From: a virus
Direction: 5' to 3' (one strand)
Length of the DNA: 33,717 nucleotides
Virus record (IMG/VR): IMGVR_UViG_3300005664_000029
Span: 1-33,717 of that record
The notes under the pieces are model-generated. The model saw nothing but the letters and a program-made list of their open reading frames with translations, ran no database searches and was not told where the DNA came from. Positions 1-33,717 of the stretch are shown piece by piece. Position 1 is the stretch's first letter. Each line of letters starts with the position of its first letter. A program made the translations under genes and the position numbers.

Positions 1-114
1 CTTGATTCAACAGAGAAAAGAACCAGTGTGCTGGTTCTTTCATCAACTGCGTCAGCGTATAACCGTTATAGAATCGCAAGAATATTGCGACCATCTTGAT
101 AAGCCTTACGCCGT
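1..114. repeat. Terminal direct repeat, left copy
   Basis: These 114 bases are identical to the last 114 bases of the window. The tail chaperone reading frame runs through the join without interruption, so the window is a closed circle or a permuted, terminally overlapping molecule rather than a genome with a gap. The copy ends exactly at the first T of a run of nine T. A true short terminal repeat of the virion DNA cannot be excluded, but an assembly overlap is the simpler reading. Confidence 0.97.
17..40. other. Perfect 10-bp inverted repeat inside a coding region
   Basis: AAAGAACCAG and CTGGTTCTTT are separated by four bases and pair perfectly. The element lies inside the frameshifted extension of the tail chaperone, about 75 nt downstream of the slippery site on the minus strand. 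It recurs at 33620-33643 because it is part of the terminal repeat. No U tract follows on the minus strand, so it is not a good terminator. A role in the frameshift or simple codon coincidence are both possible. Confidence 0.6.
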
Positions 115-495
115 TTTTTTTTGGTCACCGTCTAGTTTGATGCCACGCTTTTCAAGTTCCTTGGTGTCGGCTGGTTGTGCCGATTCGACGAACAGGTCAA
201 TCAGCGCAAGAAGCTGTTCCATGTTCAATTTGTATTCCTTGAGTGCTGGCACAATGTTGGTCAAACCGTTCTTCAGATTGTCCATCACCTCTGACATGTT
301 GTCGATGTCGATGTTGTCACCAGCGTTCTGAATCTTTTGAAGCTTGCTGCCAAGTTTCGCAAGTTCAATCAAATCTTCAAGTGACGGTGGGTCGAATTCA
401 ATGATGTTGCCACCAATTTTGACACGCTTCTTCGACTGACCGAGTGTGTCCAAGTCCAAGTCAAATGTTGCGTCGTTTTGCGGTGTTTGCGTCAT
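106..495 (-). CDS. Tail assembly chaperone, short (unshifted) form
   Basis: A 129-residue acidic protein between the tail terminator gene and the tape measure gene. This is the fixed place of the lambda gpG-type chaperone, which coats the tape measure protein in the cytoplasm while the tail tube assembles. The sequence gives little direct homology that I recognise; the call rests on size, position and the frameshift signal at its 3' end. The start follows AAAGG and the recurring GACGATATG initiation sequence. The last codons lie on a run of nine A (plus-strand T at 114-122). A -1 shift there joins it to the downstream frame at 33422, giving a longer form of about 225 residues. The unshifted protein ends with Lys-Lys-Thr-Ala. 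Confidence 0.8.
   Translation of the reverse strand: MTQTPQNDATFDLDLDTLGQSKKRVKIGGNIIEFDPPSLEDLIELAKLGSKLQKIQNAGDNIDIDNMSEVMDNLKNGLTNIVPALKEYKLNMEQLLALIDLFVESAQPADTKELEKRGIKLDGDQKKTA
114..122 (-). other. Programmed -1 frameshift site (A9 slippery run)
   Basis: On the minus strand the chaperone gene ends CAA AAA AAA ACG GCG TAA. A -1 slip on A AAA AAA moves the ribosome to AAC GGC GTA AGG and then through the join into an open frame ending at 33422. No stop codon intervenes. The G/GT chaperone pair of long-tailed phages is known to be made this way. The same A9 run could also cause transcriptional slippage. Confidence 0.8.
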
Positions 496-512
496 ATCGT
501 CATGATACCTTT

Positions 513-917
513 CTATGATAATGCTGTTGTGCTGTTCAGTATAAATCTTGTGCTTAATTTTAGCAACTTTGCACCCTCTGCGTCTTTGTCCATATCTTCA
601 ATCAATGAATCGTGGTGACTGAAGTGGATGAAATAACCTCTTGCCGTGTAGTGATGGCGTCGGTCATACAGATTGAAGATTTCAGTCAGATGTTCGAATG
701 CCTTTGCGGTGTCGGCGTTCCTTGCCCAAAAATCAACAGACTGATACAGAATGCCTGTTTCCTTGTCTGGTGGTTCAGACGGTGCGGCAACGACGAACAC
801 GCCATCAACACCACGCTTCAGTTCACCAGCAAAGATTGTTTCACGAATAGTCAGTGAAGTATTGTCAGCGGTGAAGTTGGCAATGTCCTGAATGATTGGA
901 TTGTCCAAAGCTGCCAT
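513..917 (-). CDS. Tail terminator (minor capsid-like) protein
   Basis: A 134-residue protein that probably caps the tail tube and joins it to the head connector. It has the look of the small minor capsid/tail terminator family of Gram-positive phages: an N-terminal helix, central beta strands and a conserved-looking segment with Asp-Phe-Trp-Ala-Arg-Asn followed by a Phe-x-x-Leu helix. Its position between the neck protein and the tail chaperone fits that role. The start lies one base after the stop of the upstream gene without a strong ribosome site, which points to translational coupling. Family assignment is by pattern and synteny, not by a clear catalytic motif. Confidence 0.7.
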   Translation of the reverse strand: MAALDNPIIQDIANFTADNTSLTIRETIFAGELKRGVDGVFVVAAPSEPPDKETGILYQSVDFWARNADTAKAFEHLTEIFNLYDRRHHYTARGYFIHFSHHDSLIEDMDKDAEGAKLLKLSTRFILNSTTALS

Positions 918-918
918 G

Positions 919-1302
919 TTATACCATCACACTTTCGAATTCACGTTTGAAATATGAACCAGACTTCGGTGCAATCACCTTGCCGCTATCTTCAAGAAAC
1001 TTTTTGTTCGTGCCGCTGGTTGTGTAGTTGCGAACGACGTGTGTGCCGTCTTTGCGCATACCACGGTGCTGATATGATGCGTATGCTTCAGCACCAGATT
1101 CACCGTACTGAATACGACGGTGCAAGCGACCAACACGCAAGTGTTCACCGCTGTTCTTCAGTTCACCGCCCTTGTATGGCACTTTGAACTGTGAAAGCAC
1201 GAAGATGTCATTGCCCATTCTTTCAAGCGCACGTTCCATGGCGGCTTCATTTGCCCTTGTGAATGCTGCCAACTTGTTTTCGACTGTGACTGTTGCGCCC
1301 AT
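919..1302 (-). CDS. HK97 gp10-like neck/tail completion protein
   Basis: Probably 127 residues. It starts with Met-Gly-Ala-Thr and has an N-terminal helix rich in Ala and Glu, then the sequence Val-Pro-Tyr-Lys-Gly-Gly-Glu-Leu-Lys-Asn-Ser. That is typical of HK97 gp10-like proteins, where a proline-containing loop is followed by an L(K/R)xS motif. Such proteins sit at the head-tail junction. I chose the start at 1302 because GGGGG lies upstream and the ATG overlaps the previous stop as TAATG. A longer reading to 1338 has no better ribosome site. The neighbours are the head closure protein upstream and the tail terminator downstream. Confidence 0.75.
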   Translation of the reverse strand: MGATVTVENKLAAFTRANEAAMERALERMGNDIFVLSQFKVPYKGGELKNSGEHLRVGRLHRRIQYGESGAEAYASYQHRGMRKDGTHVVRNYTTSGTNKKFLEDSGKVIAPKSGSYFKREFESVMV

Positions 1303-1628
1303 TATGAAACCCCCAAATTGGTGATGGTCACGCCGCACTTGATGAATTGAACGGTTGTTTCGCCAAGTCGTCGTGCGTATGTGATTTCATCGACCTGATA
1401 ATATTCACCATTGTATTTGAGAATAGAACCACGCACAACAGGTGCGTCGGCTGCCAAGTGTACCAATGACGATGCGTCTGACGTGTCCTGATGGCTGCCA
1501 CGGCGCACAAGCGTGATGTCACGCCATCGACATGGCAAGACTTGCGTGACGCCCTCTACTTCATCACCAAAATCGTTTCTGGTGGTGGCTATCAATTCGC
1601 ACTGGTCGACAAGATAGCCGTCAATCAT
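1302..1628 (-). CDS. Head closure (stopper) protein
   Basis: A 108-residue, mostly beta protein in the second connector position, between the gp6-like adaptor and the gp10-like protein. Small head-closure proteins of this class plug the connector until the tail docks. Features visible are a central Cys-Arg-Trp segment and a Gly-Glu-Tyr-Tyr-Gln-Val strand, common in this family where the chain reads like a small beta barrel. The start codon overlaps the upstream stop as ATGA, so translation is coupled. The assignment leans on gene order and size. Confidence 0.65.
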   Translation of the reverse strand: MIDGYLVDQCELIATTRNDFGDEVEGVTQVLPCRWRDITLVRRGSHQDTSDASSLVHLAADAPVVRGSILKYNGEYYQVDEITYARRLGETTVQFIKCGVTITNLGVS

Positions 1629-2224
1629 CCGATAAGTACCTCATTGTAGTTGTCGAAGATTGCGGTGATTTGCACGTTGTCTTTCGTCATGTCTGCAAAC
1701 GTGCGGCTGTACCCCTCAATGGATTCTGATTTCACTGATAATGACATGCCAAGTTGTGCGCTGATTGATTGTGCTGCAAGCCATGATGCTGCGTATTGAA
1801 TGTCAGCTGGTGCGTCACCTCTACCGAAGAATGCTTTGACAGCCAAGTTGGTCACGTTTGATGGGCAACCAGAACCCCAATACCCTGAACGGCGCTGAAG
1901 CCATGTCTTGACCGTTTCATTGCGTGGTCGTGCTTCATAGTCGCTTGTGTCGACATCGCTGCCAACTGGATTTTCGTCAGCGTCCACATAGAACACACGA
2001 AGTGGTTTGTCTTCAGCAACGACAAATGGGTCAACGTCAACCATGCGGCTGCGTTCAACGTCATAGTATCGTGTTGCTTCGGTTGGTGTTTCAAATGACG
2101 TACCAATTCGGTTGTTGATGAATGCGTCAACTGCCGCCAATAAAGCATCCAAACCAGCTGCTTCGCTGGTTGTCAGTGAACGTCCAAGTGCTGATTCAAC
2201 GCTTGCTTGTGTTGCGTATGCCAT
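1625..2224 (-). CDS. Head-tail adaptor (gp6-like connector)
   Basis: A 199-residue protein with the usual layout of phage gp6-like adaptors. An N-terminal helix-rich segment (residues 1-45) starts with Thr-Gln-Ala-Ser-Val-Glu-Ser-Ala-Leu-Gly-Arg, followed by a beta-rich middle and a C-terminal helix with Ala-Ala-Ser-Trp-Leu-Ala-Ala-Gln. The adaptor forms a ring below the portal. A strong ribosome site (AAAGAGGG) precedes the ATG. The gene follows an intergenic terminator and a possible promoter, so it opens the second structural transcription unit. Its start overlaps the end of a small upstream reading frame by 29 bases. Confidence 0.8.
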   Translation of the reverse strand: MAYATQASVESALGRSLTTSEAAGLDALLAAVDAFINNRIGTSFETPTEATRYYDVERSRMVDVDPFVVAEDKPLRVFYVDADENPVGSDVDTSDYEARPRNETVKTWLQRRSGYWGSGCPSNVTNLAVKAFFGRGDAPADIQYAASWLAAQSISAQLGMSLSVKSESIEGYSRTFADMTKDNVQITAIFDNYNEVLIG

Positions 2225-2363
2225 TTGTCACCCTCTTTCTTTTTTGCTGTTCGTTCGACGATTGTGGCTTTCGGGTCAATTCAGGTTCAAGTATCGCACG
2301 GTGTGTGATTTGTTCTTGGCTGATTGCCTTGCGGCGCTTCAATGCTTCGTCGATTGTACCCAT
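2196..2363 (-). CDS. Small basic protein, function unknown
   Basis: A 55-codon frame of charged residues (Met-Gly-Thr-Ile-Asp-Glu-Ala-Leu-Lys-Arg-Arg, later Gln-Gln-Lys-Arg-Lys-Arg), predicted helical with no membrane segment. Its ATG lies exactly six bases after a TATAAT box and has no ribosome site, which is what a leaderless mRNA would look like. The frame carries the ribosome site of the following connector gene inside its 3' end, so it may act partly as a coupling leader. It could be a real small protein or a by-product of the promoter region. I recognise no family. Confidence 0.5.
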   Translation of the reverse strand: MGTIDEALKRRKAISQEQITHRAILEPELTRKPQSSNEQQKRKRVTNGIRNTSKR

Positions 2364-2375
2364 ATTCAAATTATA
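2364..2375 (-). promoter_or_regulatory. Putative leaderless promoter (TATAAT-N6-ATG)
   Basis: A perfect TATAAT at 2370-2375 is followed by six bases and an ATG, so transcription would start at or next to the start codon. No good -35 box is seen 16-18 bases upstream. It lies just downstream of the terminator after the tail tube gene, which makes a restart of transcription plausible. Confidence 0.5.
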
Positions 2376-2390
2376 CTACAAAAGCACAAA

Positions 2391-2415
2391 CAAAAAGAGG
2401 TCGTTTCCGACCTCT
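2391..2415 (-). terminator. Rho-independent terminator after the tail tube gene
   Basis: On the minus strand an 8-bp perfect stem (AGAGGTCG / CGACCTCT) closes a GAAA loop and is followed by TTTTTG. It sits 24 bases after the tail tube stop codon. It splits the structural genes into two transcription units. Confidence 0.9.
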
Positions 2416-2438
2416 GATTGCTGCCCGATTGCCACTTC

Positions 2439-2960
2439 TTACGAAATAGCTTCAGCACCGATGCGACCAAGACGGCTGCCATCTGGTTGTGATTCGTCAA
2501 CGAACGCACGGAATGTGGTTTCAAGAACACGTTGTTCGTCAATCTTGAAGCCCATTTCGACGTTTTCAACTGACGCCGCAAGCCAAATGTAGATGTCTTC
2601 AGAAAGGTCATTTGCTGCACGGTTGCGTGGGTGCAAGCGCAATGGCTTCGCATCCTGTCGCAATAGGTAGCCTGCATCACGACCAAGCCCAAGCTTGTCG
2701 TCTGAACTACCAAGTGCATATGCCCCCTCTGGAATGGCAACATTGTAGTTGTCATTCGTCACTTCAGCCAAGAATGCTTTGATAAGCAAATTCTGACCTG
2801 TCAGTGCCATATCGACTGGCATGTTGCCGTACTTGTCGACTGTTAAATCTTCAAACTCACGTTCGAAAGTGAATTCAACGCCGCCTTTGGTGTGACCCAA
2901 ATGCACTTCGTTCAAGAAGACGTCACAGTCACCGATTCGTACATTCGCAATATTCGCCAT
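2439..2960 (-). CDS. Major tail (tube) protein
   Basis: A 173-residue protein matching the tail tube pattern of Gram-positive siphophages. An N-terminal strand ends in Leu-Gly-His-Thr-Lys-Gly-Gly-Val-Glu-Phe, followed by a Phe-Glu-Asp-Leu-Thr-Val-Asp segment and an alpha/beta core with Ala-Glu-Val-Thr. The protein would polymerise into the tail tube. A strong AAAGG site precedes the start. It lies directly after the major capsid gene and before the connector genes. In most phages with this gene set, the tube gene comes after the tail terminator. A strong terminator follows, so it probably shares the high expression of the capsid gene. Confidence 0.85.
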   Translation of the reverse strand: MANIANVRIGDCDVFLNEVHLGHTKGGVEFTFEREFEDLTVDKYGNMPVDMALTGQNLLIKAFLAEVTNDNYNVAIPEGAYALGSSDDKLGLGRDAGYLLRQDAKPLRLHPRNRAANDLSEDIYIWLAASVENVEMGFKIDEQRVLETTFRAFVDESQPDGSRLGRIGAEAIS

Positions 2961-2997
2961 GATATGTGTTTCCTTTCTCTACTTACTTATTTTGATA

Positions 2998-4266
2998 TTA
3001 GGAAACAGTACCAGTGCCGATGACACAGAATGCTTCAGGGAATTTGACAAGCGCAACCATGCGTGTAACGGCACGAAGTGCTGACATGTCCTGTTCGTAC
3101 AGATTGACTTCTTGTTCATCTGCATCGGTGACAGTGGCTTCTTTGCCCTCTGTCAGAACAAGTCCACGCTTGACGTACAGTTTGACACGCTTCAGGTCAC
3201 CGAAGACTGTGAATCCACGGTTGCTGCCGCCGTCCTGTACTGATGGCAAGACGTCAACTAGAACAACAGGTGTACCCCATGGTGTCTGTGTGCCTGATGT
3301 CAGCGGAATCATGTATTCGCCTGATGTGCTTGCTTTGTTCTGACGAACAACATTCCACACGGTGCGGTGCATGTAGTGCTTGCCGTTCTTTGCACTTGCT
3401 GTTGGCACTTTCGCTTCAGCGTTCAAAAGGTCATCCCAAGTGATTGAGGTGATTGCTGCACCAACAGTTTCAGTTGCAACACCAGCGGTTTCAAGAATAC
3501 CAGTACCAACACCGCTTTGGTTGTACAGACTGCCGCCGTCGTCGGTGAACACTAGTTCATCAGCGATTCTTGCACGTTCCTCTGCAAAACCTTGTGTGAC
3601 TTCAGCCCAAAAGTCAATTGCTGCATCTTCAACAAGTTCGTCTGTTGCGATGGCAATTGCTGCAAACTTGCGAAGTTCAACAAGAATGCGGTCGATTGTC
3701 AGCTTCGTACCCTTTTTCTTCGCACCCTGACCAGTTTCGTACATGGTCACGTTTGAACCACGCTTGTTGGTCTTGATGCTGTTGGTGCTGATGTTTCGAA
3801 CGTCAGCTTCGGTGAATGCTACACCGTAATCAGCTGCAAGCTTTTCAACTTCAGCTTCGAATTCAGGGTCAGCCACAATGTAGCCACCGTCTGCATTCAC
3901 GTCAGTGCTTGCATACCCTGCTTTTTCAATGTTGCTGATTGCAACACTGTTCAACGCTTTCAAAGCGCTGCGGTCACCCTTTGTGAGTGCCATTGCTGAA
4001 CGCATAAGACGCTGCGGTGCTGAAAGTGCTTTCAGTGCCTTTGTTGCTTCGTCTTCGTCAGCGTCGTCGTCACCCTCTGGTGCGTCATCGCCTGCACCCT
4101 TGGTGCTGACATTCTTTTTGACGACTTTTTCTGCTGGCATAGCTGCTTTGACAGCTTCGTCAACAGTTGACTTGATGGTGTCGCCCATACCTTTTGCGAC
4201 TTCGGCTGCAATTGCTTTCACAGCTTCGTCGTCAAGTACAGTTTCGATTTGCTCATTCTTTGGCAT
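2998..4266 (-). CDS. Major capsid protein, HK97 fold
   Basis: A 422-residue protein. Residues 1 to about 115 are helical and highly charged with an acidic Asp/Glu run, as in the scaffolding delta domain removed by the head protease. The rest reads as an HK97-fold capsid protein: a long central helix (Glu-Ala-Glu-Val-Glu-Lys-Leu), a Thr-Asp-Glu-Leu-Val-Glu-Asp segment typical of the family, an Asn-Gln-Ser-Gly-containing region, and a C-terminal Tyr-Val-Lys-Arg-Gly-Leu-Val-Leu. Its place right after the protease gene, five bases apart, supports this. The ribosome site AAAGAGGGG is among the strongest in the window, as expected for the most abundant protein. Confidence 0.92.
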   Translation of the reverse strand: MPKNEQIETVLDDEAVKAIAAEVAKGMGDTIKSTVDEAVKAAMPAEKVVKKNVSTKGAGDDAPEGDDDADEDEATKALKALSAPQRLMRSAMALTKGDRSALKALNSVAISNIEKAGYASTDVNADGGYIVADPEFEAEVEKLAADYGVAFTEADVRNISTNSIKTNKRGSNVTMYETGQGAKKKGTKLTIDRILVELRKFAAIAIATDELVEDAAIDFWAEVTQGFAEERARIADELVFTDDGGSLYNQSGVGTGILETAGVATETVGAAITSITWDDLLNAEAKVPTASAKNGKHYMHRTVWNVVRQNKASTSGEYMIPLTSGTQTPWGTPVVLVDVLPSVQDGGSNRGFTVFGDLKRVKLYVKRGLVLTEGKEATVTDADEQEVNLYEQDMSALRAVTRMVALVKFPEAFCVIGTGTVS

Positions 4267-4271
4267 AATCG

Positions 4272-5138
4272 TTACCCCTCTTTGAGTTTATTGTTTATAG
4301 ATGCAATCAACAGTTCGGAAACTTTGTCGACTGCTTTCGCATTGCTGCGAACAAGAACAAGACGGCGCACGGTTTTCACTTTCGTGTCACCATTTGCATC
4401 GTCGTCGTCTTCTTCGGTGTCCGTGGATGCCGCATATGCGGTTTCCAGTGCCGAAGTCAATGCTTTGAGTGATGCAATGTGCGATTTGATTTCATCTTGC
4501 GGCATTGATTTGATTTTGTCAACCATTGCTTCTTGTTCGAAGTCAGCGAATGACTTGCGAAGTGCGGCGGCTTTCTCTTTGCCGACACTCTTGGATGTGA
4601 TAAGCGCATCACGGTGTGCGCCAACTGGTACAACAGAAACTTCGTACAGTTCCAGCTTTTCAATTGTCATGTAGTCGTCTGACCATTGCTTGACCTGACC
4701 ACCAAGTGATACAGCGTTGATGACGCCATCAAGTATCAAATCATAGACTTGTTTTGCGAAGTCGTATTTCTCAACAGCCAATTTGATGCGTGCCATCAAG
4801 TTGCCGTCTTCAGTCCAAATCTTCGTGATTTTGCCAATAGGTAGTCCAGAATAATCGTGACCCCAAAGCACAGTTGGATTGCGCTTGATTTGCTTCAGGT
4901 CGATGCCCTCAACAAGAATCTTTTCGAAGTAGCGGTCTTCGTTGCTGTTTGATACGACTGTTTCAAATTCACCGTATGCAAGCGCTTTGCCTGTCGCACG
5001 CTCAATTGCGACAACTTCAGACTTGCCATCTTTTTCAACGGTCTTGGTTGCCGTTTCAATAACTGCACCACAGTGTATTTTTTCATCGGCTGTTTTCTCA
5101 ATGCCGAACCCTGCGAATGTTGCTGCAATTGTACTCAT
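4272..5138 (-). CDS. Prohead protease, HK97 type
   Basis: A 288-residue serine protease that matures the procapsid by removing the delta domain of the capsid protein. Visible family marks are the Tyr-Gly-Glu-Phe start of the core, the catalytic His in Leu-Trp-Gly-His-Asp (about residue 94), and the nucleophile Ser in Asn-Ala-Val-Ser-Leu-Gly (about residue 144). The following Glu-Leu-Tyr-Glu-Val-Ser-Val-Val-Pro-Val-Gly-Ala segment is almost invariant in this family. The C-terminal 100 residues are charged and helical and may be cleaved. It lies between the Com-like gene and the capsid gene, with an AAAGGGAAAGG ribosome region. Confidence 0.93.
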   Translation of the reverse strand: MSTIAATFAGFGIEKTADEKIHCGAVIETATKTVEKDGKSEVVAIERATGKALAYGEFETVVSNSNEDRYFEKILVEGIDLKQIKRNPTVLWGHDYSGLPIGKITKIWTEDGNLMARIKLAVEKYDFAKQVYDLILDGVINAVSLGGQVKQWSDDYMTIEKLELYEVSVVPVGAHRDALITSKSVGKEKAAALRKSFADFEQEAMVDKIKSMPQDEIKSHIASLKALTSALETAYAASTDTEEDDDDANGDTKVKTVRRLVLVRSNAKAVDKVSELLIASINNKLKEG

Positions 5139-5195
5139 TTTCTTTTGTTTCCTTTCCCTTTCTATAAAAACAACCCGTTGCCAAACAAATCAGCT

Positions 5196-5441
5196 TCAAG
5201 CCGTATCTGTTCGACAATCGGGGTCTTTGCCCACTCTGGATTGTACTGGTGTTATCATATCGCTTGCTGAATCAGCTGTCAACATAAGCGCTTCATCGGG
5301 GTATACAACAACCCGAATCAAATCTTTGTGCTTGAACTCTTTTGTGCCTTTGCATGGCATGGTCAAGTCAGCGAATAAACCTTTGAACAGTAGCCGACCA
5401 CACAATGGACATCTGAATTCACGTTCGTGCATATGCTTCAT
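5196..5441 (-). CDS. Com-like zinc finger protein
   Basis: An 81-residue protein beginning Met-Lys-His-Met-His and carrying Arg-Cys-Pro-Leu-Cys-Gly-Arg-Leu-Leu-Phe-Lys-Gly. This is the signature first half of the Com/Mom-regulator zinc finger family found next to phage portal and MuF genes. In that family a second CxxC follows; here only one Cys is present (Met-Pro-Cys-Lys-Gly-Thr) and the fourth ligand position is Thr. His residues nearby (Lys-His-Lys-Asp) might complete the site. The start overlaps the portal-MuF stop as TGATG, so it is translationally coupled. In Mu, Com is an RNA-binding translation activator; the target here is unknown. Confidence 0.65.
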   Translation of the reverse strand: MKHMHEREFRCPLCGRLLFKGLFADLTMPCKGTKEFKHKDLIRVVVYPDEALMLTADSASDMITPVQSRVGKDPDCRTDTA

Positions 5442-7474
5442 CAATCAGCTGGAAACAACCAGCAATGACAGTTTGCGTGTGCGTGTGCGTTTTCAACGGC
5501 ATCGTAGTCTTGCACCACTTCACCGCCATCTTCACCGACCATTGTGCCACCCTTTGGCACATATGAAGATTCGACACTGATGATTGTTCCATCCATAGCA
5601 CGACAGTATTGGCATGGGTTTGAACCCAATGCACGCCACACTTTGCGCTTCACGCCTGCTTGCTGAAAACCAAGCTGAACGCCTTTGTTGATTGTCTTGT
5701 GTGATTCGCTATCAGAAAGCCGTTCGGTTCGGTAGCCAATAGCCTTTTCGTATACCGCATTGACACGCTTCGTCAGTGCCGCCAAATCTTCACCAGCGTT
5801 GACACCAGCTGCGATTTCAGCTTTCAGTTTGTCGACGGTTTGTTTGGTGAAGTCGGTCATGACACGTCGTGCGGCTTCTTTTGCGGCGTTCTGTGCGCTT
5901 GTGCTGAATATGAAGTCATCTGTGTTGTCTAGCAACGCCAACGCCGTTTCTGCACCCTGCTGGATGGCAAGAAGCATCAATGGAATCAACCATTCAAGTG
6001 ACTTTTCAGCTTCTTCGGCTTCAGACGGCATGATTTCTTCATATGCTTTGGTGGTGGCGCTGCCGTCCTGTACTGATGCGGCGTATGCTGCCAAGTTGCT
6101 GATGACGAATTCTTGCTGTGCTTTCAGATTCTTCTTCAACTCTGATTTGTAGCGTTTGACGACTTTGGCGTCAATCTTGTCTAGCTGTTGAAAAAAAGTT
6201 GATTCGGCTGCGTCCTTTTTCGCAACCGTGATGCGGCGTACTGTCTTGACCGCTTTTGTGCTGTTATCGCTTCCAGCATCTTCAATTGATGTCATGTTGA
6301 ATGGGATGTATAGACGGTCACCAGCCGCACCAACCGTTGGCAATCCACGGCGTTGGCGCACTTCGTTCACTGTCATCACACGGTTCACCAGCTTGTCTTC
6401 TTCATTCAGCTGTCGGTCAACGTCTTCGGGTATCTGTGAAACGTGGCTGACGATGATTGCTTCTTCTTTGAAGTTGCGACGTAGAATGTTTTGAATGCCG
6501 TCATCCAAGCGCACTTGCTTCGGGTCAATGACACGCTTGCTGAATACATAGTCACCAGCTTCGATGTTGGCACGACCCAAACCACCTTGGTCGAAGTCAC
6601 CAAGAATGAACTTTGGCATTCTGAACATCTTGAAGATTTTGTCTTCAGTCAATGACTTCAGCTTTTCCATGTCCAAGTCACCAAGTGACAAACCAATCTT
6701 GGTGAATGATGCGTCAGCGCCACGAATGAACAAAGTCTTGCCGACGTTGGCAAGCCCCTCTGTTTTCTCTTTCCATGCGGCTTTGACTTTCTTGAACTGT
6801 TCACGCTCAATCTTGCCGTTGATGGTCAAAATACCTGATGGTGATGCTTGATTCTTGATGAAGTTGCGTTGGAATAGTGCGGTGTCTTCTTCGGTTTCAA
6901 TGTAGATGATGCCTGCTTCAACCGTACCAATGCCATAGTATTCATCTTCAGGATTGAATGTCTTGAAGTGTTGCACTTCGTCAACGTCCAGTGGGATTTC
7001 AGTTCCGCTGTCGTCACGGAATGTGTAGCCGATGACATCACCATCTTTGCCGATGGCTGCACGCACACGGTCTGGTCGCATCAAGTACACTTCACGAACC
7101 TTGCGGCTTCGTTCTTCAACTGACAGATACCAATAAGCGTTGCCGACTAGTTCAAGAAACGACTGTGTGGCAACAAGCAAATCAAACTTCGATGTCAGCC
7201 GTGCGTTTGGTCGTTCCAGCACCTTTTCAAATTCATGCTGCGTCTGTGTCAGCTTTCCAGTGCGGTTGTCTTTCTTGTTGAATATCGGTTCGTATTTGGC
7301 AACGTCTTCAGCGATGGCGCTGATACAAGTCATCACAATGCCACGGTATAGCTTCAGAAATTGTCGCTTCGCACGATAGCGTGAATATGATGTTTGCCAA
7401 GTGCTGAATGATTCACCAGCTGATGCGAATGCCCTCTGGATTCCGTGTGTTATTGCGTTTGTGATTTTTCCCAT
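5441..7474 (-). CDS. Portal protein fused to a MuF-type domain
   Basis: A 677-residue fusion. Residues 1 to about 400 are an HK97-type portal, with an N-terminal helical segment, Tyr-Trp-Tyr-Leu-Ser, Met-Arg-Pro-Asp-Arg-Val and a long region ending in Glu-Val-Arg-Gln-Arg-Arg-Gly-Leu-Pro, which is typical near the portal C-terminus. Residues from about 430 onward are helical. They then carry a MuF (SPP1 gp7-like) end with Lys-Val-Trp-Arg-Ala, Asn-Pro-Cys-Gln-Tyr-Cys, Met-Asp-Gly, and His-Ala-Asn-Cys-His-Cys-Trp-Leu. The portal is the DNA gate; MuF domains are carried in the head and may be ejected. Direct fusion is known in Gram-positive phages but less common than separate genes. A possible promoter lies in the gap upstream. 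Confidence 0.92.
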   Translation of the reverse strand: MGKITNAITHGIQRAFASAGESFSTWQTSYSRYRAKRQFLKLYRGIVMTCISAIAEDVAKYEPIFNKKDNRTGKLTQTQHEFEKVLERPNARLTSKFDLLVATQSFLELVGNAYWYLSVEERSRKVREVYLMRPDRVRAAIGKDGDVIGYTFRDDSGTEIPLDVDEVQHFKTFNPEDEYYGIGTVEAGIIYIETEEDTALFQRNFIKNQASPSGILTINGKIEREQFKKVKAAWKEKTEGLANVGKTLFIRGADASFTKIGLSLGDLDMEKLKSLTEDKIFKMFRMPKFILGDFDQGGLGRANIEAGDYVFSKRVIDPKQVRLDDGIQNILRRNFKEEAIIVSHVSQIPEDVDRQLNEEDKLVNRVMTVNEVRQRRGLPTVGAAGDRLYIPFNMTSIEDAGSDNSTKAVKTVRRITVAKKDAAESTFFQQLDKIDAKVVKRYKSELKKNLKAQQEFVISNLAAYAASVQDGSATTKAYEEIMPSEAEEAEKSLEWLIPLMLLAIQQGAETALALLDNTDDFIFSTSAQNAAKEAARRVMTDFTKQTVDKLKAEIAAGVNAGEDLAALTKRVNAVYEKAIGYRTERLSDSESHKTINKGVQLGFQQAGVKRKVWRALGSNPCQYCRAMDGTIISVESSYVPKGGTMVGEDGGEVVQDYDAVENAHAHANCHCWLFPAD

Positions 7475-7512
7475 ATCGTTTGCTTTTTCACCCTTGCTTT
7501 CTTCTTACGTTT

Positions 7513-7521
7513 ACTATACCA
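7513..7521 (-). promoter_or_regulatory. Possible extended -10 promoter before the portal gene
   Basis: TGG TATAGT on the minus strand, right after the terminase large subunit stop, fits an extended -10 (TGn-TATAGT). No convincing -35 is seen. It would give the head genes a boost independent of read-through. Confidence 0.35.
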
Positions 7522-9054
7522 TCACACGACTTCAAAATCATCATCGTCTATCATTTCCGTGTTGTCGGCAAAGGTCAATGCGCCTGCATCGGCAACGTCT
7601 GGTGAAGTGACAGTCATGTTCAATTCACGCAATCGCTTCTTCAAATCTTCTTTCGGTTCGATTTGGAATCTTGACGAACTGTCTGTCTTAAAGTATACAA
7701 CAGATAATTCTTGCCACTCTGGTGAATCCACAATTTTGCCGCCATTTTCCAGCCACACTTTGAATTGATAGTACATGTACGCACGCATGTTTTTGTACTT
7801 CTTCGGTTCTGGTGCGCTGCCGCCGAACATCACTTTGTTCACATAGCAATCAAGTTCATACAGCCTGTCTGATACGCCTTGACCCAATCCACCATAGTCA
7901 TTGCCGACATTGCCGCTGTTGACTTCGAAATGGTCTTTGTATTTCTGCACTGTGACAACGTGCTGCATCGTGTCATCGGTCTTGTTGGTTTCCAGTAGCT
8001 TCATGACAGCTGGTGTGCGCAAAACGAATGACGAACGGTCTGAACCGCCACCAGCGAAGTCGTTTCCAAGTCGGCGTTCACCTTTCAGAACCCTTGTGCC
8101 GTTTTCCAGTTCGTGCGCCTGTTCATCGTCAGCAAGCATTGCATTGTATTCTTCTTCACTGATGATGGCGTTTTCAATAAGCGAATCAGGAAACAAACGA
8201 CGGTAGCCACCTGTGACCACTTCATCTTTCGGTGGGAATTTGACTTCATACAGAATATCGAAGAATGGTTCTTGCCGCATTTCTTCAATGAAGTCGATTG
8301 TATAGCGCCCCTCTTTCACAGCCTGCTGCCAATCAACACGGATTTTGAAATATTTCTTCGACTTGCTGGTGCGTTCAAAGTGGTTGTTGTAGAACGGATT
8401 GCCAATCTTCATCAAGAACGAATCTTTGAAGCCACCCAACATGCGCATCACCATTGCTTGCAAGTCATCTGGTATCAATGCGGCTTCGTCTTCGATGATG
8501 TTGCGTGACCCTTGACCAGTCAGCGATTCTTTCACACGCTTGCGGTTTCGGGCATCAGCCGTCAGTGTGCGAATTTCACCGCCGTTTTTCCATGTGATGC
8601 GTTCTTGGTTTCGTTTGTGCTTCAGCTTTTCAGCCTTTGGCAAATCTTCAAGTTCAATCTGTGCGATGAACACTTCATGGTCGAATATGTGCTGAATCGC
8701 TTTGCCCATGATGATGTCGGCTTTGGTTTGGTCTGGTGCAAGCACCGTCCATTTCTCTTTCTTCGACTGTGACCGCAACAGCAACGCCATTGATATGGTT
8801 TCAGACTTTCCATACTGCGTGGTGGTTTCCACCTGTACACGAAGATGCCGTTTGAATACGATTGCACCGAAGATGTCAGCTTGACCGTCAGTCAGTCGGA
8901 ATGGCAAGCCGTCGTCGTCTTTGAAGAATTGCGCACATAGGCGCTTTGCAATATCACGTTCAGCTTTCAATTGCGCTTCGGGTGAAGCGTACAGCGCAAT
9001 ATCAAGATGCTGGCGGCTGGTCTGAATCGTCTTCTTGACTAGTGTCTTGTCCAT
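7522..9054 (-). CDS. terL: Terminase large subunit
   Basis: A 510-residue packaging motor. The ATPase half has an atypical Walker A around residues 77-85 (Thr-Thr-Gln-Tyr-Gly-Lys-Ser) and a Walker B at about 185-190 (Asn-Ile-Ile-Glu-Asp-Glu). The RNase H-like nuclease half has candidate metal ligands Asp332 (Gly-Asn-Asp-Phe), the Gly-Asn-Asp-Tyr-Gly-Gly-Leu-Gly segment near residue 386, and an Asp near 485-489. Length is normal for the family. The start lies 53 bases inside the end of the small-subunit gene, with AGAAAGG upstream. It pumps DNA into the procapsid and cuts it. I cannot tell pac from cos packaging from the protein alone. Confidence 0.93.
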   Translation of the reverse strand: MDKTLVKKTIQTSRQHLDIALYASPEAQLKAERDIAKRLCAQFFKDDDGLPFRLTDGQADIFGAIVFKRHLRVQVETTTQYGKSETISMALLLRSQSKKEKWTVLAPDQTKADIIMGKAIQHIFDHEVFIAQIELEDLPKAEKLKHKRNQERITWKNGGEIRTLTADARNRKRVKESLTGQGSRNIIEDEAALIPDDLQAMVMRMLGGFKDSFLMKIGNPFYNNHFERTSKSKKYFKIRVDWQQAVKEGRYTIDFIEEMRQEPFFDILYEVKFPPKDEVVTGGYRRLFPDSLIENAIISEEEYNAMLADDEQAHELENGTRVLKGERRLGNDFAGGGSDRSSFVLRTPAVMKLLETNKTDDTMQHVVTVQKYKDHFEVNSGNVGNDYGGLGQGVSDRLYELDCYVNKVMFGGSAPEPKKYKNMRAYMYYQFKVWLENGGKIVDSPEWQELSVVYFKTDSSSRFQIEPKEDLKKRLRELNMTVTSPDVADAGALTFADNTEMIDDDDFEVV

Positions 9055-9577
9055 CGCTGGCGTCAGCCTTTCTGTTTACTGAATCAATCAAGTCGGCAAC
9101 GGCATCAAGTGCATCGGTTGCTTTGTTGTTGACTGCTGTTTCTTCGACGAAACCATCAACCGTTTGAAACCACAGTTTGATGGCGTCTGCTTTTTTCTTT
9201 TCCCTGATTCCCTCAAGTAGATGATGAACGACTTCAGGTGTGAATTCCCTTGCCCAATAGCGCCAATCAATCATCTGATATTCGGCTGGCACTTCCTTTT
9301 TTTTCCAGTCGGTCAAAGTGTCTGGTGAAATTCCGAATCGTTTGGCAAAATCACCCAACGTGCGCAACTGAATCAGTTCCATGATTTCGGGGTCTTTCAC
9401 ACCACGACTTTCGGCATCGTCTTCAGATATACCACGCAATGTCACTGGCAATGAACGCCAAATCAAGAACAGCCGATATTCATGCCCCTTGTATGGATTG
9501 AATTCAGCTTCAGTTTCGGATTTCTTTGGAATTTTCCGAACGATGTCCATTGATAGTGGTTTTTGCGTGTTGCTCAT
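9002..9577 (-). CDS. terS: Terminase small subunit (helix-turn-helix)
   Basis: A 191-residue protein just upstream of the large subunit. Residues about 70-105 read as a helix-turn-helix (Leu-Gly-Asp-Phe-Ala-Lys-Arg-Phe-Gly-Ile-Ser-Pro-Asp-Thr-Leu-Thr-Asp-Trp-Lys), the usual DNA recognition unit of small terminases. The tail end is acidic and disordered. I start it at 9577 (Met-Ser-Asn-Thr-Gln). That ATG lies six bases after TATACT, so the mRNA may be leaderless. An in-frame extension to 9616 would run over the -10 box. The overlap with the next gene suggests coupled translation. Confidence 0.8.
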   Translation of the reverse strand: MSNTQKPLSMDIVRKIPKKSETEAEFNPYKGHEYRLFLIWRSLPVTLRGISEDDAESRGVKDPEIMELIQLRTLGDFAKRFGISPDTLTDWKKKEVPAEYQMIDWRYWAREFTPEVVHHLLEGIREKKKADAIKLWFQTVDGFVEETAVNNKATDALDAVADLIDSVNRKADASDGQDTSQEDDSDQPPAS

Positions 9578-9589
9578 GTTTCTAGTATA
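9578..9589 (-). promoter_or_regulatory. Putative leaderless promoter of the packaging genes (TATACT-N6-ATG)
   Basis: TATACT at 9584-9589 stands six bases before the ATG of the terminase small subunit. There is no ribosome site in between. Upstream on the minus strand lies AAAAGTAAACAGAAA, loosely like the repeated early operator. The -35 region is weak. Confidence 0.5.
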
Positions 9590-9599
9590 GCGTTTCTGT

Positions 9600-9956
9600 T
9601 TACTTTTCCCGAACAATCAGATTCAGCACACCCAAGTCACAGTCTTGAATGTCGTCGATTGCGATGTCTGGAATGATGTCGGGTTTGAATACATGCCGTG
9701 TTGCCGTTTCAGTGACACCCACTGTGCGTTGTGGGTTCTTGCCTGCATAGTCATCAACGTACTTGTCAATTGCCAATGCCCTTGCGACTTGCCGTGCGTA
9801 TAGTTCACCGCCACCCGACCATACAATGATGCGTGTGTTCTTGAAACTTGCTAGTGCGACCAATAATGACCGTATGCGCTCATTTGCCACCATATCTTGT
9901 TTGGTGTTGTTCAGCAATGTGCCATCACAGTCAAATGCAATTGTGACTTGCTTCAT
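9600..9956 (-). CDS. HAD-like phosphatase
   Basis: A 118-residue small HAD-superfamily protein. It begins with the nucleophile motif Phe-Asp-Cys-Asp-Gly-Thr-Leu. Then come a motif II-like Ile-Val-Trp-Ser-Gly-Gly-Gly and the acidic motif Ile-Ala-Ile-Asp-Asp-Ile near the C-terminus. It lacks a cap domain. Such proteins dephosphorylate small phosphoesters, sugar phosphates or polynucleotide 3' ends. Here it is the last gene of the glycosyltransferase operon, so a sugar-phosphate substrate is plausible but not shown. Its ATG overlaps the upstream stop as ATGA. I rejected a 35-residue longer start because it has no ribosome site and overlaps the upstream gene fully. Confidence 0.8.
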   Translation of the reverse strand: MKQVTIAFDCDGTLLNNTKQDMVANERIRSLLVALASFKNTRIIVWSGGGELYARQVARALAIDKYVDDYAGKNPQRTVGVTETATRHVFKPDIIPDIAIDDIQDCDLGVLNLIVREK

Positions 9957-10186
9957 GATTCTGCACCCCCTTGGATTAGTGTCAGCCGTGGTCTTGCTGT
10001 TATTGGTACGACTGCCGCACGACCCATTGCTTGCAACAGTTCGGTTCGGCGGCTTTCCCACATTTCTTTGCCCTCAATCAGCTTTTCTTCAAGCGTCATC
10101 AGACGTTCGATTTCATGGCGTACTTCGTCAATGTAGCCATCAACCTTTTCGCATTGTGCTTCAACGAATTCAAGCCGATTTTTCAT
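9953..10186 (-). CDS. Small coiled-coil protein, unknown
   Basis: A 77-residue protein whose first 60 residues read as one charged helix (Glu-Phe-Val-Glu-Ala-Gln through Glu-Leu-Leu-Gln), then a short basic tail (Ala-Arg-Pro-Arg-Leu-Thr). It may dimerise through the helix. A TTG three codons upstream is an alternative start; I prefer the ATG. The gene overlaps the end of the small gene before it and the start of the HAD gene after it. I recognise no family. Confidence 0.6.
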   Translation of the reverse strand: MKNRLEFVEAQCEKVDGYIDEVRHEIERLMTLEEKLIEGKEMWESRRTELLQAMGRAAVVPITARPRLTLIQGGAES

Positions 10187-10328
10187 GTTCTTCAAGTTCC
10201 AGTTCGATTTCTGTTTTCATAAGCCATGACGCAAGTATCATCAATCTGATACCGAACCAGAAACGTATGCTGCGACGTGTCTGATGCTTCACATTGGCTT
10301 TGACGTCGATTGTGATGGTCTTGTTCAT
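10170..10328 (-). CDS. Small protein with hydrophobic middle, unknown
   Basis: A 52-residue frame: a basic N-terminus (Met-Asn-Lys-Thr-Ile-Thr-Ile), a short hydrophobic stretch (Phe-Trp-Phe-Gly-Ile-Arg-Leu-Met-Ile-Leu-Ala-Ser-Trp-Leu) and an acidic C-terminus rich in Glu-Leu. The charge pattern could support a membrane-associated helix. The ATG has a clear AAAGGG ribosome site and overlaps the stop of the glycosyltransferase gene. It is too short for most gene finders. Its place in an overlapping operon supports it being expressed. Confidence 0.6.
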   Translation of the reverse strand: MNKTITIDVKANVKHQTRRSIRFWFGIRLMILASWLMKTEIELELEEHEKSA

Positions 10329-11194
10329 GATGTTTGACCCTTTCTATTGTTTTGAAGTTTCCATTCGTCACCAACTTTGTGATATTCGGCAACGGTGCAA
10401 TTGTCATTCGGGTATAGAACATTGCCGTGCATGTCGGCGTGTCCAGTGATGACCGTCCAGTCAATCAAATTGATGTACCCTTTTTTGCGTAGTTCCAGCC
10501 CATAGGTCATGTCAACGCTGAAGCATTCATCGTGCCAATAGAACGTATGGTCAAGAAACAGTTGCATCGGTGTTATGAAGCAATACAGCCCACCGCCATC
10601 AATCTTTTCGAAGAATGACGACTTGTTGAACGGTAGCGTTGCCACTTTGGTCGGGTTTTCGATGTCATCAGTGCGCCATGCACCAATCATGCGTATGCCG
10701 TGCCTGCCGACCTGTACGCCCTCAATCAAGCCAACTTTCATGCCTGCGTCGGTCACTTCTTTGTAGTCGCTCAAAAGCCGCTGCAATGCGTCAGATTGAA
10801 TCACCGTGTCATCTTCAACCATGAACAGCATGTCGAACTGGCGCTTCATGCCACGAATGGTGTCTTGCACCATGCCCAACATTTCTTTGATTCGTTCACG
10901 TCGATAGAACAAACGAACTTCGTGCGGCGCTTGACGCTTGCTGTTGCCGAACCTGTATGCGAATGGCACTTCATACTTTTCAAACTTGTCTGTGATGAAG
11001 CTTTCTGTGATGTCCACGTTGTCGATGAACACCAGCAATTCGACTGTGATGTCAGTGAAGCGGTTCATTGCCGCCAACTGCTTTGCCTGCATTTCTACCG
11101 CCCACTTGCGTGTCAGCGGCATGACAATCAAGACGCTGTTGATTCGATTATCTGCTGAAACACTGTCTGGTAGTACGGTTTGAGTTGTTTCCAT
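10325..11194 (-). CDS. GT-A type glycosyltransferase-like protein
   Basis: A 289-residue protein with an N-terminal Rossmann-like start (Ser-Val-Leu-Ile-Val-Met-Pro-Leu-Thr), a DxD-like metal motif in Met-Val-Glu-Asp-Asp-Thr, and a later Gly-Gly-Gly-Leu-Tyr plus Trp-His-Asp-Glu. These match GT-A fold transferases (GT2-like), where the acidic pair binds the nucleotide-sugar metal ion. I start it at METTQ because GGAAAGGGG precedes that ATG; a longer upstream reading has none. It overlaps the end of the upstream glycosyltransferase by 67 bases. Acceptor is unknown: virion protein, DNA base or host surface glycan are all possible. Confidence 0.7.
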   Translation of the reverse strand: METTQTVLPDSVSADNRINSVLIVMPLTRKWAVEMQAKQLAAMNRFTDITVELLVFIDNVDITESFITDKFEKYEVPFAYRFGNSKRQAPHEVRLFYRRERIKEMLGMVQDTIRGMKRQFDMLFMVEDDTVIQSDALQRLLSDYKEVTDAGMKVGLIEGVQVGRHGIRMIGAWRTDDIENPTKVATLPFNKSSFFEKIDGGGLYCFITPMQLFLDHTFYWHDECFSVDMTYGLELRKKGYINLIDWTVITGHADMHGNVLYPNDNCTVAEYHKVGDEWKLQNNRKGQTS

Positions 11195-12180
11195 GATAGC
11201 CCCTTTCCAATTTCGATTGCTTCTTTGTTTGACCACGACATGAATTCACGGTCACCGAACTGGCACATTTTGAAAGCCAAATGATTCGGGTCGGTTTCGT
11301 ATATGTCGATTTGCGTGCGTGTCATGAATGACCGTTCACGCTTTGCTGGCACAAGCCATTGTTTTGGCAAGCGATAGCCGTTTGGTTCGACGTCGGGCAT
11401 GATGACTGGTATTCCAGCCGCCAAAGCTTCTTGCATCGGCAAACACAGTCCACCATATTTGCGTGGTATCACCAACACGTCACCGTCTTTGTACATGTCG
11501 GCATAGTTTGGAATGTCACGAATGATTTCCAAGTCGATTGACTGCTGCGCTTTTTTGATAAGCGTTTCAGTCGTGCCGTCCAATTGCTGTGCGTATATTT
11601 TGAACTTGAACTTGTTGCCACACTTGACAGCGGCTTCAATGAATGTCATTGTGCCGTTTCTGTCGTGAATTGCCTGCTTTCCAGCAATATGAAATATTGT
11701 GCGACACTCGCTTATTTCCCGATAGTTGATGTCCAACCCATCTGTTGGCACTGGCAAATCAAGCACTGGTGCGATTCCAAGTGCTTCGACGTCTTTTTTG
11801 TGCCAAATTGTTGGTGCTGCCAATACTGCTGGCGCTTCAATGTCTTTGCGGTTCAGGTAGTCAAGAAATTCATAGTTGAATTGCAACACGACTGGCACGC
11901 CTTTTGCTTTTGCCTTTTCCATCAAGCAATAGTTCAGCGGCGTTTCACATATGAACACAATGTCGACGTCGTTTGTCAGCCAATCCATGTGCTGGCAATC
12001 GGGCATGTTTCGTGTCAGCATGACTTCACCGTCTTGAAAGCGTTCGTGGTGGGTTTTCATGCCATTGAATTTGTGCAAGTCCACCAGCAATGTTTTCGTT
12101 GGCTGCATGTGCTTATAGAAATTGTGTGTCTGAATACCAAGTCCAGTATTTGTTGAATATGCCAAAAGCCCGATTTTCAT
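11128..12180 (-). CDS. GT-B type glycosyltransferase (GT4-like)
   Basis: A 350-residue protein. The N-terminus (Met-Lys-Ile-Gly-Leu-Leu-Ala-Tyr-Ser-Thr-Asn-Thr-Gly-Leu-Gly) reads as the acceptor Rossmann domain with a glycine loop. The C-terminal domain has the donor signature Pro-Arg-Lys-Tyr-Gly-Gly-Leu-Cys-Leu-Pro-Met-Gln-Glu-Ala-Leu-Ala-Ala-Gly, the GT4-like nucleotide-sugar binding region. In the classical E-x7-E motif the first Glu is replaced by the Lys-Tyr of this segment, so donor binding may be altered. The start overlaps the Fic stop as ATGA. No signal peptide or membrane segment is seen, so it acts in the cytoplasm. Confidence 0.85.
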   Translation of the reverse strand: MKIGLLAYSTNTGLGIQTHNFYKHMQPTKTLLVDLHKFNGMKTHHERFQDGEVMLTRNMPDCQHMDWLTNDVDIVFICETPLNYCLMEKAKAKGVPVVLQFNYEFLDYLNRKDIEAPAVLAAPTIWHKKDVEALGIAPVLDLPVPTDGLDINYREISECRTIFHIAGKQAIHDRNGTMTFIEAAVKCGNKFKFKIYAQQLDGTTETLIKKAQQSIDLEIIRDIPNYADMYKDGDVLVIPRKYGGLCLPMQEALAAGIPVIMPDVEPNGYRLPKQWLVPAKRERSFMTRTQIDIYETDPNHLAFKMCQFGDREFMSWSNKEAIEIGKGLSWKQLKPYYQTVFQQIIESTAS

Positions 12181-12752
12181 GACTGTGCATCCTGTTCGTC
12201 TTTGATAATCCAACCCATGTTCGACAGCTTGATGACACGTTCGTGGTCAAATAGTCGGTAGTACGCTTGACGATTCTTTTCTTCGTCGGCATTGTAGTAT
12301 GTCGGCTTGATGCCACGGCGCTTGCAAATGTACCAGTACAACATGCGACCAGTGCGCCCATTGCCATCGACGAATGGGTGAATCATTTCGAATCGAATGT
12401 GACCAATCAGCGGTGTCATCTGTGGCACGTCCAACAGCCAATTGCGCATCAAGTCTTCAACCAGTGAATAGTCTGGTGCGACCCTGCCGCCAACACTGAC
12501 GTTGGTCTGATTGCCTGCCATGCCACGGTAGTACCCACGTTGATTTGGTTGCAAATTGTCTTGGTGAAGCGTGATGATTTTCTGCACACGCATGATGTCG
12601 GCGTGCGACAGCGAATCCAGCTGTTCAAGATATGCCCATGCCAACAGTGATTGCGCATCTTCTTCTTCAGAATAGATGCCCTCAATTTCGTTGCTTGCTT
12701 TGATGTACTTTTTGATGTCGAAGTCTGCGCTGCGACGTGTCTGACGATTCAT
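12177..12752 (-). CDS. fic: Fic domain protein with N-terminal inhibitory motif
   Basis: A 191-residue Fic enzyme. The active-site loop at residues 125-136 is the complete His-Pro-Phe-Val-Asp-Gly-Asn-Gly-Arg-Thr-Gly-Arg consensus, so AMP transfer (or another nucleotide transfer) to a protein hydroxyl is expected. An N-terminal Ser20-x3-Glu24-Gly25 matches the inhibitory helix of class II Fic proteins, in which the Glu blocks ATP binding. The enzyme may thus be kept silent until triggered. It sits between an FkbM methyltransferase and a glycosyltransferase, all with overlapping or touching ends. Start chosen at 12752, with GGAAAGAGG upstream. Host target and trigger are unknown; no separate antitoxin gene is visible. 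Confidence 0.92.
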   Translation of the reverse strand: MNRQTRRSADFDIKKYIKASNEIEGIYSEEEDAQSLLAWAYLEQLDSLSHADIMRVQKIITLHQDNLQPNQRGYYRGMAGNQTNVSVGGRVAPDYSLVEDLMRNWLLDVPQMTPLIGHIRFEMIHPFVDGNGRTGRMLYWYICKRRGIKPTYYNADEEKNRQAYYRLFDHERVIKLSNMGWIIKDEQDAQS

Positions 12753-12753
12753 T

Positions 12754-13413
12754 TCAATACCTCTTTCCGAATAACATGCCGCCATTGCTGCCGACATACT
12801 TGATTTGATGTGTCTTGCTCAATTTCTCGACGATTGCGCCAAGGTCGTTTGCGTGCTGGTCATACTCAAGTGTGATGTATCGACACAGCTTCAAAGTACG
12901 TTCTGACGCACCAAGAATCACATCACCCTCAAGCCCCTCAATGTCAATCTTCAGCACGTCGATGTACTCAAGATTGTGCGCTGCAAACAGCTGGTCAAGC
13001 GTCACCAATGTGATTTGTGTCTTGCCTGCTTCTTTCACGTCTGACACTACTGAATCGCCGTGTTCGTTGGTGATGAATGCTGAATCGCTTCGACCAGCCA
13101 CACCACGGTCATCGAATATGAATTCACAATCTGGTACGTTGTGACGGTTTGCGCCCACGTTTTTCACCAGCATTTCGACGTTGTGCGGTTCTGGTTCGAC
13201 GGCAATCACTTTCTTTGCGCCAAGTGCTGCCGCATACAGTGTGAATGCACCGATGTTTGCACCAAGGTCGACAACAATGCCTGTGTCGGTCAAATCACCG
13301 TCAAAGACTTCATATACGTTTTCACACCAGATTTCACGCACCACAACGGCATCTGATTTGGAATCTTCTCTACCCTCAAAGATGAAGCGTGGGTCATGTG
13401 CAAATATTTTCAT
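12754..13413 (-). CDS. FkbM-family methyltransferase
   Basis: A 219-residue SAM-dependent methyltransferase. Motif I is Val-Val-Asp-Leu-Gly-Ala-Asn-Ile-Gly-Ala-Phe-Thr, followed by an acidic end of strand 2 (Ala-Val-Glu-Pro-Glu-Pro). The FkbM signature Leu-Lys-Ile-Asp-Ile-Glu-Gly-Leu-Glu is near residue 155. Family members O-methylate sugars and related hydroxyl groups, and often sit in glycan operons. This agrees with the glycosyltransferase neighbours and argues against DNA methylation; no DNA-methylase catalytic motif (DPPY or PC) is present. AAGGGG precedes the chosen ATG; a GTG two codons upstream is a weaker option. Confidence 0.88.
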   Translation of the reverse strand: MKIFAHDPRFIFEGREDSKSDAVVVREIWCENVYEVFDGDLTDTGIVVDLGANIGAFTLYAAALGAKKVIAVEPEPHNVEMLVKNVGANRHNVPDCEFIFDDRGVAGRSDSAFITNEHGDSVVSDVKEAGKTQITLVTLDQLFAAHNLEYIDVLKIDIEGLEGDVILGASERTLKLCRYITLEYDQHANDLGAIVEKLSKTHQIKYVGSNGGMLFGKRY

Positions 13414-13415
13414 GG

Positions 13416-14402
13416 TCACCCCTTTACTGTTTCAATTATGGTTTGCAATCGCTGTGTGTATGTGTGGTCACGCTTGGTTCGTTCATGACCAGCCATGCGC
13501 AACGCTTCACGTTCTGCATCATGCGACAAGTAGAAATCAATGCGGTTCTTCAGCCCCAAGAAATCACCATATTCATACGTTTCGATTTCCTGATGCTTCA
13601 CTACTTCGTGCTTCAATTCTGATGTGTCGATTTCTGATTCAAGATTGAATGAATCTTCAAGCCCCTTGATGTATGGGTGAATCATGAAGCCGCCACGACC
13701 AGTGGTTTCATAGATGCGGTCTGACCAATAGTATGGGTAGTCAAAACCGATGCACAGCGTGTCACCGACGACGACTTTGGCGCTTGCATATAGTCGATTG
13801 AGTTCATCACCACGCACGACGTGCTTGCCGTCATTGCCGAAGTGTGCGAATCGTTTGCCATATGTCTGTTCAAGAAATTTAATCAGCTTTGGTCGATACT
13901 GCCATTCTTGGTGGTATCGGCGTGAACCAACGAACACGACGTCATAGTTGAAGCGTTCGTCGAAGTCTGCAATATAGCATTCAGGTTCGAACACACCAGC
14001 TGGCAAATAGTGACCAATGGTTTGTGTGTTGGCGTTCAGCCAATCAGCCATCAACTTGTCGACGGTGAAGAAGTGTTTCACTTTGAAATATTCATGGTCG
14101 TGGTATTCATTCCAGCGATTCAAACCCATGTACAAATCAAGATGATATGCCACTGACGGAATGTTCAGCCGTTCCAGCCGCCGCAAGACTTCAGTCATGG
14201 TGCGGTTGCCTTTCAGCGTCCATCCATGCGTGTGAACCCAAAAGAACATGTCACAGCCGCTTGCGACTTGGTACACCCTGTCTGTGGTCACCATAGGTTC
14301 TTGCAAGCGAATCACTTTGTGACCCATCTTTTCGAATGTTGCTGCGTAGTGCGATTCACTGGTGAACGGCACGTTGAAGTTCCCAAGAAATGCGATTTTC
14401 AT
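13416..14402 (-). CDS. CgeB-like glycosyltransferase
   Basis: A 328-residue GT-B type protein. The N-terminus (Met-Lys-Ile-Ala-Phe-Leu-Gly-Asn-Phe) is a Rossmann strand. The middle has Val-Ala-Tyr-His-Leu-Asp-Leu-Tyr and Asp-Val-Val-Phe-Val-Gly-Ser-Arg-Arg. The end carries Val-Val-Val-Gly-Asp-Thr and Arg-Ile-Tyr-Glu-Thr-Thr-Gly-Arg-Gly-Gly-Phe, the usual donor-binding stretch of CgeB/DUF3880-like transferases. First of the glycan genes in transcription order. Its ATG overlaps the preceding stop (ATGA). Which sugar it uses cannot be read from sequence. Confidence 0.8.
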   Translation of the reverse strand: MKIAFLGNFNVPFTSESHYAATFEKMGHKVIRLQEPMVTTDRVYQVASGCDMFFWVHTHGWTLKGNRTMTEVLRRLERLNIPSVAYHLDLYMGLNRWNEYHDHEYFKVKHFFTVDKLMADWLNANTQTIGHYLPAGVFEPECYIADFDERFNYDVVFVGSRRYHQEWQYRPKLIKFLEQTYGKRFAHFGNDGKHVVRGDELNRLYASAKVVVGDTLCIGFDYPYYWSDRIYETTGRGGFMIHPYIKGLEDSFNLESEIDTSELKHEVVKHQEIETYEYGDFLGLKNRIDFYLSHDAEREALRMAGHERTKRDHTYTQRLQTIIETVKG

Positions 14403-14545
14403 GATGCAAACACCTTGTCAGCCATTTCGATGAACTTGGTGAATACATCAGTCCACATGATGAAATACATGAACCACATGCCGATGCCGAATGCGGCTGC
14501 TATGATAAGCGCCAAACCGATGGCGTTCACAACACGGCGCTTCAT
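14399..14545 (-). CDS. Small single-pass membrane protein
   Basis: A 48-residue protein. It has Lys-Arg-Arg at the N-terminus, then a long hydrophobic stretch (Ile-Gly-Leu-Ala-Leu-Ile-Ile-Ala-Ala through Phe-Met-Tyr-Phe-Ile-Met) and a short polar tail. Positive residues before the helix suggest the N-terminus stays inside. Its ATG overlaps the stop of the upstream membrane gene and its stop overlaps the next ATG. Two small membrane proteins opening a glycosyltransferase operon could anchor the transferases or flip a lipid-linked sugar, but the sequence does not show it. Confidence 0.7.
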   Translation of the reverse strand: MKRRVVNAIGLALIIAAAFGIGMWFMYFIMWTDVFTKFIEMADKVFAS

Positions 14546-14838
14546 TGCTTGATGCCCCAATAAGCGACAGCAACGATGAATGCGGTTGCTAGTGCGTACA
14601 CAGCCCACATGCCCCATGGCTGCTTTTCGACCCATTCAAAGAAGTGGTCGACTTTTGTCTTGGTGTAGCCACTATGAACGAACTTGCGGCGTCGGTCTGT
14701 TTCAATCAGGTCGACAGCTGATTTCTTTCCCTCAAAGAATGCAATCGCTGCTTTCGTTTTTGGTGATGCTTTTGTTTGAAGCGGCACTGTTTTTGATGGT
14801 GGTTGCTGCTTCGGTTTACGTTTGAAGAAGTTTTTCAA
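14542..14838 (-). CDS. Membrane protein with basic N-terminus
   Basis: A 98-residue protein with a TTG start after GAGGG. The first 30 residues are Lys/Pro/Thr-rich and likely cytoplasmic and disordered. Residues about 77-95 (Met-Trp-Ala-Val-Tyr-Ala-Leu-Ala-Thr-Ala-Phe-Ile-Val-Ala-Val) form one membrane helix near the C-terminus. It is the first gene of the accessory operon after the terminator at 14.9 kb. A six-codon frame ends two bases before its start and may couple its translation. No family recognised. Confidence 0.65.
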   Translation of the reverse strand: MKNFFKRKPKQQPPSKTVPLQTKASPKTKAAIAFFEGKKSAVDLIETDRRRKFVHSGYTKTKVDHFFEWVEKQPWGMWAVYALATAFIVAVAYWGIKQ

Positions 14839-14840
14839 TT

Positions 14841-14861
14841 TTATACCCTCGCTTTCTGCAT
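14841..14861 (-). CDS. Possible six-codon leader peptide
   Basis: ATG CAG AAA GCG AGG GTA TAA (Met-Gln-Lys-Ala-Arg-Val). It is preceded by the same GACGATATG initiation sequence seen at many phage genes and ends two bases before the TTG start of the membrane protein. It would feed ribosomes onto that weak start. The AAAGCGAGGG inside it is the ribosome site of the next gene. Too short to support by composition. Confidence 0.3.
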   Translation of the reverse strand: MQKARV

Positions 14862-14879
14862 ATCGTCTATGCTGTCAAT

Positions 14880-14888
14880 AGTTTACCA
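14880..14888 (-). promoter_or_regulatory. Possible promoter of the accessory operon
   Basis: TGG TAAACT on the minus strand resembles an extended -10. TTGCCA lies 19 bases upstream, a poor -35 at a long spacing. It follows a strong terminator and precedes the first gene of the operon, which is where a promoter is needed. Confidence 0.4.
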
Positions 14889-14913
14889 TACTTTGAATCA
14901 CGTTTGGCAACAG

Positions 14914-14982
14914 AAAAGCCGACACCAGTTCCGAATGACGATATGCAATTCACGAGTGGTGAAAGGTCGGAATGATGTCGGC
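14914..14982 (-). terminator. Long-stem terminator between lysin and accessory operon
   Basis: On the minus strand 14982-14967 pairs with 14934-14918 in a stem of about 16 bp with one bulge and one G-U pair, loop of about 32 nt, followed by TTTTCTGTTG. The loop contains TATCGTCAT (14943-14935), which is also complementary to ATGACGATA at 14996-14988, just upstream of the stem. The two pairings interleave, so they would form a pseudoknot or compete. Confidence 0.7.
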
Positions 14983-15019
14983 GTTTCTATCGTCATGAAA
15001 CCATTCTATCTGTTTATGT

Positions 15020-15655
15020 TTACGAACACCAGATGCCATCGTACTTTGGCACAAGATTCGGCGTACAAACTGCATACCATGCTGACCAGTTTGGATTCGT
15101 GCCACGGCGTGGTGATACGAACTTGGCGTGTGCGATGCGAATGTTTGCTTCGGGGTCGTACACTGGTTGTGCGTTCAGCTGAAACAAGCCGTGGTCGTTG
15201 GTCGGTGAAACAGCATTTGGATTGCAACCCGATTCTTTCTGCATCACTATCATGGCGGCTGGTGTGGCGCTGCCGAAGTATTTCTGAACCAATGGTCGGT
15301 ATGATTCACAACCACCGCTGACGGCAACGGCGGCTGGTCGTGTGACCTGTGCCGCCGCCAATCGCTGTTCTTCAGCCTGTCGTTCACGTTTGGCTTGCAA
15401 ATCTTTCTTCAGCTGTTCATTTTCCTGTTGAATGCGCTGCTTTTCAGCTTCGTCTTTTTTGCGCTGTTCTTCAGTCTGAATCTTCAGCTTTTCAAGTTCA
15501 GATGACTTCTTTTGAATGTCAATCTGAAGACGGCTTTTGTCTTGCCGTTCTGCTTCAATCTGATTTGTTCGATTCTGGAATGCCGCTGCTGTTGGTACTG
15601 CGATGATGACCGCTGCAACGAATGCAAGAATCAATTTTCGATAGTCAATATTCAT
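15020..15655 (-). CDS. Membrane-anchored lytic transglycosylase-like protein
   Basis: A 211-residue protein in three parts. Residues 8-25 form an N-terminal signal or anchor helix. Residues 30-102 are a Glu/Gln/Lys-rich coiled coil. Residues 115-211 are a lysozyme-like domain. The catalytic Glu is most likely Glu141 in Met-Gln-Lys-Glu-Ser-Gly-Cys-Asn-Pro, followed by Gly-Leu-Phe-Gln-Leu-Asn, the usual SLT signature. Several Cys (116, 144, 197, 210) suggest disulphides outside the cell. It cuts peptidoglycan glycan strands at the cell surface. It is far from the endolysin and in a different transcription unit. The layout recalls proteins I associate with Saccharibacteria, from memory only. Confidence 0.8.
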   Translation of the reverse strand: MNIDYRKLILAFVAAVIIAVPTAAAFQNRTNQIEAERQDKSRLQIDIQKKSSELEKLKIQTEEQRKKDEAEKQRIQQENEQLKKDLQAKRERQAEEQRLAAAQVTRPAAVAVSGGCESYRPLVQKYFGSATPAAMIVMQKESGCNPNAVSPTNDHGLFQLNAQPVYDPEANIRIAHAKFVSPRRGTNPNWSAWYAVCTPNLVPKYDGIWCS

Positions 15656-15960
15656 AGATTTTTGGTGTCCTCGACAATCACAAGTGACTGCGACGGATGT
15701 TCTTCATTATACAGAATCAACACCGCCTTGTCACCAACCATGCCGCCGTGCGGCACTTGTGAAAGCCATTTTCTTATTTGATAGTCGTCATATGGTTCAC
15801 GCAATCTTTCACGCTTCATATTTTCAGCAATGTTTGCTGCCACTTGTTCTTGTTGCTTCACAATTTGTGTGTAGACTGGCAACACAACATCGAAAGCTTG
15901 CTTGAATATCGGTTGAACCGTGTGGGCAATTTCACCGATAAGTGCATCAAATCCATTCAT
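15652..15960 (-). CDS. Hypothetical protein, helical then beta
   Basis: A 102-residue protein: an N-terminal helix (Ala-Leu-Ile-Gly-Glu-Ile-Ala through Val-Leu-Pro-Val-Tyr), a charged helix with Met-Lys-Arg-Glu-Arg-Leu-Arg-Glu, then Ile-Arg-Lys-Trp-Leu and a beta-like end. The helix may lie on the membrane but is not strong enough for a membrane span. AAAGGG precedes the ATG; the stop overlaps the transglycosylase start as ATGA, so the two are translated together. No family recognised. Confidence 0.6.
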   Translation of the reverse strand: MNGFDALIGEIAHTVQPIFKQAFDVVLPVYTQIVKQQEQVAANIAENMKRERLREPYDDYQIRKWLSQVPHGGMVGDKAVLILYNEEHPSQSLVIVEDTKNL

Positions 15961-16439
15961 CGGTTTGCCCTTTCCTGTGCGGCATTTTCAGCCATTCGCA
16001 TATCAGCCATCTTCTTCACAGCCATGTACAGATTGTCATAAGCTTGGAAATGGAATTCAGCCATGCGGTATTCGGCTTCAGCCTGAATTTCTGCGACCTC
16101 TGCTTTCTCGACGTTGGCTTGACGTTGCGCCCATGCCTTGCGGTCTGATTCAGCGGTCAAGCCGTCTTTGTCTTTGCGTGCGTTTGCGTTCATCATAGCG
16201 ATTGCCATTTCTTTTTTCACCAGACGTTTTGCGTCTTTGAAGTCGATGAACTTCAGCACAACTTTCTGTGATGCCTGAAACATCACCACTGGCAAGCGCT
16301 TCAGCAACCGTTGCAATTCAGCGTCACTGTATGCCATTTCGTTTGCGACGTCGATGTCATCATTCATCTGAACTTTCAACATTTCGACGTTCTTGCGTGC
16401 GATTGCCAATCCATCTTCGATTTGATTCTTCTTTGTCAT
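15957..16439 (-). CDS. Helical protein of the recombination operon
   Basis: A 160-residue, almost entirely helical and highly charged protein (Met/Ala/Lys/Glu-rich), with no membrane segment. Its C-terminal half (Val-Glu-Lys-Ala-Glu-Val-Ala-Glu-Ile-Gln-Ala-Glu-Ala-Glu) is a likely coiled coil. It directly follows the resolvase-like gene with a TAATG overlap. Proteins of this look are common next to phage recombination genes but have no agreed function. I give none. Confidence 0.6.
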   Translation of the reverse strand: MTKKNQIEDGLAIARKNVEMLKVQMNDDIDVANEMAYSDAELQRLLKRLPVVMFQASQKVVLKFIDFKDAKRLVKKEMAIAMMNANARKDKDGLTAESDRKAWAQRQANVEKAEVAEIQAEAEYRMAEFHFQAYDNLYMAVKKMADMRMAENAAQERANR

Positions 16440-16993
16440 TATCGTTTCGCTTTCGGTGGTTTATAGGTGCGATTGTATTTGCACCCCTTTTGCATACAGT
16501 ACCCGAACGAATCAACGATGTGACCGTTCTTGTCGTACTTGACGACGTCAGCTTTCTTTGCGACTGCCTTGTTTGCAAGCGCTGTGGCTTCATGTCGTGC
16601 GATTTCAGCGGCTTTGGCTGGTTTCACGACTACATGTTCAACTGGCGCACGCAAATCGTCAATTTCAAGCTGCATATCAGCTATTTGAACGAATAGGTCA
16701 AGCAAGTCATTCAGATTCAAACAAGCGTAGTCCATGTCATCAATGCGGAATGCCACCACAGCCGTTTGGCTGAATGATTTGGCGGCTTCAGCCTGTGCCA
16801 TCCATTCTTTGATGCGCACTGTTTCGTGGTGCTTCGCTTCAACGTGAATCGGTAGATTCGTGAAGATGTCAGCACGACGTGTGCCGTTGGTGTGGCTGGC
16901 ACGGTTGCGCATCGAACCTTTGTCAGCCTTGCGGCGTATCAGCTTTGAAACGTGCAATTCGTATGCTTTGCCTTTGTCATATGCTTCAGCCAT
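16439..16993 (-). CDS. PD-(D/E)XK nuclease, Holliday-junction resolvase-like
   Basis: A 184-residue protein. Its first 95 residues fit the Hjc/VRR-type nuclease fold: Glu12 in the first helix (Tyr-Glu-Leu-His-Val), Asp42 in Arg-Arg-Ala-Asp-Ile-Phe, and Glu52-x-Lys54 in His-Val-Glu-Ala-Lys-His. These are the classic metal and catalytic residues. A Trp-Met-Ala-Gln-Ala-Glu helix follows, as in Hjc enzymes. The C-terminal 85 residues are basic with a Cys pair and are not part of the usual core. It would cut branched DNA made by recombination-dependent replication before packaging. AAAGG lies upstream of the ATG, inside the previous small gene. Confidence 0.75.
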   Translation of the reverse strand: MAEAYDKGKAYELHVSKLIRRKADKGSMRNRASHTNGTRRADIFTNLPIHVEAKHHETVRIKEWMAQAEAAKSFSQTAVVAFRIDDMDYACLNLNDLLDLFVQIADMQLEIDDLRAPVEHVVVKPAKAAEIARHEATALANKAVAKKADVVKYDKNGHIVDSFGYCMQKGCKYNRTYKPPKAKR

Positions 16994-16994
16994 G

Positions 16995-17123
16995 TCAGCG
17001 CCTTTCCGTCACCCAAATGGTGAACTTCTTTCCAATTATTCGCATCATGCCGCTGTTGCGTTGTAGCTGCTTGAAACGTCGTTCCAAGAAGAACAGCAAC
17101 AGCCGTCCAAATGGGTCGTTCAT
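16995..17123 (-). CDS. Small basic protein, unknown
   Basis: A 42-residue frame: Met-Asn-Asp-Pro-Phe-Gly-Arg, a short hydrophobic run (Leu-Leu-Leu-Phe-Phe-Leu) and a basic tail rich in Arg and Lys. Its ATG overlaps the previous stop (TGATG) and the ribosome site for the resolvase-like gene lies in its last codons. Translational coupling supports it being real. No family recognised. Confidence 0.55.
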   Translation of the reverse strand: MNDPFGRLLLFFLERRFKQLQRNSGMMRIIGKKFTIWVTERR

Positions 17124-17407
17124 CACAAGTCTTTCGCAAGTGATTTGATACGGTTTGATTCTTCTTCAGATAAGCCAACAGATGCACGGTCAAGAAAACA
17201 GCGGTCAATCAATGCTGCGTCCAGTTCGGCTTCGAAACGTGCTGATTCTTTGGCTTCAGCGATTGCCGTGACAATCGTGTGTGGCAAGCCCAATGTTGCT
17301 TTGATGCTTGCTGCGGTTGCACGTCCAACTGGTACGATGAATTGCTTCACGACAGCTTGTGCGACCAATAGTGCGATGTACTTTGCTTTGATTGTGTAGT
17401 ATTGCAT
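17123..17407 (-). CDS. Hypothetical protein, hydrophobic N-terminal half
   Basis: A 94-residue protein. Residues 10-50 are rich in Ala, Val and Ile, including Ile-Ala-Leu-Leu-Val-Ala-Gln-Ala-Val-Val. The second half is helical and charged with Glu-Glu-Glu-Ser. It could be membrane-associated. The start follows AAAGG with 12 bases in between and the GACGATATG sequence. A hairpin lies in the gap before it. No function can be given. Confidence 0.6.
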   Translation of the reverse strand: MQYYTIKAKYIALLVAQAVVKQFIVPVGRATAASIKATLGLPHTIVTAIAEAKESARFEAELDAALIDRCFLDRASVGLSEEESNRIKSLAKDL

Positions 17408-17429
17408 ATCGTCATTCTACCTTTCATTG

Positions 17430-17451
17430 ATTGCCGCTATTTTGCGGCAAT
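17430..17451 (-). other. Hairpin overlapping a stop codon
   Basis: ATTGCCGC and GCGGCAAT form a perfect 8-bp stem with a six-base loop. The TAG stop of the upstream gene spans the end of the first arm and the loop. No U tract follows, so this is not a classical terminator. It could mark an RNA end or slow ribosomes. Confidence 0.7.
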
Positions 17452-18039
17452 CTGCTTTTCTTCAACGATTTCAACGCCATCGACCTTTGTGCCGTTCAGA
17501 ACGTCTGTTCGAACTGCTGCGCTGATTGCTGCCAACACCTTTTCATTCATCATGTATTTCAATGGAATCTTGGTCGGGTCGACAATCTTGATATTGCGAA
17601 CGGTGCGGAATTGAATCGAACCGCTTTCACCCTGTACAGATGAACCAACAGTTTCGATGTCATCCATCTTGCGCATTGCGGTGTCGACACGCATTGTGCC
17701 TTTTTCGACACGCTTTTCAAGCTTTGCGGCTTGTTCAGCTGCTTTGCGTTCGACTTCGTTTGAATAGTCCAGCATTTTGCCTTTGATGGTGCGTTCTGCT
17801 GTTGCCAAGTCATCTTCAATTGGCTTGAAAAGTGAACGTGCTGATTTCAGCGCATCGTTCAGTGGCTTGGTGATTTCTTCTTTGCGGTTCTTCACATCTT
17901 TCGATGCTGCTTTGATTTTCGACAGAATGTCTGTCGCTTGTGCCAATGATTCGTTTGAATCAATGAATAGGTCACCAGCTTGGTTGCTGATGGTTGTCAC
18001 CTGTCGCTTGACTGGTGTCAGATTGATGTTTTCTTGCAT
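17437..18039 (-). CDS. Phage helical protein of the recombination operon
   Basis: A 200-residue protein, first gene behind one of the four repeated promoters. Residues 30-110 are a long charged helix (Ala-Ser-Lys-Asp-Val-Lys-Asn-Arg-Lys-Glu-Glu-Ile-Thr-Lys-Pro-Leu and Lys-Pro-Ile-Glu-Asp-Asp). This type of segment is seen in phage proteins that lie beside RecT and YqaJ-type nucleases. The C-terminal third is beta-rich (Val-Arg-Asn-Ile-Lys-Ile-Val-Asp-Pro). Its biochemical role is not known to me. I chose the ATG at 18039 because AAAGG lies nine bases upstream; an ATG three codons earlier sits directly on the ribosome site. Confidence 0.65.
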   Translation of the reverse strand: MQENINLTPVKRQVTTISNQAGDLFIDSNESLAQATDILSKIKAASKDVKNRKEEITKPLNDALKSARSLFKPIEDDLATAERTIKGKMLDYSNEVERKAAEQAAKLEKRVEKGTMRVDTAMRKMDDIETVGSSVQGESGSIQFRTVRNIKIVDPTKIPLKYMMNEKVLAAISAAVRTDVLNGTKVDGVEIVEEKQIAAK

Positions 18040-18069
18040 ATCGTTCATCCTTTCTTTGATGATATTTCT

Positions 18070-18113
18070 ATTGTAGCAAAGCGTGTTTCAATTGTCAATA
18101 CTTTTCTGTACTT
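18070..18113 (-). promoter_or_regulatory. Early promoter with direct-repeat operator (copy 1)
   Basis: TTGACA at 18098-18093 and TACAAT at 18075-18070 are exactly 17 bases apart. Upstream, AAAGTACAGAAAAGTA directly abuts the -35 box and contains AAAGTA twice, 10 bp apart. The same box occurs at three other promoters in the window. Confidence 0.9.
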
Positions 18114-18394
18114 TAAGATGACAGACGTGTCAATTCTGTTTCAACTATTCGGTGCAAGTCACCAGCCGTGTGATACCCCATTCGTCGATTTGTCTTCAGC
18201 ACATGCACACGCCCATTCGTCGGGTATACGTCAACAACACGTTCGATTCGGTACTGGTATGGTGTCAATTGTTTGAATTCCCATTCCATATCTTTGCACA
18301 AATCTTTGATGTCATCGGTTCGATTCCCACGCCACCATGACCGTGCTTCAGTGCCGTGCAAGCCGCTGGCGCTGCTTCGTGTGATTTTACCCAT
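18113..18394 (-). CDS. Hypothetical protein, last gene of the RecT operon
   Basis: A 93-residue basic protein with a Ser/Trp/Arg-rich start and a beta-alpha end (Val-His-Val-Leu-Lys-Thr-Asn-Arg-Arg-Met-Gly-Tyr-His-Thr). The basic character and position suggest a nucleic-acid-related role, but no motif proves it. It overlaps the nuclease gene by eight bases. Its TAA stop lies inside the operator of the next promoter, so the operon ends where the next begins. I see no terminator between them. Confidence 0.6.
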   Translation of the reverse strand: MGKITRSSASGLHGTEARSWWRGNRTDDIKDLCKDMEWEFKQLTPYQYRIERVVDVYPTNGRVHVLKTNRRMGYHTAGDLHRIVETELTRLSS

Positions 18395-19007
18395 GCCACA
18401 ACCCTGCCATTCTCATACCAAGTGCAAGCACTTCACAGCGGTCATGCGCCCACTTCTTCACAGCGGCAACGTCAAGCAAGCCGATGTTCTTTTCATACAT
18501 GTCATAGCCGACAATTTCTGTATAGTCAGCATTCCATATTTCGACGAAATACACATACCGTTTGATGCGGATGTTGTGAACGCCAAGTTGGTACGAATAG
18601 AATGGCAATTGCTTTGATGCTGCATACCGTCGTGCGCCGCCTGCACCTTTCACCATGGTCTTGTAGTCGACAACGGTGGCTTCAGGTACAGACACGCCAT
18701 CTGGTCGGCTGTGAATCACGATGTTTTTGAACAGTTCGGTTGCGAACTCTTTTTCAGCGTGCGTGATTTGCATGTCTTTGAAGTCTGGAAAAGCTTCACG
18801 AAACACGACTGGCAACATGCCTGTTTGCTTCGATTCTTTTTCCCACATATTGTGTCGGGTTTCACCGAACGTCAGAATGTCATTCTTGAATCGTTCTTTT
18901 TCACCCAATTGTTCTTTGATGATGTTTTCGACTTGGTGCGGTGTGGCACGCATCAAATCAGTGAAGCGTGTGTGAAGCTTCCCATCATTCTTGATGTTGT
19001 ACTGCAT
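18387..19007 (-). CDS. PD-(D/E)XK exonuclease (RecB/YqaJ-like)
   Basis: A 206-residue nuclease of the RecB/Cas4/YqaJ type. Visible core residues are His52 in Gly-Glu-Thr-Arg-His, Asp103 in Arg-Pro-Asp-Gly, Asp114-x-Lys116 in Val-Val-Asp-Tyr-Lys-Thr, and Gln140 in Tyr-Ser-Tyr-Gln-Leu (the helical QxxxY-like motif). Such exonucleases resect double-strand ends and hand the single strand to RecT. The RecT gene is two genes upstream in the same transcription unit, which fits a RecE/RecT-type pair. The ATG touches the TAA of the small gene before it (TAAATG). Confidence 0.82.
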   Translation of the reverse strand: MQYNIKNDGKLHTRFTDLMRATPHQVENIIKEQLGEKERFKNDILTFGETRHNMWEKESKQTGMLPVVFREAFPDFKDMQITHAEKEFATELFKNIVIHSRPDGVSVPEATVVDYKTMVKGAGGARRYAASKQLPFYSYQLGVHNIRIKRYVYFVEIWNADYTEIVGYDMYEKNIGLLDVAAVKKWAHDRCEVLALGMRMAGLWHG

Positions 19008-19166
19008 TTATTTTGTCCAGACTTTGATGAATCTGCCGTTTGAAAATACAGTTCCAGTGACTTTGCTGATGACCAATAGTATCGGCACGCTTATCGGTGC
19101 TGTCATCCATAGTACGCAAGCAACAAACAGTTGCCGCCAAGAAATTTTGGTTGCGTCAATATTCAT
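19008..19166 (-). CDS. Small membrane protein between recT and nuclease genes
   Basis: A 52-residue protein. It starts Met-Asn-Ile-Asp-Ala-Thr-Lys, then has a hydrophobic region (Leu-Phe-Val-Ala-Cys-Val-Leu-Trp-Met, Ile-Ser-Val-Pro-Ile-Leu-Leu-Val-Ile) split by a Pro. It may make one or two short membrane helices. The ATG follows GAAAG and the GACGATATG sequence. It is easily missed because of size. Why a membrane peptide lies between two recombination genes is unclear. Confidence 0.6.
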   Translation of the reverse strand: MNIDATKISWRQLFVACVLWMTAPISVPILLVISKVTGTVFSNGRFIKVWTK

Positions 19167-19170
19167 ATCG

Positions 19171-19857
19171 TCATTTCACTTTCTTTGGCTTGATTGTTTC
19201 AATATTAGACTGACCGTTTTTGCGGTTCTTGGCAAGTGCCTTTTGAATGTTCGTTTCCATTTCAGATTGCGTCTTCGCAACTTTCTTCTTGCGCACGCCG
19301 TCGATTTCTTCAGGAATGTACAAACCAGCACATGTGGTGAATGAAGCACGAATGGCGTGTGCCAACCCGACTTTCTTCAACATCGACATCTTCTTGCCGC
19401 CGTCTTTGGCGTCAGCCCACAAACCGTCATTGGTGTCGTATTCTTCCATGAACACAATCTGTTCAGGTGTCAGCACATGTTCACCAATAATCTTGTAGAT
19501 GCCAACCGTGACCGATTTGGCTTTCTGGTTTTCATCGTATTGATATTCGACTTTCGATGTGCCGCCATACTGACCAGTTTTGTCAGCGATTGCGACCAGT
19601 CCATCAATGTTGATGATGACGTTGCCGTCTTTGATGTACAGCAAGCCGCCACGGATGTCGATTCCAGCAAGCTTTGCCATTGTCAGCGCACGAAATAGAA
19701 TGTCGTCGTCTGGTTGTTCATCCTTGCCGAACAAAGCTGAAACCCACTGTTTGTATAACTGTTCAGGGTCGCTGCCGTCTGGTATGAATTCACCGAACTG
19801 TGACTTCAATTCTGTCTTGCGCTTTTTTGCTTCGGTTGCGGCGTCAGTTTTCGCCAT
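19171..19857 (-). CDS. recT: RecT-family single-strand annealing protein
   Basis: A 228-residue protein matching the RecT/Bet-like annealing family. An N-terminal helical part carries Leu-Phe-Arg-Ala-Leu-Thr-Met-Ala-Lys. A beta core runs through Asn-Ile-Asp-Gly-Leu-Val-Ala-Ile-Ala. The conserved Met-Leu-Lys-Lys-Val-Gly-Leu-Ala-His-Ala-Ile-Arg segment lies near residue 160, then a basic C-terminus. It anneals complementary single strands during recombination or recombination-dependent replication. The neighbouring PD-(D/E)XK exonuclease is the likely partner. A stem-loop lies in the gap upstream of the gene and may attenuate its expression. Confidence 0.85.
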   Translation of the reverse strand: MAKTDAATEAKKRKTELKSQFGEFIPDGSDPEQLYKQWVSALFGKDEQPDDDILFRALTMAKLAGIDIRGGLLYIKDGNVIINIDGLVAIADKTGQYGGTSKVEYQYDENQKAKSVTVGIYKIIGEHVLTPEQIVFMEEYDTNDGLWADAKDGGKKMSMLKKVGLAHAIRASFTTCAGLYIPEEIDGVRKKKVAKTQSEMETNIQKALAKNRKNGQSNIETIKPKKVK

Positions 19858-19878
19858 AGAATACCCCTTTCGGTATAT

Positions 19879-19909
19879 GAAGCAAAGCCGTCGTGATGAC
19901 GGCTGCTTC
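19879..19909 (-). terminator. Stem-loop between membrane gene and recT
   Basis: AGCCGTC and GACGGCT form a perfect 7-bp stem around a 5-base loop; an outer GAAGC/GCTTC pairing extends it after a two-base bulge. On the minus strand it is followed by TTTGCTTC, a weak U tract. It may be a leaky terminator or an RNA-stabilising hairpin within the operon. Confidence 0.5.
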
Positions 19910-19911
19910 GA

Positions 19912-20142
19912 CTAGTTTTTTGATGCTTTGTGAACTAGTGCGACGAACGCCATGGCTGCTGTTATCAGGAAATACCATCCTGCTGCAACCGCCACGATGT
20001 GGTCGAAGTTGTTCAATAAGAGGTATGCTGCCAAGAAGCGTGCTACTACCTCAACCAGCGTGACAACTGTCTTCAGTGTTGCTGGCATTGTTTTTTTTGC
20101 TGGTGCGTCAGCACCCTGTGTGTTTTTGGTTGATTTTGTCAT
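19912..20142 (-). CDS. Small two-helix membrane protein
   Basis: A 76-residue protein. A polar N-terminus rich in Thr/Lys is followed by hydrophobic helices at about residues 23-43 and 50-70 (Phe-Leu-Ala-Ala-Tyr-Leu-Leu-Leu and Trp-Tyr-Phe-Leu-Ile-Thr-Ala-Ala-Met-Ala-Phe-Val). It is the first gene behind early promoter copy 2, with AAAGG and the GACGATATG sequence at the start. Early small membrane proteins of phages often affect superinfection or the host membrane, but the target is not visible here. Confidence 0.65.
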   Translation of the reverse strand: MTKSTKNTQGADAPAKKTMPATLKTVVTLVEVVARFLAAYLLLNNFDHIVAVAAGWYFLITAAMAFVALVHKASKN

Positions 20143-20179
20143 ATCGTCATTTGACCTTTCTTTATTTGTTGACATTATC

Positions 20180-20224
20180 AGTGTATCAAAGATTGTCGTG
20201 ATTGTCAATACTTTTCTATACTTT
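20180..20224 (-). promoter_or_regulatory. Early promoter with direct-repeat operator (copy 2)
   Basis: TTGACA at 20208-20203, 17 bases, then TACACT at 20185-20180. The upstream box is AAAGTATAGAAAAGTA, one base different from the other three copies. The -10 is the weakest of the four. The operator overlaps the stop codon of the preceding operon. Confidence 0.85.
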
Positions 20225-20430
20225 CATTCTGTCAACAGTGGTCGAATTGCCTTGATGATTCTGCGAAAATGCCCATTGTGCCATTGCTGACAGTGTTGGC
20301 ACAAGTACGGTTTGACCCTTGCGCCAACACGTTTTCGCAATTCTTTGGCGGCACGCTGCGCATCGACTTCAGTGGCAAACTTGCGCTTGCCCTTGCACGC
20401 TGTTTCATACCGCCCAAAGCTTTCGACCAT
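20224..20430 (-). CDS. Small zinc-ribbon-like protein
   Basis: A 68-residue basic protein, last gene of its unit. It has a Lys-Gly-Lys-Arg-Lys-Phe-Ala-Thr-Glu segment, a helix with Ala-Gln-Arg-Ala-Ala-Lys-Glu-Leu-Arg, and Tyr-Leu-Cys-Gln-His-Cys-Gln-Gln-Trp-His near the end. The CxxC-x3-H pattern is common in small phage and actinobacterial zinc proteins that may bind nucleic acid. Start is uncertain: the ATG at 20430 lies six bases after TATAAT (possible leaderless start); earlier in-frame starts at 20454 and 20475 lack ribosome sites. Confidence 0.6.
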   Translation of the reverse strand: MVESFGRYETACKGKRKFATEVDAQRAAKELRKRVGARVKPYLCQHCQQWHNGHFRRIIKAIRPLLTE

Positions 20431-20442
20431 GTTTTCATTATA
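20431..20442 (-). promoter_or_regulatory. Possible leaderless promoter (TATAAT-N6-ATG)
   Basis: TATAAT at 20442-20437 is six bases before an ATG, the same geometry as at 2.37 kb and 9.58 kb. However, the TATAA also encodes the Leu-stop end of the upstream gene, so this may be chance. No -35 is seen. Confidence 0.35.
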
Positions 20443-20596
20443 GCCACACGTCATTGAATTCGTATGAATTGCCACGGCTGAATTCGTACCAACCCCGACA
20501 AAATGCGAATGCGAATTTGATGCGGCTGTTGGTGAATATCTTGATGGTGGTGTGGTTGCCGTGCTTGTTCTTGATGCGGCGTGTATAGCGAATCAT
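20438..20596 (-). CDS. Small basic aromatic protein, unknown
   Basis: A 52-residue frame: Met-Ile-Arg-Tyr-Thr-Arg-Arg-Ile-Lys, beta-like, with Phe-Ala-Phe-Ala-Phe-Cys-Arg-Gly-Trp-Tyr-Glu-Phe in the middle and an acidic end. The ATG overlaps the previous stop (ATGA), which supports coupled translation. It fills a gap that would otherwise be empty in a densely packed operon. No family recognised. Confidence 0.55.
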   Translation of the reverse strand: MIRYTRRIKNKHGNHTTIKIFTNSRIKFAFAFCRGWYEFSRGNSYEFNDVWL

Positions 20597-20820
20597 GCAA
20601 GCACCTCATTCACGACGCCATGCACAAGCTTTTGTGCCATCTTTGCATCGTCTTCGTTTTCAAATTCGACACCAGCCGCTTTTTGAAGTCCATTGCCACG
20701 GTAGATTTTCACGAATAAGTGATACCGCTTGCCGTCGGTTGATTCTGGTGTCCATGCACCAACCTGAAGCTTGTCAATGACTTCGCTTTTCACCTCAATG
20801 ATTTTGACTGATTCGTTCAT
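20593..20820 (-). CDS. Hypothetical small protein
   Basis: A 75-residue alpha/beta protein. It starts with a strand (Val-Lys-Ile-Ile-Glu-Val), has Tyr-His-Leu-Phe-Val-Lys-Ile-Tyr in the middle and ends in a helix (Ala-Gln-Lys-Leu-Val-His-Gly-Val-Val). No known motif. It overlaps the start of the following small gene by ATGA. It overlaps the end of the excisionase-like gene by 26 bases, so translation of the two is likely linked. Confidence 0.55.
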   Translation of the reverse strand: MNESVKIIEVKSEVIDKLQVGAWTPESTDGKRYHLFVKIYRGNGLQKAAGVEFENEDDAKMAQKLVHGVVNEVLA

Positions 20821-21034
20821 GGTATGCCTTGATTTCTTTCGCTGACACCAGCCAATATGGTCGGTATTCAGATTTCGAATAGTTGCGTGCTTTCAGATTG
20901 CCACGTTTGATTTCTTCAAGAATGAAATCGTAGTTGGCTGATTCTTTGTCGCTATCAAGCGAATTGGTGATGAAGCGCCGTTGCGCAATTTCCCTTGGTC
21001 TGTACCACTCTTTGTCAAATTCCATTTCTTTCAT
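20795..21034 (-). CDS. Excisionase-like DNA-binding protein
   Basis: A 79-residue protein starting Met-Lys-Glu-Met-Glu-Phe. Tyr-Arg-Pro-Arg-Glu-Ile-Ala near the N-terminus reads as the first helix of a MerR/excisionase-type winged helix. A later Ile-Lys-Arg-Gly-Asn-Leu-Lys-Ala-Arg-Asn-Tyr and Trp-Leu-Val-Ser-Ala-Lys-Glu-Ile-Lys-Ala-Tyr match the rest of that fold. With no integrase in the window, it is more likely a transcription regulator than a true excisionase. It is the only small DNA-binding candidate in the early region and so a candidate to act on the repeated operator. Start chosen at the ATG after GAAAGG; a longer frame overlaps the upstream membrane gene. Confidence 0.6.
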   Translation of the reverse strand: MKEMEFDKEWYRPREIAQRRFITNSLDSDKESANYDFILEEIKRGNLKARNYSKSEYRPYWLVSAKEIKAYHERISQNH

Positions 21035-21273
21035 GCTTCTTCTTTCCTTTCCAATAATGCAAGCCCAAATGATAGTGCGGTGGCGTATGCCGCAAGCAAT
21101 GCGATGAACACCAACAGTGTTGCCCACCAGCCGACTGAAAAGAACAGCTGAAATGCCCAAAATATGCCGACAACCATCAAAGCGATTGCGATGCCTGCGA
21201 ATATAGCCATGAATGTGCTGAATACTATTATGACGCCAATTGCGTGAATCAACGTGTTATTTTTTGACCCCAT
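21031..21273 (-). CDS. Small two-helix membrane protein
   Basis: An 80-residue protein that is mostly hydrophobic: residues 10-38 (Ile-Gly-Val-Ile-Ile-Val-Phe through Ile-Ala-Leu-Met-Val-Val-Gly-Ile-Phe) and 48-70 (Trp-Trp-Ala-Thr-Leu-Leu-Val-Phe-Ile-Ala-Leu-Leu). It ends with Glu-Arg-Lys-Glu-Glu-Ala. AAAGG and ACGACG precede the chosen ATG, which overlaps the end of the upstream gene by 16 bases. Function unknown; not next to a lysin, so I do not call it a holin. Confidence 0.65.
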   Translation of the reverse strand: MGSKNNTLIHAIGVIIVFSTFMAIFAGIAIALMVVGIFWAFQLFFSVGWWATLLVFIALLAAYATALSFGLALLERKEEA

Positions 21274-21526
21274 CGTCGTTTTTTCCTTTCCCATCGTTGA
21301 TTTGTTTTTGTTTATCGTTGAAAAACCTGACTGCACCGTCGATTTGCTTCTTCAGTTCCTTGAGTGATTTCACGGCATCTGAAGTGCTGTCACCGATTTG
21401 CGCACCGATGCCGCCTTGCGTTCCACCGATTGACCAAACAAGCTTGTCACCGTCCAGCTGCATTGCGAACACTTGAATGTTGCTGCCGTCTACTTTGGCA
21501 AATTCTGAATATGTATTCTCATTCAT
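21257..21526 (-). CDS. Hypothetical protein, possible head or early function
   Basis: An 89-residue protein. A beta-like N-terminal half has Val-Phe-Ala-Met-Gln-Leu-Asp-Gly-Asp-Lys and Gly-Gly-Thr-Gln-Gly-Gly-Ile-Gly. A helix Ala-Val-Lys-Ser-Leu-Lys-Glu-Leu-Lys-Lys follows, then a charged tail of Lys, Asp and Gly. No family recognised. The ATG at 21526 follows AAAGG and an ACGATATG sequence; an ATG four codons upstream sits on the ribosome site. Confidence 0.55.
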   Translation of the reverse strand: MNENTYSEFAKVDGSNIQVFAMQLDGDKLVWSIGGTQGGIGAQIGDSTSDAVKSLKELKKQIDGAVRFFNDKQKQINDGKGKNDDGVKK

Positions 21527-21534
21527 ATCGTGCT

Positions 21535-21882
21535 TCATCCTTTCTTGATGTTGCGTAGTTCAAAGACTTGACCCCAATGTGGGTTTCGGTCATGAATCAA
21601 ACGTGCGTATCGTGACGCAAAATTATTGTTGATTTTGAAATCGTGGCTGATAGTGTGGCGGCGTGTTTCCCAACGAAAGATTTCAATGCAAGCTTGAATG
21701 CCGATTTTCTTTCTACCGCTGCGCAACATTTCCCATGCTATCTTTTCCAACTCTTTCACGACCCATGGGTTTGCACGATGGAATGCGTGAAACGCTGCGT
21801 CGGTGGGCATCTTGCTGATTCCCTCGACCTTTGTCAGCTTGTATGAATCAAACAGTGTTGCTTGCTGACTATGCTGATTCAT
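21535..21882 (-). CDS. Conserved-looking early phage protein
   Basis: A 115-residue protein. Phe-His-Ala-Phe-His-Arg-Ala-Asn-Pro-Trp-Val-Val and Arg-Trp-Glu-Thr-Arg-Arg, followed by Phe-Lys-Ile-Asn-Asn-Asn-Phe, form a pattern I remember from many phage proteins of unknown function. It is helical and basic and may bind DNA. The start overlaps the end of the acidic gene before it by 14 bases. I rejected a 42-residue N-terminal extension because it is just the overlapping frame. Confidence 0.6.
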   Translation of the reverse strand: MNQHSQQATLFDSYKLTKVEGISKMPTDAAFHAFHRANPWVVKELEKIAWEMLRSGRKKIGIQACIEIFRWETRRHTISHDFKINNNFASRYARLIHDRNPHWGQVFELRNIKKG

Positions 21883-22150
21883 CGTCTTCGTCATCCTGTT
21901 GGCGTGGGTTTCCGTCTTCATCAAGCATTGACATTTGTGGGTCGTCGAAGTCCATTTCACCGACGAATTCAGCGATGGCGTCACCATCCTTGAATGAAAT
22001 CGGGTCAAGCTTTTCGACTACCTTTTTGATGGTCACTGTGTTTTTCCAAGTTTCGACCATGCCATCTTGCGCAATCGGGTCTGACTTTACTGTGACCACC
22101 AAGTCTTTGGTGATTTGGTACTTCTTGGTTATTGTTTCGGTTGTCTTCAT
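21869..22150 (-). CDS. Hypothetical protein with acidic tail
   Basis: A 93-residue protein. A beta-rich first half (Tyr-Gln-Ile-Thr-Lys-Asp-Leu-Val-Val-Thr-Val) is followed by Val-Val-Glu-Lys-Leu-Asp-Pro and a strongly acidic, disordered C-terminus of Asp and Glu. An acidic tail of this kind can act as a DNA mimic or compete for basic partners, but that is only a guess. AAAGGGG precedes the ATG. Confidence 0.55.
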   Translation of the reverse strand: MKTTETITKKYQITKDLVVTVKSDPIAQDGMVETWKNTVTIKKVVEKLDPISFKDGDAIAEFVGEMDFDDPQMSMLDEDGNPRQQDDEDDESA

Positions 22151-22170
22151 GACACCCCTTTCTTGATTAG

Positions 22171-22491
22171 TTATTCATCACGCCAATTGTCTGCTTCGGC
22201 GTCGGCACGGTCTTCAGCTGCATCAGCTTCGGGGTCACCGTCAACTTGGCATTCACAATTGTCGCAAACGTAGATTGAATGTTCGGTCTGGTAGTGACCT
22301 TGAAAGCCCAAATGGTCTTGTGTGACCGATTCGACATGCGTTGATTCGTGTTCACAGCTGTCTGAAGCGCCTGTGACTGGGCATTCCCATATTCCAGCGT
22401 ATTGATGCCCAAACGTGTACAGAACGGCTGTGTGGTCGCCCTGTGCGTGTTCAGGGCATTGTATTTGCTTGGTGTATTGTTCGGTTGCCAT
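22171..22491 (-). CDS. Cys/His-rich small protein, possible metal binder
   Basis: A 106-residue acidic protein with Cys-Pro-Glu-His, Trp-Glu-Cys-Pro-Val, Cys-Glu-His-Glu and Val-Cys-Asp-Asn-Cys-Glu-Cys. These six Cys and several His suggest one or two zinc sites. The last 25 residues are Asp/Glu/Ala-rich. The gene directly follows another with touching ends. No family recognised. Confidence 0.55.
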   Translation of the reverse strand: MATEQYTKQIQCPEHAQGDHTAVLYTFGHQYAGIWECPVTGASDSCEHESTHVESVTQDHLGFQGHYQTEHSIYVCDNCECQVDGDPEADAAEDRADAEADNWRDE

Positions 22492-22736
22492 TATTTTGCC
22501 CTCATGACAGCCATGTCGACTGTTGAACGTGCCACGGTTGCGGTCATGACTTGAATGTCACCAAGATTGTATTGTATGCGATAGGTGACGTCAGTCTTTC
22601 CAGTATCGGTGTTGTGTTCGATGTGATAGCCAACGACTTCGACGTTGTGACGTTCGCTTCGGCTGCGCACCCATGTGAATTTTGTTCCAACTGGATGCTT
22701 TGGCAATTCCGCTGTGATTGTGATGTTGTTTTGCAT
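22491..22736 (-). CDS. Hypothetical beta-rich protein, first gene of early unit
   Basis: An 81-residue protein, mostly beta strands (Ile-Thr-Ile-Thr-Ala-Glu-Leu, Thr-Phe-Thr-Trp-Val-Arg-like segments, Val-Thr-Tyr-Arg-Ile-Gln-Tyr). It reads as a small barrel and might bind nucleic acid or modify an mRNA, but no motif is decisive. It is the first gene after early promoter copy 3; AAAGG and the TTTGACGATATG sequence precede the ATG. Confidence 0.55.
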   Translation of the reverse strand: MQNNITITAELPKHPVGTKFTWVRSRSERHNVEVVGYHIEHNTDTGKTDVTYRIQYNLGDIQVMTATVARSTVDMAVMRAK

Positions 22737-22770
22737 ATCGTCAAATATACCTTTCTTTGATTATGATTCT

Positions 22771-22811
22771 ATTGTATTTCATCAAACTTCAATTGTCAAT
22801 ACTTTTCTGTA
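22771..22811 (-). promoter_or_regulatory. Early promoter with direct-repeat operator (copy 3)
   Basis: TTGACA at 22799-22794 and TACAAT at 22776-22771, 17 bases apart. The upstream box is AAAGTACAGAAAAGTA, identical to copy 1. A weak terminator of the previous short unit ends about 12 bases upstream of the box. Confidence 0.9.
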
Positions 22812-22931
22812 CTTTTCCAGACAAAACAAAAACCGCCCTTTGATAGACGGCTTTGCAATTTTCGACAAATCTTCTTCAGTTACGCAATCACTTGTCGGTG
22901 ACCATTCGCTGAATGTGGAATCAATACGCAT
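22782..22931 (-). CDS. Possible 49-residue protein in an isolated transcript
   Basis: A frame of 49 residues (Met-Arg-Ile-Asp-Ser-Thr-Phe-Ser) behind early promoter copy 4. It runs through the terminator hairpin and into the next promoter, so its last 20 residues (for example Lys-Tyr-Arg-Lys-Val-Leu-Thr) are dictated by regulatory DNA. No strong ribosome site is seen. It may be a small early protein whose 3' end was overwritten, or the transcript may be a small RNA. I cannot decide. Confidence 0.35.
   Translation of the reverse strand: MRIDSTFSEWSPTSDCVTEEDLSKIAKPSIKGRFLFCLEKYRKVLTIEV
22823..22853 (-). terminator. Terminator of the short early transcript
   Basis: CCGTC and GGCGG (with one G-U pair), extended by two A-U pairs and one G-U pair, close a loop of eight bases on the minus strand, followed by TTTTTGTTTTG. 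It ends a unit that starts about 120 bases upstream at promoter copy 4. Confidence 0.65.
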
Positions 22932-22948
22932 AATTCATTCTTGATTCT
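22823..22948 (-). ncRNA. Candidate small RNA between promoter copy 4 and terminator
   Basis: A promoter and a terminator bracket about 125 bases holding only a doubtful 49-codon frame. Abundant, short early transcripts are a known phage strategy. The predicted 5' end is about seven bases after the TATACT box. No known RNA family is recognised. Confidence 0.35.
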
Positions 22949-22950
22949 GC

Positions 22951-23202
22951 TTACAGTATAGCACTGATTGTCTTATTTGTCAATACTTTTCTGTACTTTC
23001 GTTGATATAACAGAGGTGCAAAAAAACCACCTTTCGGTGGCTTTCGTGCTTCAAACTCAACCTCAAGCTTGATGTGTTCGACTGCCGACAGGATGACGGA
23101 AACCGCCACACGGTCTTTGCCTGTCGTGCTACTGAACAACTTCACGATTGTATCAGCTTTGTGGCTTGTCACGCAATACGTTGTTGTACAGCATGACGGC
23201 AA
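22951..23202 (-). CDS. Doubtful frame between holin and early promoters
   Basis: An 83-codon frame that overlaps the holin end, then crosses a strong terminator and promoter copy 4. Its middle (Val-Ser-Val-Ile-Leu-Ser-Ala-Val-Glu-His-Ile-Lys-Leu-Glu-Val-Glu-Phe) looks protein-like, and a GTG at about 23146 could start a shorter form. There is no ribosome site at either start. Without it, 23043-23152 holds no other gene. I list it so the stretch is accounted for. Confidence 0.25.
   Translation of the reverse strand: MPSCCTTTYCVTSHKADTIVKLFSSTTGKDRVAVSVILSAVEHIKLEVEFEARKPPKGGFFAPLLYQRKYRKVLTNKTISAIL
22955..22996 (-). promoter_or_regulatory. Early promoter with direct-repeat operator (copy 4)
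   Basis: TTGACA at 22983-22978 and TATACT at 22960-22955, 17 bases apart, with the same AAAGTACAGAAAAGTA box upstream. Its -10 is close to consensus. This is the first promoter after the terminator that closes the lysis genes. Confidence 0.9.
23020..23042 (-). terminator. Strong terminator after the lysis genes
   Basis: On the minus strand AGCCACC, loop GAAA, GGTGGTT, followed by a run of T. The five central pairs are perfect. It ends the late transcription unit and separates it from the early promoters. Confidence 0.9.
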
Positions 23203-23455
23203 TCAAGAAGATGCCGACGACAGCCGCAACGTAGTCAAGTGGCTGCTGAAGAAGCGTCTGACAGCCTGCAACGACGTCTTGGCACTTTTGCCATACTGCA
23301 ACCAGCGTTGCAACGACAGATGCCGCAAACGTCGTCAGACGTGGGTATTTGTTGAACACCGTGGCTGGCACGAAGTTCGATTTCAGGAATTGCACAACTG
23401 CGACGACTGCCGCACCCGAAACCACTATTGTTTGTAGAAATTCAATCACGTTCAT
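23153..23455 (-). CDS. Putative holin
   Basis: A 100-residue protein with three hydrophobic stretches at about residues 5-23, 43-58 and 75-93 (Val-Val-Ser-Gly-Ala-Ala-Val-Val-Ala-Val, Phe-Ala-Ala-Ser-Val-Val-Ala-Thr-Leu-Val, and Val-Ala-Ala-Val-Val-Gly-Ile-Phe-Leu). It directly follows the endolysin gene, where a holin is often found. It would form holes in the cell membrane and time lysis. The C-terminal tail (Leu-Arg-Asp-Lys-Pro-Gln-Ser) is short. A second candidate lies upstream at 25.8-26.1 kb. Confidence 0.6.
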   Translation of the reverse strand: MNVIEFLQTIVVSGAAVVAVVQFLKSNFVPATVFNKYPRLTTFAASVVATLVAVWQKCQDVVAGCQTLLQQPLDYVAAVVGIFLIAVMLYNNVLRDKPQS

Positions 23456-23471
23456 TTTGGTATGTTCCTTT

Positions 23472-24896
23472 CTATACCTTTATGTTCAAGAAAGCCAATA
23501 TTGCTTTGACGGCTTTCATCAACCAGTTCACGTTTTCTTCGATGGTTGGTTGTGTTGGTGCTGGTTCAACATCGCCACCATCGGCGTCAACTGGTTTCAT
23601 GTCCAAGTCATCAAGCCGTATACCGTTGGCAATCTTCTTGTCGGTGCTGTATACGGTGATGGCGTATTTGTGACCGTGCCATTCAGTGGTGCTGGAAATA
23701 TCAAGCTTTGTACCCCTTGGAATGACTTTGACTGTTGAACCATCTTCAAGATTCACCAAGTCTGTGTCTGCCCTTGCGTACATCGGCACGTCGGTGATGT
23801 CTTGCCAATTCTTCAGCCATTCTGGTTTTTCATTGACTGGTGGTTCAGCTGGCACGCCGACGTCTGCACGTTTGATGCCGTTCGGCATTGCCTGTGTTGC
23901 TGAATAGCTTGAAACAAGATATTCGACACCGCCAACTGTGGTTGATTTGCTGAAGTCAATCCATGTACCTTGACCAAGTTGTTTGATGACGCTGCCGTCG
24001 TTCAAATTCACAATCGGTGTCTGTGGCGTCAGAACCATCAACTTCACTGGTGTGATGTCTTTCAGATTCTTTTGCCATTCTGGTGTCACTGGCACTGGTG
24101 CTGGTGCGACGTACACAGTCAAGTCGTTGGCATTGAAGCCGTTGGTGATTCGCTTTTCAAAGCTGTATTGTGTGACCAGATATGTGGCATTCAATGTCTT
24201 GTTGATTGCACGACCATAGATGACAATTTGTTCACCTCTGTTGAAATCACGAACACCGTTGCCGAATCCACCCCATTGCGTTTGGTTGAAATTCCAAAGC
24301 TTGGTTGGCTGCTTGTTGGTGACGTATGCCACTGGTGCTGGTAGCTTTTCCCAAACAATGTTTGCGTTTTGTGCTGGTGGCGGCGTGGATGGTGAACCAT
24401 ATTTCTGTTGCCAAATTTCTTTCGCACGTCGGTTCACATCAGCCCAATCAATAGGATTGCAACCAGTGGTCATCCAGCGCCAATGCGGTGACCATGGTGT
24501 GTTGTGCATGTTCACGTCAGCAATACGTTCACAAAGTGTTTCGAAGATGCGGTTTGCTTTCGCTTTGTCACCGCCTGCACGCCATCGGTAGATGATTTGT
24601 GGGTCGCACTCAATCGAATATGTGAATGGATTTGCGCTGCCTGTTGCCCATGATGTGTCTTCTTTGCGCACAAGTGGCTGAACAACGCCATCACCCACAA
24701 CGTCTTGCGCTGACGCCTGACGTGCTGCATTCATCAATGTGGCAACGACACCACTGAATGATGGAAAGCGTGTCGGGTCATCCCACCAATGACCAGCACC
24801 GAATGTGATGATGCGTGGTCGACCATAAAAAGCCGCTGTTTGACCAGCTGGCGTGTAGTTTGGTGATTGTCTGAACGGTAGTAGTTGATAGCTCAT
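23472..24896 (-). CDS. Endolysin: N-acetylmuramoyl-L-alanine amidase with three repeats
   Basis: A 474-residue lysin. Residues 15-155 are an Amidase_2-type domain: zinc ligands are probably His36 (Gly-Ala-Gly-His-Trp-Trp), His138 and Cys146. The His-Cys spacing of eight equals that of T7 lysozyme. Glu96 is a candidate catalytic base. Three modules of about 75 residues follow (about 180-260, 272-346 and 358-432). Each contains a Leu-Val-x-x-Tyr-Ser-like strand and ends in (Pro/Ala/Thr)-Asn-Gly-(Ile/Phe). They likely bind the cell wall. Residues 454-474 (Val-Asn-Trp-Leu-Met-Lys-Ala-Val-Lys-Ala-Ile-Leu-Ala-Phe-Leu) form a hydrophobic helix that may touch the membrane. It cuts the amide between muramic acid and the peptide. 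Confidence 0.85.
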   Translation of the reverse strand: MSYQLLPFRQSPNYTPAGQTAAFYGRPRIITFGAGHWWDDPTRFPSFSGVVATLMNAARQASAQDVVGDGVVQPLVRKEDTSWATGSANPFTYSIECDPQIIYRWRAGGDKAKANRIFETLCERIADVNMHNTPWSPHWRWMTTGCNPIDWADVNRRAKEIWQQKYGSPSTPPPAQNANIVWEKLPAPVAYVTNKQPTKLWNFNQTQWGGFGNGVRDFNRGEQIVIYGRAINKTLNATYLVTQYSFEKRITNGFNANDLTVYVAPAPVPVTPEWQKNLKDITPVKLMVLTPQTPIVNLNDGSVIKQLGQGTWIDFSKSTTVGGVEYLVSSYSATQAMPNGIKRADVGVPAEPPVNEKPEWLKNWQDITDVPMYARADTDLVNLEDGSTVKVIPRGTKLDISSTTEWHGHKYAITVYSTDKKIANGIRLDDLDMKPVDADGGDVEPAPTQPTIEENVNWLMKAVKAILAFLNIKV

Positions 24897-24940
24897 ATCG
24901 TCATTTTTCCTTTCATTAGTTCATATGCTTATGATACCAC

Positions 24941-25687
24941 TTATCGACAAAGCAGTTTGATTCCCAATAAATCAACGGTACATCGCTGTGGTGGCTGTAC
25001 TGGTTCGGCTGGTTCTTGGTTGGATGGTGGCACGGCATTGTTGTTTGTCGTGTTGTTTGTGGTTGTTTGATTGTTTTGCGAATTATCGTCACCACCACCC
25101 ACAAATGAAGTTGAACCGCTTTCTTGCAACTGCTGCTGTTGCTGCTGATTCTGAAGTTTTTCACGTTCCTGCTTTTCTTCTTTGGCAACAATGCTGAAGT
25201 TTTGCGTATAATACTGAATTGTTTCGTGCCGCACGCCGAATGGCGTCTGGATGTCGTACACGTTGGTGAATTGAATCACACAGTTTGAACCGATTGGCAC
25301 GTTGGCTGGTAGCGTGCCGATGAATACCGTTTCACCCTCAAGCTTTCTTTCTCTTGCTTGCGTGCTGAAAAATTCACCCTCTGCTGATTCTTTTGGTGGT
25401 GCAATCACGCCACGGTAGTTTGAACAGAACACTTCACGAAGAATCTTCACATCACCCTTGTAGTGTGTTTCACCAAAGAATATGCCGCTGACGTCTTGTG
25501 ATGGGTAGTATGTGGCTTTGTCGGTAGCAACTGGCACTTTGATGTCAGCAAGCTTCAGTGGTCGTGCTTGATAGTATATCAACGCAACAAGCGCCATCAA
25601 TCCGAAGACGATGGCGGCAACCGTGATGGCGTCAAACGCCTGTCGATGGTTGATTTTGAATCTTTTGATTTTATTTGGTTTGAACAC
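24941..25687 (-). CDS. Membrane-anchored surface protein with Gln/Asn-rich stalk
   Basis: A 248-residue protein. Residues 19-41 (Ile-Thr-Val-Ala-Ala-Ile-Val-Phe-Gly-Leu) are one membrane helix after a basic N-terminus, so most of the chain is outside. Residues 45-165 are beta-rich and Ig-like (Ala-Thr-Tyr-Tyr-Pro-Ser-Gln-Asp-Val-Ser-Gly). Residues 170-225 are a Gln-run and Asn/Thr-rich low-complexity stalk. The last 13 residues carry two Cys (Arg-Cys-Thr-Val-Asp-Leu-Leu). Placed between holin-like genes and the endolysin, it could be a lysis-linked envelope protein or a surface protein that blocks other phages. No family recognised. Confidence 0.6.
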   Translation of the reverse strand: MFKPNKIKRFKINHRQAFDAITVAAIVFGLMALVALIYYQARPLKLADIKVPVATDKATYYPSQDVSGIFFGETHYKGDVKILREVFCSNYRGVIAPPKESAEGEFFSTQARERKLEGETVFIGTLPANVPIGSNCVIQFTNVYDIQTPFGVRHETIQYYTQNFSIVAKEEKQEREKLQNQQQQQQLQESGSTSFVGGGDDNSQNNQTTTNNTTNNNAVPPSNQEPAEPVQPPQRCTVDLLGIKLLCR

Positions 25688-25859
25688 TGTGAAGCTTCCT
25701 TTTCGCTAGTTGTTGACGTTGCACGGCTTTGTCGATGTTTTCAAAGTGTTCAGTCACGTCAAATTTTTTCCGAACCCACATTCTAGCGCCACCGCTTATC
25801 AAAATTATACCGATTATGGTTGCTGCTGCCAACATACTAGTTACCGCTTCCAGTGCCAT
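25671..25859 (-). CDS. Small membrane protein
   Basis: A 62-residue protein with an N-terminal helix from residue 5 to 26 (Val-Thr-Ser-Met-Leu-Ala-Ala-Ala-Thr-Ile-Ile-Gly-Ile-Ile-Leu), then a basic, helical cytoplasmic-like tail (Arg-Lys-Lys-Phe-Asp, Arg-Gln-Gln-Leu-Ala-Lys-Arg-Lys). AAAGGGG precedes the chosen ATG. It overlaps its neighbours on both sides by some 17-23 bases. It may assist the nearby holin candidates. Confidence 0.6.
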   Translation of the reverse strand: MALEAVTSMLAAATIIGIILISGGARMWVRKKFDVTEHFENIDKAVQRQQLAKRKLHSVQTK

Positions 25860-26124
25860 TGCTTCGACCCCTTTGTTGCGACAATAGCACATTAGTTTCG
25901 CCAAGACTGTGCGAATTTTCATCCAAACGAACATTGTTCAGTTTTATTTGTTCGGTACTATCTTTGATTGCTTCAGTTCCAGCGTCAATTGCCTGTACTG
26001 ATTTGACGGCAATATCTTTCAAATCTTGCTTGTGTTCTTTGGCTTGTGATACGAACATCCAGATGAAAAAAACGGCTGCCGCTACTGGAAAGCCGAAATT
26101 TTGTACTAGTGCGCTCAAGTCCAT
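25837..26124 (-). CDS. Putative holin, single-helix (BhlA-like)
   Basis: A 95-residue protein. Residues 8-25 (Phe-Gly-Phe-Pro-Val-Ala-Ala-Ala-Val-Phe-Phe-Ile-Trp-Met-Phe-Val) make one membrane helix near the N-terminus. The rest is a charged coiled coil (Lys-Glu-His-Lys-Gln-Asp-Leu-Lys) with a polar end. That layout is like BhlA/UviB-type holins of Gram-positive phages. It follows the receptor-binding candidate and starts the envelope group. AGGGG precedes the ATG. Confidence 0.55.
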   Translation of the reverse strand: MDLSALVQNFGFPVAAAVFFIWMFVSQAKEHKQDLKDIAVKSVQAIDAGTEAIKDSTEQIKLNNVRLDENSHSLGETNVLLSQQRGRSNGTGSGN

Positions 26125-26136
26125 AGCGTTGAACCC

Positions 26137-26670
26137 CTATGCTTGAGTTCCTATCGCAATCCATGCGTAGCCAAAATTAAATGATGAATTATGCACGCCG
26201 CTTCCAATCAGGCTGACCAAAAAGTTTGTCGTGGTTATGTCATCCGTTAGACATCCAGCTGCACCCGACCATCCCGTTGTGAATCCATTTGTGTCAGTCG
26301 GCGCACCATCAGCTGTTAGTCTTGCCGACAATTGTGTCAAAAATACGACTGGTGGTGAAGAAAATGCAACAGGGAAAGTCACTGTTTCAGAAAGACTTGT
26401 TGTGCCGTTTCCTTGTATAAAACCCCATCCGTGCTGTATCGACAAACCTGTTGGTGCTGAATTTGTTGTGTTGGCTTGTTTGCGACCTCTGAAGAACGCT
26501 TCAGCAAGTTTTGCGCTTGTGACATTTGCATCAGCAAGATGACGTGTCAGAATAGCCAAGTTGTCTATGTTTGTGCCGTCTTTGAATCCAGCGTCGTTTG
26601 CGCCCAATTGATTCCATTTTGCGGCTGTTGGCTGTTCACCGTATACAACCGACCATGCTGTGTATGCCAT
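26137..26670 (-). CDS. Putative receptor-binding/tail fibre protein
   Basis: A 177-residue protein. The N-terminal 45 residues (Tyr-Thr-Ala-Trp-Ser-Val-Val-Tyr-Gly-Glu-Gln-Pro) read as an attachment region with an Asp-Gly-Thr-Asn turn, then helix Leu-Thr-Arg-His-Leu-Ala-Asp-Ala. The C-terminal 110 residues look like an H-type lectin or gp53-like tip domain: Thr-Val-Thr-Phe-Pro-Val-Ala-Phe-Ser-Ser-Pro-Pro-Val-Val-Phe, ending Ala-Trp-Ile-Ala-Ile-Gly. Such domains bind surface sugars. It would be the host recognition protein. I recall similar N-termini from Saccharibacteria and metagenomes, but cannot verify. Confidence 0.65.
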   Translation of the reverse strand: MAYTAWSVVYGEQPTAAKWNQLGANDAGFKDGTNIDNLAILTRHLADANVTSAKLAEAFFRGRKQANTTNSAPTGLSIQHGWGFIQGNGTTSLSETVTFPVAFSSPPVVFLTQLSARLTADGAPTDTNGFTTGWSGAAGCLTDDITTTNFLVSLIGSGVHNSSFNFGYAWIAIGTQA

Positions 26671-26673
26671 TTT

Positions 26674-27228
26674 CTATTTTCCTACCTTTCGAATGATGAA
26701 ACCATCAACATCACGTTCATGGTTTATTGTAGCGTATTTCGGTGGTGATTTCTGCAAGTTTTCAGCCATCTGGTACAAATCTTCTTTGGTCGGCTGTGTG
26801 CCGTCTGCTTTCAATATGCCTGCTTCATTCGGTGCAATGCGTGAATCTTGCCCACACCAGCATTCAAAGCCGTATTCGCCATCAGTACGACGGCGTGAAG
26901 AACGAAGCCACATGTCACCGTTTTCATCTTTCAATGGTGTCACAGAACCGTCTTTGTTGATGTACGCTATGACACGACCATTTGTGCCACGCTGAACAAC
27001 GACAGTTTCTTTGTGGGTCTTCAGCTGACCTTTGCGTTCACCTGATTTGTAGAATTGTTCATTTCCATCTTCATCAAGTGTCGGCACGTCACGGTCTTCA
27101 GTGACGTCTTTGGTGTTGCAAACGACTTCATATGCCACTTCGTTGCGCAAAATTGCGGCAAATTGATTTTGCTGGTCTTGCGGTAGATTCCGAAGCATTT
27201 CATTGATTATTTGGTCATTTGCTTGCAT
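26674..27228 (-). CDS. Hypothetical tail-region protein
   Basis: A 184-residue protein. Its helical N-terminus has Met-Leu-Arg-Asn-Leu-Pro-Gln-Asp-Gln-Gln and it is then beta-rich with repeats of charged turns. It contains a Cys-x-Cys (Glu-Cys-Trp-Cys-Gly) and a basic C-terminus (Val-Asp-Gly-Phe-Ile-Ile-Arg-Lys-Val-Gly-Lys). It might be a structural spacer or chaperone of the fibre encoded downstream. An extended -10 promoter and AAGGG ribosome site lie upstream. No family recognised. Confidence 0.55.
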   Translation of the reverse strand: MQANDQIINEMLRNLPQDQQNQFAAILRNEVAYEVVCNTKDVTEDRDVPTLDEDGNEQFYKSGERKGQLKTHKETVVVQRGTNGRVIAYINKDGSVTPLKDENGDMWLRSSRRRTDGEYGFECWCGQDSRIAPNEAGILKADGTQPTKEDLYQMAENLQKSPPKYATINHERDVDGFIIRKVGK

Positions 27229-27254
27229 ATTTTTTCGTTTCCCTTATGTTTTCG

Positions 27255-27263
27255 ATTATAGCA
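27255..27263 (-). promoter_or_regulatory. Extended -10 promoter before the fibre genes
   Basis: TGC TATAAT on the minus strand is a full extended -10 (TGn-TATAAT) placed 26 bases before the next ATG. No clear -35 is needed for this class. It would add transcription for the fibre, holin and endolysin genes. Confidence 0.55.
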
Positions 27264-27268
27264 TCATT

Positions 27269-27616
27269 TCATTCAAATCTTACAACACGACGTGGTTCGT
27301 CTGAACGCAATTCTGGCGGCAACGTATTTCCGCAATTGCTGCATTCGTTCTTCGACGTGCAAAACATGCCGCAATATTGGCAATTGCCGCATACACGGCA
27401 TCTGATGGCTTCACTTTCGAACTGCACCGAACACCAGACACATTGCGTCGTGGCGCATACTTTTGGAATGACTGTCATCGGCTTTATTTCAACAGTATCG
27501 TTCATCACCTCTTTCTTCAAAGGGTTGCCGCTGAATCGCCGCTTCAGGTTCTTGCGGCTTGGATGTGGTATCGCTACCGTATTCCCTGCGTAGTGAATTG
27601 TGCGTCTATTTTCCAT
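27269..27616 (-). CDS. Double zinc-ribbon protein in the tail region
   Basis: A 115-residue protein. After a basic N-terminus it carries Cys-Val-Trp-Cys, Cys-Arg-Val-Cys-Gly-Asn-Cys-Gln-Tyr-Cys and Cys-Ser-Asn-Cys-Gly, with further Cys between. That is enough for two zinc ribbons. Such proteins usually bind nucleic acid or other proteins. It starts inside the end of the tail-tip gene before it by 43 bases. Its position among tail genes is unexpected for a regulator; it could be a structural zinc protein. Confidence 0.65.
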   Translation of the reverse strand: MENRRTIHYAGNTVAIPHPSRKNLKRRFSGNPLKKEVMNDTVEIKPMTVIPKVCATTQCVWCSVQFESEAIRCRVCGNCQYCGMFCTSKNECSNCGNTLPPELRSDEPRRVVRFE

Positions 27617-28077
27617 AAGTCGATTCTTCCAATATTTATTTCACCCAATAGTGCATCGTCTGGTTCTATCATGACATACGTCAAGCCTGTTTGACTACTA
27701 TCACTGAAGTATTCACGGAATGCCACATTGTCTTTCTTCAGCAAGTGCGAAATGTCGACTTTGATGTCAACTTTTCTGTCGACGTCGGCGGCAATGTTCA
27801 AGTCCAGCGTGCGCAAGTATGTGGCGTCACTGTTCGAATCGTAGAATTGTGGTCGCTTGTCGATGACCGATATTGATTTGACGATTTGCTGTCCAGACGA
27901 CACGCCGCTGTCGAAAGTGGCTTTGAAATGAACATATAGGTTTTCAATCGTCAGTGCTTTTTCAGGTGGCATCACATACAAAAGTATTTTGCCGCCACAC
28001 CACGCCATGTCAACAAGCGCAATCGACCTTGCTGTGTAGTGATAGAAATGGTGTTTGCTTGATTCACTCATGGTCAA
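27574..28077 (-). CDS. Tail-tip/baseplate-associated protein
   Basis: A 167-residue beta-rich protein that I cannot place in a family. It contains Val-Asp-Met-Ala-Trp-Cys-Gly-Gly-Lys-Ile and several long strands (Leu-Thr-Ile-Glu-Asn-Leu-Tyr-Val-His-Phe). That looks like a carbohydrate-binding or jelly-roll type module. The start overlaps the previous stop as ATGA. Gene order (tail hub, two similar-sized proteins, then fibre) suggests it is part of the tail tip. Confidence 0.55.
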   Translation of the reverse strand: MTMSESSKHHFYHYTARSIALVDMAWCGGKILLYVMPPEKALTIENLYVHFKATFDSGVSSGQQIVKSISVIDKRPQFYDSNSDATYLRTLDLNIAADVDRKVDIKVDISHLLKKDNVAFREYFSDSSQTGLTYVMIEPDDALLGEINIGRIDLWKIDAQFTTQGIR

Positions 28078-28601
28078 AGCTCAATATCATAGTCATGTTT
28101 TTTGATTCTCATTGAATACTGGTCAATTGCGCCACCCTCATTGATGTACCCTGCATTGCCCCAATAGTATTGCAAATAGATATACCCATCATAGCTTGGT
28201 TCTTTCGGTTGCGGTATATCTTTGGCAAGAAATTCAATGTCGTATGGCAAAACGCCGCTGATGAATTTTCCTTGCTGTTGCATTTGCGCCGCTGTCAAAT
28301 TTCCGTCGATTGATAGTGCCAAGTAGAAACCGACTTCAGAACCAAGTGAATGGTCACACAACCCGACAGCGCCGCCGTCGGTGTATATGCGCACGCCGTT
28401 GAACTCTTTGTTTTCTAGCAATATGCGACGATGACGAACAATCGAACGTGGCATCTTGTATGGAATGGCAATCCCTGTCACACCAAGTGGGTCAAGACAA
28501 CCGCCGCCACCTTTGCCACCGCAATACTGTTCGAATATGAAACCACCGTCCAACCCTGCGTCTGGTCGACCAACTTTCAATTGTCCAGTATCACTTTTCA
28601 T
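28074..28601 (-). CDS. Tail-tip/baseplate-associated protein
   Basis: A 175-residue protein starting Met-Lys-Ser-Asp-Thr. It has a Gly/Cys-rich patch (Tyr-Cys-Gly-Gly-Lys-Gly-Gly-Gly-Gly-Cys-Leu-Asp-Pro), then strands (Gly-Val-Arg-Ile-Tyr-Thr-Asp-Gly-Gly) that suggest a beta-sandwich. AGAGGTGAAGAA precedes the ATG, which overlaps the upstream stop. Role is inferred only from its place between the tail hub and the fibre. Confidence 0.55.
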   Translation of the reverse strand: MKSDTGQLKVGRPDAGLDGGFIFEQYCGGKGGGGCLDPLGVTGIAIPYKMPRSIVRHRRILLENKEFNGVRIYTDGGAVGLCDHSLGSEVGFYLALSIDGNLTAAQMQQQGKFISGVLPYDIEFLAKDIPQPKEPSYDGYIYLQYYWGNAGYINEGGAIDQYSMRIKKHDYDIEL

Positions 28602-29149
28602 TTCTTCACCTCTGCAATCTGTGTGCTGCAATCAACCTGAAATCTACTCAAATACCATTGCGCTGACGAACCAGCCAACGTCAGTTTCAAGCCAAGAATG
28701 AAAGCATCTTCGTTGAATGTAGCATCGCCACGCTTTGGTATCAGCTGCATCAAGCTCAATCCGTCGATGAATACTTCTTCGCCTGCCGCATAGCTGAATG
28801 GCGTGTCACGTCCTGTCAGTATTTTGTGCATTCGTGATATTTCTGAAGCTGAAACAGTGTTTGGCGTTATGCCATCAGATGCGAAGTTTCCGATATACAG
28901 TTCAAGCGTCGTGCCTGCCGTGTTTGGCACTGTGAATTGTGTCGTCAGTCGTGCTTCAATCAAATCACCTTTGGCTGGTGTACAAATGCGCAATTGCGTT
29001 GAACTACCCAATGAAAAGTTGCGCAAGTCACCGTCTGCTTGACCATCATCAAGCGTATTGCCAACGCCGCCATAGTTCAAATTTGAAAACCACATGCCAC
29101 GGAATGGCACTGCGTGAACCCTTGTTCGTTTATCTGAAAGCATCGTCAT
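28598..29149 (-). CDS. Tail-tip protein, unknown
   Basis: A 183-residue protein with the start at Met-Thr-Met-Leu-Ser. It is rich in beta strands (Leu-Glu-Leu-Tyr-Ile-Gly-Asn-Phe, Phe-Ile-Leu-Gly-Leu-Lys-Leu-Thr-Leu) with the N-terminal half Gly/Asn-rich. It is coupled to the tail hub gene by ATGA overlap. It might be a virion receptor-binding or spacer protein. No catalytic motif seen. Confidence 0.55.
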   Translation of the reverse strand: MTMLSDKRTRVHAVPFRGMWFSNLNYGGVGNTLDDGQADGDLRNFSLGSSTQLRICTPAKGDLIEARLTTQFTVPNTAGTTLELYIGNFASDGITPNTVSASEISRMHKILTGRDTPFSYAAGEEVFIDGLSLMQLIPKRGDATFNEDAFILGLKLTLAGSSAQWYLSRFQVDCSTQIAEVKK

Positions 29150-30687
29150 GGCGCTATCACATCCACACCACCAATTGTTGAAATGCCGACAGTGAAGAAT
29201 GTTCGGAATGTTTTCTTTTTGACAGTCAGTATTTGCGAAAACTTTCCAGCTTCCCATCGGTTGACGAATTTCTTGATGACAAATACGTCGGCGCTGCCAA
29301 ATACCGACACATTGACCGCATCACCAATTTGAAGCGCTGGATTTCCTTTCACCGTCAAGATGTATGTGTTGGCATATTCAGATTCATCATCAAGAATGAT
29401 TTTTGCTTTCGACTGTGCTTCACCCTCATCATTGAAAAATTCGTTTTCGATTGTCAGCACACGTTCATCGTACTTTCCGACACTAGTGCTGTCTTCTTCA
29501 CGAATGTACAATTCTTTGACAATTTTCGCTGGTCTTGCAAACAATTCAAGCGTCGTGATGAATACGTCGAAACTGTTGGTGTTGGTGAATTCCATCTGAT
29601 AAGACTTTGAAAACTGTGTATTTCCCGATAATGAAAAGTTGCTTGAAACTGCACTACCTGAACCATCTTCAGCCGTGTTGGTGGTGTATAGCGAAGTTGT
29701 TGCGCTGGTGATGTATACAGGGTCATCAACGGTGGTCACAGGGTCTTCGAAGTCAGCCCATAATGTCAGCGATGAACCAGCTGGCACACGAACGGCTGAT
29801 TGCAATTCCCAAAACTTTTGATTTGCCTGCACTTCACGCACGTTGGCTTTGATTTCAACTACGTTGATGATGTCGTCTTGCTTGCTGGTTTGAATGTCGA
29901 TGATGTTGCTTTCATTGAAGAACCATACAGGTGATGACGAATAGTTTTGCCGATTCTTGAATCTGATGACACCTTCTTCATCCATGTAGAAACGACCCAT
30001 TTCAGCTTGCATCAGTTTCTTCACGACGTCACCGAACTTTGAACCCTTGTCAAAGAAAGCGAAAGCGATGATGTTGAAGCCAATGTCGAACTGATACTGT
30101 GTTGGTGATATACCGAACGCAACCAACAGCGCTGCAAGTATTTCATCAGTTCGCATGTCTTGGTACATGACGGCTTGGTCAAGCGGTCTGTTGAATAGCG
30201 AATACATGAAGTCGATGCAATGAAGCGAAATCGTTTTTGACTTTTCTTCGACAGATGGCATCTTTTCAGTCAATCCAACGAATTGCGGCACGGCTTCAAA
30301 TCCGAAACCACCAGCCAATTTGATTGGTCGGTATGGCAAAATGAATTCGTCAATCACTGAACCACGGTTCGGCGTGAAATAGTTGTCGTGATTTTCCATC
30401 ACCACGTCGGCTTGCGCAAGCGTGGTTGAATTGAAGTTTTCTTCTTGGCGTGTGACTTCAATGCTTTTGATGCGGTATGAATAGTCATCGTATTGGTATT
30501 TGTCCCATTCAGCCACTACATCGCCAACACCTTTGATGATGTCAGAACCACCGATGGTTGATACGCCGATTGTGAAGAATGTGACAGATGGCAAATACTG
30601 TCTTGGAAACGACATCAAAGCACGATGCGTGATTCTTCGCATCGCACCGTTTGCTTTTTGGCTGAACGCTGATGTCGTCGTCTGCAT
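29146..30687 (-). CDS. Tail hub / minor tail protein
   Basis: A 513-residue protein downstream of the tape measure and distal tail genes. Lys-Ser-Ile-Glu-Val-Thr-Arg-Gln-Glu near residue 73 and Val-Val-Met-Glu-Asn-His-Asp-Asn-Tyr-Phe-Thr-Pro-Asn-Arg-Gly, then Leu-Pro-Tyr-Arg-Pro-Ile-Lys-Leu, are typical of phage minor tail/hub proteins. Residues 37-51 and 497-511 are nearly the same (Phe-Phe-Thr-x-Gly-x-Ser-Thr-Ile-Gly-Gly), 11 of 15 identical, at opposite ends. The protein would close the tube and hold the tail-tip proteins. The start follows a GGGGGC stretch with a weak ribosome site. Confidence 0.75.
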   Translation of the reverse strand: MQTTTSAFSQKANGAMRRITHRALMSFPRQYLPSVTFFTIGVSTIGGSDIIKGVGDVVAEWDKYQYDDYSYRIKSIEVTRQEENFNSTTLAQADVVMENHDNYFTPNRGSVIDEFILPYRPIKLAGGFGFEAVPQFVGLTEKMPSVEEKSKTISLHCIDFMYSLFNRPLDQAVMYQDMRTDEILAALLVAFGISPTQYQFDIGFNIIAFAFFDKGSKFGDVVKKLMQAEMGRFYMDEEGVIRFKNRQNYSSSPVWFFNESNIIDIQTSKQDDIINVVEIKANVREVQANQKFWELQSAVRVPAGSSLTLWADFEDPVTTVDDPVYITSATTSLYTTNTAEDGSGSAVSSNFSLSGNTQFSKSYQMEFTNTNSFDVFITTLELFARPAKIVKELYIREEDSTSVGKYDERVLTIENEFFNDEGEAQSKAKIILDDESEYANTYILTVKGNPALQIGDAVNVSVFGSADVFVIKKFVNRWEAGKFSQILTVKKKTFRTFFTVGISTIGGVDVIAP

Positions 30688-30697
30688 GTTGCGCCCC

Positions 30698-31066
30698 CTA
30701 ACTTACCGCATATTGTTCTTTTAGTGTCAGCGTGAAGCCTTGTATGATTTCGCCATTCAGTCTGATGTCACGTTCGCTGATGACAAGCTTCATCGTCGCT
30801 GTGATTCCATATTCAGGTATTTCAACGATTGGAATTGCTTCATTCGCATATTGCGCATTGTATAGCGCACGAATGGTGTCATAGTCATCGGCTTTCAGCT
30901 TTTCCCATCCAACAGCCCATGCACGACGGTTTGCGGTAAAATCCGTGTACATTGAACCATCCAACGTGACATTTTCGCTTTCAATCGCTGTCGGAATCTC
31001 ACGCAACGTGGAATATAGCGGCAAAACCGTTGAATCTACTATGATGCTCATGTCTTTTGTTGCCAT
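30698..31066 (-). CDS. Distal tail protein candidate
   Basis: A 122-residue protein between tape measure and hub. It is beta-rich with Trp-Ala-Val-Gly-Trp and Ile-Thr-Ala-Thr-Met-Lys-Leu-Val-Ile-Ser-Glu, and ends Gly-Phe-Thr-Leu-Thr-Leu-Lys-Glu-Gln. Small proteins of this position form the ring at the end of the tail tube. It is shorter than a typical Dit, so it may be only the ring domain. Start and tape measure stop overlap as TAATG. Confidence 0.6.
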   Translation of the reverse strand: MATKDMSIIVDSTVLPLYSTLREIPTAIESENVTLDGSMYTDFTANRRAWAVGWEKLKADDYDTIRALYNAQYANEAIPIVEIPEYGITATMKLVISERDIRLNGEIIQGFTLTLKEQYAVS

Positions 31067-33414
31067 TATGCTGTACTCTGTCCTTTCACTTTACCGCCCC
31101 CAATTTCGTCATACCCTCTTGCACGCAAATCTTCGTTGACCGCTTCAAGCCCATCAGCAATGATGTCACGGAATTCGCTTCGTGAACGTGCAACGATTCC
31201 GCTTTGCTCAAGCGTCACGTTGATTGGCGCTTGTGCGATTGCACCGTTTGGATTTGCGTCAGCTGCACCGTTCATTGCTGAAATGCTACCAGAAAGCGCA
31301 CCAGCTGATGCCATGTCCATTGCGTTCAATGTGCCATACATGCCACGATATACGCCAACGACGTTTCTTGCGCCCTGTGACACGTTCTGCAAGCTGTCTG
31401 ACATGCCGTCGCTGATTTTGCCTGAAATGGTCGTGGCGGCTTTCACGACGGCTGAACCAGCACGTTCAATGCCGTTCTGCATACCCTGCATCATGAAGTC
31501 ACCCATTTGTGCCATGACCCTTGATGGTGATTTGATGCCGAAGAATTTTTTGACTGCATCCAATGCGCCACTTGCGATTTCTTTCACCTTGTTCACGACT
31601 GCATCTTTTGCGCCCGACACACCTTTTACGATTCCGTCAATCAGGTTCTTTCCAGCGTTGATTGCGTCACCGACGAAATTCTTGATGCCGTCGATAGCCT
31701 TGCGAATACCGCCGACCACAGCGTCTTTGATATTGCCGACGATGCCTGCAATTCGGTTGTATGCTGCCATTATCGGTGAAATGATTGCGTCACGAATCCA
31801 GTTGAAGACGCCACGCACGAAGTTCAGTACCGCATTGAATACCGACACAATCACGTTCCAGATTGCACCAGCCACGGTTGAAATGACGTTCCAGATGGCG
31901 TTGAACACCGTTGAAATCACATTCCAGATTGCGGTGAATACTGCGACGTAGAAATTGAACAGTGGCTTCAAGAACGTGTTCACAATCCAGTTGAAGACAC
32001 CAAGTAGTATGACGAAGATGATTTGCGCTATGGTTGAAACGATAGTCCACACGACGGTCAAGATGCCTGTGAAGATTGACCACCATATTTGGAAAAGCGC
32101 ACCAAGTACGAACATGATGGCATTGAATACTGGTTGAAGAATTGTTGTCCATAACATCATGATGCCGTTGAAGACGAATTGCACCACAGCCCACACCGCA
32201 TTGAAGACGGTGGTGAAGATGTTCCATACCTGTTGCACAATCCAAACCAACAGCTTGAACACGCCGACGATGACCAGTACCGTGGCAATCAATGGTGCGA
32301 ATGCGACAGCCAAAACGGTCAACACGACTTTCTTGATGGTTTCGAAGTTGTCTTTGAACCACTGAACGATATTGCCGATGAATGTGCCGATTGCTTTGCC
32401 CACGGCTTTGATTGTGTCACCAAAGTATATGAAGATGCCCACCAGAACCGCTATACCAGCCGCCACAGCCGCCGCAACGACGCCAACCGTACCAATTGCC
32501 ATGAATGCCGCTATCGCTGCGCCTACGATGCCGAAAACAGCCAACAAGCCCAACAATACCGTGACGGTTGCTGCAATGGCTGCCACAAGTTTTGGATTTT
32601 CCTTGACCCAATTGACAAACTTTTCAAGCAACGGTGCGATGGTTTCCATGATTTTCGTCAGCACTGGTTGAAGCGCCGTACCGATTGCCACTTGTAGATT
32701 GGTGGCTTGTGTCTTTTGACGTGCCAATGCACCACCGAATGAATCAGCAAGTTTTGCGGCGTCGCCTTGCTGGTTGGTTGTTTCCTTGATAATTCCGTTG
32801 TATAGCGCCATGCGCACGCCGACGTCATCACCAGCTTTCGCCAAGTCTTGTGCTGAATAGCCTGCATCGACAAGCATGTTCGACAAGTTTTTGGTGACAC
32901 CAGCGTTGTCGACCAGTGCGCTGTTTCCGTTCTTGATACCCTCTGTCGCACCGACGATTGCTTGACCGAATTCCAATGACCCTTGACGACCAAATGCCGC
33001 CGAATCCTTGAATCGTTCCATCAGCTTGATTGCTTGCGGCAAACTGAATCCAGCTGCCAACAGGTTTTTCAAACCAGCCGCCGAATCACCCAATGGCATC
33101 AAACCATCAGACGCCAATTCTTGCGCTGCTTTCTTGGTTGCGTCGATGTCGTTTCCAGTACCCTTTGCAACTGAAGACAACCCCATCAATGCGTTTTGCT
33201 GCTTCACAGCGGCATCAACAGACTTTTCAAGCCAATTGACTACTTGATTGAGTGCCAAACCAGCTGCCGCACCAAGTGCCGCCATTTCGACTGTTGCGCC
33301 TTTGAGTTTTGCACCAAATGTGTCGGCATCTTGACCAGCCGCTTTTGACTTCGACTTATACTTGGAATCGTCCAAGTCTAGGTCGTAGTAGATTGTGCCG
33401 ATTTTTTCTGCCAT
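31066..33414 (-). CDS. Tape measure protein
   Basis: A 782-residue protein, the longest in the window. The N-terminal part is helical (Leu-Asp-Leu-Asp-Asp-Ser-Lys-Tyr-Lys is the usual opening). The middle has several long hydrophobic helices (about residues 280-345 and 360-440) and then an 11-residue repeat around residues 487-535 (Ala-Ile-Trp-Asn-Val-Ile-Ser-Thr-Val-Phe-Asn). The C-terminus carries Phe-Phe-Gly-Ile-Lys-Ser-Pro-Ser-Arg-Val-Met, a family hallmark. It sets tail length; by the usual 0.15 nm per residue this gives a tail of roughly 115-120 nm. It follows the tail chaperones directly. Confidence 0.92.
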   Translation of the reverse strand: MAEKIGTIYYDLDLDDSKYKSKSKAAGQDADTFGAKLKGATVEMAALGAAAGLALNQVVNWLEKSVDAAVKQQNALMGLSSVAKGTGNDIDATKKAAQELASDGLMPLGDSAAGLKNLLAAGFSLPQAIKLMERFKDSAAFGRQGSLEFGQAIVGATEGIKNGNSALVDNAGVTKNLSNMLVDAGYSAQDLAKAGDDVGVRMALYNGIIKETTNQQGDAAKLADSFGGALARQKTQATNLQVAIGTALQPVLTKIMETIAPLLEKFVNWVKENPKLVAAIAATVTVLLGLLAVFGIVGAAIAAFMAIGTVGVVAAAVAAGIAVLVGIFIYFGDTIKAVGKAIGTFIGNIVQWFKDNFETIKKVVLTVLAVAFAPLIATVLVIVGVFKLLVWIVQQVWNIFTTVFNAVWAVVQFVFNGIMMLWTTILQPVFNAIMFVLGALFQIWWSIFTGILTVVWTIVSTIAQIIFVILLGVFNWIVNTFLKPLFNFYVAVFTAIWNVISTVFNAIWNVISTVAGAIWNVIVSVFNAVLNFVRGVFNWIRDAIISPIMAAYNRIAGIVGNIKDAVVGGIRKAIDGIKNFVGDAINAGKNLIDGIVKGVSGAKDAVVNKVKEIASGALDAVKKFFGIKSPSRVMAQMGDFMMQGMQNGIERAGSAVVKAATTISGKISDGMSDSLQNVSQGARNVVGVYRGMYGTLNAMDMASAGALSGSISAMNGAADANPNGAIAQAPINVTLEQSGIVARSRSEFRDIIADGLEAVNEDLRARGYDEIGGGKVKGQSTA
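31820..31951. repeat. 33-bp imperfect tandem repeats in the tape measure gene
   Basis: About four units of 33 bases, each coding the 11-residue Ile-Trp-Asn-Val-Ile-type repeat. The best units start at 31853, 31886 and 31919. Such repeats let tail length change in steps by slippage. Confidence 0.75.
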
Positions 33415-33421
33415 TTTCGTT

Positions 33422-33717
33422 TCACATTTCTTTCTTTAATTTCTCAATACCACTGTTGTCATCATAGTCTTTCAATATCTCAAGTATATCACGACTGTTG
33501 TCAACATAAGCACGACGCAATTCATTTGCCTGCTGCTGTTTCATGTGTGGGTATGCCGACACGCCCAACAGTTTCAAATGTTCTTCAGCATCCAATTTGA
33601 AAGCTTGATTCAACAGAGAAAAGAACCAGTGTGCTGGTTCTTTCATCAACTGCGTCAGCGTATAACCGTTATAGAATCGCAAGAATATTGCGACCATCTT
33701 GATAAGCCTTACGCCGT
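33422..33717 (-). CDS. Tail assembly chaperone, C-terminal (frameshifted) part
   Basis: The downstream half of the G/GT-type chaperone pair. It is open in the -1 frame from the A9 slip site through the circular join, so at the window end it is cut. If expressed alone, an ATG at 33697 could give 91 residues, but its ribosome site is poor. The part after the join is helical, with Leu-Asp-Ala-Glu-Glu-His-Leu-Lys and a basic-acidic end (Glu-Lys-Leu-Lys-Lys-Glu-Met). The long form binds the tape measure protein to the tube subunits. Confidence 0.8.
   Translation of the reverse strand, partial: GVRLIKMVAIFLRFYNGYTLTQLMKEPAHWFFSLLNQAFKLDAEEHLKLLGVSAYPHMKQQQANELRRAYVDNSRDILEILKDYDDNSGIEKLKKEM
33604..33717. 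repeat. Terminal direct repeat, right copy
   Basis: Exact copy of bases 1-114. Remove one copy to get the circle of 33,603 bp. Confidence 0.97.

Follow-up and report, generated by a model that had tools for sequence, protein, structure and literature searches.

What removes short words completely from a phage genome? IMG/VR virus record IMGVR_UViG_3300005664_000029, whose 33,717 nucleotides are here called the window, contains no GATC, GGCC, CCGG or CGCG. An initial annotation tentatively attributed this to a phage that carries no DNA methylase and escaped several host restriction systems by losing their sites. We asked how far this explanation holds against exact counts, coding-aware expectations and related genomes.

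Genome organization

The record represents a closed circle of 33,603 bp, with a 114-bp terminal direct repeat (repeat family D3) at positions 1–114 and 33604–33717. The genome is siphovirus-like, and every recognised gene lies on the minus strand. These include genes for a major capsid protein (2998–4266, PHROG 10), a head maturation protease (4272–5138), a portal protein with a head-morphogenesis domain (5441–7474), the terminase large subunit (TerL; 7522–9054), a multi-domain amidase endolysin (23472–24896) and a tape measure protein (31066–33414). At the DNA level, the first 25 kb of the window gave no megablast match to known phages, and tblastn searches with TerL, portal and major capsid proteins returned only distant matches. 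No DNA methylase was recognised, as had been proposed, in a comparison with Pfam and PHROGs that covered the larger proteins. The sole methyltransferase domain above the Pfam cut-off is FkbM-type, in a protein that also has a marginal match to TRM5/TYW2. The ResIII domain (PF04851) is absent from the window.

Loss of palindromic words

Exact counting, also across the circle junction, confirmed zero copies of each of the four tetramers, while other palindromes are present (GCGC 128, TCGA 178, CATG 168, AGCT 114, GTAC 101). CCWGG, previously reported as missing with less certainty, is also absent (CCAGG 0, CCTGG 0 on the closed circle). A maximum-order Markov model expects 126 GATC, 80 GGCC, 62 CCGG and 101 CGCG. 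TTAA (7) and CTAG (19) are rare, yet in line with the same model. The use of ATG-GCA but never ATG-GCC at starts, offered earlier as support, adds nothing because ATGGCC includes GGCC.

A stricter expectation was obtained by permuting synonymous codons while holding the protein, codon usage and dinucleotides. This shuffle predicts 71 GATC, 30 GGCC, 28 CCGG and 54 CGCG, and it probably understates the effect, since avoidance may itself bias codon usage. Expectations came from 60–300 shuffles on automatic gene calls, and p-values are Poisson. A version that did not hold dinucleotides overcalled words containing TAA or TTA and was replaced by the dinucleotide-preserving one. The automatic calls include a few false opposite-strand reading frames; recomputing the window with coding-strand frames only gave the same result.

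Interrupted palindromes are affected as well: throughout the window (1–33717) there is no CCNGG, GGNCC, CTNAG or GASTC, against 12, 12, 15 and 15 copies expected from the shuffle, and GAWTC is common (126 against 92 expected). Only 19 of the 64 six-base palindromes occur in coding segments, compared with 59 in lambda.

Asymmetric words lost outright or kept in one direction

We catalogued all words of four to six bases with an observed/expected ratio of at most 0.12 and p < 1e-5. With about 5,400 words examined in each genome, this threshold lets through about 0.05 false hits. For the window the catalogue holds 4 palindromes, 17 asymmetric words missing from both strands and 8 that are missing in a single orientation; the listed words partly overlap and are not all independent. 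Shuffled versions gave no words in every genome tested, lambda gave one, and six control contigs with a related glycosyltransferase gave zero to one each. Losses in T7 include GATC and CCWGG in the same catalogue. Contig L006 was considered as a further case of strand-specific loss and rejected, because the shuffle explains its counts (GGAG 64 against 61.5 expected, CTCC 0 against 0.9). The extreme strand skew of L006 makes it a useful negative control for the shuffle.

Words lost on both strands include GAAGG, CAGAAG, CCCAG and GGAG. Across positions 1–33717, GGAG/CTCC and CAGAAG do not occur, and GAAGG/CCTTC occurs once in all, as a GAAGG on the minus strand at 29972–29976. The initial annotation regarded an equal shortage of non-palindromic words as evidence against site avoidance. 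Many such words are indeed missing, but the finding stands because they also behave like restriction sites.

The eight remaining words are kept on the coding (minus) strand along the whole genome (1–33717), and their complements are lost. Given as observed/expected on the coding strand under the dinucleotide-preserving synonymous shuffle, the pairs are CTGC 1/79 with GCAG 195/211, TTAC 3/47 with GTAA 16/31, GCTC 0/19 with GAGC 13/27, TCTC 2/19 with GAGA 15/20, CTGGC 0/27 with GCCAG 29/40, TCGCC 0/21 with GGCGA 18/41, GTTCC 0/16 with GGAAC 26/31, and GGTCT 0/14 with AGACC 29/24. Whole-genome counts are 203 GCAG against a single CTGC, located on the minus strand at 24952–24955, and 30 AGACC against no GGTCT. 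The 4.1 kb of non-coding DNA behaves in the same way (kept/lost orientation: GCAG 27/0, GTAA 10/0, AGGC 7/0, AGACC 4/0). We also considered adenine confined to one strand as a signature of Type III sites. It fits seven of the eight one-way words but fails for GTAA/TTAC, and also for GTCAG and TCAGG in a close relative (G2, below), and was not used.

Turnover of avoided words between close relatives

Close relatives were found by searching IMG/VR with TerL and the glycosyltransferase. They are labelled G1 (L002), G2 (L011 and L012), G3 (the first 20 kb of contig L013), G9 (L106 and L107) and G10 (L116), with W for the window. In all five the four palindromes are missing, with few exceptions: G2 has one GATC and one CGCG, G3 has two CGCG and G10 has one CCGG.

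The asymmetric words vary from lineage to lineage. G3 retains GTTCC and CTGGC, which W and G2 have lost, and W has normal numbers of GTCAG and TCAGG, which G2 and G3 have lost. For GGTCT the loss is seen in W and G9, and G2 and G3 are normal; G2 carries 29 GGTCT and 35 AGACC. CGACG/CGTCG is lost in G3 and normal in W, G2 and G9. W and G2 align over 28.8 kb at 85% identity, and in this alignment none of 27 GGTCT sites of G2 survives in W and none of 29 GTCAG sites of W survives in G2, whereas 55% of five-base words in general survive. Most of the changes in this recent, lineage-specific turnover are synonymous (22 of 27 and 25 of 29, respectively). Random site-wise mixtures of W and G2, which are computed sequences only, hold about 12 GATC, 8 GGCC, 8 CCGG, 11 CGCG and 15 CTGC. 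That such mixtures recreate sites suggests that both lineages kept removing or avoiding them after the split.

A proposed restriction-based explanation

We propose, with a probability of about 0.75, that this genome was shaped by escape from a large and changing set of Type II and Type III-like restriction systems. The part of the earlier interpretation that concerned site loss is strongly supported: it survives the coding-aware null, is seen in all close relatives and was maintained after divergence. It was incomplete in that it overlooked the words lost on one strand only, which indicate Type III-like enzymes rather than palindrome cutters.

Under the proposed mechanism, the palindromes (GATC, GGCC, CCGG, CGCG, CCNGG, GGNCC, CTNAG, GASTC and several six-base words) and the asymmetric words GAAGG, CAGAAG, GGAG and CCCAG would have been deleted outright, and GCAG, AGACC, GCCAG, GGAAC, GGCGA, GAGC, GAGA and GTAA would all have been turned to one direction. 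The palindromes and the words lost on both strands would suit enzymes for which a single site is enough. Type III and Type ISP-like enzymes translocate along DNA and cut only where complexes travelling in opposite directions meet, and they should spare DNA in which all sites point one way. Type III enzymes recognise asymmetric words, cutting efficiently at pairs of sites in facing orientation, and DNA with all sites in one direction is generally refractory to them, as is that of T7 (PMC3874151). One orientation near its expected frequency with the other eliminated is what a facing-site enzyme would select, and we infer that restriction enzymes caused the losses and that the one-way words are probably Type III-like sites. 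Among the one-way words, AGACC is the recognition site of EcoP1I. With only four bases, words such as GCAG fall short of the usual Type III site length; they may represent several sites or degenerate ones, and could alternatively belong to Type ISP or other related translocating enzymes.

DNA strand, transcript and alternative explanations

All recognised genes of the window are on one strand, so genome strand and transcript are inseparable there. Phages with the window's endolysin carry genes on both strands. In the distant relative G6 (IMGVR_UViG_3300025536_000009), tested with eight one-way words, the lost orientation was observed once against 35.5 expected in plus-strand genes and not at all against 126 in minus-strand genes; the other orientation was observed 43 times against 65.6 and 117 times against 140.9. 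The lost orientation gave 0/38 and 1/9 in plus- and minus-strand genes of a second distant relative, G7, 0/12 and 0/9.2 in those of a third, G8, and 0/4.4 and 0/26.8 in the two gene directions of a TM7 phage. Test words for G6, G7 and G8 were picked on pooled data, and each stratum is near zero by itself. Because the missing orientation is absent from genes of both directions in these distant relatives, the asymmetry there is tied to the DNA strand, and selection acts on DNA rather than mRNA. For the window itself, dependence on the DNA strand would follow by extension from G6, G7 and G8.

These results bear on two simpler accounts of the one-way words. Pressure at the RNA level, from an mRNA-cleaving toxin or unwanted pairing, could strip words from transcripts, and one-strand loss would then be expected in the window, where transcripts follow a single strand. 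We consider this very improbable, since the loss in G6, G7 and G8 ignores gene direction, the losses include palindromes and both-strand words, and the window's non-coding DNA has the same one-way pattern. Alternatively, only palindromes were cut, in the manner of Type II enzymes, and strand composition together with codon choice produced the one-strand words incidentally. The single coding strand and the extreme, shuffle-explained skew of L006 lend this some appeal. It is largely refuted, and we regard it as improbable: a shuffle that holds codons and dinucleotides still expects 14–79 copies of each missing orientation, relatives of similar composition keep both orientations (GGTCT in G2 and G3; CTGGC and GTTCC in G3), and the loss in G6 and G7 spans genes of both directions. 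Words also differ in the orientation that is kept, which counts against one general skew.

Three further alternatives were considered. Polar motifs of the recombination, replication or packaging kind exist in phages and bacteria, and each one-way word does hold a single direction along the genome, as a functional motif favoured in that direction would. The kept orientation is not enriched but about as frequent as expected (GCAG 195/211, GCCAG 29/40, AGACC 29/24); what stands out is that the other orientation is almost entirely missing, and the set of words shifts between phages that are 85% identical. This makes a role for polar motifs highly doubtful. Defences with asymmetric modified sites, namely BREX, Type I and Type IIG/IIL systems, are a somewhat better candidate for the losses, one-way words included, although still an unlikely one. 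To our knowledge these systems need no facing sites, and the loss of GAAGG, CAGAAG and CCCAG on both strands fits single-site enzymes. They leave the tolerance of one orientation at its expected frequency unexplained. BREX methylates specific asymmetric sites (PMC7261183), and a survey of viral genomes found no avoidance of Type I or Type IIG sites (PMC6286503). Avoidance of CRISPR protospacer-adjacent motifs (PAMs) is the least probable explanation, to the point of being negligible. PMC4246573 deals with the depletion of motifs in phages whose hosts carry CRISPR, but either strand can be targeted, so that one-way survival is not expected, and the lineages suggested below as hosts, the CPR bacteria, are reportedly largely without CRISPR-Cas (Burstein et al., PMC4742961).

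Translation signals

Escape from Type II and Type III-like restriction may also be visible at gene starts. The window has no GGAG, and GAAAGG is its commonest six-base word ahead of ATG starts; G2, G3 and G9 likewise have GAAAGG before starts and no GGAG. In G6, GAAAG is lost (CTTTC 0 + 0 against 69 expected), and GAAGG and GGAG precede its starts. This correlation suggests an influence of restriction pressure on translation signals.

Possible host

Among annotated relatives, the best match to the endolysin comes from the TM7 phage DolZOral124_53_65 (30% identity, 93% coverage, E value 2e-39), and two contigs with this endolysin, L124 and L125, are clear relatives of that phage. No other protein is common to the window and the TM7 phage. 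The loss of GAAGG is common to the window clade, G7, contigs L122, L126 and L015, and the TM7 phage. CPR bacteria without nucleotide biosynthesis have more restriction enzymes than comparable non-CPR organisms (Burstein et al., PMC4742961). Together, the endolysin, the common GAAGG loss and the restriction richness of CPR bacteria make a Saccharibacterium a plausible host. A single TerL scan of genome contigs revealed no prophage; the sole relative, a distant one at 33%, lay in a Cytophagaceae metagenome-assembled genome. The glycosyltransferase was tried as a further clue and set aside: it matches proteins of Streptomyces phages and plasmids, and its viral relatives (153 confirmed, 80 kept) did not resolve the host either.

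Implications and comparison with known systems

We lean, with some reserve, towards a more general proposition: that a group of environmental phages, probably infecting ultra-small episymbionts, is selected by many Type III-like systems at once, with sites aligned word by word and turned over between genomes at 85% identity. If so, each genome would be a record of the specificities met by its recent ancestors, to which even ribosome-binding sites were rewritten to conform. Since sets of words are replaced between close relatives, the pace of restriction escape could be read from pairs of phage genomes. The words also predict restriction specificities of a probably uncultured host, and would help to trace it through its methylome.

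The TM7 phage DolZOral124_53_65 (MG269973) shares with the window the loss of GAAGG/CCTTC and the endolysin, which is all that the two have in common at the protein level. It has one-way words of its own (observed/expected: GGATA 0/18 with TATCC 28/29; CCAAG 0/14 with CTTGG 46/39) and, unlike the window, has lost no four-base palindrome. About a tenth of the viral genomes in a broad survey showed complete or near-complete elimination of palindromes; Type III avoidance was rare there and strand asymmetry not systematic (PMC6286503). The window resembles the surveyed cases of Type II avoidance in that short palindromes are wholly lost, but four four-base, four interrupted and many six-base palindromes are gone together, and its strand-asymmetric losses have no systematic counterpart in the survey.

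The closest parallel to the one-way words is T7, in which, as in the window, every copy of an asymmetric word faces one way. Our recount of T7 gave 36 CTGCTG and no CAGCAG, in agreement with the 36 same-direction EcoP15I sites described previously (PMC3874151). Escape from Type III restriction by site orientation was therefore already known, for T7 and one enzyme, where no more than 7.5 copies of the missing orientation are expected in coding DNA. What is new in the window is one-way orientation for many words at once, at least eight of them with 14–79 copies of the missing orientation expected for each, in sets that are replaced between close relatives.

Repeated elements and gene content of the window

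The window carries a 65-bp repeat in four copies on the minus strand (18050-18114, 20160-20224, 22751-22815 and 22935-22999). Read on that strand, the copies contain TTGACA, followed 17 bases beyond in the best-read copy by TACAAT, and they share AAAGTACAGAAAAGTA, which precedes the TTGACA...TACAAT portion. Judging from these motifs, the four repeats are probably a set of sigma-70-type promoters. A second repeated element, a leader with the approximate consensus GAAAGG..ATGACGATATGA, is located at gene starts and occurs in six copies, also on the minus strand (492-520, 17404-17432, 19163-19191, 20139-20167, 21523-21551 and 24893-24921). In this small phage genome, the region 10325-14402 holds a run of glycosyltransferase-like genes and also codes for a Fic protein and for a methyltransferase of the FkbM type.

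Word losses in other viral genomes

A related glycosyltransferase is found in a separate virus group that includes contigs L036, L055, L100 and many others among L039-L105. Judged by base composition, AGCT, CCGG, CGCG and TCGA are scarce in the L036/L055/L100 group; of these, AGCT alone holds under the synonymous codon shuffle (0 against 35-57 expected in the three contigs tested). The 34-kb genome G006, composed of L108 and L109, lacks GCGC, CGCG, GGCC and TCGA and contains 310 copies each of GATC and CCGG; on one strand its trinucleotide counts are 3 for TCG versus 63 for CGA.

Strand asymmetry is extreme for short words in contig L006 (ACAC 44/0, CAAG 53/0 and GGAG 64/0 in one orientation/the other), and is explained by amino acids and codon use. 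L006 also lacks GAAGG. The salivary phage L121 (OR148987) has a one-way six-base word: GATGCC is missing from both gene directions (0 observed/16 expected), and its complement GGCATC is kept (37/23).
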